Below are positions 1 through 64,000 of a DNA stretch of 64,000 nt, one piece after another. Within the stretch, counting starts at the first letter, position 1; every line of letters begins with the position of its first letter. The notes beneath the pieces were generated by a model. That model saw only the letters and a program-made list of their open reading frames with translations, did not search any database and was not told where the DNA came from. Position numbers and translations under genes: made by a program. The DNA comes from Frigoribacterium sp. PvP032 (GTDB taxonomy: Bacteria > Actinomycetota > Actinomycetes > Actinomycetales > Microbacteriaceae), in assembly GCF_017833035.1 (NCBI RefSeq), contig NZ_JAFIBM010000001.1, forward strand, positions 1,054,001 to 1,118,000. The letters are read 5' to 3'.

Positions 1-1674
1 GCCCTCGAGGTCGAAGACGGCGACGACGTCGGTGCGCTGGGGCAGCGCCCGGGTGTCGAGCACGGCGCCGGCCGCGGCGGGCCGCACCGAGAACGCCCGC
101 GTCATCGCGGTGATCGACGGGAAGTGCACGGTCTGGAAGTAGTCCTCCCAGTCGATGTCGGTGACGTCGAAGCCGATGTCGGCGGGCGCCTCCTCAGGCA
201 GGCCGTCGTGCAGGGCACGCGTGCGACGGTCGTCGAAGATGATCTCGGACTGCACGTAGTGCCGGTAAAGGTCGGTGAGGCTCTGCAGCGACTCGAGGTC
301 GCCGCGTCGCGTCTGCACGTCGGTCAGGCTCGAGCGGGTGCGGGTCGTCGACGGCAGGCGGACGAGCACGCGCTCGCGCCAGTCGTTCGCGCGCTGCGCG
401 GTGCGGATCGCGCCCTCGACCTTGCGGACGCCGGGGAAGTTCCAGGTCGGCACGGGGATGCTCGTGTGCTCGTCGCGCGGCAACGGGTTCGCCGTGAAGA
501 ACGTCTTGAGGTTGTCGAACATCCGCAGGATGGGGAACGGGTTGCTGTTGCCCGACGCGACGTGGAAGTACTGCGGCTCGGGGGCCGAGGCCGGTGCCGA
601 GGCCGGTGCCGAGGCAGCAGCCGAGGAGGCGCCGGCCGGGTTCGCCGCGACGGCCAGGATCACGTTCACCACGTAGTCGACCGGCACGATGTCGAGCACG
701 CTGTCGGGCACGCCGGGGAACTCGGGCAGCAGGCCGCGGGCGTACGACATGATCAGCGGGTCGGCGACCTTGAAGCCGTCGATCCAGCCGGGGTAGGGGT
801 GGCGCAGCGCGCTCTCGACGATCGCGGGACGGACGACGGACAGGCGGTGGCCCTCGGCCGCCCAGATCTGCTCGGCGGCGCGCTCGGCGAAGGCCTTCGT
901 CAGCGTGTAGACGTCGGTCCAGCCGAGGGTCTCCGCACGGGTGCGCCCGTAGTCGACGAGACGGGCGGCCACCCAGGCGACCCGCGCCTCCTCGGCTGCG
1001 GCCGCGACGGCCTGCGGACCGGTCTTGCCGTGGCCGGCGCGGCCCTCGGCCAGGAACTTGCGGAGGGTCTCGGGCTGGCGCGACGCCGCCTCGACCCGGG
1101 CGCGGGCGTCGCGGGCCGCGGCGTGCTCGGCACGCCAGTCGACGTCGTGGCGGAGCGCCGCCTCGGGGAAGACGCCCTTGCGGATGCCGCCGACGTACGC
1201 CGTCGACACGTGCACGACGTGCGGGTCGCCGCCCGCCGCGACCAGCGCCTCGTACAGGCCGACGGCGCCGCCCACGTTCGTGTCGAACGCCTGGTCGATC
1301 GGCGGGTCGAACGACACGGTCGACGCGCTGTGGATGACGACGTCGAGGTCGCGGGGCAGCTCGGGCAGCGTGCCGAGCGAGCTCTCGACGACGCGCAGCC
1401 GCTCGGTCAGCGCGCGCTCGACCTCGTCGGCGCCGACGCGCTCGCGCCACGACGCGAACACGGGCTTCTTGAGCAGGTGCCGCAGGCGCGCGAGGGCCGA
1501 GGTGCCGGCCTTGGGCCGGATCAGCAGCGTGATGGTCGTGTCGGGGTGCGACGACAGCAGCCGCTCGAGGATCGCCTGGCCGACGAAGCCGGTGCCGCCG
1601 GTCAGCAGCACGTGCGACGAGCCGAGGCTGGTCACGGTCGAACCGGGCACGGATGAGGGAGCAGGGACGGTCAT
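1..1674 (-). CDS. Fatty acyl-CoA reductase / HAD phosphatase fusion, 3' end outside window
   Basis: 558 codons are visible; the C-terminus lies beyond the left edge. The N-terminal half is an extended SDR of the male-sterility/NAD-binding-4 type. It has the Rossmann motif TGGTGFVG at about residues 25-32 and the catalytic pair Y256-x3-K260 in YTLTK. Such enzymes reduce acyl-CoA to fatty alcohol or aldehyde. A low-complexity Ala/Ser/Pro insert sits near residues 350-365. The last visible residues, VAVFDLEG, look like the start of a HAD phosphatase domain, with Glu where the second motif-I Asp is usual. The ATG overlaps the stop of the upstream gene (ATGA), so translation is probably coupled. 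The genomic partners (SDR, acyltransferase, AGPS homologue) suggest it supplies fatty alcohol for ether lipids; that role is inferred. Confidence 0.85.
   Translation of the reverse strand, partial: MTVPAPSSVPGSTVTSLGSSHVLLTGGTGFVGQAILERLLSSHPDTTITLLIRPKAGTSALARLRHLLKKPVFASWRERVGADEVERALTERLRVVESSLGTLPELPRDLDVVIHSASTVSFDPPIDQAFDTNVGGAVGLYEALVAAGGDPHVVHVSTAYVGGIRKGVFPEAALRHDVDWRAEHAAARDARARVEAASRQPETLRKFLAEGRAGHGKTGPQAVAAAAEEARVAWVAARLVDYGRTRAETLGWTDVYTLTKAFAERAAEQIWAAEGHRLSVVRPAIVESALRHPYPGWIDGFKVADPLIMSYARGLLPEFPGVPDSVLDIVPVDYVVNVILAVAANPAGASSAAASAPASAPASAPEPQYFHVASGNSNPFPILRMFDNLKTFFTANPLPRDEHTSIPVPTWNFPGVRKVEGAIRTAQRANDWRERVLVRLPSTTRTRSSLTDVQTRRGDLESLQSLTDLYRHYVQSEIIFDDRRTRALHDGLPEEAPADIGFDVTDIDWEDYFQTVHFPSITAMTRAFSVRPAAAGAVLDTRALPQRTDVVAVFDLEG
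584..619. repeat. 12-bp tandem repeat inside the reductase gene
   Basis: Three units of GCCGAGGCCGGT or a close variant follow each other at a 12-bp period. They encode the Ala/Ser/Pro-rich insert of the reductase. In-frame length variation between strains is likely. Confidence 0.7.
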
Positions 1675-2492
1675 GCGGTGAGCTTTCGTGTCACGGCGGC
1701 GCCCACGGAGGCGTCGAGTCCTGGCAGGGAGGCGACGCGCTCGCCGACGGCGTCCGCCCGCAGGTGGCCGGCGGCGCCGCCCCACACCGCGGTGTCGAAG
1801 AAGGTGCGCTCGGCGTCGGAGCGCTCGACGGCGCCCAGCGGCCAGACGGCCGTCGACAAGGAGGCGCGGGTCTGCTTGACGGCGCGCGCCGAGTCCTCGA
1901 GGCGCCAGCGGGCCTCGACGTCGAAGAACTCCTCGTGCCGCGCCTTGACGGTGCGGAGGCGCTCGACGACGGCGGTCAGCGCGGGGCTGTCGGCACGCTC
2001 GACGACGACGTCGTACGCGTGCCGCATCACCCACTCGTCGACGAGGCCGGTGGTCATGTGCACGGCCACGATGGGCACGCCGCGGCCGATCGCCTCGATC
2101 GCGCGGGTGATCGGGCCGCGCCGCTCGACGGCCTCGGCGGGGCTGTGTCGGCGGGGCCCCTCCTCGACGTCCTTGAGGCGCGGCTCGCCGTTCGCCTCGA
2201 GCACCGCGTCGACCGCGTCGGCGATCCAGTACTTCTCGAACGCCCAGGTCACGAGGAACGCGGTGACCCGAGCGTCTTTGTGCGTCGCGGTGACGAGCAG
2301 GTTGCGGAGGTGCTCCATCGTCGCGCTCTCGAGGCGGCCGAGGTGGCGCAGGAGGCGGAGCTCGTCCGGGCCGAGCGGCGCGGCCTCGAAGGGGGCCAGG
2401 TCGAGCTCGGCGCGGAGGGTGCCCTGGGCGGTCAGGGTGAACTCGCGGATGTCGAAGGTGCTCGAGTCGTAGGGGTCGCGATCGGTCGTCAT
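1671..2492 (-). CDS. Uncharacterised helical protein of the ether-lipid cluster
   Basis: This is a 273-aa protein without signal peptide or membrane span. I do not recognise a named family. It is predicted mostly helical, with acidic and His residues spaced as possible metal ligands (ESATMEHL, FEKYW, HMTTGLVDEW, ARHEEFFDVEARW). A ferritin-like di-iron fold is therefore conceivable but unproven. The ATG at 2492 is chosen because GGAGGA lies about 9 bases upstream; an in-frame ATG at 2585 lacks this. It is the first gene of a two-gene operon and its stop overlaps the start of the acyl reductase, so the two products probably work together. Confidence 0.7.
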   Translation of the reverse strand: MTTDRDPYDSSTFDIREFTLTAQGTLRAELDLAPFEAAPLGPDELRLLRHLGRLESATMEHLRNLLVTATHKDARVTAFLVTWAFEKYWIADAVDAVLEANGEPRLKDVEEGPRRHSPAEAVERRGPITRAIEAIGRGVPIVAVHMTTGLVDEWVMRHAYDVVVERADSPALTAVVERLRTVKARHEEFFDVEARWRLEDSARAVKQTRASLSTAVWPLGAVERSDAERTFFDTAVWGGAAGHLRADAVGERVASLPGLDASVGAAVTRKLTA

Positions 2493-2565
2493 GGCTGTGT
2501 TCCTCCGGGGGACCTCATCGCGGTGGTGAACGGGACACGATGCACGCAGTTTCCCGACAAGACCG

Positions 2566-2571
2566 TATCGT
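2566..2571 (+). promoter_or_regulatory. -10-like hexamer of the SDR gene
   Basis: TATCGT ends 7 bases before the ATG at 2579, and no Shine-Dalgarno sequence is present. This fits a leaderless transcript. The divergent operon starts only 86 bp away, so the two promoters share this short gap. Confidence 0.45.
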
Positions 2572-2578
2572 AAGCGGC

Positions 2579-3400
2579 ATGGCAACAGCGCTCGTCACCG
2601 GGGGCACGTCCGGCATCGGAGCCGAATTCGCCCGTCAACTCGCCGCCCGCGGCTGGGACCTCGTCCTGGTCGCCCGCGACCCCGCCCGACTCGACCTGAC
2701 CGCCCTCGAGCTGAGGGCCCTCGGACGCGACGTCGAGGTGCTCTCCGCCGACCTCGGCGACCGTGCCGACGTCGAGCGGGTGGCCGCCCGGCTCGCCGAG
2801 GCCCACCGTCCCGTCGACCTGCTCGTCAACAACGCCGGCTTCGGCGTGCACGAGCCGCTCACCAGCACCGACACGGCCGTGCACGACCGGGCCTTCGAGG
2901 TGATGGTGCGGAGCGTGCTGGTGCTGTCCGCGTCCGCGGGGCGCGCGATGCGCCTCCGTGGCTCCGGGCACATCGTGAACGTCGGCAGCGTCGCGGGCTT
3001 CATGGCGATGGGCAGCTACTCGTCGATCAAGGCGTGGGTCAACTCGTTCAGCGAGGGCCTCGCGGTCGAGCTCAAGGGCACCGGCGTGGGCGTCACGGTG
3101 CTGCAGCCGGGGTGGGTGCGGACGGAGTTCCATCAGCGCGCCGGCATCCGGTCGTCGTCCATACCCAACTCGATGTGGCTCAGCGCCGAACGACTGGTGT
3201 CCGCGTGCCTGCGCGACGTCGAGAGAGGGAAGGTGGTGTCCATGCCCACGCTTCGGTACAAGGTGCTGATCGGCTTGGTCAAGCACGCCCCCGGCAGCGC
3301 CGTGCGCGCCGTGTCGGGCGCGATCTCGTCGAGCCGCCGGACGCCTGCGGACGCTGTCACCGGCGGTGCTGCCGGCACGGACGCTCCGGTGGAGCGGTGA
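2579..3400 (+). CDS. SDR family oxidoreductase
   Basis: A 273-aa classical short-chain dehydrogenase. The cofactor motif TGGTSGIG is at the N-terminus, NNAG follows, and the catalytic pair is Y147-x3-K151 (YSSIK) with the Ser in VGSVAG. The C-terminal 40 residues are basic and Ser/Ala-rich. It is first in a three-gene operon: its TGA overlaps the GTG of the acyltransferase, which in turn overlaps the AGPS homologue. In that company it could be the 1-acyl/alkyl-DHAP reductase of ether-lipid synthesis. This is inference; the SDR family alone does not define the substrate. Confidence 0.85.
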   Translation: MATALVTGGTSGIGAEFARQLAARGWDLVLVARDPARLDLTALELRALGRDVEVLSADLGDRADVERVAARLAEAHRPVDLLVNNAGFGVHEPLTSTDTAVHDRAFEVMVRSVLVLSASAGRAMRLRGSGHIVNVGSVAGFMAMGSYSSIKAWVNSFSEGLAVELKGTGVGVTVLQPGWVRTEFHQRAGIRSSSIPNSMWLSAERLVSACLRDVERGKVVSMPTLRYKVLIGLVKHAPGSAVRAVSGAISSSRRTPADAVTGGAAGTDAPVER

Positions 3401-4389
3401 CGGTGGCCCGCGACGAGCGACCCGACGAGACCGAGCAGCCCGCCGGGTCGGGGTCTGCCGCTGCCTCGCCTGCTGCTCCTGCCGCCCGGCCGCGTCGCGA
3501 CGCCGTGGCTCGTGCCGCCGTCGACGTCAAGGACCGCTTCAGCTCTCGCGGCCACGCCATGGCCCGCTACGTCGCCCAGCGCGTCGTCCTCAAGCCCACG
3601 ATCTGGTCGATCACGAGCGTCACGGTGATCGACCGCGACCGGCTGAAGGGCGTCGAGGGCGGCTTCATCGTGGTCGCCAACCACTCCAGCCACCTCGACG
3701 CGCCCCTCATCCTCGGCGCGCTGCCGCGCCGCCTGGCCCGCTACCTCGCGACCGGCGCCGCCGCCGACTACTTCTTCGACGTGCCGTGGCGCCGCAAGCT
3801 GACCGAGCTCTTCTTCAACGCGTTCCCCGTGCAGCGAGGGTCGTCGACCGCGACCCCCGCCGGCACGCCGGGCTCGTCGACCCCGCAGGCGCCGGGGGCC
3901 GTCGCCGCGGCCGCAGCCGCCGCTGCCGCTCACCCCTCGACGGGCGCCACGGCGATCCCGTCCGCGGCCCGCCGCAAGGCCGCCGCCAAGGTCGCGGCCC
4001 GTCGCCGCGCCGGTCAGCCGACCGTCAGCGCGCGCTCGCTGCTCGAGCGCGGCTACCCGGTGCTGGTGTTCCCGGAGGGCACGCGGTCCAAGGACGGCAC
4101 CGTCGCCTCCTTCAAGCCCGGTGCCGCGGCGCTCGCCGCCGCCTGCGACGTGCCGATCATCCCGCTCGCGCTGATCGGCGCCCACATCGCGCACCCGCGC
4201 GGCTCGAGCTGGCCGCGCCCCGGCCGGCTGCCCGTCGGCGTCGCGTTCGGCGACCCGATGCGCCCAGAGCCCGGCGAGACGCCCCTCGACTTCTCCGCTC
4301 GGCTCCGCGCCGAGATCCTGCGTCTGAAGGACGCGAACACCGCCCGCATCCTGGGCCCCGAACACCCCTCTGAAGGAGCACGACCGTGA
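3397..4389 (+). CDS. 1-acylglycerol-3-phosphate acyltransferase-like protein (PlsC family)
   Basis: A 330-aa acyltransferase. Motif I is NHSSHLD (HX4D), motif III is FPEGTRS near residue 225, and motif IV is PIIPLAL. About 60 Ala/Arg-rich residues (near 149-210) are inserted between FPVQRG and motif III, which is unusual, and the N-terminal 45 residues are also low complexity. The GTG overlaps the SDR stop (GTGA), with GGAG just upstream. In eukaryotic ether-lipid synthesis an acyltransferase (GNPAT) makes acyl-DHAP for AGPS; this gene sits directly before an AGPS homologue, so the same step is a reasonable guess. Lysophosphatidate acylation is the alternative. Confidence 0.85.
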   Translation: MTVARDERPDETEQPAGSGSAAASPAAPAARPRRDAVARAAVDVKDRFSSRGHAMARYVAQRVVLKPTIWSITSVTVIDRDRLKGVEGGFIVVANHSSHLDAPLILGALPRRLARYLATGAAADYFFDVPWRRKLTELFFNAFPVQRGSSTATPAGTPGSSTPQAPGAVAAAAAAAAAHPSTGATAIPSAARRKAAAKVAARRRAGQPTVSARSLLERGYPVLVFPEGTRSKDGTVASFKPGAAALAAACDVPIIPLALIGAHIAHPRGSSWPRPGRLPVGVAFGDPMRPEPGETPLDFSARLRAEILRLKDANTARILGPEHPSEGARP

Positions 4390-6092
4390 CCGACGTCCAG
4401 AACAAGCCCCAGACCACGGCCGCCGACCACGGCGTCGCGCACATGAAGTGGTGGGGCTGGGGCGTCGAGGGCGTCGCGTTCCACCACGAGGACAAGCCGG
4501 GCTTCGCCCCGTTCGTCAAGAAGATCGTCGGCGTCGAGCTGACCCAGGGCCAGCACGACACCGGCCTCGACTTCTCGCAGCTGACCGTCCCGGCGTCGCG
4601 TGCCTCCACCGAGGTCGTCGACTCGCTGGTGCAGATCGTCGGTCCGGAGCACGTCGACCAGGGCGACCACGACCGCGTGGTGCACACCTACGGCAAGAGC
4701 ATCCGCGACCTGATCCGCATCCGCGCCGGCATCCTCGAGCGCGTGCCGGACCTCGTCGTCTATCCCGCCGACGAGGCCGAGGTGCAGCAGATCGTCGACC
4801 TCGCGGTCGCGAGCGACGTCGTGCTGATCCCCTTCGGCGGCGGCAGCAACATCGTCGGCAGCCTCGAGCCGATGCCGACCGAGGAGCGCACCGTCGTCTC
4901 GCTCGACATGGGCCGCCTCTCGAAGGTGCTCGACATCGACGAGGACGGCGGTCTCGCCCGCATCCAGGCCGGCGGCCAGGGCCCCGACCTCGAGGAGCAG
5001 CTGAACGCCCGCGGCTGGACCCTCGGCCACTTCCCCGACAGCTTCACGCACTCGACGATGGGGGGCTGGGTCGCGACCCGCTCCTCCGGGATGCAGAGCG
5101 ACAAGTACGGCGACATCGCCGACATCACCAAGGGGCTGCGCGTCGTGCGCCCCGGGGGCGTGCTCGCGATCCGCGCCGTGCCGAGCGCCTCCACCGGGCC
5201 GTCGCTCCGCGAGATGATCATCGGCTCGGAGGGGCGCCTCGGCGTCATCACCGAGGTCACCGCCCAGGTGCACCGCCTGCCCGAGAAGCGCGAGATCCTC
5301 GCCTACCTGTTCCCGTCGTGGCACGACGGCCTGGCCGCCATGCAGGCCATAGCCGAGAGCGACGCCCGCCCGTCGGTGACCCGCGTCTCGGACGCGCACG
5401 AGACGGCGTTCTCGTTCGCCACGTCGAAGGCCAGCACGGGCATCTCGAAGGTCGTCAACGACGCGCTGCCGAAGGTCCTGAAGGCCAAGGGCTGGGACGT
5501 CGACGTCATGTGCCTGTCCTTCATCGGCTACGAGGGCAGCCCCGAGCACGTCGCCCAGACCCAGAAGGCCGTCGCCAAGATCGTCAAGGCGAACAAGGGC
5601 ATGGGCGTCGGCAAGGGCCCCGGCAAGCTCTACGACCAGAAGAAGTTCGACACGCCCTACCTGCGCGACTTCTTCATGGACCACGGCGGCGCGGCCGACG
5701 TCTCCGAGACCGCGGCCCCCTGGTCGAAGCTGCGCGCCGTGTCGTCGCGCGTCTACGCCGCCGCCAACCAGGCGTTCGACCAGATCGGCGTCCAGGGCTG
5801 GATCATGGGCCACCTGTCGCACTCGTACCACTCGGGCGCGTGCCTCTACTTCACCTTCGCGTTCGAGCACGGCGAGCAGGCCGAGGCGGAGTACGACGTC
5901 GTGAAGCACGCGATCCAGCAGGCGTTCATCGACACCGGCGCGACCGTGTCGCACCACCACGGCGTCGGCCTCGAGCACCAGCCGTGGCTCGCCCAGGACG
6001 TCTCGGCCGAGGGCGTCGCCGTCATGCAGGGGCTGTTCGACTCGGCCGACCCCGGACGCGTGTTCAACCCGGGCAAGGTCACCGGCGCGTAG
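4386..6092 (+). CDS. agpS: Alkyldihydroxyacetonephosphate synthase-like FAD enzyme
   Basis: A 568-aa PCMH-type flavoprotein. It has the N-terminal MKWWGWG signature, the FAD-binding PFGGGSNIVGS near residue 149, YHSGACLYF near residue 481, HHH at 523-525 in HHHGVGLEH, and the C-terminal NPGKV. These match the AGPS family, which swaps the acyl chain of acyl-DHAP for a fatty alcohol and so forms the ether bond. A generic lactate/glycolate-type oxidase is less likely because of the paired Tyr and HHH motifs. The GTG start overlaps the acyltransferase stop. It is the last gene of the operon and is followed by a strong hairpin. Confidence 0.9.
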   Translation: MTDVQNKPQTTAADHGVAHMKWWGWGVEGVAFHHEDKPGFAPFVKKIVGVELTQGQHDTGLDFSQLTVPASRASTEVVDSLVQIVGPEHVDQGDHDRVVHTYGKSIRDLIRIRAGILERVPDLVVYPADEAEVQQIVDLAVASDVVLIPFGGGSNIVGSLEPMPTEERTVVSLDMGRLSKVLDIDEDGGLARIQAGGQGPDLEEQLNARGWTLGHFPDSFTHSTMGGWVATRSSGMQSDKYGDIADITKGLRVVRPGGVLAIRAVPSASTGPSLREMIIGSEGRLGVITEVTAQVHRLPEKREILAYLFPSWHDGLAAMQAIAESDARPSVTRVSDAHETAFSFATSKASTGISKVVNDALPKVLKAKGWDVDVMCLSFIGYEGSPEHVAQTQKAVAKIVKANKGMGVGKGPGKLYDQKKFDTPYLRDFFMDHGGAADVSETAAPWSKLRAVSSRVYAAANQAFDQIGVQGWIMGHLSHSYHSGACLYFTFAFEHGEQAEAEYDVVKHAIQQAFIDTGATVSHHHGVGLEHQPWLAQDVSAEGVAVMQGLFDSADPGRVFNPGKVTGA

Positions 6093-6122
6093 CTCCGCCG
6101 CCCGGCCTCGGTACCCGGCCTC

Positions 6123-6157
6123 GGCGCCCCGTCGCACCTCGCGTGCGGCGGGGCGCC
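6123..6157 (+). terminator. Hairpin after agpS
   Basis: GGCGCCCCG pairs with CGGGGCGCC, extended with mismatches, about 30 bases after the agpS stop. There is no clear T-run, as is usual in this genome. Confidence 0.6.
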
Positions 6158-6185
6158 GCTCTGTCGCCTCGTGGCCTCGGCCCCC

Positions 6186-6271
6186 GTCGAGGACTCAGGT
6201 GCTGATGTCGGGGGCGGCGCTCCGTCCTCGGCGAACGGGGCGGCGCCTCCTTCGTTCCCTGAATCGTCGAC
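6186..6271. repeat. 86-bp paired-motif element 1
   Basis: The left arm GTCGAGGACTCAGG and right arm CCTGAATCGTCGAC bound a 58-bp GC-rich centre. It lies between agpS and cysK, both on the plus strand. It is one of 14 copies in the window. Confidence 0.85.
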
Positions 6272-6381
6272 GCGTCGACCGCCCGCCCGCTGCCGGACGT
6301 CATCTGCGGCACGGTCGCAGGCCCGCTGCCTAGACTCAGGTCTGTTCGTACGTACCGACCCACCTCACGGAAGAGACGCGC

Positions 6382-7320
6382 ATGACCGGCATCCACGACG
6401 ACATCACCTCCGCCTTCGGCGACACGCCCCTCGTGCGCCTCAACCGGCTGGCGGTGCCCGGCGGCGCCGAGGTCGTCGTGAAGCTCGAGTTCTACAACCC
6501 GGGCGCCAGCGTGAAGGACCGGCTGGGCGTCGCCATCGTCGACGCTGCCGAGGCCTCAGGTCAGCTGCAGCCCGGCGGCACGATCGTCGAGGGGTCGAGC
6601 GGCAACACCGGCATCGCGCTCGCGCTCGTGGGCGCCGCCCGCGGCTACCGCGTCGTCATCACGATGCCCGAGACGATGAGCGTCGAGCGCCGCACCTTGA
6701 TCAAGGCGTACGGCGCCGAGGTCGTGCTCACCCCCGGCGGCGAGGGGATGCGCGGCGCCGTCGAGCGCGCGAAGCAGATCGTGGACGAGACCGAGGGCGC
6801 CGTCTGGGCCCAGCAGTTCGAGACGCTGGCGAACGCCGAGATCCACCGCCGCACGACGGCGCGCGAGATCATCCGCGACACGGACGGCGCCGTCGACTTC
6901 TTCGTCGCGGGCGTCGGCACCGGCGGCACCATCACGGGCGTCGGCCAGGTGCTGCACGACGAGGTCCCCGGGGTTAAGGTCGTTGCTGTCGAACCCGCCG
7001 ACTCGCCCCTGCTCAGCGAGGGCAAGGCCGGGCCGCACAAGATCCAGGGCATCGGCGCCAACTTCGTGCCGGAGGTGCTCGACCGCTCACAGATCGACGA
7101 GGTGTTCCCCGTGCAGCTCGACGACGCCCTGCGCGTCGCGCGGGACCTCGGCACGAAGGAGGGCATCCTCTCCGGCATCTCGTCGGGGGCCATCGTGCAC
7201 GCCGCCCTCGAGATCGCCGCCCGCCCCGAGAACGCGGGCAAGCGCATCGTCGCCATCGTCTGCGACACGGGGGAGCGCTACCTCTCGACCGTCCTGTTCC
7301 AGGACCTCGCGGACGCCTAG
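6382..7320 (+). CDS. cysK: Cysteine synthase A (O-acetylserine sulfhydrylase)
   Basis: A 312-aa fold-type II PLP enzyme that makes cysteine from O-acetylserine and sulfide. The PLP lysine is K45 in NPGASVKDR. The substrate loop GSSGNTGIAL and the glycine-rich GVGTGGTITG are present. Length is normal. GGAAGAG lies just upstream of the ATG, and a possible -10 (TAGACT) is at 6331-6336. Serine acetyltransferase follows immediately, so the two cysteine-forming steps are one operon. Confidence 0.97.
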   Translation: MTGIHDDITSAFGDTPLVRLNRLAVPGGAEVVVKLEFYNPGASVKDRLGVAIVDAAEASGQLQPGGTIVEGSSGNTGIALALVGAARGYRVVITMPETMSVERRTLIKAYGAEVVLTPGGEGMRGAVERAKQIVDETEGAVWAQQFETLANAEIHRRTTAREIIRDTDGAVDFFVAGVGTGGTITGVGQVLHDEVPGVKVVAVEPADSPLLSEGKAGPHKIQGIGANFVPEVLDRSQIDEVFPVQLDDALRVARDLGTKEGILSGISSGAIVHAALEIAARPENAGKRIVAIVCDTGERYLSTVLFQDLADA

Positions 7321-7321
7321 C

Positions 7322-7873
7322 GTGCGGCTGGTCGCGCGGCTGCGCGAGGACCTCGCCACCGTGCAGCGACGCGACCCCGCCGCCCGCGGACGACTCGAGA
7401 CCGCCCTGGTGTACTCGGGGCTGCACGCGGTGTGGGCGCACCGCCTCACCAGCAGACTGTGGCGTGCGGAAGGGGTGCCGCGCCTCCTCGGCTCGCGGTT
7501 CGTCGCCCGGGTGCTCTCGCAGGTCGCCCGGACCGCGACGGGCGTCGAGATCCACCCGGGGGCCGTGCTCGGGCGGCGGTTGTTCATCGACCACGGGATG
7601 GGGACGGTCGTCGGCGAGACGGCGGTCGTCGGGGACGACTGCACGCTGTTCCACGGCGTCACGCTCGGGGGCAAGGGCGGCCGCGGCGTCGCCGGACGTC
7701 GACACCCGACGCTCGAGCGCGGCGTCACGGTCGGCGCGGGCGCGGCGGTGCTCGGCGGGGTCGTGGTCGGGGCGGACAGCATCGTCGGCGCGGGGGCGGT
7801 CGTCACGCACGACGTGCCGCCCGGGTCGGTCGCGGTGGGCGTGCCCGCCGTGGCGCGGCCGCGGCACCGCTAG
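7322..7873 (+). CDS. cysE: Serine O-acetyltransferase
   Basis: A 183-aa left-handed beta-helix acetyltransferase, the short form of CysE. The hexapeptide repeats run from about residue 70 to the C-terminus. It contains HPGAVLG, DHGMGTVVGE and HGVTLGG, the last matching the catalytic/serine-binding region. The GTG lies one base after the cysK stop, so translation is coupled. It makes the O-acetylserine used by CysK. Confidence 0.95.
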   Translation: MRLVARLREDLATVQRRDPAARGRLETALVYSGLHAVWAHRLTSRLWRAEGVPRLLGSRFVARVLSQVARTATGVEIHPGAVLGRRLFIDHGMGTVVGETAVVGDDCTLFHGVTLGGKGGRGVAGRRHPTLERGVTVGAGAAVLGGVVVGADSIVGAGAVVTHDVPPGSVAVGVPAVARPRHR

Positions 7874-7892
7874 CGCCGCCGCGAGCTGCCGA

Positions 7893-8246
7893 CTACGCGA
7901 GCGGGCGTCGTGACTTCGGCATGCCCGCGATCACCCGGTCGTACGAGTTGCCCACGAGGTCCTCGACCATGGTGGCGGGGAGGTCGCCCGACAGGTCGAT
8001 CGTGATCCAGTGCCGCTTGTTCAGGTGCCAGCCCGGCGTGATCTCGCGGTGCTCGGCGCGCAGCTGCTCGGCGTGCTCGGGAACGGCCTTGAGCGAGACG
8101 GACGGCGTCTCGGCGTCGACGGGCACCAGGGCGAAGATCTTGCCGCGCACCTTGTACACGGCGATCTCGAGCCCGAACGGGAACGTCAGCTCGGCAGAGG
8201 GCTGCTCGGCGCAGAGCGCCTGCACCTGTTCGGTCGTCATGGCCAT
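7893..8246 (-). CDS. MmcQ/YjbR family protein
   Basis: A 117-aa alpha/beta protein of the YjbR (CyaY-like fold) family. The sequence ends WITIDLSGDLPATMVEDLVGNSYDRVIAGMP, with the typical KRHW and SYDRV blocks (shown here in part). The family's function is not established; DNA binding has been proposed. The ATG at 8246 is preferred to 8240 because the -10-like GATCCT ends 6 bases before it. It faces cysE, 19 bases from its stop. Confidence 0.85.
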   Translation of the reverse strand: MAMTTEQVQALCAEQPSAELTFPFGLEIAVYKVRGKIFALVPVDAETPSVSLKAVPEHAEQLRAEHREITPGWHLNKRHWITIDLSGDLPATMVEDLVGNSYDRVIAGMPKSRRPLA

Positions 8247-8338
8247 GCCACCAGGATCGCAGGTCGTCGCAGGCCGCAGACCGGATGCGGGATGCCGGAG
8301 GTCGCAGGGAGCAGGGCCCGGGGCGGCAGGCGCGGCCG

Positions 8339-9481
8339 TCAGGCGTTGGTGAGCTCGCGGTCCGCGGGTGTCGTGCTCCGCGCCCCCTTGGCGGGGCTGC
8401 CGAGGCGGTCCTTGAGGCGGAGTGCCGGGCCCTCGACGAAGCGGTGCGAGAGGTACGCCGTCACGATCGACGCGGCGATCACGGCGGCGATGCCGAGCGC
8501 ACCGGGGACGACCGGTGTGATGAGCGCGATGAAGACGACGTGCCAGAGGTAGATCGGGTACGAGAGAGCCCGGCCGAACCAGGCCACGGGACCGAGCGAC
8601 AGCACGCGGGCGGGCAGCGACGCCCGCGAGACCAGGCCGCCGATCAGGAGTGCCGACGCGACGGCGACGCCCGGCAGCATGACCGTGAAGGTCGTGACGC
8701 TCTGCTGCCAGCCGCTGCCGATCGCCGCGAGCGAGCCGACGACCCCGACGAGGCCGACCCACGTGGCCGCCGTGCCTAGACGGCCGCGGAAGATCGCCTG
8801 CCCCTTATCGGAGCCCATGACGAGTGCCAGCCCGCAGCCGAGCAGCAGGGGCGCCACGTTCAGCACCGGGCTGAAGTAGATGTCGGGGGTGGACCCGCCT
8901 CCGGGCGCCTCGAACAGGAAGCCCGAGGCGACGACGGAGGCCACGACGAGCGCGCCGAGCACGGCCACCATGACCCGGCGCGTGGCGACGACCGCGATGA
9001 GGAGCATGAGGAGGGGCGGCCAGACGATGTAGAACTGCTCCTCCATCGAGAGGCTCCACATCGGCGAGAAGACGCCCTGGGACTCGCCGAAGAACGAGCG
9101 CGCGACGTTGCCCGTGTAGGTGAGGGCGACGGCCGCAGCGCCGAGGGCGCTCATGGTCGAGCCCTGGTAGTCGCCGATCAGCCACCAGAGGGCGACGCCC
9201 ACGACGACCACGGCGAGCAGGGTCGGGTAAAGGCGCAGGATGCGGCGCACCCAGAAGCGGCCCAGGCGGATGCGGCCGGTCCGCGCGTGCTCGCCCAGGA
9301 GCAGCGTCGTGATGAGGTAGCCGGAGAGCACGAAGAAGACGTTGACCCCGACGAATCCGCTGCCGAACCCGGGCACGTGCAGGTGGTAGAGCACCACGAA
9401 GGCGATGGCGATCGTGCGCAGGCCGTCGAGCGGCAGCACGCGGTCGCGGCGCGTCGAAGTCGTCGGAGGGGCTAGGGGCAT
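8339..9481 (-). CDS. OafA/YrhL-type membrane acyltransferase
   Basis: A 380-aa integral membrane acyltransferase (acyltransferase-3 family) with about ten membrane segments. It opens with LDGLRTIAIAFVVLYHLHVPG and has GVNVFFVLSGYLIT and FSPMWSLSMEEQFYIVWP, the family signatures. These proteins O-acetylate cell-surface sugars or lipids; the acceptor here is unknown. CACACT ends 6 bases before the ATG, so the mRNA is probably leaderless. It stands alone, 265 bp downstream of an efflux pump gene on the same strand. Confidence 0.92.
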   Translation of the reverse strand: MPLAPPTTSTRRDRVLPLDGLRTIAIAFVVLYHLHVPGFGSGFVGVNVFFVLSGYLITTLLLGEHARTGRIRLGRFWVRRILRLYPTLLAVVVVGVALWWLIGDYQGSTMSALGAAAVALTYTGNVARSFFGESQGVFSPMWSLSMEEQFYIVWPPLLMLLIAVVATRRVMVAVLGALVVASVVASGFLFEAPGGGSTPDIYFSPVLNVAPLLLGCGLALVMGSDKGQAIFRGRLGTAATWVGLVGVVGSLAAIGSGWQQSVTTFTVMLPGVAVASALLIGGLVSRASLPARVLSLGPVAWFGRALSYPIYLWHVVFIALITPVVPGALGIAAVIAASIVTAYLSHRFVEGPALRLKDRLGSPAKGARSTTPADRELTNA

Positions 9482-9597
9482 CGGACCAGTGTGCCTGGCG
9501 GACCTTCGATCTGCCCGGGTGCGGTCGCGTGGTCGGTCGCGGGTGCGTCGAGGGGACAGCGTCGGCGGCCTCCCCGGCCGTGTTCGTGGGTGGCCGC

Positions 9598-9683
9598 GTC
9601 GAGGACTCAGGTTACGGCGGCTGGCCCGGCCGGGGCGCCTCGCGAGATGACGACGGGGCGTCGACGACTCCTGAGTCGTCGAC
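9598..9683. repeat. 86-bp paired-motif element 2
   Basis: The left arm is GTCGAGGACTCAGG and the right arm CCTGAGTCGTCGAC, with 58 bp between. It lies downstream of the MFS gene. Its right arm is part of a separate 15-bp hairpin. Confidence 0.85.
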
Positions 9684-9688
9684 GCCCC
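9655..9688 (-). terminator. Hairpin after the MFS gene
   Basis: GGGGCGTCGACGACT pairs perfectly with AGTCGTCGACGCCCC around a CCTG loop, 59 bases downstream of the MFS stop. The right half coincides with the right arm of repeat element 2. Confidence 0.65.
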
Positions 9689-9746
9689 GAACGGTGCGTG
9701 GTGCGTGGTGCCGCGGTGCGGGGTGCGGGGTGCGCGGTGCGCGGCG

Positions 9747-11276
9747 TCAGGCCGAGGGGGCCTCGGCGCGCGTGCCCGAGTCGGCACCAGCCCCGGCGGG
9801 GCGGCCGTGGCCGACACGCCGCGGCAGCGCGAACACCAGCGCGAAGGCGACGAGCGCGAACGCCGCGCTGACGCCCATGGCCGCGGCCGAGGCGTCGGTG
9901 AAGCCCGTGGCACGGCCGGCCGCCGTCGCCAGCTCGCGACCGGCCGGCAGCGACCCGAACAGGACGCTGCCGATGATCGCGATGCCCACGGCCGAGCCGA
10001 TGCGCTGGATCGCCGAGATGACGGCGCTGGCCGAGCCGGCGTCCTGAGGGTCGACCGTCGCGACGATGAACTGGACGTTCGGGGCGATGAAGAAGCCGTT
10101 GCCGAGACCGGCGACGAGCAGCGGGACCAGCAGGATCCAGTTCGTGAGGTCGGCGGGCTCGACGACCAGCAGGATGATCCACATCGCCCCGAGCCCGACC
10201 GTGACGAGTGCCGTGCCCAGCACGAGCACGTTGCGCCCGAGCTTCTGAGCGAGCTGGTTGCTCTGCGACGACGAGATGATGCTGCCGACCGCGAAGGGGA
10301 TGGCGACGGCGCCGGAGGCGAGCGCGCTGTTGCCGAGACCCGATTGCCAGAGCAGCGAGATCGTGAAGAAGATGCTGGTGAAGGCCGCGAAGTAGACCAG
10401 CGCCAGGACGACGCCGCCCGTGAACTGCGGGTGGGAGAAGAGCTTGGGGGGCACGAGGGGGGTGCGTCCACGCCGGGTGTACGCCACCTCCCATAGGCCG
10501 AAGAGCGCGAGCAGCACGAGGCCGCCGGCGATGCTCAGGTAGGTCCAGAGAGGCCACCCCTCGTCCTGGCCCTGGATCAGCGGGACGAGCAGCGCGACGA
10601 ACGCGGCCGAGACGAGCAGGAGGCCGAACCAGTCGAGTCCGCGGTCGGGGCGCGGCACGGACTCGTCGCGACGAGGCAGCAGCACGGCCGCCGCGACCAG
10701 CGTGATGATGCCGAAGGGCAGGTTCACGAAGAACACGAGACGCCAGCCGTGCTCGTCGCCGAACGCCTGGATGAGCAGTCCGCCGATGATGGGCCCGAGG
10801 GCGGACGAGACGCCGATGACGGCGCCCATGATCGCGAACGCCTTGCCGCGGGCCCGCCCGGGGAACAGCAGCTGGATGAACGCGGTCACGGCCGGCACGA
10901 AGATGCCGCCCGCGAGGCCCTGCACGACGCGGAACACGACGAGCTGGTGGTCGCTCGTCGCCACGCCGCAGGCGAGGCTGGCGAGGGTGAAGAGCAGCAC
11001 GCCCGAGAAGTAGACCCACTTGTGCCCGATGCGGTCGCCGATGCGGCCGGCGGGGATGAGCGTCAGGCCGAAGGCGAGCGCGTAGCCCGAGATGATCCAC
11101 GAGAGTGTCGACTCCGAGGCGTCGAGGTTCGTCCGGATGGTCGGCAGCGCGACGTTGACGATCGTCGTGTCGAGCAGCGCGATGAACATGCCGAGCAGCA
11201 GCGCCGACAGGGCGAGCCACGACTGGCGGGGGATGGCGGGCGCCGGGGCGGCTGCCCGGGCGGTGGCGTCGGTCAT
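9747..11276 (-). CDS. MFS multidrug exporter, DHA2 family
   Basis: A 509-aa transporter with about 14 predicted membrane segments. It has motif A-like GRIGDRIGHKWVYFSG and the motif C region GVSSALGPIIGGLL, typical of EmrB/QacA proton-drug antiporters. GAAAGG lies about 9 bases before the ATG. It is 77 bp downstream of a PadR regulator on the same strand, the usual arrangement of a drug-responsive efflux operon. The substrate cannot be read from sequence. Confidence 0.92.
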   Translation of the reverse strand: MTDATARAAAPAPAIPRQSWLALSALLLGMFIALLDTTIVNVALPTIRTNLDASESTLSWIISGYALAFGLTLIPAGRIGDRIGHKWVYFSGVLLFTLASLACGVATSDHQLVVFRVVQGLAGGIFVPAVTAFIQLLFPGRARGKAFAIMGAVIGVSSALGPIIGGLLIQAFGDEHGWRLVFFVNLPFGIITLVAAAVLLPRRDESVPRPDRGLDWFGLLLVSAAFVALLVPLIQGQDEGWPLWTYLSIAGGLVLLALFGLWEVAYTRRGRTPLVPPKLFSHPQFTGGVVLALVYFAAFTSIFFTISLLWQSGLGNSALASGAVAIPFAVGSIISSSQSNQLAQKLGRNVLVLGTALVTVGLGAMWIILLVVEPADLTNWILLVPLLVAGLGNGFFIAPNVQFIVATVDPQDAGSASAVISAIQRIGSAVGIAIIGSVLFGSLPAGRELATAAGRATGFTDASAAAMGVSAAFALVAFALVFALPRRVGHGRPAGAGADSGTRAEAPSA

Positions 11277-11353
11277 GGGGGTGCCTTTCGTGGGGCAGGG
11301 TCGGGTGCCCGGCGGGTGGCCGGAAGGGAAGAGCGGAGTCGAGGAGGCGGTCG

Positions 11354-11944
11354 CTACCGACCGGAGGAGCCGGGAGTCAGCGCGTGCCTGGCCCCCGCCT
11401 CCTCGTCGGCGACGATCTCGGGGAGCGCGTCGATCAGCGTGTCGTGCCAGGCGAGCTCGGCGCGGAGCCGGTGCTCTCGGTGCGCCATCGCGTGCTTCTC
11501 GGCGACGGAGAGCCAGGGGCTCGCGCGACGGTGGTGCTCGATCTCGTCGTCGAGGAGGCGGCTGACCGCTCCTCGGCGTTCGTGGACGGTGCCGACGAGG
11601 TCGTCGATGGCGTCGGGGTCGACACGGGTCAGCGCGAGGTCGAAGGGATCGGGTCGCAGCACGACGGTCTCGAGGGCGTGCCGGCGTGAGTCGGCGAGGG
11701 CCGTGCGGCCGTCGTCGGTGATCGCCCAGACCTGACGCTCGGGGAAGTTGCCCTCGCGCTCGGTGCGGACGGGGGCGAGCAGGCCCTCGGCGGCGAGGCG
11801 CTTGAGGGCGCCGTAGAGACCGCCCACGGAGATGTCGGTCCACTGGTGGACGTGCTCCTGCTCAGCCTGGAGCTTCAGCTGGTGTCCGTGCATCTCGCCG
11901 TGGCGCGCGAACGAGTCGAGCACGAAGAGGCGGATGGAGGACAC
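11354..11944 (-). CDS. PadR family transcriptional regulator
   Basis: A 196-aa regulator. The N-terminal winged helix (SIRLFVLDSFARHGEMHGHQ, then GGLYGALKRLAAEGLL) is the PadR hallmark and is followed by a helical C-terminal dimerisation domain. The start is GTG; GAGAGT ends 6 bases before it and TTGACT lies 17 bp further up, making a full leaderless promoter. A dyad overlaps that -10, so autorepression is likely. It most probably represses the efflux gene next to it until a ligand binds. Confidence 0.93.
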   Translation of the reverse strand: MSSIRLFVLDSFARHGEMHGHQLKLQAEQEHVHQWTDISVGGLYGALKRLAAEGLLAPVRTEREGNFPERQVWAITDDGRTALADSRRHALETVVLRPDPFDLALTRVDPDAIDDLVGTVHERRGAVSRLLDDEIEHHRRASPWLSVAEKHAMAHREHRLRAELAWHDTLIDALPEIVADEEAGARHALTPGSSGR

Positions 11945-11949
11945 CGAGG

Positions 11950-11965
11950 TACTCTCGCACGAGTA
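11950..11965. promoter_or_regulatory. Dyad overlapping the padR -10 (putative PadR operator)
   Basis: TACTC-TCGCAC-GAGTA is an inverted repeat that covers the GAGAGT -10. The -35 TTGACT (11974-11979 on the minus strand) is 17 bp upstream of the -10. A regulator bound here would block polymerase. Confidence 0.6.
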
Positions 11966-12076
11966 GTCGTCCGAGTCAAATATCGTGCAGTGAGCGCAAG
12001 TGGACCGCCTTGGAGACGCGTCGGTCGGCCGGGCAGGTGGTGCACCCGTCCTCCGACGCCGAGATGCTTCTCCGCG

Positions 12077-12161
12077 GTCGAGGACTCAGGGGCGCGAGGC
12101 GGCGAGCTCCGCTACGCCGCGCATGACGGGGGCCAGCGGCGACGCCTCCTGATCGCTCAAC
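12077..12161. repeat. 85-bp paired-motif element 3, overlapping a gene end
   Basis: The left arm GTCGAGGACTCAGG (12077-12090) contains the TGA stop of the MOSC gene. The right arm CCTGATCGCTCAAC (12148-12161) has one mismatch to the TCGAC end and lies inside the coding region. The element therefore encodes the last 25 or so residues of that protein. Confidence 0.7.
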
Positions 12162-12721
12162 AGCAGCGCGGCGCGCTCGGGAGCGAGACCGGCGAAGCAC
12201 TCGCCGATGGAGACGCCGTGCTCGGGGCGATGCACGACCCTGAGCTCGTCGCCGGCCGAGACCTCGCCGCCGACGACCACCTTCAGGTAGGCGCCGGGCC
12301 TGCCCTCCTCCTGGAACCGCCGAACCCAGCCGCGCTCGCCGAGACGACGCGCGAACGTGGCGCACGGCGTCCGCGGCATGGTCACCTGGAGGACGAGGCG
12401 CTCGCCGACGGCCCACCTCTCGCCGATCACGGCACCGGTGACGTCGAGGCCAGCGGTGCGGAGGTTCTCCCCGAACGAGCCCGGCAGGACCTGGCGGCCG
12501 AGGAGCTCGGCGAAGTGGGTGGCGTCCTCGTCGGCGAAGGCGTACACGGCCTTGTCCTCGCCGCCGTGGTGGGCACGGCTGGCCTGGACGTCACCTCGCA
12601 CGCCGAGCTTGCGGACGGGCACCGGGCCGTCCACAGGGCGCTTGTCGATGGCCGTGACCCCGACGCTGCCTGAGTCGTCGAGCAGGGCGTGGACGCGGCA
12701 GACCGCGGTGACGAGGGGCAT
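12086..12721 (-). CDS. MOSC domain protein (YiiM-like)
   Basis: A 211-aa MOSC beta-barrel protein. It has RAHHGGEDKAVYAF and FGENLRTAGLD, with the conserved Cys in MPRTPCATF. These features match YiiM-type proteins, which bind molybdenum cofactor and reduce N-hydroxylated compounds. The ATG at 12721 is supported by CACGAT ending 6 bases upstream; an in-frame ATG at 12793 adds residues without family support. The C-terminal tail is encoded within a repeat element and its stop codon lies in the element arm. Confidence 0.88.
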   Translation of the reverse strand: MPLVTAVCRVHALLDDSGSVGVTAIDKRPVDGPVPVRKLGVRGDVQASRAHHGGEDKAVYAFADEDATHFAELLGRQVLPGSFGENLRTAGLDVTGAVIGERWAVGERLVLQVTMPRTPCATFARRLGERGWVRRFQEEGRPGAYLKVVVGGEVSAGDELRVVHRPEHGVSIGECFAGLAPERAALLLSDQEASPLAPVMRGVAELAASRP

Positions 12722-12850
12722 GGGCCCATCGTGCCCGAGAGCACGGGCCTCGACAAGGCGGACGGGGACCAGCACGCGGTCGAGAGACGGCACGACGACG
12801 GCGCGCCCCGAGGCTGTGAGCGTGTCAGCGTTCGGGCGTGCCAGCGCTCG

Positions 12851-13897
12851 TCAGCGCGTGACTGCCTCCCGGGCGTGCAGCAGCCCCAGTTCGGACCGTC
12901 GGGGCAGCCCCTCCCAGTCGCCGGCGGCGAGGCACACGAACGCCCCGACCGTCGCCGCGGTCTGCAGGCGGGTCGGTGCGTCGTTCCCGGCCGCGAGCTC
13001 GGCGAGGTAGCCCGCGACGAACGCGTCTCCCGCCCCGACCGTGTCGTGGGCGACGATCGGCACAGCTCGCTGTTCGAGGAGCTGGCCGTCGACCATCGCC
13101 ACGGCACCGGCCGCACCGCACTTGACGACGGCCTGCCGCGGACCGAGCTCAGCGAGGCCGCGCGCCAGTGCGGCAGTGGCGTCGGAGGCTGCATCGGCCG
13201 CGCCGCCTGCCGCGGCGCCGGTCGGGAACGACGCTGTCGCGGCCGGTCCGAGCAGCATCGCGGCCTCGTCCTCGCCGGCGAACAGGACGTCGCAGCCGGC
13301 TGCGAACTCCCGGCAGAACGCCGCGGCGTCGTCCGTCGACCACAGGGCACGCCGGTAGTTGACGTCGAAGGACACCAGGACCCCCGCCGCGCGGGCGACG
13401 TCGGCGGCTCGTCGGACCGCCTGCGCAGCCGAGCCGGAGAGCGCCGGCGTGATGCCGGTCACGTGCAGCACGTCCGCCGAGGCGATGGCGGACTCGTCGA
13501 GATCGTCGGCCGACAGGCGCGATCCGGCACTCCCCGCCCGGTAGTAAGTGACGTTCTGCGACGTGGCGGTCCGACGCTCCTTGATCATCAGGCCGGTCGT
13601 GGCGCCGTCGTCGATCGTGATCCGGGCGTCGACGCCCTCGGCTCGTACCTCCCGAGCGACGAGACGTCCGACGGAGTCGTCGCCGACCCGCCCGAACCAG
13701 ATCGCGTCGACCCCGAGCCGGCTCAGGCCGATCGCGACGTTGGACTCCGAGCCGCCGATGCCCAGCTGCATCGTGCTCGCGTGCGCGAGCGGCCCCGGCT
13801 GCGTGCTCGAGATCATCCCCATGGTCTCGCCCAGGGTGACGACCCGGGGTCGCCGGCTCGGGCTCGAGGCCGAGGAGGTGGTCGTCGCGTCCGTCAT
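12851..13897 (-). CDS. kdgK: 2-keto-3-deoxygluconate kinase-like sugar kinase (PfkB family)
   Basis: A 348-aa ribokinase-fold kinase. The GGSESNVAIGLSRLG N-terminal signature, the C-terminal DTVGAGDAFVAGY with the catalytic Asp, and the lid strands are present. An Ala/Gly-rich insert occurs near FPTGAAAGGAADAAS. Its start overlaps the stop of the KDPG aldolase gene (ATGA). The pair carries out the last two steps of keto-deoxy-gluconate catabolism: phosphorylation, then cleavage to pyruvate and glyceraldehyde 3-phosphate. The assignment to KDG rests on this neighbour. Confidence 0.85.
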   Translation of the reverse strand: MTDATTTSSASSPSRRPRVVTLGETMGMISSTQPGPLAHASTMQLGIGGSESNVAIGLSRLGVDAIWFGRVGDDSVGRLVAREVRAEGVDARITIDDGATTGLMIKERRTATSQNVTYYRAGSAGSRLSADDLDESAIASADVLHVTGITPALSGSAAQAVRRAADVARAAGVLVSFDVNYRRALWSTDDAAAFCREFAAGCDVLFAGEDEAAMLLGPAATASFPTGAAAGGAADAASDATAALARGLAELGPRQAVVKCGAAGAVAMVDGQLLEQRAVPIVAHDTVGAGDAFVAGYLAELAAGNDAPTRLQTAATVGAFVCLAAGDWEGLPRRSELGLLHAREAVTR

Positions 13898-14607
13898 CGC
13901 GCCTCCCCGGCCTCGAGGGCCAACCCGACGACACGGCGTGCGCGTTCCTCGAGGGCGCTCGGGGCGCCTCCTGCGAACGCGTCGCGCAGGAGCGGACTGC
14001 CGAGGCTGACGGCGAGCGAGCCCTCGCGGATCCACGCCGGGACGTCGTCGAGCTCGATGCCGCCTGACGGCACGACCTCCATGTCGGGGAACGGGCCGCG
14101 CAGCTGGCCCACGTAGCCGGGACCGACCGTCGAGGCGGGGAAGAGCTTGACCGCCGTGGCGCCCGACGCCCAGCTCGACCAGAGCTCGGTGGGTGTGAGG
14201 CCGCCGGGGTAGAAGGGCACCCGACGGCTCGTGACTGCGTCGGCGATGGCCGTCGACGTGATCGGCGTGACGACGTAGGCGGCTCCCCGGTCGACGCCCG
14301 CGAGGGCCTGGTCGACCGTGGTGACGGTCCCTAGGCCGATCTCGGCGGCGTCGGCGAATCGAGCGACCAACTCGGGCAGCACGGCGAGGACGCCTGGCGT
14401 TGTGAGCGTCAGCTCGACGCTGCGGATGCCTCCGCGGACGAGCGCCTCGATCACGGGTTCGAGCTCGGCAGCGCTCGGCGCCCGGAGCACAGCGACGACG
14501 CGCGACTCCCGGAGGGCAGATGAGGCGGGTGTCCGGGCCTCGAGGCAGGCCCCGGCCGCGAGCGCGGTCTCGGGAGGGGAAGCTGCGGACGTGCTGCTGG
14601 CGGTCAT
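13894..14607 (-). CDS. eda: 2-keto-3-deoxy-6-phosphogluconate aldolase
   Basis: A 237-aa class I aldolase (KDPG/KHG family) with the Schiff-base lysine in VKLFPAS, the phosphate loop PSGGIELDD and GLGTVTT. A 30-residue non-conserved N-terminal extension precedes the barrel. GAAGGG is present upstream. It is the first gene of the eda-kdgK pair. Its ATG also overlaps the stop of a DUF559 gene, which may be accidental read-through. Confidence 0.92.
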   Translation of the reverse strand: MTASSTSAASPPETALAAGACLEARTPASSALRESRVVAVLRAPSAAELEPVIEALVRGGIRSVELTLTTPGVLAVLPELVARFADAAEIGLGTVTTVDQALAGVDRGAAYVVTPITSTAIADAVTSRRVPFYPGGLTPTELWSSWASGATAVKLFPASTVGPGYVGQLRGPFPDMEVVPSGGIELDDVPAWIREGSLAVSLGSPLLRDAFAGGAPSALEERARRVVGLALEAGEAR

Positions 14608-15743
14608 CGTGAGCCCTTCGCGACGGTGCGGTGGTCATGACCAGTATGACCGGAGGCGGTCCTGCGCCTGGACCGGCTCGGCGGACGCGGCGTCGCTGCC
14701 AGCACGTGCTGGTGTGGCCAGCTGTGCCCCACCTCGTCGGGTCGGCGCATCGGGAGCCGCCAACGGCGACCGGGCCGCGAGCGTCCGTACGCAGATCGGC
14801 GCTCGGCCGAGCCCGCGGGTGCTCGGGTGCGGCTCCGGGCCCCACCCGCGGAGCCGCCGTCGCGTTCCCGGATGCGCGCAGGCTGCACCGGCCCCGCCGC
14901 GGTCCCGTCACGGTGCATCAAGACCGCCGCCTCGATCGCGGCCGAGACCGTGTCCCAGTGCTCCGTGATCAGCTCGTAGCTCAGGTGGACGGGGATTCGT
15001 CGGCGGATGAACGTCTCCATGTCCTTGCTGACGTCCGCGTCGAAGCGGTCGGCGTGCCACTTCCGTCCGTCGGTCTCGACGCCGAGAACACCGTTGACGA
15101 CCAGGTCCGTGTGTCGGCCGAAGCCGACGGGCACCTGCGACGTGACGTGGAAACCCGCCCTTCGGAGCCTGGTCCGCACGACGCTCTCGAGGATGCTCTC
15201 GCTGTCGGCGTCGACCCAGTCGGCGACGCCTCGGGCGTCCGCGGGCAGACGGGCGACGACCCCCGCGAACTCGTCAGCCGAGATGCGCCCCTGGTGAAGG
15301 GCCCAGTCGCAGAGCGCGACGGCGATCTCGAAGTCCTCGTCGAGGACCGCCCTGACGAGAGCGTCGACGACGGAGACGACGGCCACGCCGCCCCGCTCGC
15401 GGACAGCGACCGGATCCCACACGACCCGTGCGCGTCGACACTGGCGGAGTCTCGCGGCGTGGGGCGGGACGGAGACGCAGACCGTTCGAGGCCGCGCCCA
15501 CATCCAGCCGCCGAGGTGGAACAGGGCGGACGAACCCGTGAGCCGCCCGCCGACCCGGACGGCCGTGACGCGGTCGTCGTCGAGGGGCAGGTTGCTGTAC
15601 CAGCCGAGCCGCGGACGGTGCAGGTCGCCTGAGCGCACCGCACGGGTGAGGTCGCGATCGTCGGCGCCGGCTCGGCGGAGCTGCCGTCGGGTGGCGAATC
15701 CTCCTGCGTCGGTGACGAGGTCGATGAGGTCGGCGGTGTGCAT
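14604..15743 (-). CDS. DUF559 / AbiEi-like protein with odd C-terminal extension
   Basis: A 379-aa frame. The N-terminal part is a helix-turn-helix like that of AbiEi-type proteins (LIDLVTDAGGFATRRQLRRA). The part near residues 180-275 resembles DUF559, an endonuclease-like Vsr/PD-(D/E)XK relative (VETDGRKWHADRF, FIRRRIPVHL). The normal family end would be near residue 275. The last 100 residues are Arg/Pro/Ser-rich and look like translated non-coding DNA, ending only in the ATGA overlap with eda. GACAGT 6 bases before the ATG supports a leaderless start. Some family members are type IV antitoxins, but no toxin gene is adjacent. Confidence 0.7.
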   Translation of the reverse strand: MHTADLIDLVTDAGGFATRRQLRRAGADDRDLTRAVRSGDLHRPRLGWYSNLPLDDDRVTAVRVGGRLTGSSALFHLGGWMWARPRTVCVSVPPHAARLRQCRRARVVWDPVAVRERGGVAVVSVVDALVRAVLDEDFEIAVALCDWALHQGRISADEFAGVVARLPADARGVADWVDADSESILESVVRTRLRRAGFHVTSQVPVGFGRHTDLVVNGVLGVETDGRKWHADRFDADVSKDMETFIRRRIPVHLSYELITEHWDTVSAAIEAAVLMHRDGTAAGPVQPARIRERDGGSAGGARSRTRAPAGSAERRSAYGRSRPGRRWRLPMRRPDEVGHSWPHQHVLAATPRPPSRSRRRTASGHTGHDHRTVAKGSR

Positions 15744-15876
15744 GCCGACACTGTCGCGTGAGAGCGGCCTCCGCCGCCGAGCCGGAGGGGGCTGTTGTGG
15801 ACGACGGTGGACGACTGACGCGCGGGGGAGGAGCGCGCCGTGGTCTGTTCCCCCGGCGTCACATCGGGGCGGCGCC

Positions 15877-15961
15877 GTCGACGGTTCAGGTGGGGACGTC
15901 CGCACCCGGCAGCCCCGGCGCACGGCACCCGGCGGCAACCGTCGTCTCCTGATCCGTCGAC
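15877..15961. repeat. 85-bp paired-motif element 4
   Basis: The left arm is GTCGACGGTTCAGG and the right arm CCTGATCCGTCGAC. It lies in the 352-bp gap between divergently starting genes, upstream of the promoter of the decayed sugar transporter. Confidence 0.8.
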
Positions 15962-16002
15962 CGCGGGCCCACCCCCGCGAGCCCCTGCCGCCCCTGCCGC
16001 CC

Positions 16003-16032
16003 TTGACGCCCCGTCGAGCCCGTTCGTAGGGT
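16003..16032 (+). promoter_or_regulatory. Promoter of the decayed sugar ABC locus
   Basis: TTGACG, an 18-bp spacer and TAGGGT form a good sigma-70-type promoter about 64 bases before the ATG at 16096. The Shine-Dalgarno GAGGAGGA is also intact. The control signals thus outlived the coding frames. Confidence 0.6.
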
Positions 16033-16095
16033 GGACGAGCGCGGTCACCGACGATCAGCGGTCGCCGCGAACGATCCACACGTCGAGGAGGACGC

Positions 16096-16611
16096 ATGTA
16101 GATCGACCGGAGGGGGCTGTTCGCCGGAGCAGCGGGACTGGCAGGCGTCGCGGCGCTCGCGGGCTGCGCACCACGCGCGCAGCGGACCGAGATCGGCGAC
16201 TGGCCGACCGAGATGGGCGACGAGCCCGTCACCATCGACTGGTGGAGCGCCAACATCGCCACCAACGAGGGCGGCGACCTCCGCCCCCGCCTCATCGAGG
16301 AGTTCAACGAGGAGTACCCGAACGTCCGGATCAACCTCGTCGCGGCGCCCGCCGACACCGATACGAACCGCACGACCCTGACGACCCAGATCGCGGCCGG
16401 CTCCCAGAGCCCCGACGTCATCCACGGCGACATCGCCTGGCCCGGCCAGTTCGCCGAGAACTCCCTCGCCACGCCCCTCAGCACCCTCGTTCCCGACGAC
16501 TTCTGGGACCAGTACCCCGAGGGCCTCCGCTCCGCCGCGAGCGTCGACGGCGAGTACTACATGTTCCCCGTCTACATCGACAACTCCTTCCTGGTCTACC
16601 GGCAGGACATC
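16096..16611 (+). pseudogene. Remnant of a sugar-binding lipoprotein gene
   Basis: The ATG at 16096 is followed at once by TAG, probably a CAG-to-TAG change. The frame then reads a lipoprotein signal (RRGLFAGAAGLAGVAALAGC) and an extracellular solute-binding protein family 1 N-terminus (VTIDWWSANIA, IEEFNEEYPNV, DVIHGDIAWPGQFAE, DNSFLVYRQDI). Family members are about 420 residues; only about 170 codons remain. The rest is missing and the sequence passes straight into a permease gene near 16610. Confidence 0.85.
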
Positions 16612-17343
16612 CTTCAAGACGGCGCCCGAGGTCGCTGCGTCGCCTCCTACGGTCGTTCCCCAGACCTGGACGCTCGAGAACTACGTCACCGCGTTCGTCT
16701 CGAACGACCTCGCCGTCTACATGATGAACAGCGTGATCGTGGCGGTCAGCACCACGGTGCTGGTGCTCGGGCTCGCGCTGTTCGCGGGCTACGCGCTCAC
16801 CGGCCGCAAGCTCAAGGGCGGCACCACGATCATGACGACCCTGCTGATGCTCTCGGTGTTCCCCGCGATCGCCGTCCTGACGCCGATCTACCTGATCGAA
16901 CGGCAGCTCGGCCTGCTCAACAGCTACCCGGGCCTGATCATCCCCTACGTCGCGTTCAACCTGCCGTTCGCCATCTGGATCATGCGCAACTACCTCGCCG
17001 GCATCCCCGCCACCTTCGAGGAGGCGAGCGAGATCGACGGCGCCTCGCCCCTCCGACGGTGTTCTCGGTCATCCTCCCGATGTCGAAGCCGGGCCTGTTC
17101 ACGGTCGGCGTCTTCACGTTCACCGCCTCGTGGAGCGAGTTCCTCATGGCGCTCACCTTCAACAGCGAGACGTCGTTCCGCACGATCCCGGTGGGCATCG
17201 CGCTCTTCGGCACGCAGTTCACCGTGCCGTACGGCGCGATCTTCGCGGCCTCGGTCTCGGCGACCGTGCCGATCGTGATCCTCGTGCTCATCTTCCGTCG
17301 CTCGATCGTGTCCGGGCTGACCTCTGGGGCGGTCAAGGGCTGA
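16608..17343 (+). pseudogene. Remnant of a MalG-type sugar permease gene
   Basis: From about 16608, in a different frame from the binding-protein remnant, the sequence reads SFKTAPEVAASPPTVVPQTW and TLENYVTAF, the mid-N-terminal signature of MalG-type permeases. Membrane segments and the EAA loop (EEASEIDGASPL) follow. A one-base loss near 17057 then shifts the frame; the correct reading resumes as TVFSVILPMSKPGLF and continues to a normal C-terminus. The permease N-terminus and the expected MalF-type partner gene are absent. Confidence 0.85.
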
Positions 17344-17368
17344 GCCGAGGAGGCGTGGGCCGGGCTGC

Positions 17369-17454
17369 GTCGAGGACTCAGGCACCCGGGGCGGCCGGCA
17401 CCGCGCGGCCGGTCCGCCGGCCGGGGCGCGGTCGTCGTCGCCTGAGTCCTCGAC
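17369..17454. repeat. 86-bp paired-motif element 5
   Basis: The arms are the exact pair GTCGAGGACTCAGG and CCTGAGTCCTCGAC. It lies between the decayed permease and the hydroxyacid dehydrogenase. Confidence 0.9.
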
Positions 17455-17498
17455 GGCTCCGCCGCCCAGCCGCCCCGGCCACGTCGCGACCGCATCGG

Positions 17499-17504
17499 TA
17501 GGTT
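17499..17504 (+). promoter_or_regulatory. -10 hexamer of the hydroxyacid dehydrogenase gene
   Basis: TAGGTT ends 6 bases before the ATG at 17511. No Shine-Dalgarno is present, so the transcript is probably leaderless. Confidence 0.55.
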
Positions 17505-17510
17505 GGGCTG

Positions 17511-18473
17511 ATGACCGACATCGCCGTGACCGTCCTCCCCTCCGCCGACCAGCGGGGAGGTGGCGGCGACGTCTGGGGCGTGGGGCCTGCTGAACGTGCC
17601 GTCGAGGCGGCCGGGGCCAGAGCCGTCGAGCTCGGCGACGAGACGCGCATGATCGTGGTCGGCGGCCGTGTCGACCAGAGCGAGCTGCGCCGGGCGATCG
17701 ACGAGCACCCCGACGTCGCGGTCGTGCAGCTGCCGAGTGCGGGCGTCGACTCGTACGTCGACACGATGCGGGCCACCCGCCGCGACGGCCTCGTCTTCAC
17801 GAGCGCGAAGGGGGCGTACAGCGCGCCGGTGGCGGAGCACGCGCTCGCGCTGACCCTGGCGACCCTGCGCGCGCTGCAGCTGCGTGCCAGGGCGACCTCG
17901 TGGGAACACGAGCAGCGCGGCATCTCGCTGAACGGGTCGCGTGTGCTGATCATCGGGGCGGGCGGCATCGGCACCGAGCTGATGCGGCTCCTCGGCCCGT
18001 TCGACGTCGAGGTCACGATGGTCGTCCGCACGCCCCGCGACGTACCGGGCGCGGTCCGCACGATCACCTCCGAGCACCTCGCCGAGGTGCTGCCCGACAT
18101 GGACGTCGTCGTGGTCGCGGCCGCCCTCACCGACGGCACCGCGAAGATCGTGGGCCAGGCCGAGCTCGAGGCGATGAAGCGCACGGCGGTGCTGGTCAAC
18201 ATCGCCCGCGGCCCGCTCGTCGACACCGACGCGCTCGTGGCGGCGCTCGCCGCGGGTGAGATCGGAGGCGCCGGCCTCGACGTGGTCGATCCCGAGCCCC
18301 TGCCCGACGGGCACCCCCTGTGGGACGAGCCCCTCGCGCTCATCACACCGCACCAGGCGAACACGAACGCGATGACCGAGCCGCTGTTCCAGGCTCGCGT
18401 CGAGGAGAACATCCGGGCCCTCGCCGACGACGGTGACCTCGTCGGCGTCGTGGACGTCGACGCCGGGTACTGA
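17511..18473 (+). CDS. D-isomer-specific 2-hydroxyacid dehydrogenase
   Basis: A 320-aa NAD(P)-dependent dehydrogenase. The nucleotide-binding GAGGIG is near residue 150. The catalytic residues are Arg in VNIARGPLV, Glu in DPEPLP and His in LITPH. It reduces or oxidises short 2-hydroxy/2-keto acids; the substrate (glyoxylate, hydroxypyruvate or other) is not evident. It is a single gene between two copies of the 86-bp element. Confidence 0.9.
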   Translation: MTDIAVTVLPSADQRGGGGDVWGVGPAERAVEAAGARAVELGDETRMIVVGGRVDQSELRRAIDEHPDVAVVQLPSAGVDSYVDTMRATRRDGLVFTSAKGAYSAPVAEHALALTLATLRALQLRARATSWEHEQRGISLNGSRVLIIGAGGIGTELMRLLGPFDVEVTMVVRTPRDVPGAVRTITSEHLAEVLPDMDVVVVAAALTDGTAKIVGQAELEAMKRTAVLVNIARGPLVDTDALVAALAAGEIGGAGLDVVDPEPLPDGHPLWDEPLALITPHQANTNAMTEPLFQARVEENIRALADDGDLVGVVDVDAGY

Positions 18474-18530
18474 CCGCTGCGTGGACGACCGGCAGCACGC
18501 CTCGTCGACGCGCGCCCGTCGACCACCCGT

Positions 18531-18616
18531 GTCGAGGACTCAGGAGGCGCCCGCGTCGAGACCCTCAGCGCGCGGGGCTGACGGGCGCTGAGCGTCCCGC
18601 CGCCTGAGTCCTCGAC
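18531..18616. repeat. 86-bp paired-motif element 6
   Basis: The arms are the exact pair GTCGAGGACTCAGG and CCTGAGTCCTCGAC, 58 bp apart. It separates two tandem plus-strand genes and lies 14 bases upstream of the next -10. Confidence 0.9.
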
Positions 18617-18629
18617 GGGTCGGCCCGCG

Positions 18630-18635
18630 TAGCGT
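18630..18635 (+). promoter_or_regulatory. -10 hexamer of the 18643 gene
   Basis: TAGCGT ends 7 bases before the ATG at 18643. This fits a leaderless start close behind repeat element 6. Confidence 0.5.
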
Positions 18636-18642
18636 CGCTGCC

Positions 18643-19320
18643 ATGCCCCGGTCCCGTCCCGCCCGCACTCCGTCGAGCCCGTCGAGCGCGTCGAGCCCGT
18701 CGCGCCCGTCGCGCGCCCCCGACGACCGGTTCAGCGGCCGCATCGCGGGCTTCGGCACGGCCTCGGGCACGCGTGTCGTCATCGGCATGTGGGACGAGTC
18801 GCCCCTCGGCCGCTTCGCCGACGTGATGCTCGAGGACGCTGCCGGCCACCGCCTCCTGCTGGCGCCCTCGCCCGAGGTCGCCGCGTACGTCTCGGCGACC
18901 TACTCGTTCGACGAGGTGCAGGTCGTCCCCGTGAGCCGGCGCCGGGTCGACGGCGGCATCGCCGTGACGGCCGGCGACCTCGAGGTGACACTCGTCGTCG
19001 GGCAGATCTCGTGGCTCGGCGTGCTGCTGCGGCTCGTGCCCCGGAGCATCGCCACGAGGCCGGCCTGGCTGACCGTCGTCGACCCCGTCGCGCGCGTGCT
19101 CGTCCGCGGCGCCCGCACGGCCGGCACCGCCGGCGGAGGCCGCCGCGAGTACTACGGCGTCACACTGGTCCGCGACCTCGCCGGCGTCACGGCCACCCGC
19201 GGCGGCGTCGACCTCGGTGCGCTCGCCCCGCTCACGCCGCCTGTCCGCTTCGGCTTCGGCTCGGCACCCGCCCGCCCCAGCCTCGTCGACGTCGTCAGCA
19301 CGATCCGCCGACCGGCCTGA
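18643..19320 (+). CDS. Uncharacterised protein
   Basis: A 225-aa protein whose family I do not recognise. The first 28 residues are Ser/Pro/Arg low complexity. The remainder is a soluble alpha/beta domain (FSGRIAGFGTASGTRVVIGMW, DVMLEDAAGHRLLLAPS, ATYSFDEVQVVPV). There is no signal peptide, and one moderately hydrophobic stretch near GQISWLGVLLRLVP. Codon use resembles its neighbours, so it is probably a real gene. It stands alone on the plus strand. Confidence 0.7.
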   Translation: MPRSRPARTPSSPSSASSPSRPSRAPDDRFSGRIAGFGTASGTRVVIGMWDESPLGRFADVMLEDAAGHRLLLAPSPEVAAYVSATYSFDEVQVVPVSRRRVDGGIAVTAGDLEVTLVVGQISWLGVLLRLVPRSIATRPAWLTVVDPVARVLVRGARTAGTAGGGRREYYGVTLVRDLAGVTATRGGVDLGALAPLTPPVRFGFGSAPARPSLVDVVSTIRRPA

Positions 19321-19538
19321 GCCGAGGAGGCGCGCGGCCGCCCCATCAGGACGCGCGCTGCCAGGCCCACGACGCGTCGCGCAGCCGTCCCGGGAATATC
19401 CCGCGCCTCCTGTCGGTCTGCCTCCGTGCACGTACATGACGCGTCACCGATCTGTGTGGCACCGAACCGGTCCGCACCGGACCAGACCGCAGCAGACCTG
19501 ACCCGCTCAGCCCGCACCACTTCACCAAGGAGATCCCC

Positions 19539-20096
19539 ATGACCACCGTCCTCGTCCTCGTCGGCAGCCTCCGCGGCGGATCCACCAACAAGCAGCTCGC
19601 CGAGGCGGCGGTGCTGAACGCACCCGACGGCGTCACGCTGAGCGTCTACGACGGCATCGCCCACCTGCCGTTCTACAACGAGGACATCGACGTCGACGGG
19701 GCCCGTCCGGAGGCGGCGGTCGCCTTCCGCAACGCGCTCAGCGCTGCCGACGCCGTGCTCGTCGTCACGCCCGAGCACAACGGCACCATCCCCGCCGTGC
19801 TCAAGAACGCCATCGACTGGGCGTCGCGTCCCTACGGCGAGAGCCAGATCTCGGGCAAGCCCCTCGCCGTGATCGGCAGCGCGTTCGGCCAGTTCGGCGG
19901 CGTGTGGGCGCAGGACGAGACCCGGAAGTCGTTCGGCATCGCCGGCGCGAAGGTCCTCGAGGACGTCACCCTGGCCATCCCCGGCTCGGTCGTCCGCTTC
20001 GCCGAGGTGCACCCCAAGGACGACGCCGAGGTCGTCGCGCAGCTCGCCGAGGTCGTGTCCGCCGTCGTGGAGTCGACGCGCAGCGACGCCGCGTAG
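19539..20096 (+). CDS. NAD(P)H-dependent FMN reductase
   Basis: A 185-aa flavodoxin-fold reductase. The FMN phosphate loop is GSLRGGSTNKQLAE, and TPEHNGTIPAVLKNAIDW matches the PEYN block of the ChrR/azoreductase group. Such enzymes carry out two-electron reduction of quinones, azo dyes or chromate. AAGGAGA lies 6 bases before the ATG. The last codons and stop are duplicated downstream in a 26-bp tandem repeat. Confidence 0.92.
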   Translation: MTTVLVLVGSLRGGSTNKQLAEAAVLNAPDGVTLSVYDGIAHLPFYNEDIDVDGARPEAAVAFRNALSAADAVLVVTPEHNGTIPAVLKNAIDWASRPYGESQISGKPLAVIGSAFGQFGGVWAQDETRKSFGIAGAKVLEDVTLAIPGSVVRFAEVHPKDDAEVVAQLAEVVSAVVESTRSDAA

Positions 20097-20125
20097 GCGC
20101 GACGCGCAGCGACGCCGCGTAGGCG
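20075..20125. repeat. 26-bp tandem duplication of a gene 3' end
   Basis: The 25 bases starting GACGCGCAGCGACGCC, which include the TAG stop of the FMN reductase, occur at 20075 and again at 20101. The copies look identical, suggesting a recent slippage event. Confidence 0.8.
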
Positions 20126-20168
20126 ACTCGTGCGGACGCCGTCACGGGCGCGACCGGCCAGCAGGGAG

Positions 20169-20197
20169 GCGGGCGAGACCATCTGGGTCTCGCCCGC
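20169..20197 (+). terminator. Terminator after the FMN reductase
   Basis: GCGGGCGAGACC pairs perfectly with GGTCTCGCCCGC around a 5-base loop and is followed by TTCTG. Confidence 0.75.
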
Positions 20198-20347
20198 TTC
20201 TGCGCGCGGTCGCCCGACACCCCGAATTCGGCGTCCCGAAGTTGTCTCATCAGGGCTTTCTCGGTGTGGCAGTCGCTTCGGGCATGCCAAGATCGACAGG
20301 TTCCGGGGCGACGACGCCCGCCGTCGCCGCCACCGAAAGGACCAGTC

Positions 20348-20917
20348 GTGAGCTTCTGGGCCCTCCTCTTCATCGCCCTCGGCGTCTCCGCCGACGCCTT
20401 CGCCGTCGCCCTCGGCAAGGGCCTGCACATGCGCCAGTTCTCGGTGCGCGGGGCAGCGGTCATCGCCGTGACCTTCGGTCTCTTCCAGGCGGCCATGCCC
20501 CTCGCGGGCTGGCTGCTCGGCACTGCCTTCGCCGGCTACATCGCCGACTTCGACCACTGGATCGCCTTCGGCCTGCTGAGCCTCATCGGCGCGAAGATGC
20601 TCTGGGAGGCGTTCACGAAGGGCGACGACGACGAGGACGACGTCGACCGGATCTCGACCCGTGAGCTGCTCCTCCTCGCCGTCGCGACGAGCATCGACGC
20701 GCTAGCAGTCGGCGTGACCCTGGCGTTCCTGCCGGTCTCGATCGGCTGGGCCGTGCTGCTGATCGGCGTGACGACGACCGTGCTCACCTTCGCCGGCGTG
20801 CTCGTCGGCCACCGGGTCGGGGCCCGCTTCGGCAAGCCGGCCGAGATCGCAGGCGGCGTCGTCCTGATCGTCATCGGCACGAGCATCCTGCTCGAGCACC
20901 TCGGGGTCCTGGCCTAG
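20348..20917 (+). CDS. mntP: Manganese efflux pump MntP
   Basis: A 189-aa membrane protein with six predicted segments. The paired family signatures are ALGVSADAFAVALGKG near the N-terminus and AVATSIDALAVGVTL in the second half, each with an Asp thought to bind Mn2+. An acidic cytoplasmic loop (DDDEDDVD) is unusual in its charge density. GAAAGGA precedes the GTG. I looked for a yybP-ykoY manganese riboswitch upstream and did not find its conserved core. Confidence 0.93.
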   Translation: MSFWALLFIALGVSADAFAVALGKGLHMRQFSVRGAAVIAVTFGLFQAAMPLAGWLLGTAFAGYIADFDHWIAFGLLSLIGAKMLWEAFTKGDDDEDDVDRISTRELLLLAVATSIDALAVGVTLAFLPVSIGWAVLLIGVTTTVLTFAGVLVGHRVGARFGKPAEIAGGVVLIVIGTSILLEHLGVLA

Positions 20918-20928
20918 GCGACGACGAC

Positions 20929-20961
20929 AGGAGGCGCGGTGCCTGTCGCACCGCGCCTCCT
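20929..20961. terminator. Bidirectional terminator between mntP and the PRC gene
   Basis: AGGAGGCGCGGTGC pairs perfectly with GCACCGCGCCTCCT around CTGTC. It lies between convergent genes and can serve both. Confidence 0.85.
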
Positions 20962-20980
20962 CGTGTCTCGCAGCTCCGCG

Positions 20981-21334
20981 TCAGCGGCGGCCGAGTCGGC
21001 GCTCTCCGCCGGCGCCCAGCGCGTAGGGGAGGCCGTAGTGGGCGAAGACGTCCGCCTCCTGCGAGGCCTCGAGCTCGCCGTCGGTGTCGATGGACGGGGC
21101 GTCCTTGACGAGCTTCTTGTCGAACTGGACCTTGACGTGCTTCGGCGCGACGACCGCGCCGTCGAGCGGCACGAAGAGCAGCTTCTTGCCGACGAGGCCG
21201 GCCTGGACCGTCGCGAAGGACGGGCTGTCCGACGACGTGTCGAAGTAGACGCTCTCGAGCTGCCCGATCTTGTCGCCGGCCGGGTCGACGACCGGCAGGC
21301 CGATCCAGTCGCGCAGGTTCTCCGCTTCGAACAT
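20981..21334 (-). CDS. PRC-barrel domain protein
   Basis: A 117-aa soluble protein. The N-terminal region (NLRDWIGLPVVDPAGDKIG, then LFVPLDGAVV) is a PRC-barrel, a small beta-barrel found in ribosome maturation, photosynthetic reaction centres and stress proteins. The C-terminal 40 residues are acidic then basic. GAGAGGG lies upstream of the ATG at 21334. The partner is unknown. Confidence 0.82.
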   Translation of the reverse strand: MFEAENLRDWIGLPVVDPAGDKIGQLESVYFDTSSDSPSFATVQAGLVGKKLLFVPLDGAVVAPKHVKVQFDKKLVKDAPSIDTDGELEASQEADVFAHYGLPYALGAGGERRLGRR

Positions 21335-21425
21335 GACATCCCTCTCTGCGGCACGGATCAGGGCCGGCACGCGTGCCCTCGACGGTAGTAGCCCGGCGTG
21401 TGCGCGGGCCGGGCTCGATCGACCC

Positions 21426-21511
21426 GTCGAGGACTCAGGCGTGCGCGTCGCGCGCGTCCCCGTCGGCAGGCTGCTGGCACGATGGCGACATGTCCGACCT
21501 GAGTCCTCGAC
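21426..21511. repeat. 86-bp paired-motif element 7, containing a promoter and start codon
   Basis: The exact arms GTCGAGGACTCAGG and CCTGAGTCCTCGAC enclose the CACGAT -10 (21478-21483) and ATG (21490) of the amidotransferase. The right arm encodes the residues LSPRR of that protein. Confidence 0.9.
21478..21483 (+). promoter_or_regulatory. -10 hexamer of the amidotransferase gene
   Basis: CACGAT ends 6 bases before the ATG at 21490, which fits a leaderless transcript. The same hexamer and spacing precede the genes at 48464 and 59060 and, on the minus strand, at 12721. Confidence 0.55.
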
Positions 21512-22242
21512 GTGAACCTGCCCCGCGCCCCGTCCTGCTCGTCGTCGACGTCGCCGACGGCGGTCGCGACGATCCTGCCTTCGAGGCCGAGCTGCAGCGC
21601 CTCACGGCCAGCGTCGTCGCGGCGGCGACGGCCGTCGGCTTCGTCGTCGACCGGGTGCCCGCGGCGCAGACGCCCCGGGCCGAGCTCGACGAGCGGCTGG
21701 CGGCAGCCGACGCGGTCGTCGTCACCGGGGGAGAGGACGTCGACCCGTCCTTCTACGGCGGCGACCTGAGCGAGCCGCACCTCGGCCAGACGTTCCCGGC
21801 AGCAGACCGGGCCCAGGTCGCGATCGTCCGCCGAGCCGTCGACGACCGCACGCCGCTCGTGGGCATCTGCCGAGGCATGCAGCTCGTGAACGTCGCCCTC
21901 GGCGGCGACCTCGTGCAGCACCTCCACGACGGCGGACACGTCGGCGGCGACACGGCCGACAGCATGGTCGACCACCGCGTGCTCGTCGAGCCCGGCAGCG
22001 AGCTGGCGAAGGCGCTCGGCGCGACGGAGCTCGACGTGCGCAGCTCCCACCACCAGGCCGTCGGACGCGTCGGCACGGGCCTCCGGGTCGTCGCCCGCGC
22101 CGACGACGGCACGATCGAGGCGGTCGAGCACGAGGAGGCGCCCGTCTGGTGCGTGCAGTGGCACCCGGAGGACGCGGGGTCGCGCGGCACCGTGCTCACC
22201 GATCTGCTGGAGGCGGCGCTGGCCGCACGCCGCCCCTCCTGA
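21490..22242 (+). CDS. Class I glutamine amidotransferase-like hydrolase (peptidase C26)
   Basis: A 250-aa PuuD-like enzyme. The nucleophile is the Cys in VGICRGMQLVNVALGG, and the catalytic His is in VQWHPED, followed by Glu. VTGGEDVDPSFYG matches gamma-glutamyl-gamma-aminobutyrate hydrolases, which cleave gamma-glutamyl polyamine or GABA conjugates. No other Puu genes are nearby, so the substrate is open. The first seven codons lie inside repeat element 7. Confidence 0.88.
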   Translation: MSDLSPRREPAPRPVLLVVDVADGGRDDPAFEAELQRLTASVVAAATAVGFVVDRVPAAQTPRAELDERLAAADAVVVTGGEDVDPSFYGGDLSEPHLGQTFPAADRAQVAIVRRAVDDRTPLVGICRGMQLVNVALGGDLVQHLHDGGHVGGDTADSMVDHRVLVEPGSELAKALGATELDVRSSHHQAVGRVGTGLRVVARADDGTIEAVEHEEAPVWCVQWHPEDAGSRGTVLTDLLEAALAARRPS

Positions 22243-22530
22243 CGGCGCCGCCGCGCGACGGCGAGACCGAAGGGCGCCCACACGGCCGCACCGGCTGCAA
22301 AACCGAATGTCGTTCTGGATCTTGCGGAGAGGGCGGGGGGCCGTGTCACACTGGGAGGACGCCCTCGTCGTGGAGTGGCCCATCCCCGAACGCCCGCCCC
22401 TCCGCCGCGACGAGCGCGCTCCGCCTCCCGACACAGCCCGCGTCATCGACCCGGGTCCTGTCGGCAGGGCGGCCCCTCGACGAGCAGCTCGTCGTGCGCG
22501 CTCGGCCGGCCCGTCCCGGAAGGCCCGACC

Positions 22531-24063
22531 GTGCCCCAGAACTCCTCGCGTCCCGACGACGACACCCGCATGAGCAGCAGCACCAGCACCCGCAGCGACA
22601 ACACCGACACCCGCACCGGCAGCGTCGTCCTCGCCCCCGAGCGCCCCGACCCGACCCCGACCTCCACCTACACGGGCTCGATGCGGGTCAGCGGCATCGA
22701 CACCCCTGGCCCCCGTCCGACGCACGGCCACGACGGCACGCCGCACGTGCTCACGCCCTCGGCGATCGTCGGGATCGCGGTGCTCGGGCTGGCCACGTTC
22801 TTCGCGATCACCACCGAGCTGATGCCCGTCGGCCTGCTGTCCACGATGAGCGAGGACCTCGGGGTCACCGAGTCCCGCATGGGCGTCGTCATCACGGTCT
22901 ACGCCCTCGCGGTCGCCCTGCTGGCGCTGCCGCTGACGTGGGCCACGGCGCGTGTGCCGCGGAAGGCCGTCCTCGTCGCGACCCTGGGCGGCTACACCGC
23001 GTCGAACCTGATCGTCGCGCTCGCGCCGAACTTCGAGATGGTCTGCGTCGGACGCGTCGTCGGCGGCATCGCGCACGCGCTGTTCTTCTCCGTCGCCTCC
23101 GCGTACGCCACCCGCATCGTGCCGCCCCGCCTCGCAGGTCGCGCGATCGCGTTCGTCTACTCGGGCAGCTCGCTCGGCTTCGTGCTGGGGGTGCCCGTCG
23201 CGACGACGGTCGGCGACCACCTCGGCTGGCGCTCGGCGGTCTTCGCGGTGGCCGTCGCCTCCGCCGTGCTCGCCGTCGTGGCGCTGGCGTTCCTGCCGGC
23301 CGTCCGCGGCGAGTCGTACCCGCACCTCGGATCCGTCGCGGCCTGGGCCCGCTCCGGCCTGCTCGCGGTCGTCGTCGCCGACCTCCTCCTCTTCGCCGGT
23401 CACTACGTCGTGTACACCTACGTCGGCCCCTACCTCGTCACCGCAGGCCTCGGCGACGACGCGGTCGCGCCGGCGCTCCTCGTGCTCGGGGTGACGGGCA
23501 TCGTGGGGCTGCTGACCGCAGGGGCCTTCGTCGACCGGGCGCCGCGGCAGACGCTGATCGCGGCCGTGGCCGTCATGGCGCTGGCGCTCGCCGCGCTGCC
23601 CCTCGTGCACGGCTCCCTCGTGGGCACCTTCGTGGTCGCCGGCCTCTGGGTCGCGGCCAACGGCACCACCGGCACCCTCTTCATGGCCGCGGCGATCCGC
23701 ACAGGAGGCGTCAGCCCCGACATCGCCGGAGCCCTCGTCAACGCAGGCTCGAACGTCGGCATCGCCGGCGGGGCCGCCCTCGGCGCGCAGGTGTTCGGCA
23801 CGGCCGGGCTGGGCCTCGGCGCGCTGCCGTTCGTCGCTGCCGTCGTCGTCGGGGCGAGCCTCGTGGTCGTCGTCCTCGGCCGCCGCGGCTTCCCGGTCTC
23901 GGGGCACGCGCAGTCGACCCTGTCGACGTCGAGCCTCCGCACCATCACGTCGTCCGTGTCCGTCGTGACGGCGTCGATCGCCACCGTGCAGGGCGTCCGC
24001 ACGGGCTCGGTAAATGCCGGGCCAGCGGTGCGGGGCGGGCGCGGCGGGCGTCAGGGCAGGTAG
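22531..24063 (+). CDS. MFS transporter, DHA1 (AraJ/PbuE-like) family
   Basis: A 510-aa transporter with 12 predicted segments, beginning near residue 80 after a long Ser/Thr/Pro-rich N-terminus. FAITTELMPVGLL and the motif near VYALAVALLALPLTWATAR match the arabinose/purine efflux-type DHA1 group. GGAAGG about 8 bases before the GTG at 22531 decides the start; the ATG at 22570 has no Shine-Dalgarno. The substrate is unknown. The 288 bp upstream hold no gene that I can support. Confidence 0.88.
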   Translation: MPQNSSRPDDDTRMSSSTSTRSDNTDTRTGSVVLAPERPDPTPTSTYTGSMRVSGIDTPGPRPTHGHDGTPHVLTPSAIVGIAVLGLATFFAITTELMPVGLLSTMSEDLGVTESRMGVVITVYALAVALLALPLTWATARVPRKAVLVATLGGYTASNLIVALAPNFEMVCVGRVVGGIAHALFFSVASAYATRIVPPRLAGRAIAFVYSGSSLGFVLGVPVATTVGDHLGWRSAVFAVAVASAVLAVVALAFLPAVRGESYPHLGSVAAWARSGLLAVVVADLLLFAGHYVVYTYVGPYLVTAGLGDDAVAPALLVLGVTGIVGLLTAGAFVDRAPRQTLIAAVAVMALALAALPLVHGSLVGTFVVAGLWVAANGTTGTLFMAAAIRTGGVSPDIAGALVNAGSNVGIAGGAALGAQVFGTAGLGLGALPFVAAVVVGASLVVVVLGRRGFPVSGHAQSTLSTSSLRTITSSVSVVTASIATVQGVRTGSVNAGPAVRGGRGGRQGR

Positions 24064-24161
24064 CCGCTGGCGGACGGCTGCCGCTGGCCGCCGCTGCCGC
24101 TGGCCGGCAGCTGCTGAGCGGTACCTCTCCGCGCTCTGCGGGACCGCGCAGCGACTGCCGC

Positions 24162-24246
24162 GTCGAGGACTCAGGCGCCCGGCAGCAGCGACGTCGCTCA
24201 CCCGCGGCAGGGCGGCGCCTGCAGCGTCGCCACCTGAGTGCTCGAC
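24162..24246. repeat. 85-bp paired-motif element 8
   Basis: The left arm is GTCGAGGACTCAGG and the right arm CCTGAGTGCTCGAC. It lies between two convergent genes. Confidence 0.85.
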
Positions 24247-24315
24247 GTGGCCCGGCCCCGCGACGTGGCCCAGCGCCGGGACGTGGCCCGGCGCCGGGAC
24301 GCGGCCCGGCCGCCT
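24244..24315. repeat. 18-bp tandem repeat
   Basis: Four units beginning GACGTGGCC or GACGCGGCC start at 24244, 24262, 24280 and 24298. They lie in the gap between convergent genes, immediately next to repeat element 8. Confidence 0.75.
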
Positions 24316-24337
24316 CCGCCACGGTGCCGCTCCGGTG

Positions 24338-25000
24338 TCAGCCCCCGGCGAGCCCGTTCTCGTAGGCGAAGATCACCGCGTGCACCCTGTCGCGCACGTC
24401 GAGCTTCGCCAGCACTCGTCCGACGTGCGTCTTGACGGTCGACTCCGAGAGGAACAGCTCCCCGGCGATCTCCGAGTTGCTGAGGCCGCGTCCGATCGCG
24501 ACGAGCACCTCGTGCTCGCGCTCGGACAGCAGGTCGAGCGAGGAGGCGCGGTGCACGCCAGCACGGTCGGGCAGCCGCCCCCGGTAGAGGTCGAGCATCG
24601 CGCGGGTCACCCGAGGCGAGACGATGGCGTCGCCCGCGGCCACGGTCCGGATCGCGGCGACGAGCTCGGCGGGAGGAGCGTCCTTGAGCAGGAACCCGCT
24701 GGCGCCGGCGTTGAGGCCGCCGAAGGCGTACTCGTCGAGGTCGAACGTCGTCAGCACGAGCACGCGCGCCTCCGGGCGAGCCGCGACGATGCGGTGCGTG
24801 GCCCCGATGCCGTCGAGCCCCGGCATCCGCACGTCCATCAGGACGACGTCGGGCCGCAGCTCCGCGTCGCGCTCGACCGCGGCCAGTCCGTCGGCGGCCT
24901 CGCCCACGATCCGGAGGTCGGGCTGTGCGCCGAGCACCATCGCCATGCCGGCGCGCAGCAGGTCCTGGTCGTCGACGAGCATGACGGTGATGTCGGTCAC
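24338..25000 (-). CDS. LuxR/NarL family response regulator
   Basis: A 220-aa regulator with a receiver domain (acidic pair D10-D11, phospho-acceptor D56, K in LLKDAPP) and a C-terminal LuxR helix-turn-helix (LSEREHEVLVAIGRGLSNSEIA, then ESTVKTHVGRVLAKL). The GTG overlaps the sensor kinase stop and follows GGAGGC. It closes the operon ATPase-permease-kinase-regulator and most likely controls the ABC exporter genes. Confidence 0.95.
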   Translation of the reverse strand: MTDITVMLVDDQDLLRAGMAMVLGAQPDLRIVGEAADGLAAVERDAELRPDVVLMDVRMPGLDGIGATHRIVAARPEARVLVLTTFDLDEYAFGGLNAGASGFLLKDAPPAELVAAIRTVAAGDAIVSPRVTRAMLDLYRGRLPDRAGVHRASSLDLLSEREHEVLVAIGRGLSNSEIAGELFLSESTVKTHVGRVLAKLDVRDRVHAVIFAYENGLAGG

Positions 25001-26310
25001 GATGCCTCCTCCGGCGTCTGGTCTGCGTCTCCGTGGCCCTGCAGGACGAGCCGGAGGCGCCAGCCCCGCCCGCCCAGCTCGGCGCGCGGCCCGGCCTCGA
25101 GGCTGCCCCCGTACAGTGCGGCGCGCTCCCTGAGGCCCACGAGCCCGCGCTCCGTCCCGACCGAGGCGGCGGGCACGGTGCCGGCGCCGTCGTCGACGAT
25201 CTCGACGGCGACCCTGCCGCGACCGTCGGCGCCCTGCAGGACGACCGCGACCCGCGCGGGACGCTCGGCGTACCGCAGGGCGTTCGTCAGCCCCTCCTGC
25301 ACGGTCCGGTACAGGACCACCTGCAGTGCCGGAGCCGCGGGGAGCTCGCCCACCCGGGTGAGCGAGACGGGGAGGCCGGCCGAGCGGTAGGTCTCGACGA
25401 GGTCGTCGAGCCCGTCGAGCCCCGGCTGCGGTGCGAGCGCCGCGTCGTCGTCGCCGTCGTGCAGCACGCCGAGCAGGCGACGCATGTCGGCCAGGGCCTC
25501 CCGTCCGACGACGCCGATCTGCCTCACGGCGTCGCGGCTGCGCGCCGGGTCGACCTCGGCGACGGCGTCGGCCCCGTCGGAGAGGCTGATCATCACGGAC
25601 ATGCCGTGGGCGACGACGTCGTGCAGCTCGCGGGCGATCCGCGCGCGCTCCGCGCCGGCGGCGAGGCGCGCCTCCTGGTCCCGGTCGCGTTCGAGCTGCG
25701 CGGCCCGGTCGATGAGCGCGGCGAGGTACTGACGCCGGCTGCGCACGTTGAGCCCGACGAGCACGACCACGACGATGCCGAAGCCCGCCACCAGCGGCGA
25801 CTCGACGTTCGGGACGACCGTCCCCGCGAGGGCGAGCGACCCCACGACGGCTGCCGAACAGACCCAGGCCCACCGCGCCCCGCGTCGGACCGCCACCGAG
25901 TAGAGCCCGATCAGCAGCGCCCACGGGAGGCTGACCGTGTCGAGGGCGTTCTGCGCGACGAGGCAGACCAGAGCGACGGCCGTCACGACGACGGGCGCCC
26001 TTCGGCGCAGCAGGAGGCTCGCGTAGGAGACCGCCCAGAGCGCGTACCAGGGCCACGGGGCAGGCAGCACGACGACCCACGTGTCGATCTTGGCGGTGCC
26101 GCTGATGAACGCCACGGCGGCCGCCGTGAGGGCGAGCACGACGTCGGCGGCCACCGGGTGCTCCGCGATGCGTCGTCGGATCACGCCCGGAGGCCGCGGC
26201 GGACCCGCGTCGGAGTCCCCGTCCGGCACGCCGCCGGCGGGGGCTCCTCCGACCCCGGCGCGGGGCGGCCTCGGGGCCGACCCGGACGTCGAGGCGCGTC
26301 GCGCGGCCAT
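24997..26310 (-). CDS. Sensor histidine kinase, HisKA_3 family
   Basis: A 437-aa membrane kinase. About five to six hydrophobic segments occupy residues 50-190. A HisKA_3 box (ARIARELHDVVAHGMSVM) carries the phospho-His, and the ATPase domain has QEGLTNALRYA (N box) and GTERGLVGLRERAALYGG (G box). There is no large extracellular domain, as in DesK-like kinases that sense the membrane. It starts one base after the permease stop. Confidence 0.94.
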   Translation of the reverse strand: MAARRASTSGSAPRPPRAGVGGAPAGGVPDGDSDAGPPRPPGVIRRRIAEHPVAADVVLALTAAAVAFISGTAKIDTWVVVLPAPWPWYALWAVSYASLLLRRRAPVVVTAVALVCLVAQNALDTVSLPWALLIGLYSVAVRRGARWAWVCSAAVVGSLALAGTVVPNVESPLVAGFGIVVVVLVGLNVRSRRQYLAALIDRAAQLERDRDQEARLAAGAERARIARELHDVVAHGMSVMISLSDGADAVAEVDPARSRDAVRQIGVVGREALADMRRLLGVLHDGDDDAALAPQPGLDGLDDLVETYRSAGLPVSLTRVGELPAAPALQVVLYRTVQEGLTNALRYAERPARVAVVLQGADGRGRVAVEIVDDGAGTVPAASVGTERGLVGLRERAALYGGSLEAGPRAELGGRGWRLRLVLQGHGDADQTPEEAS

Positions 26311-26311
26311 C

Positions 26312-27133
26312 TCAGACGTCGCGTCGTGCGGTCGCCCACGCCGCGGCCGCGGCCGGCACGACGAGCCAGGCGGCGAGCGCGCCCAGGTCGCGGCCCAGGT
26401 CGGCGACGGGCTCGGTGCCCGAGAAGAGCTGGCTCATGGTCGTCTCAGCGTACGTGAGGAGCAGCACGGACCAGTCGACGCCCTGGCCGGTGGTCAGCAG
26501 GATCACCGCGACGGGCAGCACGAGCAGCACCCCGAGGACGATGGCGATCGCGCCGGCCGAGCTCCGGACGAGGGTCGCGACCATCACCGTGAAGACGCTG
26601 AGCACGGCCAGCCACGCCGCCGCCGCGCCGACGGCCTGGAGCACGGCAGGGTCCACGAGCGAGGTCCGCAGGCCCGTGCTCGCCAGCACCGCGCTCGACG
26701 CGGCCCACGCCGCGACCGACGATGCCACCGAGAGCACGACGGCGGCCCCTGCCGCCACGAGGGTCTTCGCCGCGAGCACGGGCAGCCGCCGCGGCACGGC
26801 CGAGTAGGTGGTCCGCTTCTGGCCCGTGGCGAACTCCTGGGTGACGAAGAGCACCACCAGCACGGCGACGAACAGCTCGCCGACGGTCGTCGCCGGCGCC
26901 ATCGTGCGGAGGGTGGTCGCGGCCCCGCCGGCCAGCGCTCCGGCGGGGTCGGAGGCGTCGGTGAGGGCGACGGCGGCGCTCGCCGCGGCGGAGAGGACCA
27001 CCGTCAGGGCGGCGATCAGCCAGGTCGAGCGCACGCTCGTCAGCTTGGTCCGCTCCGACCAGGCGACGCGGGCGAAGGTCAGGCGCGGTGCCCGGTCGAG
27101 CGGGCTGAGCAGGGGTGCGGCAGTGGTGGTCAC
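26312..27133 (-). CDS. ABC exporter permease (ABC-2 type)
   Basis: A 273-aa protein with six predicted segments. The cytoplasmic N-terminus (ARVAWSERTKLTSVRSTW) and FVTQEFATGQKRTTYSAVPRR match ABC-2 permeases of the antibiotic-resistance type found with two-component systems. The ending ARRDV resembles that of the permease at the right edge of the window (KRRDV). The start is GTG. It is separated from its ATPase gene by 211 bp containing repeat element 9 and a purine tract, which is unusual for partners. Confidence 0.88.
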   Translation of the reverse strand: MTTTAAPLLSPLDRAPRLTFARVAWSERTKLTSVRSTWLIAALTVVLSAAASAAVALTDASDPAGALAGGAATTLRTMAPATTVGELFVAVLVVLFVTQEFATGQKRTTYSAVPRRLPVLAAKTLVAAGAAVVLSVASSVAAWAASSAVLASTGLRTSLVDPAVLQAVGAAAAWLAVLSVFTVMVATLVRSSAGAIAIVLGVLLVLPVAVILLTTGQGVDWSVLLLTYAETTMSQLFSGTEPVADLGRDLGALAAWLVVPAAAAAWATARRDV

Positions 27134-27163
27134 GAGGTGTCTCCGATCGGGAGGGATGGTCGA

Positions 27164-27236
27164 GGAAGGAGGGGGAGGACGAACACGAGGAGGAAGGGGA
27201 GGAAGGGGAGGAAGGGGAGCAGGAGGAGGAGGAGCA
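27164..27236. repeat. Purine-rich tract with 9-bp tandem repeats
   Basis: The plus strand is almost all G and A here. It includes three perfect GGAAGGGGA units at 27192-27218, followed by AGG triplets. It lies between the ATPase and permease genes and could form a triplex or pause polymerase. Confidence 0.7.
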
Positions 27237-27277
27237 GGCCCGTGCGGCGGCGGTCGGGAGCAGCGGGCCGGGCGCCG

Positions 27278-27363
27278 GTCGACGACTCAGGAGGCGCCGG
27301 TCACGAGGACGGGGCGACGCATATCCAGCAGGCGCCCCCGCCGATCACACCTGAGACCTCGAC
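27278..27363. repeat. 86-bp paired-motif element 9, overlapping the ATPase gene end
   Basis: The left arm is GTCGACGACTCAGG and the right arm CCTGAGACCTCGAC (27350-27363). The right arm encodes part of the ABC ATPase C-terminus and the stop TGA (27345-27347) lies just inside it. Confidence 0.85.
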
Positions 27364-28262
27364 CCGGACCGGTACTCGACCGAGTCGTCGGTCAGGCCGA
27401 AGAACGCGTCCTCGAGCGACGTCTGCGCGGGCGTCAGCTCGAACAGCAGCACGCCAGCGGGCGCGGCGGCCCTGGCGATCTGCTCGGCGGTGAGCCCGGC
27501 GACCTCGAGCCGGTCGGCCGTGAGGTGCGTCACCGTGCCTCCGAGCGGGCGCAGCAGGGTCTCGAGATGCTCGGCAGAGTCGGTCCTGACGGCGACCTTG
27601 CCGCCTCCCTGGCCGGCGAGCACGTCGGCCACCGACGCGTCGGCGATCACGCGGCCGCGGCCGAGGACGACGAGGCGGTCGGCGGTCTGTGCCATCTCGC
27701 TCATCAGGTGGCTCGAGAGCAGCACGGCGCGGCCCTCGGCGGCGAGCGACCGGCAGAGCTGCCGCACCCAGATGACGCCCTCGGGGTCGAGCCCGTTGAC
27801 GGGCTCGTCGAGCACGAGCGTGTGGGGGTCGCCGAGCAGGGCGGTGGCGATGCCGAGACGCTGTCCCATGCCGAGCGAGAACGTGCCGGCGCGGCGACGG
27901 GCGACCGACTCGAGGCCGGTCAGGCCGATGACCTCGTCGACCCGTCGGTCGGGGATCCCGTGCGTCCGGGCGACGGTGCGGAGGTGGTCGCGGGCCGTGC
28001 GTCCCGGGTGGACGGCCCCGGCGTCGAGGAGGACCCCCACCTCCTGCAGCGGTGCAGGGCTGTCGGCGTAGCGACGGCCGTCGACGGTGACCGTGCCGGA
28101 GGTCGGCCGGTCGAGGCCGACGATCATGCGCATAGTCGTCGACTTGCCGGCGCCGTTCGGCCCGAGGAACCCGGTGACGGTGCCCGGCGCGATCGTGAAC
28201 GAGACGTCGTCGACGGCGAGGGAGGCGCCGTGGCGCTTGGTGAGGTGGCTGGCTTCGATCAT
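27345..28262 (-). CDS. ABC exporter ATP-binding protein
   Basis: A 305-aa ATPase. Walker A is GPNGAGKST, the signature is FSLGMGQR, Walker B is TLVLDEP, and the H-loop His is in LLSSHLM. It belongs to the drug/antibiotic exporter group (LnrL/CcmA-like). ATG 28262 is preferred to the GTG at 28268 because TAGCGT ends 7 bases before it. It is the first gene of the four-gene exporter and two-component cluster. The last residues and stop codon lie in repeat element 9. Confidence 0.93.
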   Translation of the reverse strand: MIEASHLTKRHGASLAVDDVSFTIAPGTVTGFLGPNGAGKSTTMRMIVGLDRPTSGTVTVDGRRYADSPAPLQEVGVLLDAGAVHPGRTARDHLRTVARTHGIPDRRVDEVIGLTGLESVARRRAGTFSLGMGQRLGIATALLGDPHTLVLDEPVNGLDPEGVIWVRQLCRSLAAEGRAVLLSSHLMSEMAQTADRLVVLGRGRVIADASVADVLAGQGGGKVAVRTDSAEHLETLLRPLGGTVTHLTADRLEVAGLTAEQIARAAAPAGVLLFELTPAQTSLEDAFFGLTDDSVEYRSGSRSQV

Positions 28263-28395
28263 GTCCACGACGCTAAGGAGCGCCTCGGCCCCCGTCGTCG
28301 GAGCACGGTGCCGTCGTGCTGGTACCGCGGTACCACGCGACGCGGGGAGTCATCGGGCTCGGCCGGCGCCTCCCGCCTGTGGCAGGGTCGACCCG

Positions 28396-29814
28396 GTGAC
28401 CGACGAGACCGCCCCGACGCCCGAGACCGCCGCCGCCGAGACGGCCCACAAGAAGAAGCTGATCCTCAACCTCTTCGAGATGAACTGCGTCGGCCACATC
28501 ACGCACGGCCTCTGGCGGCTGCCCGGCAACCACCGCCGTGAGTACACGGACATCCGGTACTGGACCGAGCTCGCGCGCCTCGCCGAGCAGGGCGGTTTCG
28601 ACGCAGTGTTCCTGGCCGACGTGCTCGGCACCTACGACGTCTACCGCGACAGCCCGGCGCCGGCCCTGCTCGAGGGCATCCAGGCGCCCGCGAACGACCC
28701 GATGCTCGTCGTGCCCGCGATGGCCGCGGTGACCGAGCACCTCGGCTTCGGCGTCACGGCGTCGACGAGCTACGAGCCGCCGTTCGCCTTCGCGCGCCGC
28801 ATGTCGACCCTCGACCACCTGACCGGCGGCCGTGTCGGCTGGAACGTCGTGACCTCGTACCTGCCCTCGGCCGCGCGCAACTTCGGGCTCGACGACCAGA
28901 TCCCGAAGGAGGAGCGCTACGCCAGGGCGGCCGAGTACCTGGACGTGCTCTACAAGCTCTGGGAAGGCTCGTGGGAGGACGACGCCGTCGTCGCCGACCC
29001 GACCGCCGACGGTCTCGCGCCAGGCTCCGGCGTGTACACCGACCCGTCGAAGGTGCACACGATCGACCACGACGGCCGCTTCTACAAGGTCGTCGGCCCG
29101 CACCTCAGCGAGCCGTCCCCGCAGCGCACCCCCGTGCTGTTCCTCGCGACGGCGTCCCCGACGGGCGTCGAGCAGGCCGCCCGCAACGCCGAGGTCGTCT
29201 TCACCGGCGGGCGCGCGGTGGCTCGCGTCGCCGAGGCCACCCGCGCCGCCGCGGTCGAGGCGGGCCGAGCCGCGGACGACGTCCGCTTCATCGTCCAGGC
29301 CGGCGTGATCACGGCAGAGACCGAGGAGGCGGTGGCCGAGAAGCTGGCCCTCTACCGGTCGTTCGCCAGCGAGCAGGGCGCGCTCGTGCACCGCAGCGTC
29401 CCGTTCGACGCGCCGTCGCACGACCCCGCGACGACCGTCCGCGAGGCCCTCGTGGCCGAGGGGCGCCTCGACCACCCCGGTGCCGCCTCCTTGCCTCTGG
29501 ACATCACGGTCGGCGAGCTGATCGCGAGCGTGGACGAGGCCTGGGGCGGCGCGTTCTTCGTCGCCGGGACGCCGACGGTCGTCGCCGACGAGATCGAGCG
29601 CTGGCTCGACGAGGAGGGCATCGACGGGATCAACCTGCGGCAGTACCACTCGTACGACACGCTGCGCGACTTCGTCGAGCTGGTCGTGCCCGAGCTGCGG
29701 CGCCGCGGGCGCGTGCGCGAGGCGTACGTGCCGGGCGAGACGCTGCGCGAGCGGTACACGGGCGGCGGGCCGCGGCTCCCGTCGACGCACCCGGCTGCGG
29801 CGTACCGGCGCTGA
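28396..29814 (+). CDS. LLM flavin-dependent monooxygenase (NtaA/SnaA/DszA family)
   Basis: A 472-aa bacterial luciferase-like TIM barrel. The opening LNLFEMNCVGHITHGLW, then GYDAVFLAD-like GGFDAVFLADVLG and GGRVGWNVVTSYL, are signatures of NtaA-type FMNH2-dependent monooxygenases. These need a separate flavin reductase and act on chelators, sulfur heterocycles or similar xenobiotics. The start is GTG; CAGGGT ends 7 bases before it. It stands alone, so the substrate is unknown. Confidence 0.9.
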   Translation: MTDETAPTPETAAAETAHKKKLILNLFEMNCVGHITHGLWRLPGNHRREYTDIRYWTELARLAEQGGFDAVFLADVLGTYDVYRDSPAPALLEGIQAPANDPMLVVPAMAAVTEHLGFGVTASTSYEPPFAFARRMSTLDHLTGGRVGWNVVTSYLPSAARNFGLDDQIPKEERYARAAEYLDVLYKLWEGSWEDDAVVADPTADGLAPGSGVYTDPSKVHTIDHDGRFYKVVGPHLSEPSPQRTPVLFLATASPTGVEQAARNAEVVFTGGRAVARVAEATRAAAVEAGRAADDVRFIVQAGVITAETEEAVAEKLALYRSFASEQGALVHRSVPFDAPSHDPATTVREALVAEGRLDHPGAASLPLDITVGELIASVDEAWGGAFFVAGTPTVVADEIERWLDEEGIDGINLRQYHSYDTLRDFVELVVPELRRRGRVREAYVPGETLRERYTGGGPRLPSTHPAAAYRR

Positions 29815-29846
29815 GGTCAGGCCGCGCGGACCGGGTCGGCCGGGAG

Positions 29847-30278
29847 CTACGCGGCGCGGCGGACGCGGTAACGCGCCGGCACGGACGGCACGCGCAGCCA
29901 GGTGGTGCGGCGGACGCCGTCGGACGAGGTCCACTCGACGAAGACGGTGCCGAGGGCGGCGAGGGCGCCGATCTCGGTCGGCGTCGCGACGCCCATCGCC
30001 GAGCGGAGACGGAGCGCGTCGGTGCGGCGGGCGACTCCGCCGGGCAGCTCGACGACGACGTCGCGCGGCGTCTGGCCGCCGACGCGGCGGAGCACGAGGC
30101 AGGCGCCGAGCGGCAGGGCAGGGTCGCTGCCGTCGTTCGGCACGTCGAGCCAGGTGAGGAAGAACGAGGGGGCGCGGCGCAGTCGGACGACCCGCTCGGG
30201 GCGGACGCCGCGGTCGTCGCGGAGCTGCTGCGGAGCGGAGGCGCGGACGGCGTCGGTGCCGTGTGCGGTCGAGTCCAT
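29847..30278 (-). CDS. Uncharacterised small protein
   Basis: A 143-aa protein with no recognised domain. It appears to be mainly beta strands (SFFLTWLDVPN, ACLVLRRVGGQTPRDVVVEL, GTVFVEWTSSDGVRRTTWLRVP). It has no signal peptide. GGGGAAC lies upstream of the ATG. It starts back-to-back with the alditol oxidase operon, with 325 bp between. Confidence 0.6.
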   Translation of the reverse strand: MDSTAHGTDAVRASAPQQLRDDRGVRPERVVRLRRAPSFFLTWLDVPNDGSDPALPLGACLVLRRVGGQTPRDVVVELPGGVARRTDALRLRSAMGVATPTEIGALAALGTVFVEWTSSDGVRRTTWLRVPSVPARYRVRRAA

Positions 30279-30436
30279 CGTGGTGTTCCCCTGGTCGTGG
30301 TCGGTCGGCGGCGGTCTCCCGGGGCCTGTACCCAGCGAACCGCGTCCTGGCCCGGGGGACAACGGGGGACGCGGCCCCGGTCCGGGGGGTCGTCGGTCCC
30401 CAGTGAGGGGGACACGGGCCGCCGAGGTGGAGTCGC

Positions 30437-30522
30437 GTCGACGGATCAGGTGCTGTCGTCGACGCCGGGCCGCGCTGTCCTGCCGCCTGTCGCCCGACGC
30501 CGCCGCCACCTGAATCGTCGAC
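30437..30522. repeat. 86-bp paired-motif element 10
   Basis: The left arm is GTCGACGGATCAGG and the right arm CCTGAATCGTCGAC. It lies in the 325-bp gap between divergent genes, 35 bp upstream of the LacI-type operator. Apart from these two signals I see nothing else in the gap. Confidence 0.85.
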
Positions 30523-30556
30523 GCAGCGCCGCGCCCGCCCGACGCGGCCCCGCGGA

Positions 30557-30568
30557 GTGAGCGCTCAC
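30557..30568. promoter_or_regulatory. LacI-type operator upstream of alditol oxidase
   Basis: The perfect palindrome GTGAGCGCTCAC lies directly upstream of a -10-like TAGACT (30569-30574), so a bound repressor would block polymerase. The identical 12-mer recurs before the sugar ABC operon and before araB. Confidence 0.85.
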
Positions 30569-30603
30569 TAGACTGGACGCCGCCACCGAGTCGAAGGAGT
30601 CTC

Positions 30604-31869
30604 ATGCACAACTGGGCCGAGAACGTCGAGTACACGACGACCGACCTCCGCACCCCCGCCTCGGTCGACGAGCTGCGCGACGTGGTCGCGTCCAGCCGTC
30701 GGGTGAAGGCGATCGGCTCGCGGCACTCGTTCAACAGGGTGGCCGACACCGACGGGGTGCTCGTCTCGACGGAGGGCCTCGGGCTGCCGATCGAGCTCGA
30801 CCAGGCCGCAGGCACCGTCCGCGTCGGGGCCGGCACGACGCACGCCGTCCTCGCCCGCGAGCTGCAGGCCCATGGCCGCGCCCTGCCGAACCTCGCCTCG
30901 CTGCCGCACATCAGCGTGGCCGGCGCCGTGCAGACCGGCACCCACGGGTCGGGCGTGCGCAACCCCGCGCTCTCCGCGAGCGTCGCCGCGGTCGAGATCG
31001 TGCGGGCCGACGGGTCGCTCGACGTCGTCCGTCGTGGGGACGACGCGTTCGGCGCCTCCGTCGTCGGCCTCGGCGCCCTCGGCGTCGTCACCGCGCTGGT
31101 GCTCGACACGGTGCCGACCTTCGACGTCGTGCAGACCGTGCACCACGACCTGCCCTGGGCTGCGGCCCTCGAGAACCTCGGCGCGCTGATGGCGCACGCC
31201 TACAGCGTCAGCCTCTTCACGCGGTACACCGGCGACGTCGTGGGGCAGGTCTGGGCGAAGGCGCGCGTCGGCGACGCACCCCTCGCGACGCCGCTCGACC
31301 TCGTCGCGCTGGGGGCCCGCCCCGCCTCCGAGGCCGTGCACATGCTGCCGGACACGGCGGCGGACGCGGTCACCCCGCAGCTCGGCGTGCCCGGCCCGTG
31401 GCTCGACCGGCTGCCGCACTTCCGCGCCGAGTTCACCCCGAGCGCGGGCGAGGAGATCCAGAGCGAGTACCTCGTCCCCGCCGAGCACGCGCCCGCCGCC
31501 GTCGAGGCGCTCCGTGCCCTCGGCGAGAGCCTGGCCGACGTGATCTTCGTCAGCGAGATCCGCAGCATCGCCGCCGACGACGCCTGGCTCAGCCCGAGCG
31601 GCGGCCGCGACAGCATCGCGTTCCACTTCACCTGGCGCCGCGACACGGAGGCGGTGCTCGCGGTCCTGCCGAGCGTCGAGGAGGCGCTGGCACCGTTCGA
31701 CGCGCGCCCTCACTGGGGCAAGGTGGCCGGCCTCGACCACGGGGTGCTGCGTCGTCGCTACCCTCGACTGGACGACTTCGCGGCCCACGCCACGGCAGTC
31801 GACCCCGACGGGCGCTTCCGCAACGCCCACCTCGACCACCTCGTCTTCGGAGGAACAGCCCGTGCCTGA
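30604..31869 (+). CDS. Alditol (xylitol/arabitol) oxidase
   Basis: A 421-aa PCMH-type flavoprotein. The FAD motif AIGSRHSFN and the HGSG block (GTHGSGVRNP) fit the AldO/xylitol oxidase family, as does the C-terminal HWGK. Family members oxidise sugar alcohols to aldoses with O2, giving H2O2. L-gulonolactone-type oxidases are relatives, but the GSRHSFN and HWGK pattern and short length favour AldO. A LacI-type operator at the promoter ties it to the arabinose genes. The next gene overlaps its stop. Confidence 0.87.
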   Translation: MHNWAENVEYTTTDLRTPASVDELRDVVASSRRVKAIGSRHSFNRVADTDGVLVSTEGLGLPIELDQAAGTVRVGAGTTHAVLARELQAHGRALPNLASLPHISVAGAVQTGTHGSGVRNPALSASVAAVEIVRADGSLDVVRRGDDAFGASVVGLGALGVVTALVLDTVPTFDVVQTVHHDLPWAAALENLGALMAHAYSVSLFTRYTGDVVGQVWAKARVGDAPLATPLDLVALGARPASEAVHMLPDTAADAVTPQLGVPGPWLDRLPHFRAEFTPSAGEEIQSEYLVPAEHAPAAVEALRALGESLADVIFVSEIRSIAADDAWLSPSGGRDSIAFHFTWRRDTEAVLAVLPSVEEALAPFDARPHWGKVAGLDHGVLRRRYPRLDDFAAHATAVDPDGRFRNAHLDHLVFGGTARA

Positions 31870-32863
31870 GACCACCACCACGCCAGCCGCCACGTCCGTC
31901 CCGGTCGGCTCCGTCCCCGTCAGCTCGGTCCCCGTCAGCGGAGTCCCGACCGTGCTCGAGCACGGCCCCTACCGGGCCGACATCGCCGGCGTCGGGGCGA
32001 CGCTCCGCTCGCTCACGCACGACGGTCGTCACCTCGTCGTCCCCTTCGGCCTCGACGAGGTCCGTCCGCTCTACCGCGGCGCGCTGCTCGCCCCGTGGCC
32101 GAACCGCGTCGTCGACGGCTCGTGGGACGACGACGGGGTCGAGCGTCAGCTGCCCGTCAACGAGGTCGAGCGGGGCCACGCCCTGCACGGGCTGGTGCAG
32201 TGGGCGGACTGGACGGTCGACGCGGCCGACGAGACCGACTCGCACCGCGCCTCCTTCGTGACCCAGCTCGCCCCGAGCGACGGCTACCCCTACCGGCTCG
32301 AGCTCCGCGCGACCTACGAGCTCGGCGACGCCGGCCTCGTCACCACCGTCACGGCGACGAACGTCGGGCAGGGCACGGCTCCCTACGGCGTCGCCCCGCA
32401 CCCGTACCTCGTCGCCGGCGAGGGCCGCGTCGACGACTGGTCGCTGCTGCTCCCCGCGGCGAGCTACCTCGAGGTCACCGACGATCGCCTCGTGCCGACC
32501 GGCGTGCACGGCGTCACCGAGCGTGACGGCTTCGACTTCCGCGAGGCCCGTGCCGTCGGCGACCTGTTCGTCGACCACGCCTTCACCGAGATCGGTGCCG
32601 ACGCCGAGGGACGCGCCACGGTCGAGGTCGTCGCGCCCGGCGGCGGCGGCGTCGCGATGTCGTGGGCCGTCTCCGAGCTGCCCTGGGTGCAGGTGCACAC
32701 GGGCGACCGGCCCGAGCCCGAGCTCGACCGCCTCGGCCTCGCCGTCGAGCCGATGACCTGCCCGCCCGACGCCTTCACGAGCGGCGTCGACCTCGTCCGC
32801 CTCGCACCGGGGGAGTCGCACACCGCGTCGTGGACCATCGCCGCGATCGCCCCGACCGCCTGA
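31862..32863 (+). CDS. Aldose 1-epimerase (mutarotase) family protein
   Basis: A 333-aa galactose-mutarotase-like protein. It has APWPNRVVDG, the catalytic His region HALHGLV, GVAPHPYL, and Glu in LAVEPMTCPPDAF. A short repeated N-terminus (VPVGSVPVSSVPVSGVP) is odd. The GTG overlaps the oxidase stop by 8 bases and GGAGGA precedes it. It would interconvert anomers of the aldose released by the oxidase or imported by the transporter. Confidence 0.88.
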   Translation: MPETTTTPAATSVPVGSVPVSSVPVSGVPTVLEHGPYRADIAGVGATLRSLTHDGRHLVVPFGLDEVRPLYRGALLAPWPNRVVDGSWDDDGVERQLPVNEVERGHALHGLVQWADWTVDAADETDSHRASFVTQLAPSDGYPYRLELRATYELGDAGLVTTVTATNVGQGTAPYGVAPHPYLVAGEGRVDDWSLLLPAASYLEVTDDRLVPTGVHGVTERDGFDFREARAVGDLFVDHAFTEIGADAEGRATVEVVAPGGGGVAMSWAVSELPWVQVHTGDRPEPELDRLGLAVEPMTCPPDAFTSGVDLVRLAPGESHTASWTIAAIAPTA

Positions 32864-32900
32864 CCTCGACCGCCTGACCCCGACCCCGCAGGAGGCGCGC

Positions 32901-32919
32901 CCCGGCCGAGCAGGCCGGG
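32901..32919. terminator. Weak hairpin between convergent genes
   Basis: CCCGGCC and GGCCGGG pair around GAGCA, between the epimerase stop and the stop of the opposing small gene. Confidence 0.35.
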
Positions 32920-32950
32920 TCCCGCCATGCCCTGCCCCGCCTGGGCAGCG

Positions 32951-33268
32951 CTACGCGCCGATCGGCTCCGCGCCGAGGCGCTCGGCCTGCCAGGTGACCG
33001 CCGAGACGGCGCCGAGCGACCAGCGGGCGAGGACGCCGTCGAGCGCGCGGCGAGTGCGGCGTGCGGCGAGCTCGTCGCGCACCACGACGTCGAAGCGCAG
33101 CATCTCGGGCAGCTCGGTCAGCAGCACCGTCCCCGCGTCGGCGAGCTGCACGAGGTACTGGCCCTCGTCGACCCGTGCCGTCGTGTGCTCGGCCAGGAGC
33201 CGCCGCGACAACCAGAACAACCCGGCGCTGTCGTGCGCGGTGTGGACGGTGGCCGTGACGGTGATCAT
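32951..33268 (-). CDS. Uncharacterised small protein
   Basis: A 105-aa soluble protein beginning MITVTATVHTAHDSAGLFWLSRRLLAEH; no family is recognised. CACTAT ends 6 bases before the ATG, supporting a leaderless start and a real gene. It faces away from the sugar ABC operon and shares its 571-bp upstream gap. Confidence 0.6.
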   Translation of the reverse strand: MITVTATVHTAHDSAGLFWLSRRLLAEHTTARVDEGQYLVQLADAGTVLLTELPEMLRFDVVVRDELAARRTRRALDGVLARWSLGAVSAVTWQAERLGAEPIGA

Positions 33269-33350
33269 GCGCACATAGTGCCCCGCGTTCCGCTCAGGCC
33301 CGTGAACGGCGTGTATCCGGCGTGTGAACCCTGGCCCCCGAGTGCGCGAC

Positions 33351-33379
33351 TTGACATCGGTCTCGGCCTGCCTCATAGT
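33351..33379 (+). promoter_or_regulatory. Promoter of the sugar ABC operon
   Basis: TTGACA, a 17-bp spacer and CATAGT form the best sigma-70-type promoter in the window. The LacI-type operator starts 15 bases downstream of the -10, over the transcription start. Confidence 0.8.
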
Positions 33380-33394
33380 TGCCCCGGACCACAG

Positions 33395-33410
33395 ATGTGA
33401 GCGCTCACAT
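33395..33410. promoter_or_regulatory. LacI-type operator of the sugar ABC operon
   Basis: ATGTGAGCGCTCACAT is a perfect 16-bp palindrome with the shared 12-bp core, placed just downstream of the promoter. Confidence 0.88.
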
Positions 33411-33558
33411 GAAACGGTCACATCCGCGTCACAGGGTCGGCACAGCAGCCGCACCGACGACGTACCGGCGGGGCATGATCCCCCGCCAGCTCCGCCAGCC
33501 ACACCCCCTCGCACCTTCCCGCGCACCAGCGACACACCACCTGACGAAGAGGTCACCT

Positions 33559-33651
33559 GTGAACCGCACCGCTCGCACCGCACCTGCCGCCTCGGCTCCC
33601 TGCCAGGCCGCCCCCGCCTCCTCGGCCCTCCGCGGCTCCGCACCCGCCTAG
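33559..33651 (+). CDS. Possible 30-aa leader peptide
   Basis: A GTG with GAAGAGG about 7 bases upstream opens a 30-codon frame, Ala/Pro/Ser-rich, inside the 455-base leader of the sugar ABC operon. A 9-bp hairpin (33663-33686) follows directly after its stop. This may be a regulatory leader or chance. Confidence 0.25.
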   Translation: MNRTARTAPAASAPCQAAPASSALRGSAPA

Positions 33652-33662
33652 GCCCCTCTGCT

Positions 33663-33686
33663 CCGGCGCACCTCCCCGTGCGCCGG
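33663..33686 (+). promoter_or_regulatory. Hairpin in the long leader of the sugar ABC operon
   Basis: CCGGCGCAC pairs with GTGCGCCGG around a 6-base loop, about 280 bases after the presumed transcription start. It could act as an attenuator or a stability element. Confidence 0.4.
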
Positions 33687-33839
33687 CCGGCTCGACGCGA
33701 CCCCGGTCGCGACCCGCCGCTCCCGGCCCGGTCCCGCGACGTCCCGCCGCCCGGCCCCGCCGATCCCTGCACCACCCACGCAGCACACCATCCGTCATCG
33801 ACGACGCCGTCCAGATGACACGGACACGAAGGAATCCCC

Positions 33840-34970
33840 GTGAAGAACAAGAAGCTCATCGTCGGCATCGTCGCCGCCGGTCTCGCCATCTCCCTCGCCG
33901 GCTGCGCCGGCGGCGGCGGCCGCGGCGCCGACAGCGGCAGCGGCGACAGCGGTGGAGACAACTCGGGCGCCCTCGTCGGCGTCGCGATGCCCACCAAGGT
34001 CTCCGAGCGCTGGATCAAGGACGGCGACGCCGTCAAGAGCGCCCTCGAGAAGAAGGGCTACAAGGTCGACCTCGAGTACGCCGACAACAAGATCCCGCAG
34101 CAGGTCCAGCAGGTCAGCAACATGATCACCAAGGGCGCCAAGGTCCTGATCGTCGCCTCGATCGACGGCGGCTCGCTCAGCGACCAGCTCGACTCGGCTG
34201 CCAAGGCCGGCATCAAGGTCATCTCGTACGACCGCCTCCTCACCGGCAACGAGAACGTCGACTACTACGTCTCGTTCGACAACTACAAGGTGGGCGTCGA
34301 CCAGGGCACCAGCCTGCTGACGGGCCTCGGCCTCGCCGACGCCGACGGCAAGAAGGTCGACGGCGCCGACCCCAAGACCATCGAGGTCTTCGCCGGCAGC
34401 CCCGACGACAACAACGCGCAGTTCTTCTTCAACGGCGCGATGGACACCCTCAAGCCCTACATCGAGGACGGCTCGCTGACGATCGGCTCCGGCCAGGACC
34501 AGTTCACGCAGGCCGCCACGCAGCAGTGGGACCCCGCGACCGCCAAGGCCCGCATGCAGAACCTGGTCGCGTCGACCTACTCGGGCGGCACCAATCTCGA
34601 CGGCGTGCTCTCGCCCTACGACGGCATCTCGATCGGCATCATCTCGGCGCTCGAGGGTGCCGGCTACTCGGACGACGCTCTCCCGATCGTCACCGGCCAG
34701 GACGCCGAGGCCGCCTCGGTCAAGTCGATCATCGCCGGCCAGCAGTACTCGACCATCTACAAGGACACCCGTCAGCTCGCTGACCAGTCCGTCGTGATGG
34801 CCGACGACATCCTCAACGGCAAGACGCCCGAGACGAACGACGACAAGACGTACGACAACAAGGTCAAGGTCGTCCCGACCTACCTGTTCCAGCCCGTCAC
34901 CGTCACCAAGGACAACTACAAAGAGGTCCTGATCGACAGCGGCTACTACACCGAGGCCGACCTCAAGTAG
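33840..34970 (+). CDS. chvE: Multiple-sugar-binding lipoprotein, ChvE family
   Basis: A 376-aa periplasmic-binding-type lipoprotein. The signal peptide ends in lipobox LAGC with C22, then a Gly/Ser/Asp linker. The PBP type I fold has [34 protein letters not shown] and [17 protein letters not shown], as in ChvE/xylose-binding proteins that take arabinose, xylose and related sugars. GAAGGA precedes the GTG. It is first in the operon and is followed by a strong hairpin, consistent with its being made in excess over the membrane subunits. Confidence 0.9.
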
Positions 34971-34983
34971 GTCCCCCCTCCCC

Positions 34984-35029
34984 GGGGCGCAGGAGGTGCG
35001 GTGCACCCGCTCCGCACCTCCTGCGCCCC
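34984..35029 (+). terminator. 18-bp hairpin between binding-protein and ATPase genes
   Basis: GGGGCGCAGGAGGTGCGG pairs perfectly with CCGCACCTCCTGCGCCCC around a 10-base loop. It sits inside the operon and probably lowers downstream expression or protects the upstream mRNA. Confidence 0.75.
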
Positions 35030-35067
35030 ACAGCTCCGCCCCACCCCATGCACGAAAGAAGGAACAC

Positions 35068-36604
<1,537 letters not shown>

Positions 36605-36618
<14 letters not shown>

Positions 36619-37873
36619 CCCCACCCAGGCCACCGACCCGAAGCCCACGGGCGGGTCGCCCACCTCCCGTCAGCCGCAGAGCGGCTCCGGCGGCAACCCC
36701 CTCGTCGGTGCGGTCTCGTACCTCGGCGGGCAGCTGCGCCAGATCGGCCTCTTCATCGCGCTGATCGTCATCGTGCTGTTCTTCCAGATCACGACGAACG
36801 GCATCACGCTGGCGCCGATCAACGTGTCGAACCTGGTGGTGCAGAACAGCTACATCCTGATCCTCGCCATCGGCATGGTGATGGTCATCATCGCGGGCCA
36901 CATCGACCTCTCGGTCGGCTCGATCGTCGCCTTCACGGGCGCCATGGCCGGCGTCATGATCACCCAGTGGGGCCTGCCCTGGCCCGTCGCGGTCGTCCTC
37001 TGCCTCGTGCTCGGCGGCCTGGTCGGCGCCTGGCAGGGCTTCTGGATCGCCTACTTCGGCATCCCGGCCTTCATCGTCACCCTGGCGGGCATGCTCGCCT
37101 TCCGCGGCGCGGCTCAGATCGCCCTGCAGACGCAGCAGATCTCGCCGTTCCCGCAGGGCTTCCGTGACATCGGCTCCGGCTTCCTCCCGGCGTTCGGCTC
37201 GACCGGCTACGAGCCGCTGACGCTCGTGCTCGGCGCGATCGCCGCGGTGGCCCTGATCGGCACGGGCCTCCGCGGCCGCGCCACCCGTCGCAAGTACCAG
37301 CTCGAGGACGAGCCGTTCCTGTGGTTCGTCACGAAGATGGTCTTCACCGTCGGCCTCGTCATGTACATCGGGTTCCTCCTCGCCAGCTACTCGGGCACCC
37401 CGATCGTCCTCGTCGTCCTCGCCGTGCTAGTGGTCGTGTACTCGACGGTCATGAAGAACTCGGTCTTCGGCCGCCACGTCTACGCCATCGGCGGCAACCT
37501 GCACGCCGCCGAGCTGTCGGGCATCAAGACGAAGCGCGTCACCTTCCTGCTGTTCGTCAACATGGGCGTCATCTCCGCCCTCGCCGGCCTGGTCTTCACC
37601 GGCCAGCTGAACCTCGCCAGCGGCAGCGCCGGCAACGGGTTCGAGCTCGACGCCATCGCCGCCGTCTTCATCGGCGGCGCGGCAGTCACGGGCGGCATCG
37701 GCACGGTCACCGGCGCCATCGTCGGAGGCCTGATCATCGGGATCCTGAACAACGGCATGTCGATCCTCGGCGTCGGCAGCGAGTACCAGTCCCTCATCAA
37801 GGGGCTCGTGCTGCTCGCCGCGGTCGCGTTCGACGTCTTCAACAAGCGTCGCGCCGGCTCCAGCGGCAAGTAG
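36605..37873 (+). CDS. gguB: Sugar ABC transporter permease (GguB-like)
   Basis: A 422-aa permease of the BPD_transp_2 type with about ten membrane segments. It has [34 protein letters not shown] and the cytoplasmic [19 protein letters not shown], all typical of ribose/xylose/GguB permeases. The cytoplasmic N-terminus is Ser/Pro-rich. It overlaps the ATPase gene by 14 bases and completes the importer. Confidence 0.93.
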
Positions 37874-37947
37874 CAGGGAGCGAGCGAGCTGGCAGCAGCA
37901 ACGGCAGCAGCAGCTCAGCTCGACGAGACTCGTCGGCCGGTCGGTCG

Positions 37948-38033
37948 GTCGACGATCCAGGAGGCGCGGTCCGAGGGGGGCCGCGCCTCCGTCGTCCCGG
38001 GGCGTCGCCGACGCTCGTGCCTGAGTCCTCGAC
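37948..38033. repeat. 86-bp paired-motif element 11
   Basis: The left arm is GTCGACGATCCAGG and the right arm CCTGAGTCCTCGAC. The centre contains a hairpin (AGGAGGCGCGG with CCGCGCCTCC) that could terminate the transporter operon. It lies between gguB and the lacI-type gene. Confidence 0.85.
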
Positions 38034-38090
38034 GAGGCCCGGAGCCGGCCGGCGAGCCAGCCGGCCCGGGATCGGAAACCGAACGACCTT

Positions 38091-38096
38091 TAGGAT
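38091..38096 (+). promoter_or_regulatory. -10 hexamer of the LacI-family regulator gene
   Basis: TAGGAT ends 6 bases before the GTG at 38103, so the regulator mRNA is probably leaderless. No GTGAGCGCTCAC site is near, so it is not obviously autoregulated. Confidence 0.6.
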
Positions 38097-38102
38097 CAGA
38101 CA

Positions 38103-39092
38103 GTGGCAACCCTCTTCGACGTCGCGGCCGAGGCCGGCGTCTCGCACCAGACGGTGTCGCGCGTCGTCAACGGCGACCCCACCGTGCGCCCGGTGACGAA
38201 GGCCAAGGTCGACGCGGCCGTCGAGAAGCTGAGCTACCGCCCGAGCCTGACCGCGCGGGCCCTCGCCAGCCGCAAGACCCGGTCGATCGGGCTGATCAGC
38301 ACCGGGTTCCCCTTCTACGGGCCGTCGAGCACGATGCACGGCTTCAACGGTGCTGCGCGCCGAGCCGGCTACCAGGTGTCGATGGCCACCCTCGACGGCG
38401 ACGACACCCGCGCCGTCCAGCAGGCCGTCGACGCGTTCGTCGGCCAGGCCGTCGCGGCCATCGTGCTCATCGCGCCCGACGCGCAGGCCCTGGACGTGCT
38501 GCGCTCGTCCCGGGTGGCGGTGCCGCTGGTCACCGCCGACAGCGTCGCCGAGGACGGCCACCACGCCGTCTCGATCGACCAGGCAGCGGGTGCCGAGCTC
38601 GCCGTCGAGCACCTCGCCTCCCTGGGGCACCGATCCGTCGCCCACGTGGCCGGGCCCGAGGCGTGGATGGACGGTCGTGATCGCGAGCGGGGCTGGCGCG
38701 ACGCCTGCGAGCGGCTCGGCCTCGAGACGGGGCCGCTGCTGCGGGGCGACTGGACCCCCGCCTCCGGGCACCGCCTCGGCCTCGAGCTGGCCGGACGGCG
38801 CGACGTCACGGCGGTCTTCTGCGCGAACGACCAGATGGCGCTCGGCGCGGTGCACGCGTTCTGCGACGCCGGCCTCGAGGTGCCCCGGGACGTGAGCATC
38901 GTCGGCTTCGACGACGTGCCGGAGGCGGCGCACTTCCTGCCTCCGCTGACGACCGTGCGCCAGGACTTCGAGGCGCTCGGCCGCCGCATCATGGACACGG
39001 TCGAGGCAGTGCTCGCCGGGGACGACGAGCCCGTCGACGCGGTGCTGCCCGAGCTCGTCGTGCGGCGCTCGACGGCGGCGCCCCGGTCCTGA
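38103..39092 (+). CDS. LacI family regulator of the arabinose genes
   Basis: A 329-aa repressor. The N-terminal helix-turn-helix and hinge (TLFDVAAEAGVSHQTVSRVVNG, then YRPSLTARALASRKT) precede a periplasmic-binding-like ligand domain with VFCANDQMALGA and VSIVGFDDVPEA. It lies between the transporter and araBDA operons. Each of these, and the alditol oxidase operon, carries the palindrome GTGAGCGCTCAC, the kind of site LacI proteins bind. It is therefore the likely local repressor, with arabinose or a phosphorylated product as inducer. Confidence 0.92.
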   Translation: MATLFDVAAEAGVSHQTVSRVVNGDPTVRPVTKAKVDAAVEKLSYRPSLTARALASRKTRSIGLISTGFPFYGPSSTMHGFNGAARRAGYQVSMATLDGDDTRAVQQAVDAFVGQAVAAIVLIAPDAQALDVLRSSRVAVPLVTADSVAEDGHHAVSIDQAAGAELAVEHLASLGHRSVAHVAGPEAWMDGRDRERGWRDACERLGLETGPLLRGDWTPASGHRLGLELAGRRDVTAVFCANDQMALGAVHAFCDAGLEVPRDVSIVGFDDVPEAAHFLPPLTTVRQDFEALGRRIMDTVEAVLAGDDEPVDAVLPELVVRRSTAAPRS

Positions 39093-39174
39093 GCCGGGGC
39101 TGACCTGATCCTCCACCGGCCGTCTGCCGGCTCTGCGCCGGCCTCGTCGCGCTGCTCTCCCGGCACCGGCCGCG

Positions 39175-39204
39175 TTGCACGCACCACCCGCGGCGTGTGA
39201 GAAT
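39175..39204 (+). promoter_or_regulatory. Promoter of araBDA
   Basis: TTGCAC, an 18-bp spacer and GAGAAT, with TG one base upstream of the -10 (extended -10). The LacI-type operator begins directly after the -10. Confidence 0.65.
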
Positions 39205-39216
39205 GTGAGCGCTCAC
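39205..39216. promoter_or_regulatory. LacI-type operator of araBDA
   Basis: The perfect palindrome GTGAGCGCTCAC abuts the -10 box, about 65 bases before the araB ATG. Confidence 0.88.
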
Positions 39217-39281
39217 TTTCGCGTGGGCAGACCACCAGACCCGCCCCTCCGGGGCTCGCACCACCAGGACAAGGACGTTCC

Positions 39282-41060
39282 ATGGCAGACACCACCGCCG
39301 CGCCCGACGCACACGTCGTCGGCGTCGACTTCGGCACCCTGAGCGGGCGGGCGGTCGTCGTCCGCGTGTCCGACGGGGCCGAGCTCGGCACCGCCACCCA
39401 CGACTACTCGCACGCCGTCGTCGACCGCACGCTGCCCGTCGGCGGGGCGCGACTGCCGGCCGACTGGGCCCTGCAGGTGCCCAGCGACTACGTCGACGTG
39501 CTGAAGAACGCCGTGCCGGAGGCCCTGGCCGCGTCCGGCGTCGACCCGGCCTCGGTGATCGGCATCGGCACCGACTTCACCGCCTGCACGATGGTTCCGA
39601 CGACCGCCGACGGCACCCCCCTCAACGAGCTCGAGCAGTTCGCCGACCGCCCCCACGCCTACGTCAAGCTGTGGCGTCACCACGCCGCGCAGGGCCAGGC
39701 CGACCGCATCAACGAGCTGGCTCGCGAGCGCGGCGAGACCTGGCTGCCCCGCTACGGCGGGCTCATCTCGAGCGAGTGGGAGTTCGCGAAGGGGCTGCAG
39801 CTGCTCGAGGAGGACCCCGAGGTCTACGCGGCCACCGAGCACTGGGTCGAGGCCGCCGACTGGATCGTCTGGCAGCTCAGCGGGCGCTACGTCCGCAACG
39901 CCTGCACGGCCGGCTACAAGGGCATCCTGCAGGACGGCGAGTACCCGAGCAGCGACTTCCTCGCCGCGCTCAACCCCGACTTCGCCGACTTCGCCGAGAC
40001 GAAGGTCGTGCACGAGATCGGCGCGCTCGGCGACGCCGCCGGCACGCTGACAGCGGAGGCGGCCGGCTGGACCGGCCTGCCCGAGGGCATCGCCGTCGCG
40101 GTCGGCAACGTCGACGCGCACGTCACTGCCCCGGCCGCCAAGGCCACGCAGCCCGGCCAGATGGTCGCGATCATGGGCACGAGCACCTGCCACGTCATGA
40201 ACGGCGCCGAGCTGGCCGAGGTCCCCGGCATGTGCGGCGTCGTCGACGGCGGCATCACCGAGGGCTTCTACGGCTACGAGGCCGGCCAGTCGGGCGTCGG
40301 CGACATCTTCGCCTGGTACGTCCGCAACCAGGTGCCGCAGTCGGCGGTCGACGCGGCGGAGGCTGCCGGCAAGAGCGTCCACCAGCACCTGACCGACCTC
40401 GCCTACGAGCAGCCGGTCGGCGCCCACGGCCTCGTCGCGCTCGACTGGCACAGCGGCAACCGCTCGGTGCTCGTCGACCACGAGCTGAGCGGCGTGATCG
40501 TCGGGCAGACGCTCGGCACGGCCCCCGAGGACGGCTACCGAGCGCTGCTCGAGGCCACGGCCTTCGGCACGCGACGCATCGTCGAGGCCTTCAACGACTC
40601 CGGCGTCCCCGTCACCGAGTTCATCGCCGCCGGCGGCCTGCTCAAGAACCGACACCTGATGCAGACCTACAGCGACGTGCTGCGCATGCCGATCTCGACG
40701 ATCCGCAGCGAGCAGGGCCCGGCCCTCGGCTCCGCGATCCACGCCGCCGTCGCCGCAGGTGCCTACCCGGACACCCGCGTGGCCAGCGACGCGATGGGCA
40801 GCCTGGACCGCGCCTCCTACACGCCGGACCCGGCCGCCGCCGACGCGTACGACGCCCTCTACGCCGAGTACCTGCTGCTGCACGACTGGTTCGGCCGCGG
40901 CGGCAACGACGTGATGCACCGCCTCAAGGCGATCAGCAGGGAGGCGCGGGGCGGCTCGCACGCACCGGTCGCCGAGCCCGAGGCGCCCGCCGCCTCCGGC
41001 GGCTCGTCTGCTGCCGACGCGGCTGCCGCCTCCGGCGTCGCCTCGGAGGTGACCGCGTGA
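39282..41060 (+). CDS. araB: Ribulokinase
   Basis: A 592-aa FGGY-family kinase. [16 protein letters not shown] near the N-terminus is the ribulokinase form of the phosphate loop, [14 protein letters not shown] is typical of AraB, and the second domain has [11 protein letters not shown] and [15 protein letters not shown]. It phosphorylates L-ribulose to L-ribulose 5-phosphate. The last 35 residues are an Ala/Ser-rich tail not found in the core family. It is first in the araB-araD-araA operon; its stop overlaps the araD start. Confidence 0.96.
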
Positions 41061-41767
41061 GCTTCATCGACCGCGCCACCGAGACCGCCATCGACGAGAC
41101 GCGCCGCGCCGTCTGCGACCTGCACGCCGAGCTGACCCGCTACGGCCTCGTGGTCTGGACCGGCGGCAACGTCTCGCAGCGCGTGCCCGGTACGAACCTG
41201 TTCGTGATCAAGCCGAGCGGCGTCGACTACGACGACCTGACGCCCGAGAACCAGATCTTGTGCCACCTCGACGGCAGCGTCGTCGAGGGCAGCCCCGGCA
41301 GCGAGCGCAGCCCGTCGAGCGACACTGCAGCGCACGCCTACGTCTACCGCCACATGCCGAAGGTCGGGGGAGTCGTGCACACGCACTCCACCTACGCGAC
41401 AGCCTGGGCGGCCCGCGGCGAGTCGATCCCCTGCGTCATCACGGCGATGGCCGACGAGTTCGGCGGCGAGATCCCGATCGGCCCGTTCGCCATCATCGGC
41501 GACGAGTCGATCGGCGAGGGCATCGTCGGCACCCTCGAGGGCCACCGCAGCCGTGCCGTGCTGATGCAGAACCACGGCGTCTTCACGATCGGCAAGGACG
41601 CCCGCGACGCCGTCAAGGCCGCCGTCATGACGGAGGACGTCGCGCGCACGATCCACCTCAGCCGCCAGCTCGGCGAGCCCCTCCCCATCCCGCAGGAGAG
41701 CATCGACGCTCTCTTCGACCGCTACCAGAACGTCTACGGCCAGAAGCCCTCAGGAGCACTCGCATGA
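41057..41767 (+). CDS. araD: L-ribulose-5-phosphate 4-epimerase
   Basis: A 236-aa class II aldolase-fold epimerase. It has the phosphate-binding GNVSQR, the zinc ligands in [13 protein letters not shown], and a third His in [10 protein letters not shown]. It converts L-ribulose 5-phosphate to D-xylulose 5-phosphate, which enters the pentose phosphate pathway. The GTG overlaps the araB stop (GTGA) and its own stop overlaps the araA start (ATGA). Confidence 0.96.
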
Positions 41768-43323
41768 GCAACGACACCACCAGCACCTCCTCTGCCCCCT
41801 CGCACCTCGTCGACCCCCAGGCGTTCCTCGCGTCGAAGCAGGTCTGGTTCCTCACCGGCAGCCAGGGCCTCTACGGCGAGGAGACCCTGCGTCAGGTCGC
41901 CGAGCAGTCGAAGGCGATCGCCGACGAGCTGGCCGAAGCCTCGGGCGTGCCCGTCGAGCTGGTCTGGAAGCCCGTGCTCACCGACGCCGAGACGATCAAG
42001 CGCACGATGCTCGAGGCCAACCTCGACGACTCCGTCATCGGCGTCACCGCCTGGATGCACACGTTCAGCCCGGCCAAGATGTGGATCGGCGGCATCGACG
42101 CCCTCCGCAAGCCGCTGCTGCACCTGCACACGCAGGCGAACGTCGAGCTGCCCTGGGCCGAGATCGACTTCGACTTCATGAACCTGAACCAGGCCGCGCA
42201 CGGCGACCGCGAGTTCGGCTACGTCCAGACGCGCCTCGGCGCCCCGCGCAAGACCGTCGTCGGACACGTCAGCGACCCTCGCGTGCAGCAGCAGGTCGGC
42301 ACCTGGATGCGTGCCGCTGCCGGCGCCGCCGCCATGCGCTCGCTGAAGCTCGCCCGCTTCGGTGACAACATGCGCTTCGTCGCCGTCACCGAGGGCGACA
42401 AGACCGAGGCCGAGCTCGCGTTCGGCGTGCAGGTCAACACGTGGGGCGTCAACGAGCTGGCGGAGGCGGTGGCCGCGGCCCCCGAGACCGCGGTCGACGA
42501 CCTCGTCGCCCTGTACGAGCGCGACTACGACGTCGTCCCCGAGCTGCGCGCCGGGGGCGAGCGCCACCAGTCGCTGCGCGACGGCGCCGCGATCGAGATC
42601 GGCCTGCGCTCGTTCCTCGAGGCGGGCGGCTTCGGCGCCTTCACCACCAACTTCGAGGACCTGGGCGCGCTGAAGCAGCTCCCGGGGCTCGCAGTGCAGC
42701 GCCTGATGGCCGAGGGCTACGGCTTCGGAGCCGAGGGCGACTGGAAGACCGCGGTGCTGGTGCGCGCCGCCGCCGTGATGGGCGCAGGCCTGCCGGGAGG
42801 CGCCTCCTTGATGGAGGACTACACCTACCACCTCGTGCCCGGCGCCGAGAAGATCCTCGGCGCCCACATGCTCGAGGTCAGCCCGTCGCTGAGCTCGGCC
42901 CGCGCCTCCCTCGAGGTGCACGAGCTCGGCATCGGCGGCAAGGACGACCCGGTGCGCCTGGTCTTCACGGCCGACCCCGGCGAGGCAGTCGTCGTCGCGA
43001 TGAGCGACGTGCGCGACCGGTTCCGCCTCACGGTCAACGTCGTCGACGTGGTCGAGCCGGACGCCGACCTGCCGAACCTGCCCGTCGGCCGTGCCGTGTG
43101 GGAGCCCCGCCCCTCGTTCGCCGTCTCGGCCGAGGCGTGGCTCACGGCAGGTGCCGCCCACCACACCGTGATGTCGACCTCTGTGGGCCTCGAGGCCTTC
43201 GAGGACCTCGCGCGCATCCTCGAGACCGAGCTGCTGATCATCGACGAGCACACGACGATGCGCGAGTTCACGCGCGAGGTGCGCTGGAACGCGGCCTACC
43301 ACCGCCTGGCGCGCGGCCTGTAG
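41764..43323 (+). CDS. araA: L-arabinose isomerase
   Basis: A 519-aa isomerase. [16 protein letters not shown] opens the protein; [32 protein letters not shown], and the metal-binding TNFEDLG and [15 protein letters not shown] are all present. It interconverts L-arabinose and L-ribulose. Length is normal. It is the last gene of the operon and is followed by a hairpin. Confidence 0.97.
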
Positions 43324-43341
43324 CAGCCAGCAGAGCCAGCC

Positions 43342-43388
43342 GAGGAGGCGGTCCGTGCGGTCCCGAGGGACGGCGGGGCCGCCTCCTC
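43342..43388 (+). terminator. Terminator of araBDA
   Basis: GAGGAGGCGG pairs with CCGCCTCCTC around a GC-rich loop that can extend the stem, 19 bases after the araA stop. Confidence 0.7.
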
Positions 43389-43492
43389 CGTCGTCCCGAC
43401 GAGGCGCGCGATGTCGGTCCACCCGCTCTCGGCGATCCGGGGCCTGGCGTAGCTCCGGGAACACCACCCGCGCCTCCGTGGTTGCAGTCCCC

Positions 43493-44500
43493 ATGACCGT
43501 TCCCCTCTCGATCCTGGACCTCGCCCCCATCGCACCCGGAGAGACGGCGCGCGACAGCTTCGCGGCGTCGGTCGCCCTCGCGCAGCAGGCCGAGAAGAGC
43601 GGGTACCGACGCGTCTGGTACGCCGAGCACCACAACATGGCGACGATCGCGTCGAGCGCCACGTCGGTGCTGATCGCCCACGTGGCGAGCCAGACGTCCA
43701 CCATCCGGCTCGGCTCGGGCGGCGTGATGCTGCCGAACCACTCGCCGCTGACGATCGCCGAGCAGTTCGGCACCCTCGAGACCCTGCACCCGGGGCGCAT
43801 CGACCTGGGTCTCGGCCGTGCCCCCGGCAGCGACCAGGCGACGTTCCGCGCCCTGCGGCGTGACCCGGCTTCGTCGGAGCGGTTCCCGCAGGACGTCGTC
43901 GAGCTGCAGGCGTTCCTCGCCGGCCAGTCGCGCATCCCCGGCGTCAGCGCGACACCCGGTGCCGGCACGAACGTGCCCCTGTACATCCTCGGCTCGTCCA
44001 CCTTCGGCGCCCAGCTCGCCGCGGCCCTCGGCCTGCCCTTCGCCTTCGCGTCGCACTTCGCCCCCGACATGCTGCACGACGCCGTCGCGATCTACCGCCG
44101 CGAGTTCCAGCCGTCCACCCAGCTCGACGCCCCGTACGTGATCGCCGGGGTCAACGCCATCGCGTCGGACGACTCCGACGAGGCGCACCAGCAGCTGGCG
44201 GACGTCAAGCGGGCCCGCCTGCTGATGCTGCTGCGCCAGAGCGGCCAGATCACGGTCGACCGCACCTTCGGCGACGACGAGCTCGACCACCTGCTCCGCA
44301 CCCCGGTCGGAGCGCACGTCGCGAGCATGACGACCTTCACCGGCGTCGGCACCGGCGAGGAGGTGGCCGACTACGTCGCCGAGTTCGCCCGCAGTGCCGA
44401 CGCGGACGAGGTCATCGTCGCGCACTCGTCGCTCGCCACGTCGGCCCGACTCCGCTCGGTCGAGCTGCTCGCCGACGCGCACGCCCGCGTCGCCGCCTAG
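43493..44500 (+). CDS. LLM class flavin-dependent oxidoreductase (YhbW-like)
   Basis: A 335-aa luciferase-like protein. [19 protein letters not shown] and [20 protein letters not shown] match the MsnO8/YhbW subgroup, with [23 protein letters not shown]. It probably uses FMN or F420; the substrate is unknown. No good Shine-Dalgarno is seen before the ATG. It is separated from araA by a terminator, so it is not part of that operon. Confidence 0.88.
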
Positions 44501-44536
44501 CCAGAGGGCTCGGGCCTGGCCCGTTCTCGCGGGGGT

Positions 44537-44622
44537 GTCGAGCATTCAGGAGACCACGTCGTGCGCGACCTCGGCGGCGGTGATCGCGCACGCAGCGCGT
44601 GGCCACCACCTGGATGGTCGAC
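44537..44622. repeat. 86-bp paired-motif element 12 (array copy 1)
   Basis: The left arm is GTCGAGCATTCAGG and the right arm CCTGGATGGTCGAC. First of three tandem copies at a 109-bp period between convergent genes. Confidence 0.85.
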
Positions 44623-44645
44623 GCGGCTCGGGCCGTCCCCGTCGT

Positions 44646-44731
44646 GTCGAGGTCTCAGGAGACGACGTCGTCGACCCCTCGGCCGACGGTCTCAGAGTGC
44701 CGGTCACGACGACGTGACCTGAGTCCTCGAC
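44646..44731. repeat. 86-bp paired-motif element 13 (array copy 2)
   Basis: The left arm is GTCGAGGTCTCAGG and the right arm CCTGAGTCCTCGAC. The inner flanks (GAGACGACGTCG and CGACGACGTGA) are shared with copy 3, so the array probably arose by duplication. Confidence 0.88.
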
Positions 44732-44754
44732 GCGGCCGGCTGCCGTCGGCCTGC

Positions 44755-44840
44755 GTCGAGCTCTCAGGAGACGACGTCACGAACGCTCCGGCCGGTGGTC
44801 GCGGGGACGGGGTCGCGACGACGCCACCTGGATCCTCGAC
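44755..44840. repeat. 86-bp paired-motif element 14 (array copy 3)
   Basis: The left arm is GTCGAGCTCTCAGG and the right arm CCTGGATCCTCGAC. The array, plus a hairpin at 44928, is all I can find in the 478-bp gap 44501-44978. Confidence 0.85.
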
Positions 44841-44927
44841 ACGGCCGAGGCCGCCCCCGCTCGATGCGAGACGCCGCGAGGCGAGCGCACCGGCGCGGCC
44901 ACGCAGGCGCGGTGGTGCAGACACGAA

Positions 44928-44959
44928 GGAGGCGCGGGCCCTGTCGGACCCGCGCCTCC
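44928..44959 (-). terminator. Terminator of the alkaline phosphatase gene
   Basis: GGAGGCGCGGG pairs perfectly with CCCGCGCCTCC, about 20 bases beyond the phosphatase stop. Confidence 0.75.
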
Positions 44960-44978
44960 GGTCGATCTCCCGCCGGGG

Positions 44979-46898
44979 CTACAGCCCCGAGTGGTCGATC
45001 AGGGTGCGGCGGCGACGTCGGGCCACGAGCACCGTGCCGGCGCCCGCGAGCAGCAGCGCGAGCACGAGCGCGGGCAGCGCGTCCGAGCCGGTGAAGGCGA
45101 GCGGGCCGGAGCCCGCCGCCGTGCCGGTGCCCGAGCCGCCCACGCCGGTCCCGGTGCCGCCGGTTCCGCCGGCGCCGCCGGTGGCAGGAGCAGAAGGCGA
45201 CGGCGAGGCGACGGGGTCGGCCACGACCGCGACGGCGGCGCTGAGCGCGGTGCGCGTCTGCACGCCGGTCACGGTGACCGTGCGGTCGCCGAGCCCGGCG
45301 GGTGCCGTGACCGAGAAGGTCGCGACACCGTCGATGACGTCGACCGTGCCGAGGCTGACGCCGTCGAGGGTGCCCGACGCCTGACGGTCGCCGTCGAGGC
45401 CGGAGACGGTCACGTCGAACGTCGCGCCCGGCGCGACCTGGGTCGGTGCCGCGATCGTCGCGTCCGCGCTGAGCGACACCAGGTCGCGGTCGAGCTGCAG
45501 CGCGTTCGCGATGGTGAAGAAGTTGTCGGTCTGGTCGATCAGGCCGACGACGTTCGCGGCCCCGGGGCCGTAGCCGGCGACGCGCAGCTGCGTGCCGGTG
45601 TGCTGCTGCGACCCGCCGGCCGCGGCCGTGCCGTAGGCGATCTTCATCGTGCTGCCGTCGACCGTGGTCAGCGCGGTGCTGAGCGTCGCCGGGGGAGTCG
45701 AGTCGACGATCTGGCTGGTGTGGGCGTGGTCGGCGGTGACGATGACGAGGGTCTCGCCGTCGGCCTCGGCGAAGTCGAGGGCCGAGCGGACTGCCTCGTC
45801 GAGGTCGAGCACCTCGCCGATCTGGCCGCACGCGTCGGCGCTGTGGTCGCGCTTGTCGATCGAGGCGCCCTCCACCTGCAGGAAGAAGCCGTCGTCGCCG
45901 TCGAGCAGGTCGATCGACTTCTCGGTCAGCGAGGCCAGCGACAGGTCGGTGCTGAGGCGTGCCGGGTTCGGCTGGCAGGTCTGCGGGGCGAGGTCGGCGC
46001 CTCCGACGGTAGCGGTCGTCGACGCGAACCGCGTCGGGAAGTTGCCGTCAGCGAAGGTGCCGAGCACCGGGGCGGTCTGGTCGGCAGCGGTCAGGGCGTC
46101 GAGGCCCGCCTGGTCGGTGACGCGCTGGTAGCCGCGGTCGGTCGCCTGGGCGTCGAGGGTCTGGCCGTTCCACTGACCGGCGCGGGCGGTCTGGCGGAAC
46201 GACGCCGCGCCTCCGCCGAGGGTGAGGTCGGCACGGGTGCCGATGATCTGCTCGCTGATCGAGCCGAGTCCGCCCTGGTCGAGGGCATCGGCGCCGCACT
46301 GCGTGACCGAGTCGGGGCCGTAGCAGCTGCGCGCCGCGACGTGGGCGGCCTGCACGGCCGGCGTGGCGTCCTGCAGCTCGGCGGTCGACACGTTGCCCGT
46401 CTTCAGGCCGTTGGCCTTGGCGATCTCGACGAGGGTGTCCTGAGGGGTGCCCGCGATGTCGACCGAGATGGCGTTGTCGTAGGTCTTCGTGCCGGTGGCC
46501 CAGGCCGAGCCGGTCGCGGCCGAGTCGGGGACGTAGTCGGGCTTGCCGTCCTTGCCGAGCGAGTACGTCGTGTACTGGCCGGTCAGGGGCAGGGCGTCGA
46601 TGCCGGGCAGGGTCCCGCCGGCTCCGTACGCGTAGTTGCGGGCCGACGTGATCTCGCTGTCGCCCATGCCGTCGCCGATCAGCAGGATGACGTTCTTCGC
46701 CGGCCCCGCCTCGACCGACTCGAGCAGGGCGGCGGTGCTGTCGTCGGCGCTGCGCGCTGCGCCGCCGTTCTCGGCGACGTCGGCCGGCGTCGCAGCGAGG
46801 GCGACGGCCGGGCTGAGGACGAGGGCGAAGGAGGCGAGGGTCGCCGCCGCCCCCGTGGCCAGTGCCGCGCGGCGGCGGCGGGTGTTCGTGGGGGTCAC
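44979..46898 (-). CDS. phoA: Secreted alkaline phosphatase with LAXTG wall anchor
   Basis: A 639-aa exoenzyme. A signal peptide (about residues 1-36, ending ALA) leads into the PhoA domain: metal-binding [11 protein letters not shown], the nucleophile Ser in [23 protein letters not shown], and [10 protein letters not shown]. An Ig-like domain (about 470-560) and a Gly/Ser/Thr linker follow. The C-terminus carries the sortase motif LAFTG, a hydrophobic segment and a basic RRRRR tail. It should thus be fixed to the cell wall by a class E sortase. The start is GTG with GGAG. It releases phosphate from organic esters; a PHO-box-like repeat lies upstream. Confidence 0.93.
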
Positions 46899-46983
46899 GT
46901 GTCTGCTCCAGTGATCGTGGTCGCGGGTGGGCGTGCACTCCCTGCACGTCCTGTCCCAGGAGAACCCGCGCCCGTGTCCTCCC

Positions 46984-47012
46984 GGTGAACGGGGGCGGTG
47001 CGGCTGGTGAAC
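46984..47012 (-). promoter_or_regulatory. PHO-box-like repeat upstream of alkaline phosphatase
   Basis: On the minus strand GTTCACC occurs twice, exactly 22 bp apart, with a degenerate unit halfway. Actinobacterial PhoP sites are direct repeats of 11-bp units starting GTTCACC, so phosphate-starvation control is likely. Confidence 0.55.
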
Positions 47013-47093
47013 ACCCCCGGACGGGGCACGGGGGGCACGCAGGGCGGCGGCCCCGCGATCACGGGCGACGGGCGAAGGGCCACGGGCTCCGGG

Positions 47094-48371
47094 CTACGGC
47101 GCGACGAACAGCCAGAGCAGCACGACCGCCACGGGCTGCAGGGCGATCCCGCCCACGAGCAGCGTCCGCCGCACGACGGGCCGCTCGGACACGGCCGGGG
47201 CCCCGAGCAGCGGAGTGAGCGGCAGCAGCAGCCGGAACAGGCTCTGCTGCGGCAGGAACACCGCCACGAGGTAGAGCGCGAAGCTCGCCGTGAACGCGAC
47301 GGTCTCGTGGCCGAGGCGCAGGGTCGACCGGCGCGTGAACCAGACGGCGGCGAGCACGAGCAGGGCGAGCACCAGGGCGATGCCGCCGATGCCGAGCCAC
47401 CGCCCGGCGAGCAGGAACCACGGCGTCAGCGGCACGAACGGGGGCCGTCCGACGTAGTCGACCCACCAGGCCATCTCCGTCTGCAGGTAGGCGTCGTGCT
47501 GGCCCGTCGCGAGGTGAGCGACGACGGGCCAGGCGAGCCCGGCGGCGGCGATGGCCGCCCCCGCCGTCAGGATCTGGCCGAGGTCGCGCCGGGGGAGCAC
47601 CTGCCACGGCCAGGAGGCGGACGAGGAGGAGCCGGGGCCGGACGCATCAGGGTCACGCTCCGTCCGCCACCGCACCACGAGGTGCACGGCCAGTGCCAGC
47701 GCCAGCGCCAGCGCTCCCGGTCGCGTGAACGCCGCGGCCACTCCGCACGCCAGCACGAGCCCGTACCGCCGCTGCCGCATCGCCAGCACACCACCGAACA
47801 AGAGGAAGAGCATGAGCCCCTCCGCGTACCCGACGGAGAAGAGGAACCCGAGCGGCCCGAAGCAGAGCAGCAGCACGGCCCAGATGGCGCCGCGGTGCCC
47901 GACGGCCGAGTCGACGAGCCGGTACAGCACGAGGGCTGCGCCGGCGCCGAAGGCCGTCGAGAGCAGCAGGGCGGCACCGCTGAACGGCATGCCCGTCGCG
48001 ACCATCAGCAGGTGGCAGAGCGTCGGGAACACCGGCAGGAAAGCCCACTCGTTCGGCAGCACGTTCCCCGCCGAGTCGGTGGGCAGCACGGACGGGTAGC
48101 CCTGCAGGGCGATCGTCCGGTAGCGGTCGGCGTCCCACGACGTGGTGAAGTCGAGCAGCGACAGCTGGGCGCCCGGCGTGCGGAACTCGAAGCCGGCCAG
48201 GTGGGCGACCTCCCAGACGACGGCGAGCAGCGCCAGCGACCAGACCCGCGACGCCAGGTAGACGGTCAGCACCGTCGACCAGCGGGCAGGCAGCCACGAC
48301 GCCAGGTCGGGCGACCAGCGCCGACGGACGGCAGGACGCAGCGAGGAGGCGGTGGTCGCCCCGTCGCTCAC
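47094..48371 (-). CDS. GT-C family mannosyltransferase-like membrane protein (PIG-V-like)
   Basis: A 425-aa polytopic protein with about ten segments. FTTSWDADRYRTIALQGY, in the first external loop, has the acidic motif of PIG-V/GT-C glycosyltransferases that use polyprenyl-phosphate sugars. NEWAFLPVFPTL and the later AAFTRPGALAL blocks agree. It would add mannose or another sugar to a lipid or protein on the outer face of the membrane. The start is GTG, with no clear Shine-Dalgarno. It begins back-to-back with the TrmB/LuxR regulator. Confidence 0.82.
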   Translation of the reverse strand: MSDGATTASSLRPAVRRRWSPDLASWLPARWSTVLTVYLASRVWSLALLAVVWEVAHLAGFEFRTPGAQLSLLDFTTSWDADRYRTIALQGYPSVLPTDSAGNVLPNEWAFLPVFPTLCHLLMVATGMPFSGAALLLSTAFGAGAALVLYRLVDSAVGHRGAIWAVLLLCFGPLGFLFSVGYAEGLMLFLLFGGVLAMRQRRYGLVLACGVAAAFTRPGALALALALAVHLVVRWRTERDPDASGPGSSSSASWPWQVLPRRDLGQILTAGAAIAAAGLAWPVVAHLATGQHDAYLQTEMAWWVDYVGRPPFVPLTPWFLLAGRWLGIGGIALVLALLVLAAVWFTRRSTLRLGHETVAFTASFALYLVAVFLPQQSLFRLLLPLTPLLGAPAVSERPVVRRTLLVGGIALQPVAVVLLWLFVAP

Positions 48372-48451
48372 GGTGCGTCCCCGGAACTGGTCATCCGGAA
48401 GACGTTACCCCGCGATGGCACGCCGGGTCGCCACGGGGCGTCCCGGCAGGG

Positions 48452-48457
48452 CACGAT
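48452..48457 (+). promoter_or_regulatory. -10 hexamer of the TrmB/LuxR regulator gene
   Basis: CACGAT ends 6 bases before the ATG at 48464. A leaderless start is likely. Confidence 0.55.
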
Positions 48458-48463
48458 GTCCAG

Positions 48464-49636
48464 ATGACCCTGCCCTCCCTCGCCGCGCTCGGCATCGACC
48501 CGGTCACCGCCGCGGTCTACGAGTTCGTCCTCACCTGCGGCGACACCGTCGACGTCGCCGCGATCGCCTCCGCCCGCGAGCTGGACGACGCCGTCGTCGT
48601 CACCGCCCTCGAGCAGCTCCGCAACATCGGCCTCGTGCACCGGACGGCCGAGGGCCACGGCCGCCAGGCCCCGGGCTACGGCGCCGTCGACCCCCGCGTC
48701 GCGGTGTCCGCGCTGGTCGCCGCCCACGACGAGCAGCTCGCCGACGCACGCACCGCGGTCTCGGGCCTCGGCGCACTGTTCGACGACGGTCGTCGGGTCG
48801 CCGACCCGTCGGGCACGACCACCGTGCTCACCGGCCACGCGGCGGTGGGCGACTGGTACTCGCGCCTGCAGCACCGGGCCAGGGGCGAGTTCCTCGCCTT
48901 CGACCGCCCGCCGTACGTCGTCGCCACGAACGAGTCCGTCGAGCGCGGCGCCCTCAACCGCGGCGTGCACTGGCGGGCGATCTACACCGTGGCCAGCTTC
49001 ACCGTCGACGGGAGCCTGCAGGGCGTCCACCGCCTCGGGGCCGACGGCGAGGAGGCGCGGGTCACCCACGACCTGCCGGTCAAGCTCGCGATCGCCGACC
49101 GCCAGGTCGCCCTCGTCTCGGTCGGGCCACTCGACGACCCGACGGCTGCTCCCGAGGCGCTGCTCACCGAGTCGCCCGCGCTGATCGCCGCCCTCTGCGA
49201 CCTCTTCGAGTCGCGCTGGCGCACTGCCGTCCCCGTGCCTGCCCTGGCCGAGACGGGCACGGGCACGGGCGCCGGCGCGGGTGCGGGTGCCTCCGTCGAC
49301 TGGTCCGAGGTCGCTGCCCGGCTCGCGGCGGCGACCCAGGGCGCGGGGCTCGACGTCGCGTCCGCCGCGTCGAGCTCGCCCGGTGCCGGTGCGGCTGCCG
49401 GCCGGGTCGGCGCCGACGGCCCGCCCGACGCCACCACCGGCCTCCGCGCCCCGACCGTCGACGAGCGTGACCTGCTCGCCTTCGTGGCCGCGGGCGCGAC
49501 CGACGACGTGATCGCCCGCCAGCTGGGGATCTCGCCGCGCACCCTGCGCCGTCGGCTGCACGACCTGTTCGACGAGCTCGGGGCGAGCAACCGGTTCCAC
49601 GCGGGCGTCGAGGCGGCGCGACGCGGCTGGGTCTGA
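48464..49636 (+). CDS. TrmB/LuxR-type transcriptional regulator
   Basis: A 390-aa protein. The N-terminal winged helix resembles TrmB (LAALGIDPVTAAVYEFVLTCG, then LRNIGLVHR). A middle domain resembles the phospholipase-D-like TrmB sensor region (RALNRGVHWRAIYTV near it). After a Gly/Ala/Thr linker, a LuxR helix-turn-helix closes the protein (VAAGATDDVIARQLGISPRTLRRRL). In actinobacteria such proteins are frequently found beside secreted subtilases, and one follows here 257 bp downstream. It probably controls that gene. Confidence 0.85.
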   Translation: MTLPSLAALGIDPVTAAVYEFVLTCGDTVDVAAIASARELDDAVVVTALEQLRNIGLVHRTAEGHGRQAPGYGAVDPRVAVSALVAAHDEQLADARTAVSGLGALFDDGRRVADPSGTTTVLTGHAAVGDWYSRLQHRARGEFLAFDRPPYVVATNESVERGALNRGVHWRAIYTVASFTVDGSLQGVHRLGADGEEARVTHDLPVKLAIADRQVALVSVGPLDDPTAAPEALLTESPALIAALCDLFESRWRTAVPVPALAETGTGTGAGAGAGASVDWSEVAARLAAATQGAGLDVASAASSSPGAGAAAGRVGADGPPDATTGLRAPTVDERDLLAFVAAGATDDVIARQLGISPRTLRRRLHDLFDELGASNRFHAGVEAARRGWV

Positions 49637-49669
49637 CGGGCGCCCTGCCCGGCCGGCCGGCGCCTCCTC

Positions 49670-49694
49670 GGCTCGTACCCCGTCGAGGAGGCGC
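49670..49694 (+). terminator. Terminator after the TrmB/LuxR gene
   Basis: GCGCCTCCTCG pairs perfectly with CGAGGAGGCGC around a 3-base loop with short flanks. Confidence 0.65.
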
Positions 49695-49816
49695 GGGTCG
49701 ACACGCGCCCTTGTCCAGTGGGCATCGTGGGGGACCTGGCGTACCCCGTCCGGGTGCTCCCGTGTAAATTCCGTGGCCGGTCGAGGACAGTGGCCGGGTT
49801 CGGCCATGCCCCCCGG

Positions 49817-49845
49817 TTGAGGGTCGTCACATTCTCAGGTAACTC
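49817..49845 (+). promoter_or_regulatory. Candidate promoter of the subtilase gene
   Basis: TTGAGG, a 17-bp spacer and TAACTC lie about 48 bases before the GTG start. Confidence 0.5.
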
Positions 49846-49893
49846 TTACGGATCGACCGTGCCCGACCGGGTGCGGCACCCGGAAGGCACCCT

Positions 49894-52800
49894 GTGATCA
49901 CATCGTCCGGCCGACGACGGCCGAAGGCTCCACTCTCCGCACTGCTCATCTCGGGACTCGTCGCCGCCGGCGTCGTCGCGCTGCCGGCCACCTCGGCCCT
50001 GGCGGCCGACGGGCCTGCCGTGGTCGGCGACTCCCAGTTCGCGAGCGGGTCGTACATCGTCACGCTGCGTGAGCCCGCGGCCGCGACCTACGAGGGCGGC
50101 AAGGCCGGCTTCGCCGCCACGGCCGCGCCGGAGGGCGCGCGCCTCGACGCGCAGGCCGCGCCGGTGCAGGAGTGGTCGGAGCACCTCGAGCAGACCCAGG
50201 CCGACGTGGCCGAGGCGGTCGGCGCCACCGTCGACGCGCACTTCTCGGTGACGACGAACGCGTTCGCCGCCGACCTCAGCGCCGAACAGGCGCGGGCGCT
50301 CGCCGCCGACCCGTCGGTCGCGGCGGTGTCCAAGAACGAGCTGCTCAAGCTGCAGGCGACGCCGTCGACCGACTTCCTCGGGCTCGGCGACGCCGAGGGG
50401 AACGGCGGCGTCTGGGACGAGATCGGCGGTCGCGACGCCGCGGGCGACGGCGTGGTCGTCGGCATCATCGACTCGGGCATCGCCGCGGGGAATGCCTCGT
50501 TCTCGGGCGACTCGCTCGGCCAGCAGGACAGCGCCGAGCCACACCTCGAGGGCGACTCGATCGTCTTCGACAAGGGCGACGGCGGCACCTTCACCGGCGT
50601 CTGCCAGACCGGCGTCCAGTTCACCGCCTCCGACTGCAACACGAAGCTCGTCGGCGCGCGCTACTTCGTCGACGGCTTCGGCGTCGACAACATCGGCACG
50701 GAGGAGCAGGGCGAGTACCTCTCGCCCCGTGACGGCAACGGCCACGGCTCGCACACGGCCTCGACCGCGGCGGGCAACGCCGACGTCGAGGTGACGATCG
50801 GCGACCGCGACTTCGGCACCATCTCGGGCGTCGCACCGGCCGCGAAGATCGCGGCCTACAAGGTCTGCTGGGACGGTCCCGACCGGGTCGCCACCGACGA
50901 CGACGGCTGCGCGACGCGCGACCTGGTCGCGGCCATCGAGGCCGCGGTGACCGACGGCGTCGACGTCATCAACTACTCGATCGGCGGAGGCGGCGCGACG
51001 AGCACCTTCTCGGCCACCGACCAGGCGTTCCTCGGCGCGGCATCGGCGGGCGTCTTCGTCGCGGCCTCGGCCGGCAACGACGGCCCCACGCCGACCACGG
51101 CGGACAACGCGGCACCCTGGATCACCACCGTCGCCGCGAGCACCGTCCCGAGCTACGCGGCCACCGCGCTGACCGGCGACGGCGCCTCGTACCTCGGCGG
51201 CTCGATCACGGTGCCGACCGGCACCGAGGGCGTCAGCGGCCCCCTCGTCGACGCGGCGACCCTCGCGGTCGACGGGGCGACGGCGGCCGACGCGGCCCTC
51301 TGCCGACCCGACTCCCTCGACGCCGACGCGGCCGCCGCCTCCGGCGCGATCGTGCTCTGCGACCGTGGCGTCTACGACCGCACGGCCAAGAGCGCCGAGG
51401 TCGAGCGCATCGGGGGCATCGGCATGCTGCTCGTGAACCCCACGCCCAGCTCGGTCGACCTCGACGAGCACGTCGTCCCCACGGTCCACGTCGACGCGGC
51501 GTCGCACGACGCCCTGCACGCCTACGCGGCCACCGAGGGCGCGACGGTCACCCTCGTCGACGGCAACCCGGCCGGCCTGCCCGAGCCCGCCACTCCCCAG
51601 ATCGCCGGCTTCTCGTCGCGCGGCCCGGTGACGGCCGACGGCGGCAACCTGCTGAAGCCGGACATCTCGGCACCCGGCGTGGCGATCCTCGCCGACGGCG
51701 CCAACGCCGCAGGCGAGCCCGGCAGCTACGAGTTCCTCTCGGGCACGTCGATGTCGTCCCCGCACGTCGCCGGCCTCGCGGCGCTCTACCTGTCGCGCAC
51801 CGTGCACCCCGACTGGACCCCGGCCGAGGTGAAGTCGGCGATGATGACCACCGCCTACGACCTCGTCGGAGCCGACGGCGCGCCCACCCAGGACGTCTTC
51901 GCCCAGGGCGCCGGGCACGTCGACCCCACCGCGTTCCTCGACCCGGGCCTGCTGTACCGCACCGGGACTGCCGACTGGCAGGCCTACGTCGACTCGATCG
52001 ACACGATCGAGGGCACCGACTCGTCGCTGAACCTCCCCTCGATCAGCGTCGGCTCGCTCGCCGGCACGACCACGGTGACTCGCTCGGTCACGGCGACGGC
52101 ACCCGGCACCTGGACGGCCGAGCCGGTCGCCATGGCCGGTGTCACCGCCGCGGTCTCGCCCTCGACGCTGACCTTCTCGGAGGCAGGCGAGACGCAGGAC
52201 TACACGGTCACCTTCACCCGCACCACCGCCGCGCTCGACGAGTTCGCCACCGGCTACCTGACGTGGACCGACGGCACCCGTGACGCTCGGAGCCCGCTCG
52301 CGGTGCGGCCAGTGCAGCTGGACGTCGCCGCCGAGTTCGCGGGCGAGGGCGTGACGGGCCAGGCGACGGTCGACGTGACCGCCGGCGACGCCCTGTCGCT
52401 GCCGCTCGCCGCCGAGGGCCTCGCCCTCGGCCAGGTCGCGACCGGCTCCGGCACCGCCGGTGCCGACGCCGCCCAGGTGCCGCTCACGGTCGCCGAGGGC
52501 ACGACGCACGCCCGCTTCGTGCTCGACTCGGCCGAGGACACGGCCGACCTCGACCTGCTGCTCTACACGGCCGACGCGTCGGGCCAGCCCGACGAGCTGG
52601 TCGGGGCCGCCGCCACGGGCTCGGCGGACGAGCAGCTCGACGTGGAGACGCCGGCGGCAGGCCAGTACGTGCTGCTCGTCGACTTCTACTCGGGCGCGGG
52701 CGACCTCGGCTTCACGCTGACGTCGTACCTGCTCGACCCGGCCGCGGCCCAGGGCGGCCTCGCCGTCGACCCGGCCGTGCTCGAGGCCGGGCTCGGCGAG

Positions 52801-53082
52801 ACCACGACGGTCACCGCCTCCTGGTCGGACCTCGCGTACGAGAGCAGCTACCTCGGCCGTGTCGTCTACGGCGACACGGGCACGGCGAGCTACCTCACCG
52901 TGACGACGGGCGAGGAGCCCGAGACGCCGGTCGACCCGGGTCCCGGCCCGGGGGAGCCCGGCGGGCCAGGCCACGGCGGACCCGGCCACGGCGGCTTCGA
53001 CCTGCCCGGCCTGATCGGCTGGATCTGGAACGCCATCGGCGACCTGTTCCACCACTGGTTCCCTGGGCTGCCCTGGCGCTGA
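49894..53082 (+). CDS. Secreted S8 subtilisin-like serine protease
   Basis: A 1062-aa exoprotease. A signal peptide (about 1-38) precedes an inhibitor I9-like propeptide (residues about 50-150). The catalytic triad is D193 (IIDSGI), H284 (GNGHGSHTAS) and S619 (GTSMSSPH); the wide H-S gap holds a protease-associated domain (about 430-560, IVLCDRGVYDR). Fibronectin-like and pre-peptidase C-terminal-like beta domains follow. The tail is a Pro/Gly linker ending in a short aromatic, hydrophobic segment (FDLPGLIGWIWNAIGDLF). GGAAGG precedes the GTG. It degrades extracellular protein. Confidence 0.95.
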   Translation: MITSSGRRRPKAPLSALLISGLVAAGVVALPATSALAADGPAVVGDSQFASGSYIVTLREPAAATYEGGKAGFAATAAPEGARLDAQAAPVQEWSEHLEQTQADVAEAVGATVDAHFSVTTNAFAADLSAEQARALAADPSVAAVSKNELLKLQATPSTDFLGLGDAEGNGGVWDEIGGRDAAGDGVVVGIIDSGIAAGNASFSGDSLGQQDSAEPHLEGDSIVFDKGDGGTFTGVCQTGVQFTASDCNTKLVGARYFVDGFGVDNIGTEEQGEYLSPRDGNGHGSHTASTAAGNADVEVTIGDRDFGTISGVAPAAKIAAYKVCWDGPDRVATDDDGCATRDLVAAIEAAVTDGVDVINYSIGGGGATSTFSATDQAFLGAASAGVFVAASAGNDGPTPTTADNAAPWITTVAASTVPSYAATALTGDGASYLGGSITVPTGTEGVSGPLVDAATLAVDGATAADAALCRPDSLDADAAAASGAIVLCDRGVYDRTAKSAEVERIGGIGMLLVNPTPSSVDLDEHVVPTVHVDAASHDALHAYAATEGATVTLVDGNPAGLPEPATPQIAGFSSRGPVTADGGNLLKPDISAPGVAILADGANAAGEPGSYEFLSGTSMSSPHVAGLAALYLSRTVHPDWTPAEVKSAMMTTAYDLVGADGAPTQDVFAQGAGHVDPTAFLDPGLLYRTGTADWQAYVDSIDTIEGTDSSLNLPSISVGSLAGTTTVTRSVTATAPGTWTAEPVAMAGVTAAVSPSTLTFSEAGETQDYTVTFTRTTAALDEFATGYLTWTDGTRDARSPLAVRPVQLDVAAEFAGEGVTGQATVDVTAGDALSLPLAAEGLALGQVATGSGTAGADAAQVPLTVAEGTTHARFVLDSAEDTADLDLLLYTADASGQPDELVGAAATGSADEQLDVETPAAGQYVLLVDFYSGAGDLGFTLTSYLLDPAAAQGGLAVDPAVLEAGLGETTTVTASWSDLAYESSYLGRVVYGDTGTASYLTVTTGEEPETPVDPGPGPGEPGGPGHGGPGHGGFDLPGLIGWIWNAIGDLFHHWFPGLPWR

Positions 53083-53148
53083 GCCGCAGCTGGCCCCGAG
53101 CTGACCCGCGGCAGCCGGGCGGCCGACGCCGCGACGGGCTGATCGCGC

Positions 53149-53194
53149 AGGAGGCGGTCCGCACCTTCCCCACGGAGGGTGCGGACCGCCTCCT
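53149..53194 (+). terminator. Terminator of the subtilase gene
   Basis: AGGAGGCGGTCCGCACC pairs perfectly with GGTGCGGACCGCCTCCT, a 17-bp stem, 67 bases after the stop. Confidence 0.85.
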
Positions 53195-53264
53195 CGTCCG
53201 TCGACCGCGGCGCGCCGCGTGGCCGCTGAGCGCGACCCTGCGCCTCCGCGAAACACGAAGGGAC

Positions 53265-53270
53265 TAGGTT
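53265..53270 (+). promoter_or_regulatory. -10 hexamer of the EEP-family gene
   Basis: TAGGTT ends 8 bases before the GTG at 53279. This fits a leaderless or near-leaderless start. Confidence 0.45.
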
Positions 53271-53278
53271 CGTCACTC

Positions 53279-53980
53279 GTGACTGGACAGAACGGCAACA
53301 CCATGCGCGTGGTGAGCTACAACCTGCGCGAGCACACGGCCAAGGGCGAGATCAGGGCGCTGGCGGAGGACCACCACGCCGACGTGCTCTGCCTGCAGGA
53401 GGCCGACACGAAGGACATCCCCGACGAGTTCGGCGAGTTCTCGCTCGCGGCGTCGACCCGGAACAACCGGCTCGGGCTCGCGGCGTACTACCGGCGCTCC
53501 CGCTTCGAGCTGCTGGGCACGAACGTCTACGCGCTGAAGAAGAGCATGCACGACCGTGTGATGTCGCCGGCCCACGAGCGTCTGCTGGCGATGCACCTGC
53601 ACGACCGCATCTCGGGCGCCGACGTGCTGATCGGCTCGTTCCACGCCGCGCCGCTCACCGCGACGAACGGCCTTCGCAAGAAGCAGGTCGAGTCGGCCCA
53701 CCAGCTGATGCGTGCGCTCGCGCCCGGCGTGCCGATGCTGATGGTCGGCGACTTCAACTACCCGTGGTTCCACGGCGGGCTCAAGAAGCGCATCGAGCGC
53801 GACGGCTTCGTCCTGACGCGCAGCAGCACGCCGACCTACCTCGGCTACAAGTACGTCAAGGGACACTTCGACTTCGCGACGAGCTACGACCTCACCATCG
53901 AGGACGTCGTCACGTTGCCCGCCGGCATCAGCGACCACCGGCCGATCCTCGTCCGCGCGACGGGGCTCGCCACGGCCTAG
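53279..53980 (+). CDS. Endonuclease/exonuclease/phosphatase family protein
   Basis: A 233-aa DNase I-fold hydrolase. It has VVSYNLRE, the metal-binding Glu in LCLQEADT, the catalytic MVGDFNYPW and the final SDHRPILV His-Asp pair. It acts on a phosphodiester or phosphomonoester (nucleic acid or lipid headgroup). There is no signal peptide, so it is cytosolic. GTG at 53279 fits the -10; ATG 53303 is an alternative start. Confidence 0.88.
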   Translation: MTGQNGNTMRVVSYNLREHTAKGEIRALAEDHHADVLCLQEADTKDIPDEFGEFSLAASTRNNRLGLAAYYRRSRFELLGTNVYALKKSMHDRVMSPAHERLLAMHLHDRISGADVLIGSFHAAPLTATNGLRKKQVESAHQLMRALAPGVPMLMVGDFNYPWFHGGLKKRIERDGFVLTRSSTPTYLGYKYVKGHFDFATSYDLTIEDVVTLPAGISDHRPILVRATGLATA

Positions 53981-54007
53981 CGGCGCTGCCGACGGCGAGC
54001 CCACGAG

Positions 54008-54041
54008 GAGAGGCCCCGGTGCGTGTGCACCGGGGCCTCTC
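54008..54041 (+). terminator. Terminator of the EEP-family gene
   Basis: GAGAGGCCCCGGTGC pairs perfectly with GCACCGGGGCCTCTC around GTGT. Confidence 0.85.
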
Positions 54042-54087
54042 GTGTGTCGTGTTGTCGTGCCGTCGACGCGCAGGGCGCGACGGGCGT

Positions 54088-54112
54088 CGAGGAGGCGGGT
54101 CGCGCCTCCTCG
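54088..54112 (-). terminator. Terminator of the OB-fold gene
   Basis: CGAGGAGGCG pairs with CGCCTCCTCG around 5 bases, 9 bases beyond the stop of the minus-strand gene at 54121. Confidence 0.7.
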
Positions 54113-54120
54113 GGACCTGC

Positions 54121-54402
54121 CTAGGCGGCGAGCGCGAGCGCGTGGGCGCTCACGGCGTAGGCCTGCACGATGGTGCGGCTGGGCTCACGGCGCCAGCTGC
54201 GGCCGGGGATGACCCAGCCCTGGGCGCCCTCGACCGTGACGGAGGCGCCGACGCGGACGTCGTCGGTGACGACGTCGCTCCAGGCGCGGACGACGAACTC
54301 GGCGCCGGAGGCGTCGACGACGACGAACTCGGCGAGGCGGGCGGTGGACAGGACGGGCTCAGTGGTGACCGTGCCGCTCAGGGTGGTGATGTTCTCGTTC
54401 AT
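54121..54402 (-). CDS. Small OB-fold protein resembling single-stranded DNA-binding protein
   Basis: A 93-aa protein. MNENITTLSGTVTTEPVLSTA, followed by FVVVDASGAEFVVRAWSDVV and VGASVTVEGAQGW, is a compact OB fold like the first 90 residues of SSB. It lacks the Gly-rich linker and acidic tail of true SSB. The GAAGAG upstream supports the ATG. It may be an accessory or mobile-type SSB, or an OB-fold protein with another ligand. Confidence 0.75.
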   Translation of the reverse strand: MNENITTLSGTVTTEPVLSTARLAEFVVVDASGAEFVVRAWSDVVTDDVRVGASVTVEGAQGWVIPGRSWRREPSRTIVQAYAVSAHALALAA

Positions 54403-54673
54403 GCGTGTTCTCTTCTTCGATGTGTGCTGTGTTGCTCAGCGTCGTGGCACGCAGCGCGGGGCATGCGTGGACCGCCGTTCTCGGCGGTGGGGCGGACGGA
54501 TGTCCTCAGGCTCGGGGAGCCTGGTCGGGCCTCGTCTCGGGCGACGACCGGTGAGTAGGCGAGCGGGTGAGGCTCGGACCGGGGTTCTCGAGATGCGCAG
54601 ACAGGATCTGCAGGCTGTTCGACTCGGCCTGCGTGTGGACGACAGGGCCGTGAGTCGGGAACGATCTGAGAGG

Positions 54674-54699
54674 ATCGTTGCCAAGCGACCTGCAACGAT
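54674..54699. promoter_or_regulatory. Inverted repeat, possible operator
   Basis: ATCGTTGC and GCAACGAT are separated by 10 bp. On the minus strand TTGCAG lies within the repeat, so it may overlap the OB-fold gene's promoter. Confidence 0.45.
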
Positions 54700-54767
54700 A
54701 ACACGGTCGGGCCGGATGCACCAGGGCTGATCCGTGACGTCGCTGAGAACGCCGCAGGAGGCGGTGG

Positions 54768-54773
54768 TTCGAT
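54768..54773 (+). promoter_or_regulatory. -10 hexamer of the aldo/keto reductase gene
   Basis: TTCGAT ends 6 bases before the ATG at 54780; there is no Shine-Dalgarno, so a leaderless start is likely. Confidence 0.45.
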
Positions 54774-54779
54774 GGGTGC

Positions 54780-55619
54780 ATGACATCGATCCCCACCATC
54801 ACCCTGAACAACGGCGTCGAGATCCCCCAGCTCGGCTTCGGCGTCTACCAGGTCGAGCCCGACCAGACGAAGGACGCGACGCTCACCGCCCTCGAGGTGG
54901 GCTACCGCCACATCGACACGGCGCAGATGTACGGCAACGAGGCAGGCGTCGGCGAGGCGCTGCGCGAGTCGGGCATCGACCGCTCCGAGATCTTCGTCAC
55001 CTCCAAGCTCAACAACGGCTTCCACCGTCGCGACGACGCCCTGAAGGCGTTCGACGGCACGCTCGAGGCGTTGAACGCCGACTACGTCGACCTGTTCCTC
55101 ATCCACTGGCCTCTGCCGACCACGGACGTCGACTACCTCGAGACCTGGAAGGCGCTCGAGGAGATCTACGCCACGGGCCGGGCCAAGGCCATCGGCGTCT
55201 CGAACTTCCACCAGCCGCACCTGCAGCGCCTGCTGGACGAGGCCGACGTCGTGCCCGCTGTCAACCAGATCGAGGTCCACCCCTACCTCACCAACGACTC
55301 GCTGCGCCTCTTCGGCGTCGAGCACGGCATCCACACCGAGGCGTGGTCGCCCATCGCCCAGGGCAAGGTCCTCGAGGACCCGACCCTCGTCGAGATCGCG
55401 GAGCACGTCGGCAAGTCGACCGCCCAGGTGACCCTGCGCTGGCACGTGCAGCGCGGCGACATCGTGTTCCCCAAGTCGGTCACGCGCTCGCGCGTCGAGG
55501 AGAACTTCGCGCTCTTCGACTTCGAGCTGTCCGACGCCGACGTCGCGGCCATCACCGACCTCGACAAGGGCGAGCGCACGGGCCCCGACCCCGACACGTT
55601 CGACTACATCCCCAGCTGA
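54780..55619 (+). CDS. Aldo/keto reductase (2,5-diketogluconate reductase type)
   Basis: A 279-aa TIM-barrel reductase. The catalytic Asp and Tyr are in GYRHIDTAQMYGNEAGVG, the Lys in VTSKLNN and the His in DLFLIHWPLP. IGVSNFHQPHLQRL and the NADPH loop FPKSVTRSRVEENF match the DkgA/AKR5 group, which reduces ketogulonate and small aldehydes. It stands alone and is closed by a strong terminator. Confidence 0.93.
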   Translation: MTSIPTITLNNGVEIPQLGFGVYQVEPDQTKDATLTALEVGYRHIDTAQMYGNEAGVGEALRESGIDRSEIFVTSKLNNGFHRRDDALKAFDGTLEALNADYVDLFLIHWPLPTTDVDYLETWKALEEIYATGRAKAIGVSNFHQPHLQRLLDEADVVPAVNQIEVHPYLTNDSLRLFGVEHGIHTEAWSPIAQGKVLEDPTLVEIAEHVGKSTAQVTLRWHVQRGDIVFPKSVTRSRVEENFALFDFELSDADVAAITDLDKGERTGPDPDTFDYIPS

Positions 55620-55647
55620 GACGGTCGCAGCTGATCCCAGCTGTGCC

Positions 55648-55685
55648 GACGGGCCGGTCTCCCCTCAGGGGGAGACCGGCCCGTC
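55648..55685 (+). terminator. Terminator of the aldo/keto reductase gene
   Basis: GACGGGCCGGTCTCCCC pairs perfectly with GGGGAGACCGGCCCGTC around 4 bases, a 17-bp stem. Confidence 0.88.
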
Positions 55686-55747
55686 CTAGTAGGGTCGTCG
55701 TCTGCACGGGAGGCCTACCCGAGGCGTCCCCGCGCTACCAGGAGCGA

Positions 55748-56545
55748 GTGAACAGGGTGCGAACAGTCGTCGGCGTGCTGCGCCTCGTCGTCGCCGCCCT
55801 GGGCACCGCGGCCCTCGTGTCGTACTTCTTCTACACGCTCGGCTTCTCGACCTTCTCGACGGTCAACTACTTCGCCTACTTCACGCAGCAGAGCAACATG
55901 GCGAACGTGCTCGTCCTCGGCGTCTCGGGCGTGCTGTCGCTCCGGGGGCGACCGGAGGGCCGCGGCTTCGCCGCCGTGCACGCGCTCGTCACCACCTACG
56001 TCGTCGTCTCCGGCATCGTCTACGGGATCATCCTGATCGAGTCGCTGAGCAACGACTTCGCCATCGGTGTGCCCTGGTCGACCCAGGTGCTGCACTTCTG
56101 GATCCCGGGGTTCCTCGTCGTCGACTGGGTGCTCGCCCCGGGGCGGACCCGCGTCAGCTGGGCGATGCTCTCCGTCGTGCTCGTCTTCCCGGTCGTGTGG
56201 GGGATCGCGACGATCGTGCGCGGGGCCGACGTCGGCTGGTACCCGTACTTCTTCCTCGACCCGGCGCAGGTGCGCTGGCCCGACGAGTTCGTGATGTACA
56301 ACGCGATCGCCCTGGCCGTCATCGTCGGGGTGATGTCGGCCCTGATCGCGCTCAGCCACCTCCGGCCGGGGCCACGGCCGAGCGTGTTGCTGCGGCGCGG
56401 CCGGCGTGCGGAGGTCGTGGGGACGGAGGCCGGCGGCGCAGGCGGCGCCGGGGGTGATCAGCCTGCGGGGGCCTGCGACGGGTCCGCGCCCGTGTCGGGC
56501 GCTGACGTGCCCTCCGGCACGGCCTCCGGCACGAGGTCGAAGTAG
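55748..56545 (+). CDS. Pr6Pr family membrane protein
   Basis: A 265-aa protein with six predicted membrane segments and the family blocks NYFAYFTQQSNMANVLVL, LHFWIPGFLVVDWVLAP and WYPYFFLDP. The family's function is not established; it is distantly like FAR-17a/AIG1 lipid hydrolases. AGGAG four bases before the GTG decides the start, and a possible -10 TAGGGT is at 55690-55695. The tail after residue 210 is Gly/Ala-rich and overlaps the 3' end of the opposing amine oxidase gene by 88 bp. Confidence 0.82.
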   Translation: MNRVRTVVGVLRLVVAALGTAALVSYFFYTLGFSTFSTVNYFAYFTQQSNMANVLVLGVSGVLSLRGRPEGRGFAAVHALVTTYVVVSGIVYGIILIESLSNDFAIGVPWSTQVLHFWIPGFLVVDWVLAPGRTRVSWAMLSVVLVFPVVWGIATIVRGADVGWYPYFFLDPAQVRWPDEFVMYNAIALAVIVGVMSALIALSHLRPGPRPSVLLRRGRRAEVVGTEAGGAGGAGGDQPAGACDGSAPVSGADVPSGTASGTRSK

Positions 56546-58002
56546 GGCGCGAGGCCTGCCAGCGCGTCGGCGACGGCCTCGTCGTCGCCGAGCTCGAGGC
56601 TGGCGACCGCGTCGTCCCCGCCCGCCAGCGCGACCAGCACCGGCTCGCCCGTCGAGGGCATCAGGTTGACGAAGACGCGGTAGCCCGACGACCCGTCCAG
56701 AGTGGTCAGCACCGTCGCCTCCGTGCTCCAGGCCCGCTCGTCGAAGCGCAGCCAGAGCACCTCCTGCTGGGCGACGCCCAGCGTCTCGATCGCCGCGGCG
56801 TGCGCGGTCGGGAGCTCGGGCGCGAACTCGGTCGTCCCCTCCTTGAGGACTCCCAGCGGCAGGGTGACCACGACGCGGTCGACCGACAGGCTCTCGCCGG
56901 TGGCGAGGCGGAGGCCGACGCCCTGGTCGCCGTACTGGATCCGCGCGACGGTGCTGCCGGGCAGCACGTCGAGGTCGTCGAGCTGGGCCTCGACGAACGC
57001 GGACAGGTCGCCGGTGACGAACGGCTCGCCGAGCGGGAACAGGCTGCCGGGGTCGGCGGCGACGAGCTCGGCGACGTCGCCCGGGTCCTGGCGCTCGGCG
57101 AGGTCGTCGGGCCCGGCTCCCCAGCGCACGGGCAGTGCCTCGTCGATCACGAACTGCAGACGCGCGGCGTCGGACACGCCAGAGGCGTCGGGCTCGAGCG
57201 ACTGCTGCTCGGGCCCCGCGCCCGCGCCGGTGACGGCCTGGGCCACCGTGACGGACGCGGCCTGGTCGTCGGCCCACCCGGCGGCGGACGCGAACGAGCG
57301 CTCGGGAACTCCGCCGAGCGTCGTCGCCTGCCCGCCGGACGACCGCACCTCGAGCGCGTCCCCGAGGCGCACGGTGTCGACCCGGCCGAGGGCGAGCGCC
57401 GCGACGAGGGCCGTGGCCGCCTCGCCGTCGAGGGAGGCGGCGCCCATCTGGAGCGGGAACGGCCAGTCGCCGCCGGTGTAGCTGGCGACCCGACCTCCGA
57501 CCCGGTCGCGGGCCTCGACCACGACCACGTCGTAGCCGAGGTCGGCGAGGCTGCGGGCCGCGGTGGCGCCGGCCATGCCCGCGCCGACGACGGCGATGCG
57601 CTCGCCTCGCTCAGCCACCGCGGCGACCGCCTGCGCGACGTCGAAGCCGCTGGCCCGCGCGCCGCCCAGGGTGCCGGGAGCCGTGCTCGCCACGGCCTCG
57701 CCGGCGAAGAAGAGACGGTCGTCGACCGGCCTGCGGAGCGCCGCGCGGTCGGCGTCGGACGACGAGGTGGTGAGGTAGCTGCCCGAGCCGCGCGCGAACG
57801 GGTCGTCGGCCCAGCCGCTGCGGCGGAACGCCGAGGGCGTCGGCCCGGCAGAGGGGGTCGCGGCCGGGGTCGGCGTGGGCGTCGGCGTGCTGCGGGGGGT
57901 CGTCGGCGCGGGGGAGGGGCCGTCGGTCGTGCAGGCCGCGAGCAGCAGCACGGCGGCCCCGGAGGCCGACCCCGTCAGGAACGCTCGACGACTGATGCCC
58001 AT
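56458..58002 (-). CDS. Lipoprotein flavin amine oxidase with circularly permuted motif order
   Basis: A 514-aa protein. A twin-arginine signal (SRRAFL) ends in lipobox LAAC (C24), followed by a Pro/Thr linker. Residues 63-126 (WADDPFARGSGSYL, RLFFAGEA, GTLGGARASGFDVA) are what normally forms the C-terminus of flavin monoamine oxidases. The FAD Rossmann motif GAGMAGA, normally at the N-terminus, is at 140-146, followed by EARDRVGGR and the rest of the fold. The protein ends where the usual chain would enter the WxxDPFxxG block. All FAD contacts appear present. It is probably exported folded with FAD and oxidises an amine or related substrate outside the membrane. Confidence 0.85.
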   Translation of the reverse strand: MGISRRAFLTGSASGAAVLLLAACTTDGPSPAPTTPRSTPTPTPTPAATPSAGPTPSAFRRSGWADDPFARGSGSYLTTSSSDADRAALRRPVDDRLFFAGEAVASTAPGTLGGARASGFDVAQAVAAVAERGERIAVVGAGMAGATAARSLADLGYDVVVVEARDRVGGRVASYTGGDWPFPLQMGAASLDGEAATALVAALALGRVDTVRLGDALEVRSSGGQATTLGGVPERSFASAAGWADDQAASVTVAQAVTGAGAGPEQQSLEPDASGVSDAARLQFVIDEALPVRWGAGPDDLAERQDPGDVAELVAADPGSLFPLGEPFVTGDLSAFVEAQLDDLDVLPGSTVARIQYGDQGVGLRLATGESLSVDRVVVTLPLGVLKEGTTEFAPELPTAHAAAIETLGVAQQEVLWLRFDERAWSTEATVLTTLDGSSGYRVFVNLMPSTGEPVLVALAGGDDAVASLELGDDEAVADALAGLAPYFDLVPEAVPEGTSAPDTGADPSQAPAG

Positions 58003-58073
58003 GGTGCGTCCATCATCGCAGGGCGGGGGGCCGGACGGCGACGTGGGCGCGCCCCGCCCGCCGACGGGGCGCC

Positions 58074-58871
58074 TCAGGCGTCGACGGCCTCGAGCCAGGT
58101 GCGGAGCAGGTCGGTCACCTGGTCGACGGGCATCAGCGACGACGCGTGGTCCTGCCCGACGAGCTCGAAGAACGCGGCCGTCGGCATGCGGCGGGCGGCG
58201 TCCTGCGACTCGCGGTGCCGCGCCTCGTCCCGGGTGCCGGCGATCAGCAGGGTGGGCACCGACACGTCGTCGAGCTGCTGCGCCGTCAGCCCGCCGCCGG
58301 TCTCGGCCGCCCGGAAGAACGCCGCCAGGGCCAGCGGGTCGTCGCTCATGAAGGCCAGGCGCGTCGCCGGGTCGAGCCGGCGTCCCATGGTCTCCTCCCA
58401 GCGCTCGATGAAGGCGGTCATGCCCCCGGTCAGGAGCGCCTCCTCCCAGTCCGGGGCGAAGGTGGCGCCGATGTTGCCGTTCATCGGAGCCCAGCTGCCG
58501 CCGATCGTCGTCAGGGTGCGGAGCAGCTCGGGCTCGTGGGCCGCGATCGACAGCCCGACGCGGGCGCCGAACGAGTAGCCGACGTAGTGGACGGGCGCGA
58601 GGCCGGTCGCCGCGAGGACGGCCGCGACGTCTCCGCGGTGCAGGGCCATGTCGTAGGAGGCCGGGTCGTGCGGGGCGCCGCTCCGCCCGTGGCCCCGCAG
58701 GTCGAGGGCCACGACGGTGAAGTCGCGCTCGAGGTCGCGCAGGTAGCCGAGGCCGCGCCACGCCCCGCGCGACAGGCCGGAGCCGTGCACGAGCAGCAGG
58801 GGCGGGCCCTCGCCCGCGACCTCGTACGCGATCTCGGTGCCGTCGACGGGGTTCTGGACGTGGTCGCGCAT
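58074..58871 (-). CDS. Alpha/beta hydrolase
   Basis: A 265-aa hydrolase. The oxyanion block is LLLVHGSGLSRGAW, the nucleophile Ser is in GYSFGA, the Asp in IAGTRDE and the His in GQDHASS. LDLRGHGRSGAP is typical. It is related to small esterases and lactonases; the substrate is unknown. CAGACT ends 6 bases before the ATG, so it is likely leaderless. It shares an intergenic region with the NAD(P)HX epimerase gene, with a nested palindrome between them. Confidence 0.88.
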   Translation of the reverse strand: MRDHVQNPVDGTEIAYEVAGEGPPLLLVHGSGLSRGAWRGLGYLRDLERDFTVVALDLRGHGRSGAPHDPASYDMALHRGDVAAVLAATGLAPVHYVGYSFGARVGLSIAAHEPELLRTLTTIGGSWAPMNGNIGATFAPDWEEALLTGGMTAFIERWEETMGRRLDPATRLAFMSDDPLALAAFFRAAETGGGLTAQQLDDVSVPTLLIAGTRDEARHRESQDAARRMPTAAFFELVGQDHASSLMPVDQVTDLLRTWLEAVDA

Positions 58872-58917
58872 CCGTCCAGTCTGGCAGCGCCGCGACCCCC
58901 GACCCGCCGCTGCATCC

Positions 58918-58991
58918 GTCGAGGGCGGGTCAGCTGCGTCGAGGGCGGGTAGCTCACGACCCGCCCTCGACGCAGGCGACCCGCCCTCGAC
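58918..58991. repeat. Nested 74-bp palindrome with four copies of one motif
   Basis: GTCGAGGGCGGGT occurs at 58918 and 58938 and its inverse ACCCGCCCTCGAC ends at 58971 and 58991. The two halves form a nearly perfect 36-bp dyad. It lies between two divergent leaderless promoters. Confidence 0.9.
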
Positions 58992-59047
58992 ACGTACGAG
59001 TCGCGCGCGGGCGGTCGGGGCTGTGGGCGGGGCCGGCTGGCGGCGGG

Positions 59048-59053
59048 CACGAT
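59048..59053 (+). promoter_or_regulatory. -10 hexamer of the NAD(P)HX epimerase gene
   Basis: CACGAT ends 6 bases before the ATG at 59060, the same arrangement as at 21490 and 48464. Confidence 0.55.
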
Positions 59054-59059
59054 GGGGCG

Positions 59060-59827
59060 ATGATCGACGGGTGGACTGCCGCGCAGGTGAAGGCGGCCGA
59101 GCAGCCGCACCTCGACGCGGGCGAGCCGCTGATGCATCGGGCGAGCGCGGGCCTGGCACGCGAGGTCGAGCGACTGCTCCGCGACGCGGGCCGCTGGCCC
59201 GCACCGGTCGTGCTGGTCGTCGGCAGCGGCAGCAACGGCGGCGACGCGCTCTTCGCCGGGGCCCTGCTCGCCGAGGCGGGCTGCGCGGTCACGGTCGTCC
59301 CGACCGGCAGCAGGCTGCACGAGGAGGCGCTGGCCGCGGCACGCGCCTCGGGCGCCGTCGTCGACGACGCGGCACGGTGGTCGACCGTCGGGGAGGCGGG
59401 CGTCCGGCTCCGGGAGACGGGCGCGGCCGTCCTCCTCGACGGCGTGCTCGGCACGGGCACGAGCGCCTGCCCGGCCCTGCGCGGGCGGGCCCGTGACGTC
59501 GTCGCGGCCCTGCTGCCCTGGGTCACGGCTCCCACGGCTCCCACGGCTCACGCGGCTGCCACGGCTCACGCGGCTGCCACGGCTCACACTGGCCCGCTGG
59601 TCGTCGCGGTCGACGTGCCGAGCGGCATCGGGCCTGACGACGGTGCCGTCCCCGACCCGACCGTGCTGCCCGCGACCCTCACGGTCACGTTCGGTGCGCA
59701 CAAGGCCGGGCTCCTGATCGAGCCGGCTGCAGGGCTGGCCGGGGAGGTGGTGCTCGTCGACATCGGCCTGCTGCCCGACCTGGCCGCGGTGCCGCCGGCG
59801 GTCAGCGTCCCCGACCGCGCCTCCTGA
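59060..59827 (+). CDS. NAD(P)H-hydrate epimerase (YjeF N-terminal domain)
   Basis: A 255-aa Rossmann-like epimerase that interconverts the R and S forms of hydrated NAD(P)H. It has WTAAQVKAAE, VVGSGSNGGDALFAGALL and the catalytic Asp in VDVPSGIGPDDG. The dehydratase domain often fused to it is absent here. A variable Ala/Thr/His repeat (about residues 155-176) interrupts the domain before AVDVPSG, encoded by 9- and 18-bp tandem repeats. Confidence 0.9.
   Translation: MIDGWTAAQVKAAEQPHLDAGEPLMHRASAGLAREVERLLRDAGRWPAPVVLVVGSGSNGGDALFAGALLAEAGCAVTVVPTGSRLHEEALAAARASGAVVDDAARWSTVGEAGVRLRETGAAVLLDGVLGTGTSACPALRGRARDVVAALLPWVTAPTAPTAHAAATAHAAATAHTGPLVVAVDVPSGIGPDDGAVPDPTVLPATLTVTFGAHKAGLLIEPAAGLAGEVVLVDIGLLPDLAAVPPAVSVPDRAS
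59523..59589. repeat. 9- and 18-bp tandem repeats inside the epimerase gene
   Basis: CACGGCTCC units at a 9-bp period run into CCACGGCTCACGCGGCTG units at 59541 and 59559, with a partial third at 59577. All units are multiples of three, so the frame is kept. Confidence 0.8.
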
Positions 59828-59886
59828 GGGCCAGGCCCTGAGCTCGCGAGGCGCGCTCAGCGCTCTCCGGGCCCGCTCGGCCGGAC

Positions 59887-61368
59887 CTACGACTTCCCCG
59901 ACCCGCCGCCCTTCCCCGGCGTCACGACCGACAGCGGGCTCGTGATCGACTCGAGCGACTTCCGCTCGGCCGACACCCCGAAGACGAACGCGATGACGCC
60001 TCCGACGAGCATGATCCCCGCGCCGAGGAAGTACCCCGCCGTGAGCGGTCCGCGGTCCGTGCCGTCGCCGATCAGCGAGCCGTAGAGCGTCGGGGCGACC
60101 GCGCCGGCGATCTGGCCGAGGGCGAAGAAGTAGCCGATCACCTGGCCGCGCAGCTCGAGCGGGAAGATCTCGCTCACCGTGAGGTAAGCCGAGGAGGCGC
60201 CTGCCGACGCGAAGAAGAACGACACGCACCAGAAGACGGTCTGGGTCGTCGCGCTCAGCACGTCCATGTGGAACAGCACGGCCGACACGGCGAGGACGAC
60301 CGCGGAGACCCCGTAGGTCAGCAAGATCATCTGGCGGCGGCCCCACGTGTCGAAGAGGTGGCCGAGCAGCAACGGGCCGAGCAGGTTGCCGATCGCGAAC
60401 GGGAAGAAGAAGTACTGCGTCGACGCCGGGTCCGTGCCGTAGAAGTTCTGCAGCACCAGCGCGTAGGTGAAGAAGATCGCGTTGTAGAGGAACGACTGGG
60501 TGATCATCATCGTCGCGGCGACGAGGGTGCGCTTCGGGTAGTCCTTGACCAAGGTGCGGAAGATGACGCTGAAGGGGATGCGACCCTGGTCGGTCACCTC
60601 GAGCGCCTGGTCGTCGCTGACCGGCTCGAGGGTGCGCCCCTCCGCCTCGACGCGGTGCTCGATGTCGGTGACCGTCGCCTCCGCCTCTTCCTCGCGGCCG
60701 TGGGTCATCAGCCAGCGGGGGCTCTCGGGGATGTGCCGGCGCAGGTAGATGATGATCAGGCCGAGCACCGGGCCGATGAAGAAGCCGATGCGCCAGCCGA
60801 CGTTCTCGGCGAAGTAGTCGGTGTTCAGCAGGAAGAGGTTGGCGGCAGAGCCGAGCGCGGCGCCGCCCCAGTACGTGCCGTTGATCGCGATGTCGACCCG
60901 GCCGCGGTAACGCGACGGGATGATCTCGTCGATGGCCGAGTTGATCGCGGCGTACTCGCCGCCGATGCCCATGCCGGCGATGAACCGGAACACGGCCAGG
61001 AAAGCGAAGTTCGGCGACAGCCCGGCCAGGCCGCTGGCGACCAGGTAGATCGCGAGCGTGAGGATGAAGAGCTTCTTGCGGCCGAGCGTGTCGCTCAGCC
61101 GGCCGAAGATCAGGGCCCCGGCCACCTGGCCCAGCAGGTAGATGGTGCCGAGGTAGCCGACCTGCGCGGCGGTCAGGCCGAGGTCGGCCTGGAACCCGGC
61201 GGAGGCGACGATCTGGATCTCGAGGCCGTCCAGCACCCACGAGAAGCCGAGCCCGACGACGATCGTCCAGTGGAACTTCGTCCAGGGGAGGCGGTCCATG
61301 CGGGCCGGGACCAGGCTGCGGACTGTGCCGCCGCCTCCTCGGGCCGTGGTCGACGACGAGCTGCTCAT
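59887..61368 (-). CDS. MFS transporter, sugar porter/metabolite-proton symporter type
   Basis: A 493-aa transporter with 12 segments. GRLSDTLGRKKLF is motif A, RFIAGMGIGGEYAAINSAIDE is the sugar-porter/metabolite symporter block, PESPRWLM ends segment 6, and LFDTWGRRQM repeats motif A. A long central loop has Glu-rich helices. The likely substrate is a sugar or organic acid. GGGGAGA precedes the ATG at 61368. It is 187 bp downstream of another MFS gene, with a terminator between. Confidence 0.9.
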   Translation of the reverse strand: MSSSSSTTARGGGGTVRSLVPARMDRLPWTKFHWTIVVGLGFSWVLDGLEIQIVASAGFQADLGLTAAQVGYLGTIYLLGQVAGALIFGRLSDTLGRKKLFILTLAIYLVASGLAGLSPNFAFLAVFRFIAGMGIGGEYAAINSAIDEIIPSRYRGRVDIAINGTYWGGAALGSAANLFLLNTDYFAENVGWRIGFFIGPVLGLIIIYLRRHIPESPRWLMTHGREEEAEATVTDIEHRVEAEGRTLEPVSDDQALEVTDQGRIPFSVIFRTLVKDYPKRTLVAATMMITQSFLYNAIFFTYALVLQNFYGTDPASTQYFFFPFAIGNLLGPLLLGHLFDTWGRRQMILLTYGVSAVVLAVSAVLFHMDVLSATTQTVFWCVSFFFASAGASSAYLTVSEIFPLELRGQVIGYFFALGQIAGAVAPTLYGSLIGDGTDRGPLTAGYFLGAGIMLVGGVIAFVFGVSAERKSLESITSPLSVVTPGKGGGSGKS

Positions 61369-61448
61369 GGCGATCTCCCCTGTGCGCGGTCTGCATTCGT
61401 GCAGAGGATGCACGAACAACGGCGACGGTACTCCCGGTGCCGGACGCA

Positions 61449-61483
61449 CGACCGCCCTCCCCGGTGGTCGGGGAGGGCGGTCG
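61449..61483 (-). terminator. Terminator of the DHA2 MFS gene
   Basis: CGACCGCCCTCCCCG pairs perfectly with CGGGGAGGGCGGTCG around 5 bases, about 70 bases beyond the stop at 61556. Confidence 0.85.
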
Positions 61484-61555
61484 TGGGGGAGGTGCGGTGA
61501 CGGCCGGCTGTGAGGCTCGCGCGGGTGGGCGGCCGAGCCGGCTCGCCCGGTGCAG

Positions 61556-63052
61556 CTAGTGCGCGACGATCGGCTCGGCGCCCTCGGTCACCGGGGGCCG
61601 GCGGACGAAGAACGCCCCGACCACGGCGAACAGCGAGATGATCGCGCCCACCAAGAAGGCGGAGCGGACGCCGGCGCTCGCAGCCGCGATGTCGCCTGCC
61701 CCGCCGTTCGCCGCGGACACGGTGGCCAGCGTCATGACGGTCACGAACACGGCGGTGCCGGCCGCCCCCGCGACCTGCTGCACCGTGCCGACGATCGCCG
61801 AGCCGTGCGAGTACAGGCGGCCGGGCAGCGAGCCGAGGCCCGACGTGAACAGCGGGGTGAACATCAGGGCCAGGCCGACGCTGAGGGCGACGTGCGCGCC
61901 GAGGACCATCGGGATGGGCGTGGCCTCGGACACGGTGGACAGGAACCAGAGCACGGCGCTGACCAGGATCGTGCCGGGGACGAGCAGCACGGTGGGGCCG
62001 TGCTTGTCGAAGATCCGGCCGACGAACGGAGAGAGCACGCCCTGCAGCAGGCCGCCGGGCAGCAGGAGCAGGCCGGTGGCGAGCGGGTCGAGGCCGTGGA
62101 CGTTCTGCAGGTAGATCGGCAGCACGATCAGGGTGCCGAAGAGGGCGATCATGCCCACGCCGAGCACGAGCACCGAGGTGGTGAAGGTGCGCGAGAGGAA
62201 GGTGCGGAGATCGAGCAGCGCCTTGTCGTCACGCTGCAGGGCGCGCTGACGCAGCACGAAGGCGAGCAGGGCGACGACGCCGACACCGATGGGCAGCCAG
62301 GCCGGCACGGCCGCCTCGGCGCCCTCGCCGATCGAGCTGAGCCCGAACACGATGCCGCCGAACGCGAACGCGGACAGGATCACCGAGAACACGTCGAGCG
62401 GCACCTTGCGGGGGGTGGTCACGTTCTTGACGCGCGCGGCGCCGAGGGCCAGGGCGCCCAGTGCGATCGGCAGCACGAGGATGAACATGAAGCGCCACTC
62501 GAAGACGCTGAGGATGATGCCCGAGATGGTGGGCCCGATGGCGGGAGCGACCGAGATGACGATCGAGATGTTGCCCATCGTGCGTCCGCGGGTCGCCGCG
62601 GGCACGAGCGTGAGCACGGTGGTCATCAGCAGCGGCATCATGATCGCCGTGCCGGACGCCTGCACCACGCGGCCGAGCAGCAGCACGCCGAAGCCGGGCG
62701 CGATCGCCGAGATGGCGGTGCCGAGGCTGAACAGGCTCATCGCCGTGATGAAGACGGGGCGCGTGTTGAAGCGCTGCAGCAGGAACCCGGTGATCGGGAT
62801 GACGACCGCCATGGTCAGCATGAAGCCGGTCGTCAGCCACTGGCCGGCGGTCACGGTGATGTCGAGGTCGCGGGTCAGGCTCGGCAGGGCCACGCCCATG
62901 ATCGTCTCGTTGAGGATGACGACGAAGGCGCTGACGAGCAGCAGGCCGATGACGAGCTTGTTGCGGGCCGCGAGGGCGGTGTCGTCGTCGCCGTCGGCGG
63001 CGCGGACGGAGCCGGTGTCGGCGGCGGTGGACGCGGCGGTGTCGCTCGTCAT
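61556..63052 (-). CDS. MFS drug exporter, DHA2 family
   Basis: A 498-aa transporter with about 14 segments. VILNETIMGVALPSLTRDLDI near the N-terminus is the DHA2 motif D1 region, and VAPAIGPTISGIIL is motif C. This matches LmrB/EmrB-type proton-coupled drug exporters. GGAG lies 8 bases before the ATG. No regulator is adjacent. Confidence 0.92.
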   Translation of the reverse strand: MTSDTAASTAADTGSVRAADGDDDTALAARNKLVIGLLLVSAFVVILNETIMGVALPSLTRDLDITVTAGQWLTTGFMLTMAVVIPITGFLLQRFNTRPVFITAMSLFSLGTAISAIAPGFGVLLLGRVVQASGTAIMMPLLMTTVLTLVPAATRGRTMGNISIVISVAPAIGPTISGIILSVFEWRFMFILVLPIALGALALGAARVKNVTTPRKVPLDVFSVILSAFAFGGIVFGLSSIGEGAEAAVPAWLPIGVGVVALLAFVLRQRALQRDDKALLDLRTFLSRTFTTSVLVLGVGMIALFGTLIVLPIYLQNVHGLDPLATGLLLLPGGLLQGVLSPFVGRIFDKHGPTVLLVPGTILVSAVLWFLSTVSEATPIPMVLGAHVALSVGLALMFTPLFTSGLGSLPGRLYSHGSAIVGTVQQVAGAAGTAVFVTVMTLATVSAANGGAGDIAAASAGVRSAFLVGAIISLFAVVGAFFVRRPPVTEGAEPIVAH

Positions 63053-63161
63053 GTGATCTCCCTGGAGGGGCTGGCGGGTGGCGGTGGCGGTGTCTCGCCG
63101 TCGAGACACCGGTGCAGCGCCCGGGAGGCGTCGTTCATTCCCGATCCGAGGTGAACGGCAA

Positions 63162-63193
63162 GGGCCGACGCGACCAGGTGGTCGCGTCGGCCC
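63162..63193 (-). terminator. Terminator of the ABC permease gene
   Basis: GGGCCGACGCGACC pairs perfectly with GGTCGCGTCGGCCC around AGGT, about 30 bases after the permease stop. Confidence 0.85.
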
Positions 63194-63221
63194 CTGCCGT
63201 CGAGGAGGCGCGGCTGCGGAC

Positions 63222-64000
63222 TCAGACGTCGCGTCGCTTCACAAGGGCGAGCGCGATCGCGAACAGCACCACGACCCAGCCGACCAGCACGAGCAGCGCC
63301 TGCCACGGCTCGAGCACGAGCGAGCCGTCGAAGCTCGGCATCGCGGTGAGCGACTGGCCGCCGACGGGGTAGTCGTAGACGCGGCTGGCGGCCTGCGGCG
63401 GGATGAACTCGTAGAGCGAGTAGATCCACGACTTCGCGATCAGCGCCTGGCCGATCGAGAAGATGATCGGCAGCACGAAGACGATGCCGATCGCGGAGGC
63501 GATGGCGCCCGCCCCGTTGCGGATGATCGCGCCGAGGCCGAACGCGATCATGGCGATGAACCCGATGGTCGCGGCGCCGCCGAGCATCGACAGCCAGATG
63601 CGGCCGTCGGCGAGGTCGGTGTCGACGCCCGAGCTCGAGAGCAGCGGCGTGGACACGAGCAGCGCGACGGCCAGCGCGAGGGCCGACACGACGAAGGTCG
63701 AGACGCCGATGAGGAGCACCTTGGCGACGAGCGCCGGCGTGCGGCGCGGCACGGCCGCGAAGGTCGAGCGGACCATGCCGGTGCCGTACTCGCCCGTGAT
63801 GACCAGGGCGCCGAGCACGGCGGCGACGAGCTGCGCGAACGGCACGCCGATCGTGGCGACGCTGACGGCGAGCGACTGCTGCTGCTCGTCGGTCGCCGGC
63901 GCACCCTCGAAGCCGGACGCGAAGGCGCCGAACAGCAGGGCGAAGCCGATCAGCAGCACGACGATGACGGCGAAGCACCAGGCGGTCGAGCGGAGGCTGC
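63222..64000 (-). CDS. ABC exporter permease (ABC-2 type), 5' end outside window
   Basis: 259 codons are visible; the start lies beyond the right edge, where the frame reads SLRSTAWCFAVIVVLLIGF. It has about six segments, ITGEYGTGMVRSTFAAVPRR and the C-terminus KRRDV. It closely resembles in layout the permease at 26312-27133, so it is probably the second copy of this exporter type. Its ATPase gene is expected just upstream, outside the window. Confidence 0.85.
   Translation of the reverse strand, partial: SLRSTAWCFAVIVVLLIGFALLFGAFASGFEGAPATDEQQQSLAVSVATIGVPFAQLVAAVLGALVITGEYGTGMVRSTFAAVPRRTPALVAKVLLIGVSTFVVSALALAVALLVSTPLLSSSGVDTDLADGRIWLSMLGGAATIGFIAMIAFGLGAIIRNGAGAIASAIGIVFVLPIIFSIGQALIAKSWIYSLYEFIPPQAASRVYDYPVGGQSLTAMPSFDGSLVLEPWQALLVLVGWVVVLFAIALALVKRRDV

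What the first reader, a model, noticed from the sequence alone, without database searches (positions are those of the whole stretch)
6186..44840. Family of fourteen 85-86 bp elements with fixed length and variable centre
Fourteen copies occur (6186, 9598, 12077, 15877, 17369, 18531, 21426, 24162, 27278, 30437, 37948, 44537, 44646, 44755). Each is bounded by inverted arms that fit GTCGASSNHYCAGG. Eleven are exactly 86 bp and three are 85. The 57-58 bp between arms show no shared sequence except in the array. Within an element the two arms often differ at the five inner positions, so they do not preserve base pairing. This argues for recognition of DNA by a protein that bridges two sites at fixed spacing, not for an RNA stem. 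They occur in tandem, divergent and convergent gaps alike, so they are not simply terminators. None lies from 44.9 to 64 kb.
Basis: seen in the sequence. Interest (0 to 1): 0.9.

Follow-up and report, generated by a model that had tools for sequence, protein, structure and literature searches.

The report
Paired DNA sites around a nuclease gene
Short DNA sites made of two mirror-image arms a fixed distance apart are scattered around the gene for a DNA-binding, nuclease-like protein in these bacteria, and they differ from species to species together with that gene, so they are probably its binding sites.

Summary
Zero-mismatch arms GTCGANNNNYCAGG pair 90 times at 55-60 bp and 9 times at other spacings from 20 to 110. 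All 15 strict elements of the complete genome lie within 52 kb. In 33 orthologous pairs the fixed letters agree in 593 of 594 comparisons, while centre and flanks drift to about 67%. Left and right arms do not co-vary. In G007 all 12 elements have 47-49 bp, one DNA turn less. New here: the cluster surrounds a gene for a protein with an AbiEi-type winged helix and a Vsr-like nuclease domain. By one rule, set after I had seen the pattern, an inverted pair starts 188-263 bp before the best homolog in 22 of 30 genomes, against 34 of 600 random windows. A second paralog clade has its own elements with another core. In 5 of 7 stretches from other families a pair with unrelated letters brackets the gene. 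Best reading: cognate sites of this protein, two protomers bridging the arms, one site its operator. Binding and the outlying sites' purpose are inferred. No description in print was found.

The parts
6186..6271 (.). paired-arm element, 86 bp
9598..9683 (.). paired-arm element, 86 bp
12077..12161 (.). paired-arm element, 85 bp, right arm imperfect; overlaps the end of a MOSC-domain gene
   Evidence: gene
14604..15743 (-). gene for AbiEi-type winged helix plus Vsr/DUF559-like nuclease domain (379 aa), the proposed cognate protein
   Evidence: homologs
15877..15961 (.). paired-arm element, 85 bp, near edge 133 bp upstream of the nuclease gene's start codon (proposed operator)
17369..17454 (.). 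paired-arm element, 86 bp
18531..18616 (.). paired-arm element, 86 bp
21426..21511 (.). paired-arm element, 86 bp; covers the upstream region and start codon (21490) of a Peptidase_C26 gene, right arm within the first codons
   Evidence: same place in G001, G011, G012, G007
24162..24246 (.). paired-arm element, 85 bp
27278..27363 (.). paired-arm element, 86 bp
30437..30522 (.). paired-arm element, 86 bp; absent in G011, where a larger irregular stretch is missing
37948..38033 (.). paired-arm element, 86 bp; its centre holds a GC-rich hairpin also seen in relatives
44537..44622 (.). paired-arm element, 86 bp, first of a tandem array of three
44646..44731 (.). paired-arm element, 86 bp, second of the array
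44755..44840 (.). paired-arm element, 86 bp, third of the array

Best explanation
The elements are the DNA sites of the protein encoded at 14604-15743 (minus strand): an AbiEi-type winged-helix DNA-binding region joined to a Vsr/DUF559-like PD-(D/E)XK nuclease domain. Each ~26-bp arm is taken by one protomer and two protomers meet across the centre, so the distance between arms is held to about 1 bp and changes by whole helical turns, while the centre's letters are free. The element 133 bp before the start codon is the gene's operator, giving autoregulation as in AbiEi. The other elements are satellite sites that hold the potentially harmful nuclease in its own neighbourhood. Shown here: the sequence pattern, arm conservation, span classes, association with the gene, and that arm type follows the protein clade. 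Inferred: binding, protomer number, autoregulation, nuclease activity. Least certain: what the satellites are for.
For: tblastn found a homolog (37-47% identity) in 4 of 8 element-bearing blocks from three other genera (G173, G419, G280, G350). The rule: 22 of 30 best-homolog loci against 34 of 600 random windows. Second paralog clade: same geometry, core CTCCTG; CAACTCCTN{57,63}AGGAGTT occurs in 14 of 16 genomes of the genus, none in the reversed control, and in 12 of the 13 genomes whose places were listed one lies within 200 bp of a homolog (G014: about 9.5 kb). The two cores divide a tree of 29 proteins with one change, support 100/100. G000 carries both systems, each with its own arms. 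Other families: in 5 of 6 stretches with an upstream pair, the pair recurs 787-874 bp from the gene's start; of 84 control pairs 9 recur anywhere in the block and 2 within 1.3 kb. G160: spans 69 and 68 before and after its homolog. Arms 593/594; no arm covariation; G007 12 of 12 at 47-49. In G000 16 of 19 elements lie within 30 kb of the gene. Precedent: AbiEi binds two 23-bp inverted repeats 3 bp apart in its own promoter; Rv2827c pairs are 13 bp apart (passages of PMC7319586).
Against: No binding data. The rule (window and spacings) was set after I had seen the upstream elements, and 8 of 30 loci fail it: G011, G007 and G004 hold looser elements, G005 and G009 pairs of the other core, G014 and G008 only what I read by eye as degenerate ones, G350 none. 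The G007 protein shows no insertion or deletion in its first ~290 residues that would explain the shorter span. G160 mixes spans: 68-69 at its gene but 58 in the 5 places listed elsewhere, so span is not uniform in every genome. Four of 8 other-genus blocks held no homolog. In G087, G156 and G111 elements are spread over the genome. G002 has an array at C1:793,005-793,781 with no homolog on record near it. In one search most Microbacteriaceae loci showed no matching downstream pair, and 8 of 240 controls reached 46 or more (those listed are pairs of Microbacteriaceae loci). Titration alone would not explain such conservation of each arm.
Confidence: 0.62

Rival explanations
1. Mobile miniature elements: the nuclease spreads the paired arms by local hopping, as RAYT transposases are thought to spread REPINs, and the cluster marks local jumps.
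For: Elements lie beside the gene, at both ends of it in G085, G256 and G156 and in several other-family genes; the window's cluster is centred on it; tandem arrays exist. REPINs too are inverted doublets at a set distance (71 bp for GI) with a less conserved spacer (passages of PMC3116915).
Against: Of five aligned gaps four lacked the element in one species; two of them align clearly on both sides and show larger irregular losses, no clean 86-bp insertion and no target duplication. Centres have diverged as far as flanks at orthologous places, so these sites are old. No hairpin covariation.
Confidence: 0.13
2. Domain-organising or centromere-like sites: the protein bridges many sites to fold or mark one chromosomal region, in the way of parS/ParB or matS/MatP.
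For: 15 strict elements in 52 kb of a 3.33-Mb chromosome, among ordinary metabolic genes; 16 of 19 elements within 30 kb of the gene.
Against: Exact parS sites sit at 223-225 kb and dnaA at 219 kb, so the cluster is about half way along a replichore. Nuclease-type residues are conserved. Ten of 15 other genomes of the genus show none by the strict 57-59 bp pattern and were not shown to have the short-span form. In G087, G156 and G111 elements are dispersed.
Confidence: 0.13
3. Self-targeting defence: when triggered, the nuclease cuts the chromosome at its own sites, an abortive response.
For: PADLOC AbiEi matches, and weaker PDC-S37 in 4 of 10 members; a weak NCBIfam anti-phage ProA match, 3 of 10 members, best E 0.011; conserved nuclease-type letters. 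Two inverted binding arms with a free centre of set length would suit a nuclease dimerising in the middle.
Against: No trigger, partner or defence genes recognised among the 40 window ORFs scanned. No homolog confirmed in viral contigs. Retention of cut sites is unexplained.
Confidence: 0.08
4. RNA structures such as terminators or attenuators.
For: Arms are inverted; some centres hold hairpins (window 37948); 13 of 90 centres fold with z below -2.
Against: No pairing covariation, all gap orientations, no Rfam match at gathering threshold, one element covers a start codon.
Confidence: 0.02

Closest known systems
AbiEi operators of type IV toxin-antitoxin systems (S. agalactiae AbiEi, M. tuberculosis Rv2827c)
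   Same: AbiEi-type winged helix; inverted half-sites of similar size (23 bp there, about 26 here) in the gene's own upstream region; gap differs by 10 bp between the two studied members (passages of PMC7319586)
   Different: inner edges about 34 bp apart here instead of 3 or 13; protein carries a nuclease domain; no AbiEii toxin gene among the 40 window ORFs scanned; many further sites around the gene
REPIN-RAYT
   Same: inverted doublets at a set distance with a less conserved spacer; gene flanked by them (passages of PMC3116915; abstract and passages of PMC3733652)
   Different: no hairpin covariation; the associated protein has no transposase match; clustered round the gene in the window's genome; sites kept in place between species
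parABS and MatP/matS (recalled)
   Same: many copies of one site in one chromosomal region with a cognate DNA-binding protein
   Different: bipartite site of set span, nuclease-type domain, mid-replichore position
Vsr/DUF559 and MTES_1575-type nucleases
   Same: Pfam match and conserved acidic residues; PMC3710099 (passages) names the MTES_1575 REase as a Vsr-type domain
   Different: Vsr acts on T:G mismatches in methylated motifs (passages of PMC12907096); no such link shown here

Membership tests
AbiEi (type IV toxin-antitoxin) | AbiEi_4 N-terminal winged helix | tested here: met
   PF13338 25.8 bits, cut-off 25; 9 of 10 members match at E up to 1; PADLOC AbiEi over residues 4-166
AbiEi (type IV toxin-antitoxin) | adjacent AbiEii (DUF1814) toxin gene | tested here: not met
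   no such Pfam match among 40 window ORFs including the neighbours; two ABC transporters match AAA_21, whose title mentions AbiEii, but ABC_tran scores higher in both
AbiEi (type IV toxin-antitoxin) | paired inverted repeats in own upstream region | tested here: met
   element 15877-15961; 22 of 30 homologs by the rule
AbiEi (type IV toxin-antitoxin) | protein binds the repeats | not testable with these tools
   needs EMSA or ChIP
PD-(D/E)XK nuclease of Vsr/DUF559/MTES_1575 type | sequence match and conserved catalytic-type residues | tested here: inconclusive
   MTES_1575 in 10 of 10 members, best E 1.5e-7, window member 23.2 bits, below the 38.2 cut-off; DUF559 in 2 of 10; E186, D213, E223, D225, H230, K240 invariant in 10; no relevant solved-structure match; AlphaFold model too poor, pLDDT 44
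REPIN-RAYT | arms pair into a hairpin | tested here: not met
   no covariation, n=90, Frigoribacterium elements only
REPIN-RAYT | Y1 tyrosine transposase gene | not tested
   the associated gene is not one; the rest of the genome was not searched
MITE / IS-derived repeat | precise insertion with target duplication | tested here: inconclusive
   four empty gaps, two clearly aligned: irregular losses, no clean insertion
parS/ParB | GTTTCACGTGAAAC sites | tested here: not met
   four exact sites at 223-225 kb, none at the cluster with up to 2 mismatches
MatP/matS-like macrodomain | effect on regional chromosome folding | not testable with these tools
   needs Hi-C

The most novel reading that the evidence does not exclude
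A new class of two-part genetic system of Microbacteriaceae and probably other Micrococcales: a winged-helix nuclease that marks its own chromosomal neighbourhood with paired sites of set span, each paralog with its own arm code and a span counted in helical turns, the marked sites being needed to keep the nuclease in check or to direct it, so that sites and protein are locked in co-evolution.
Probability: 0.3. Interest if true: 0.93.

Novelty: categorically new. Interest (0 to 1): 0.85.

Why it matters
Profile hits to this AbiEi-plus-nuclease protein occur in 30 of 30 Microbacteriaceae genomes searched (genomes chosen, not sampled), and I found no site or role for it in print. The elements give the family a concrete, predictable DNA target, with natural experiments built in: two paralog systems in one genome, arm codes that differ between genera, and spans that differ by a helical turn. 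That makes recognition, spacing and control of such a nuclease directly testable.

Tried and rejected
RNA or terminator reading: and Rfam. Integron-like cassettes: unlikely, since several of the same genes keep their order in relatives without this element type. Mobile miniature element: empty gaps do not support it. Origin or terminus marker: the cluster is about half way along one arm. Apparent low-GC island left of the cluster: artefact, the stretch reads N in L025. AlphaFold with 5 sequences gave pLDDT 44; no fold search was made. Dropped before counting: the array members 1098646 and 1098755 (3 comparisons) and 3 gaps whose best fit had 6, 7 and 8 mismatches, leaving 33 of 39; G008 was left out of the tree, where labels for G350, G014, G009 and G160 were set by me.
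Full report
Observation. The window is 1,054,001-1,118,000 of a 3,327,708-bp single-contig genome. The genus is taken as Frigoribacterium, because contigs of the same-genus genomes G001, G004, G011 and G012 have the exact lengths of named Frigoribacterium contigs. In the whole genome the paired pattern occurs 15 times, all within 52 kb; relaxed arms give 18, the added ones at 888,568, 988,661 and 1,129,469. Lone arms are scattered elsewhere.

Spacing. In fetched blocks of 13 genomes, chosen around clusters and their counterparts, zero-mismatch arms pair 90 times at 55-60 bp (77 at 58) and 9 times at any other spacing between 20 and 110: 8 in G007 at 47-48 and one in G012 at 61. Over 180 kb of G007 there are 12 elements, 47 x8, 48 x3, 49 x1, none at 57-59. 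At the start of the Peptidase_C26 gene the left and right arms are 58 bp apart in G000 and 48 bp apart in G007. In G160 the pair before the homolog has 69 bp between the CTCAGG cores and the pair after it 68, while the 5 places of that genome listed, a search limited to 56-60, have 58. Spans of about 48, 58 and 68.5 are what a protein bridging two sites on one face of the helix would allow.

Conservation. For 33 orthologous pairs (G000 against G001, G011, G012) letters at the 18 fixed arm positions agree in 593 of 594 comparisons, variable arm letters in 73-82%, the inner 12 bp in 70-74%, the centre in 66-68% and 40-bp flanks in 65-69%. Places were found by flanks, but the script took the best-fitting position and accepted up to 4 arm mismatches, so the figure is conditional on an element being present; 3 of 39 gaps fitted none, and 3 comparisons of array members were dropped. 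The arms are kept, the centre drifts like its flanks, and its length stays. The arms do not co-vary (pairing 0.531, shuffled 0.532, n=90; by genome z 1.23, 1.14, -1.44, -2.15).

Distribution. By the strict pattern 5 of 60 genomes are positive, own included, all of this genus. A looser core, ACTCAGGN{56,60}CCTGAGT, is found in 49 of 398 genomes of the family, 25 of 85 genera, many with several clustered copies and species-specific inner letters. Single hits may be chance: the reversed pattern gave 7 genomes with one hit each.

The gene. tblastn of the AbiEi/nuclease protein against the fetched blocks found a homolog in G280, G350, G173 and G419, besides the congeners G001, G004, G007, G011 and G012; the blocks of G186, G396 and two of G067, single 20-kb stretches, held none. 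The profile A1 finds 1-7 members in each of 30 chosen genomes. Several lie directly at elements: G256 C322:232,180-233,103 with elements at 231,993 and 233,060; G085 C1:458,975-459,967 with 458,775 and 459,882; G087 C3:434,863-435,942 with 434,673 and 435,810; G186 C1:3,146,858 with 3,146,668. Of the 30 loci, 18 hold a CTCAGG-type pair at 40-65 bp within the 4-kb locus. By the rule (12 of 14 letters inverted, spacings 47, 48 or 57-60, within -320 to -90), set after seeing these, 22 of 30 pass against 34 of 600 random windows, which were not cleared of elements. The failures are G011, G007, G004, G350, G014, G005, G008 and G009. In the window's genome 16 of 19 elements lie within 30 kb of the gene.

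A second system. Homologs in genomes lacking the CTCAGG elements carry upstream pairs of the same geometry with core CTCCTG (GTCGGCAACTCCTG...CAGGAGTTGCCGAC). CAACTCCTN{57,63}AGGAGTT is found in 14 of 16 genomes of the genus, none in the reversed control; places of 13 are listed, and in 12 of them one lies within 200 bp of a homolog. G000 has both systems: its second paralog at 1,829,516 has a perfect pair 241 bp upstream and further copies at about 7.2, 7.3 and 25.7 kb. On a tree of 29 proteins the two cores divide with one change, support 100/100; all nine CTCCTG rows are from this one genus, and a few labels were set by me.

Wider still. Homologs occur in 12 of 23 genomes from other families of the order. 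Seven stretches around such homologs were fetched; six have an inverted pair of at least 12 of 14 letters upstream, with letters unlike those above, and in five of these (G059, two of G041, G045, G054) the pair recurs 787-874 bp from the gene's start with at most 5 mismatches in 28 letters. Of 84 inverted pairs taken elsewhere in the same stretches 9 recur anywhere and 2 within 1.3 kb. A separate score gave 49 (G059), 50 (G054) and 45 (G041) of 56 against a control median of 37; 8 of 240 controls reached 46 or more, those listed being pairs of Microbacteriaceae loci. The same score found matching brackets in only three Microbacteriaceae loci (G085, G256, G156). So a gene bracketed by two paired sites may be the basic architecture, and the archipelago an expansion of it.

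Mechanism. The protein has an AbiEi_4 winged helix just above cut-off, AbiEi profiles reach residue 166, and a nuclease domain of MTES_1575 type matches below cut-off in the window's protein and in 10 of 10 members at E up to 1. AbiEi binds two 23-bp inverted repeats in its own promoter; the gap is 3 bp there and 13 bp for Rv2827c, and the authors suggest the extra 10 bp may accommodate a larger C-terminal part (passage cut; PMC7319586). The element in front of the gene fits the operator role, the outlying ones satellite sites of the same protein. Why they are kept is open: sequestration of a dangerous nuclease, regional folding and self-targeting remain possible; I rate the first highest without direct evidence.

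Print. Searches: AbiEi with inverted repeat or DUF559, REPIN/RAYT, Microbacteriaceae repeats, AbiEi/DUF559 in actinobacteria, Frigoribacterium with inverted repeats, MTES_1575, Vsr/DUF559. No title or abstract start listed describes such elements. Papers seen: PMC7319586, PMC3116915, PMC3710099 and PMC12907096 as passages; PMC3733652 as outline, abstract and passages. The library holds open-licence papers only.

Noticed in passing
G000:C1 about 922,300 and G001:C6 about 36,300: Another short repeat, CTCAGGAGGCGGCGGTCGC..TCCTGA, followed by GTGCACGACTCAGGA, beside an element present in G001 and absent in G000.
   Followed up: no
G087 and G156 elements; also some CTCCTG elements of G003, G005, G013: The motif GGCGTGTCG / CGACACGCC recurs inside element centres of several genomes and may be a separate intergenic motif or a second set of binding letters.
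   Followed up: no
G012:C1:1034678-1035890, 1050101-1050581, 1191818-1192622; G004:C1:535349-535970; G002:C1:793005-793781: Tandem arrays of 4-8 elements every 125-255 bp, centres alike within an array by eye; the G002 array has no homolog of the nuclease gene near it.
   Followed up: partly
   Followed up: partly
window 37948-38033: The centre of this element holds a GC-rich hairpin (GGAGGCGCGG...CCGCGCCTCC) with counterparts in G001, G011, G012 and G004, so a terminator may be nested inside an element.
   Followed up: no
L025:2000-4800: Stretch reads as N (withheld); the apparent drop of GC there is an artefact.
   Followed up: no
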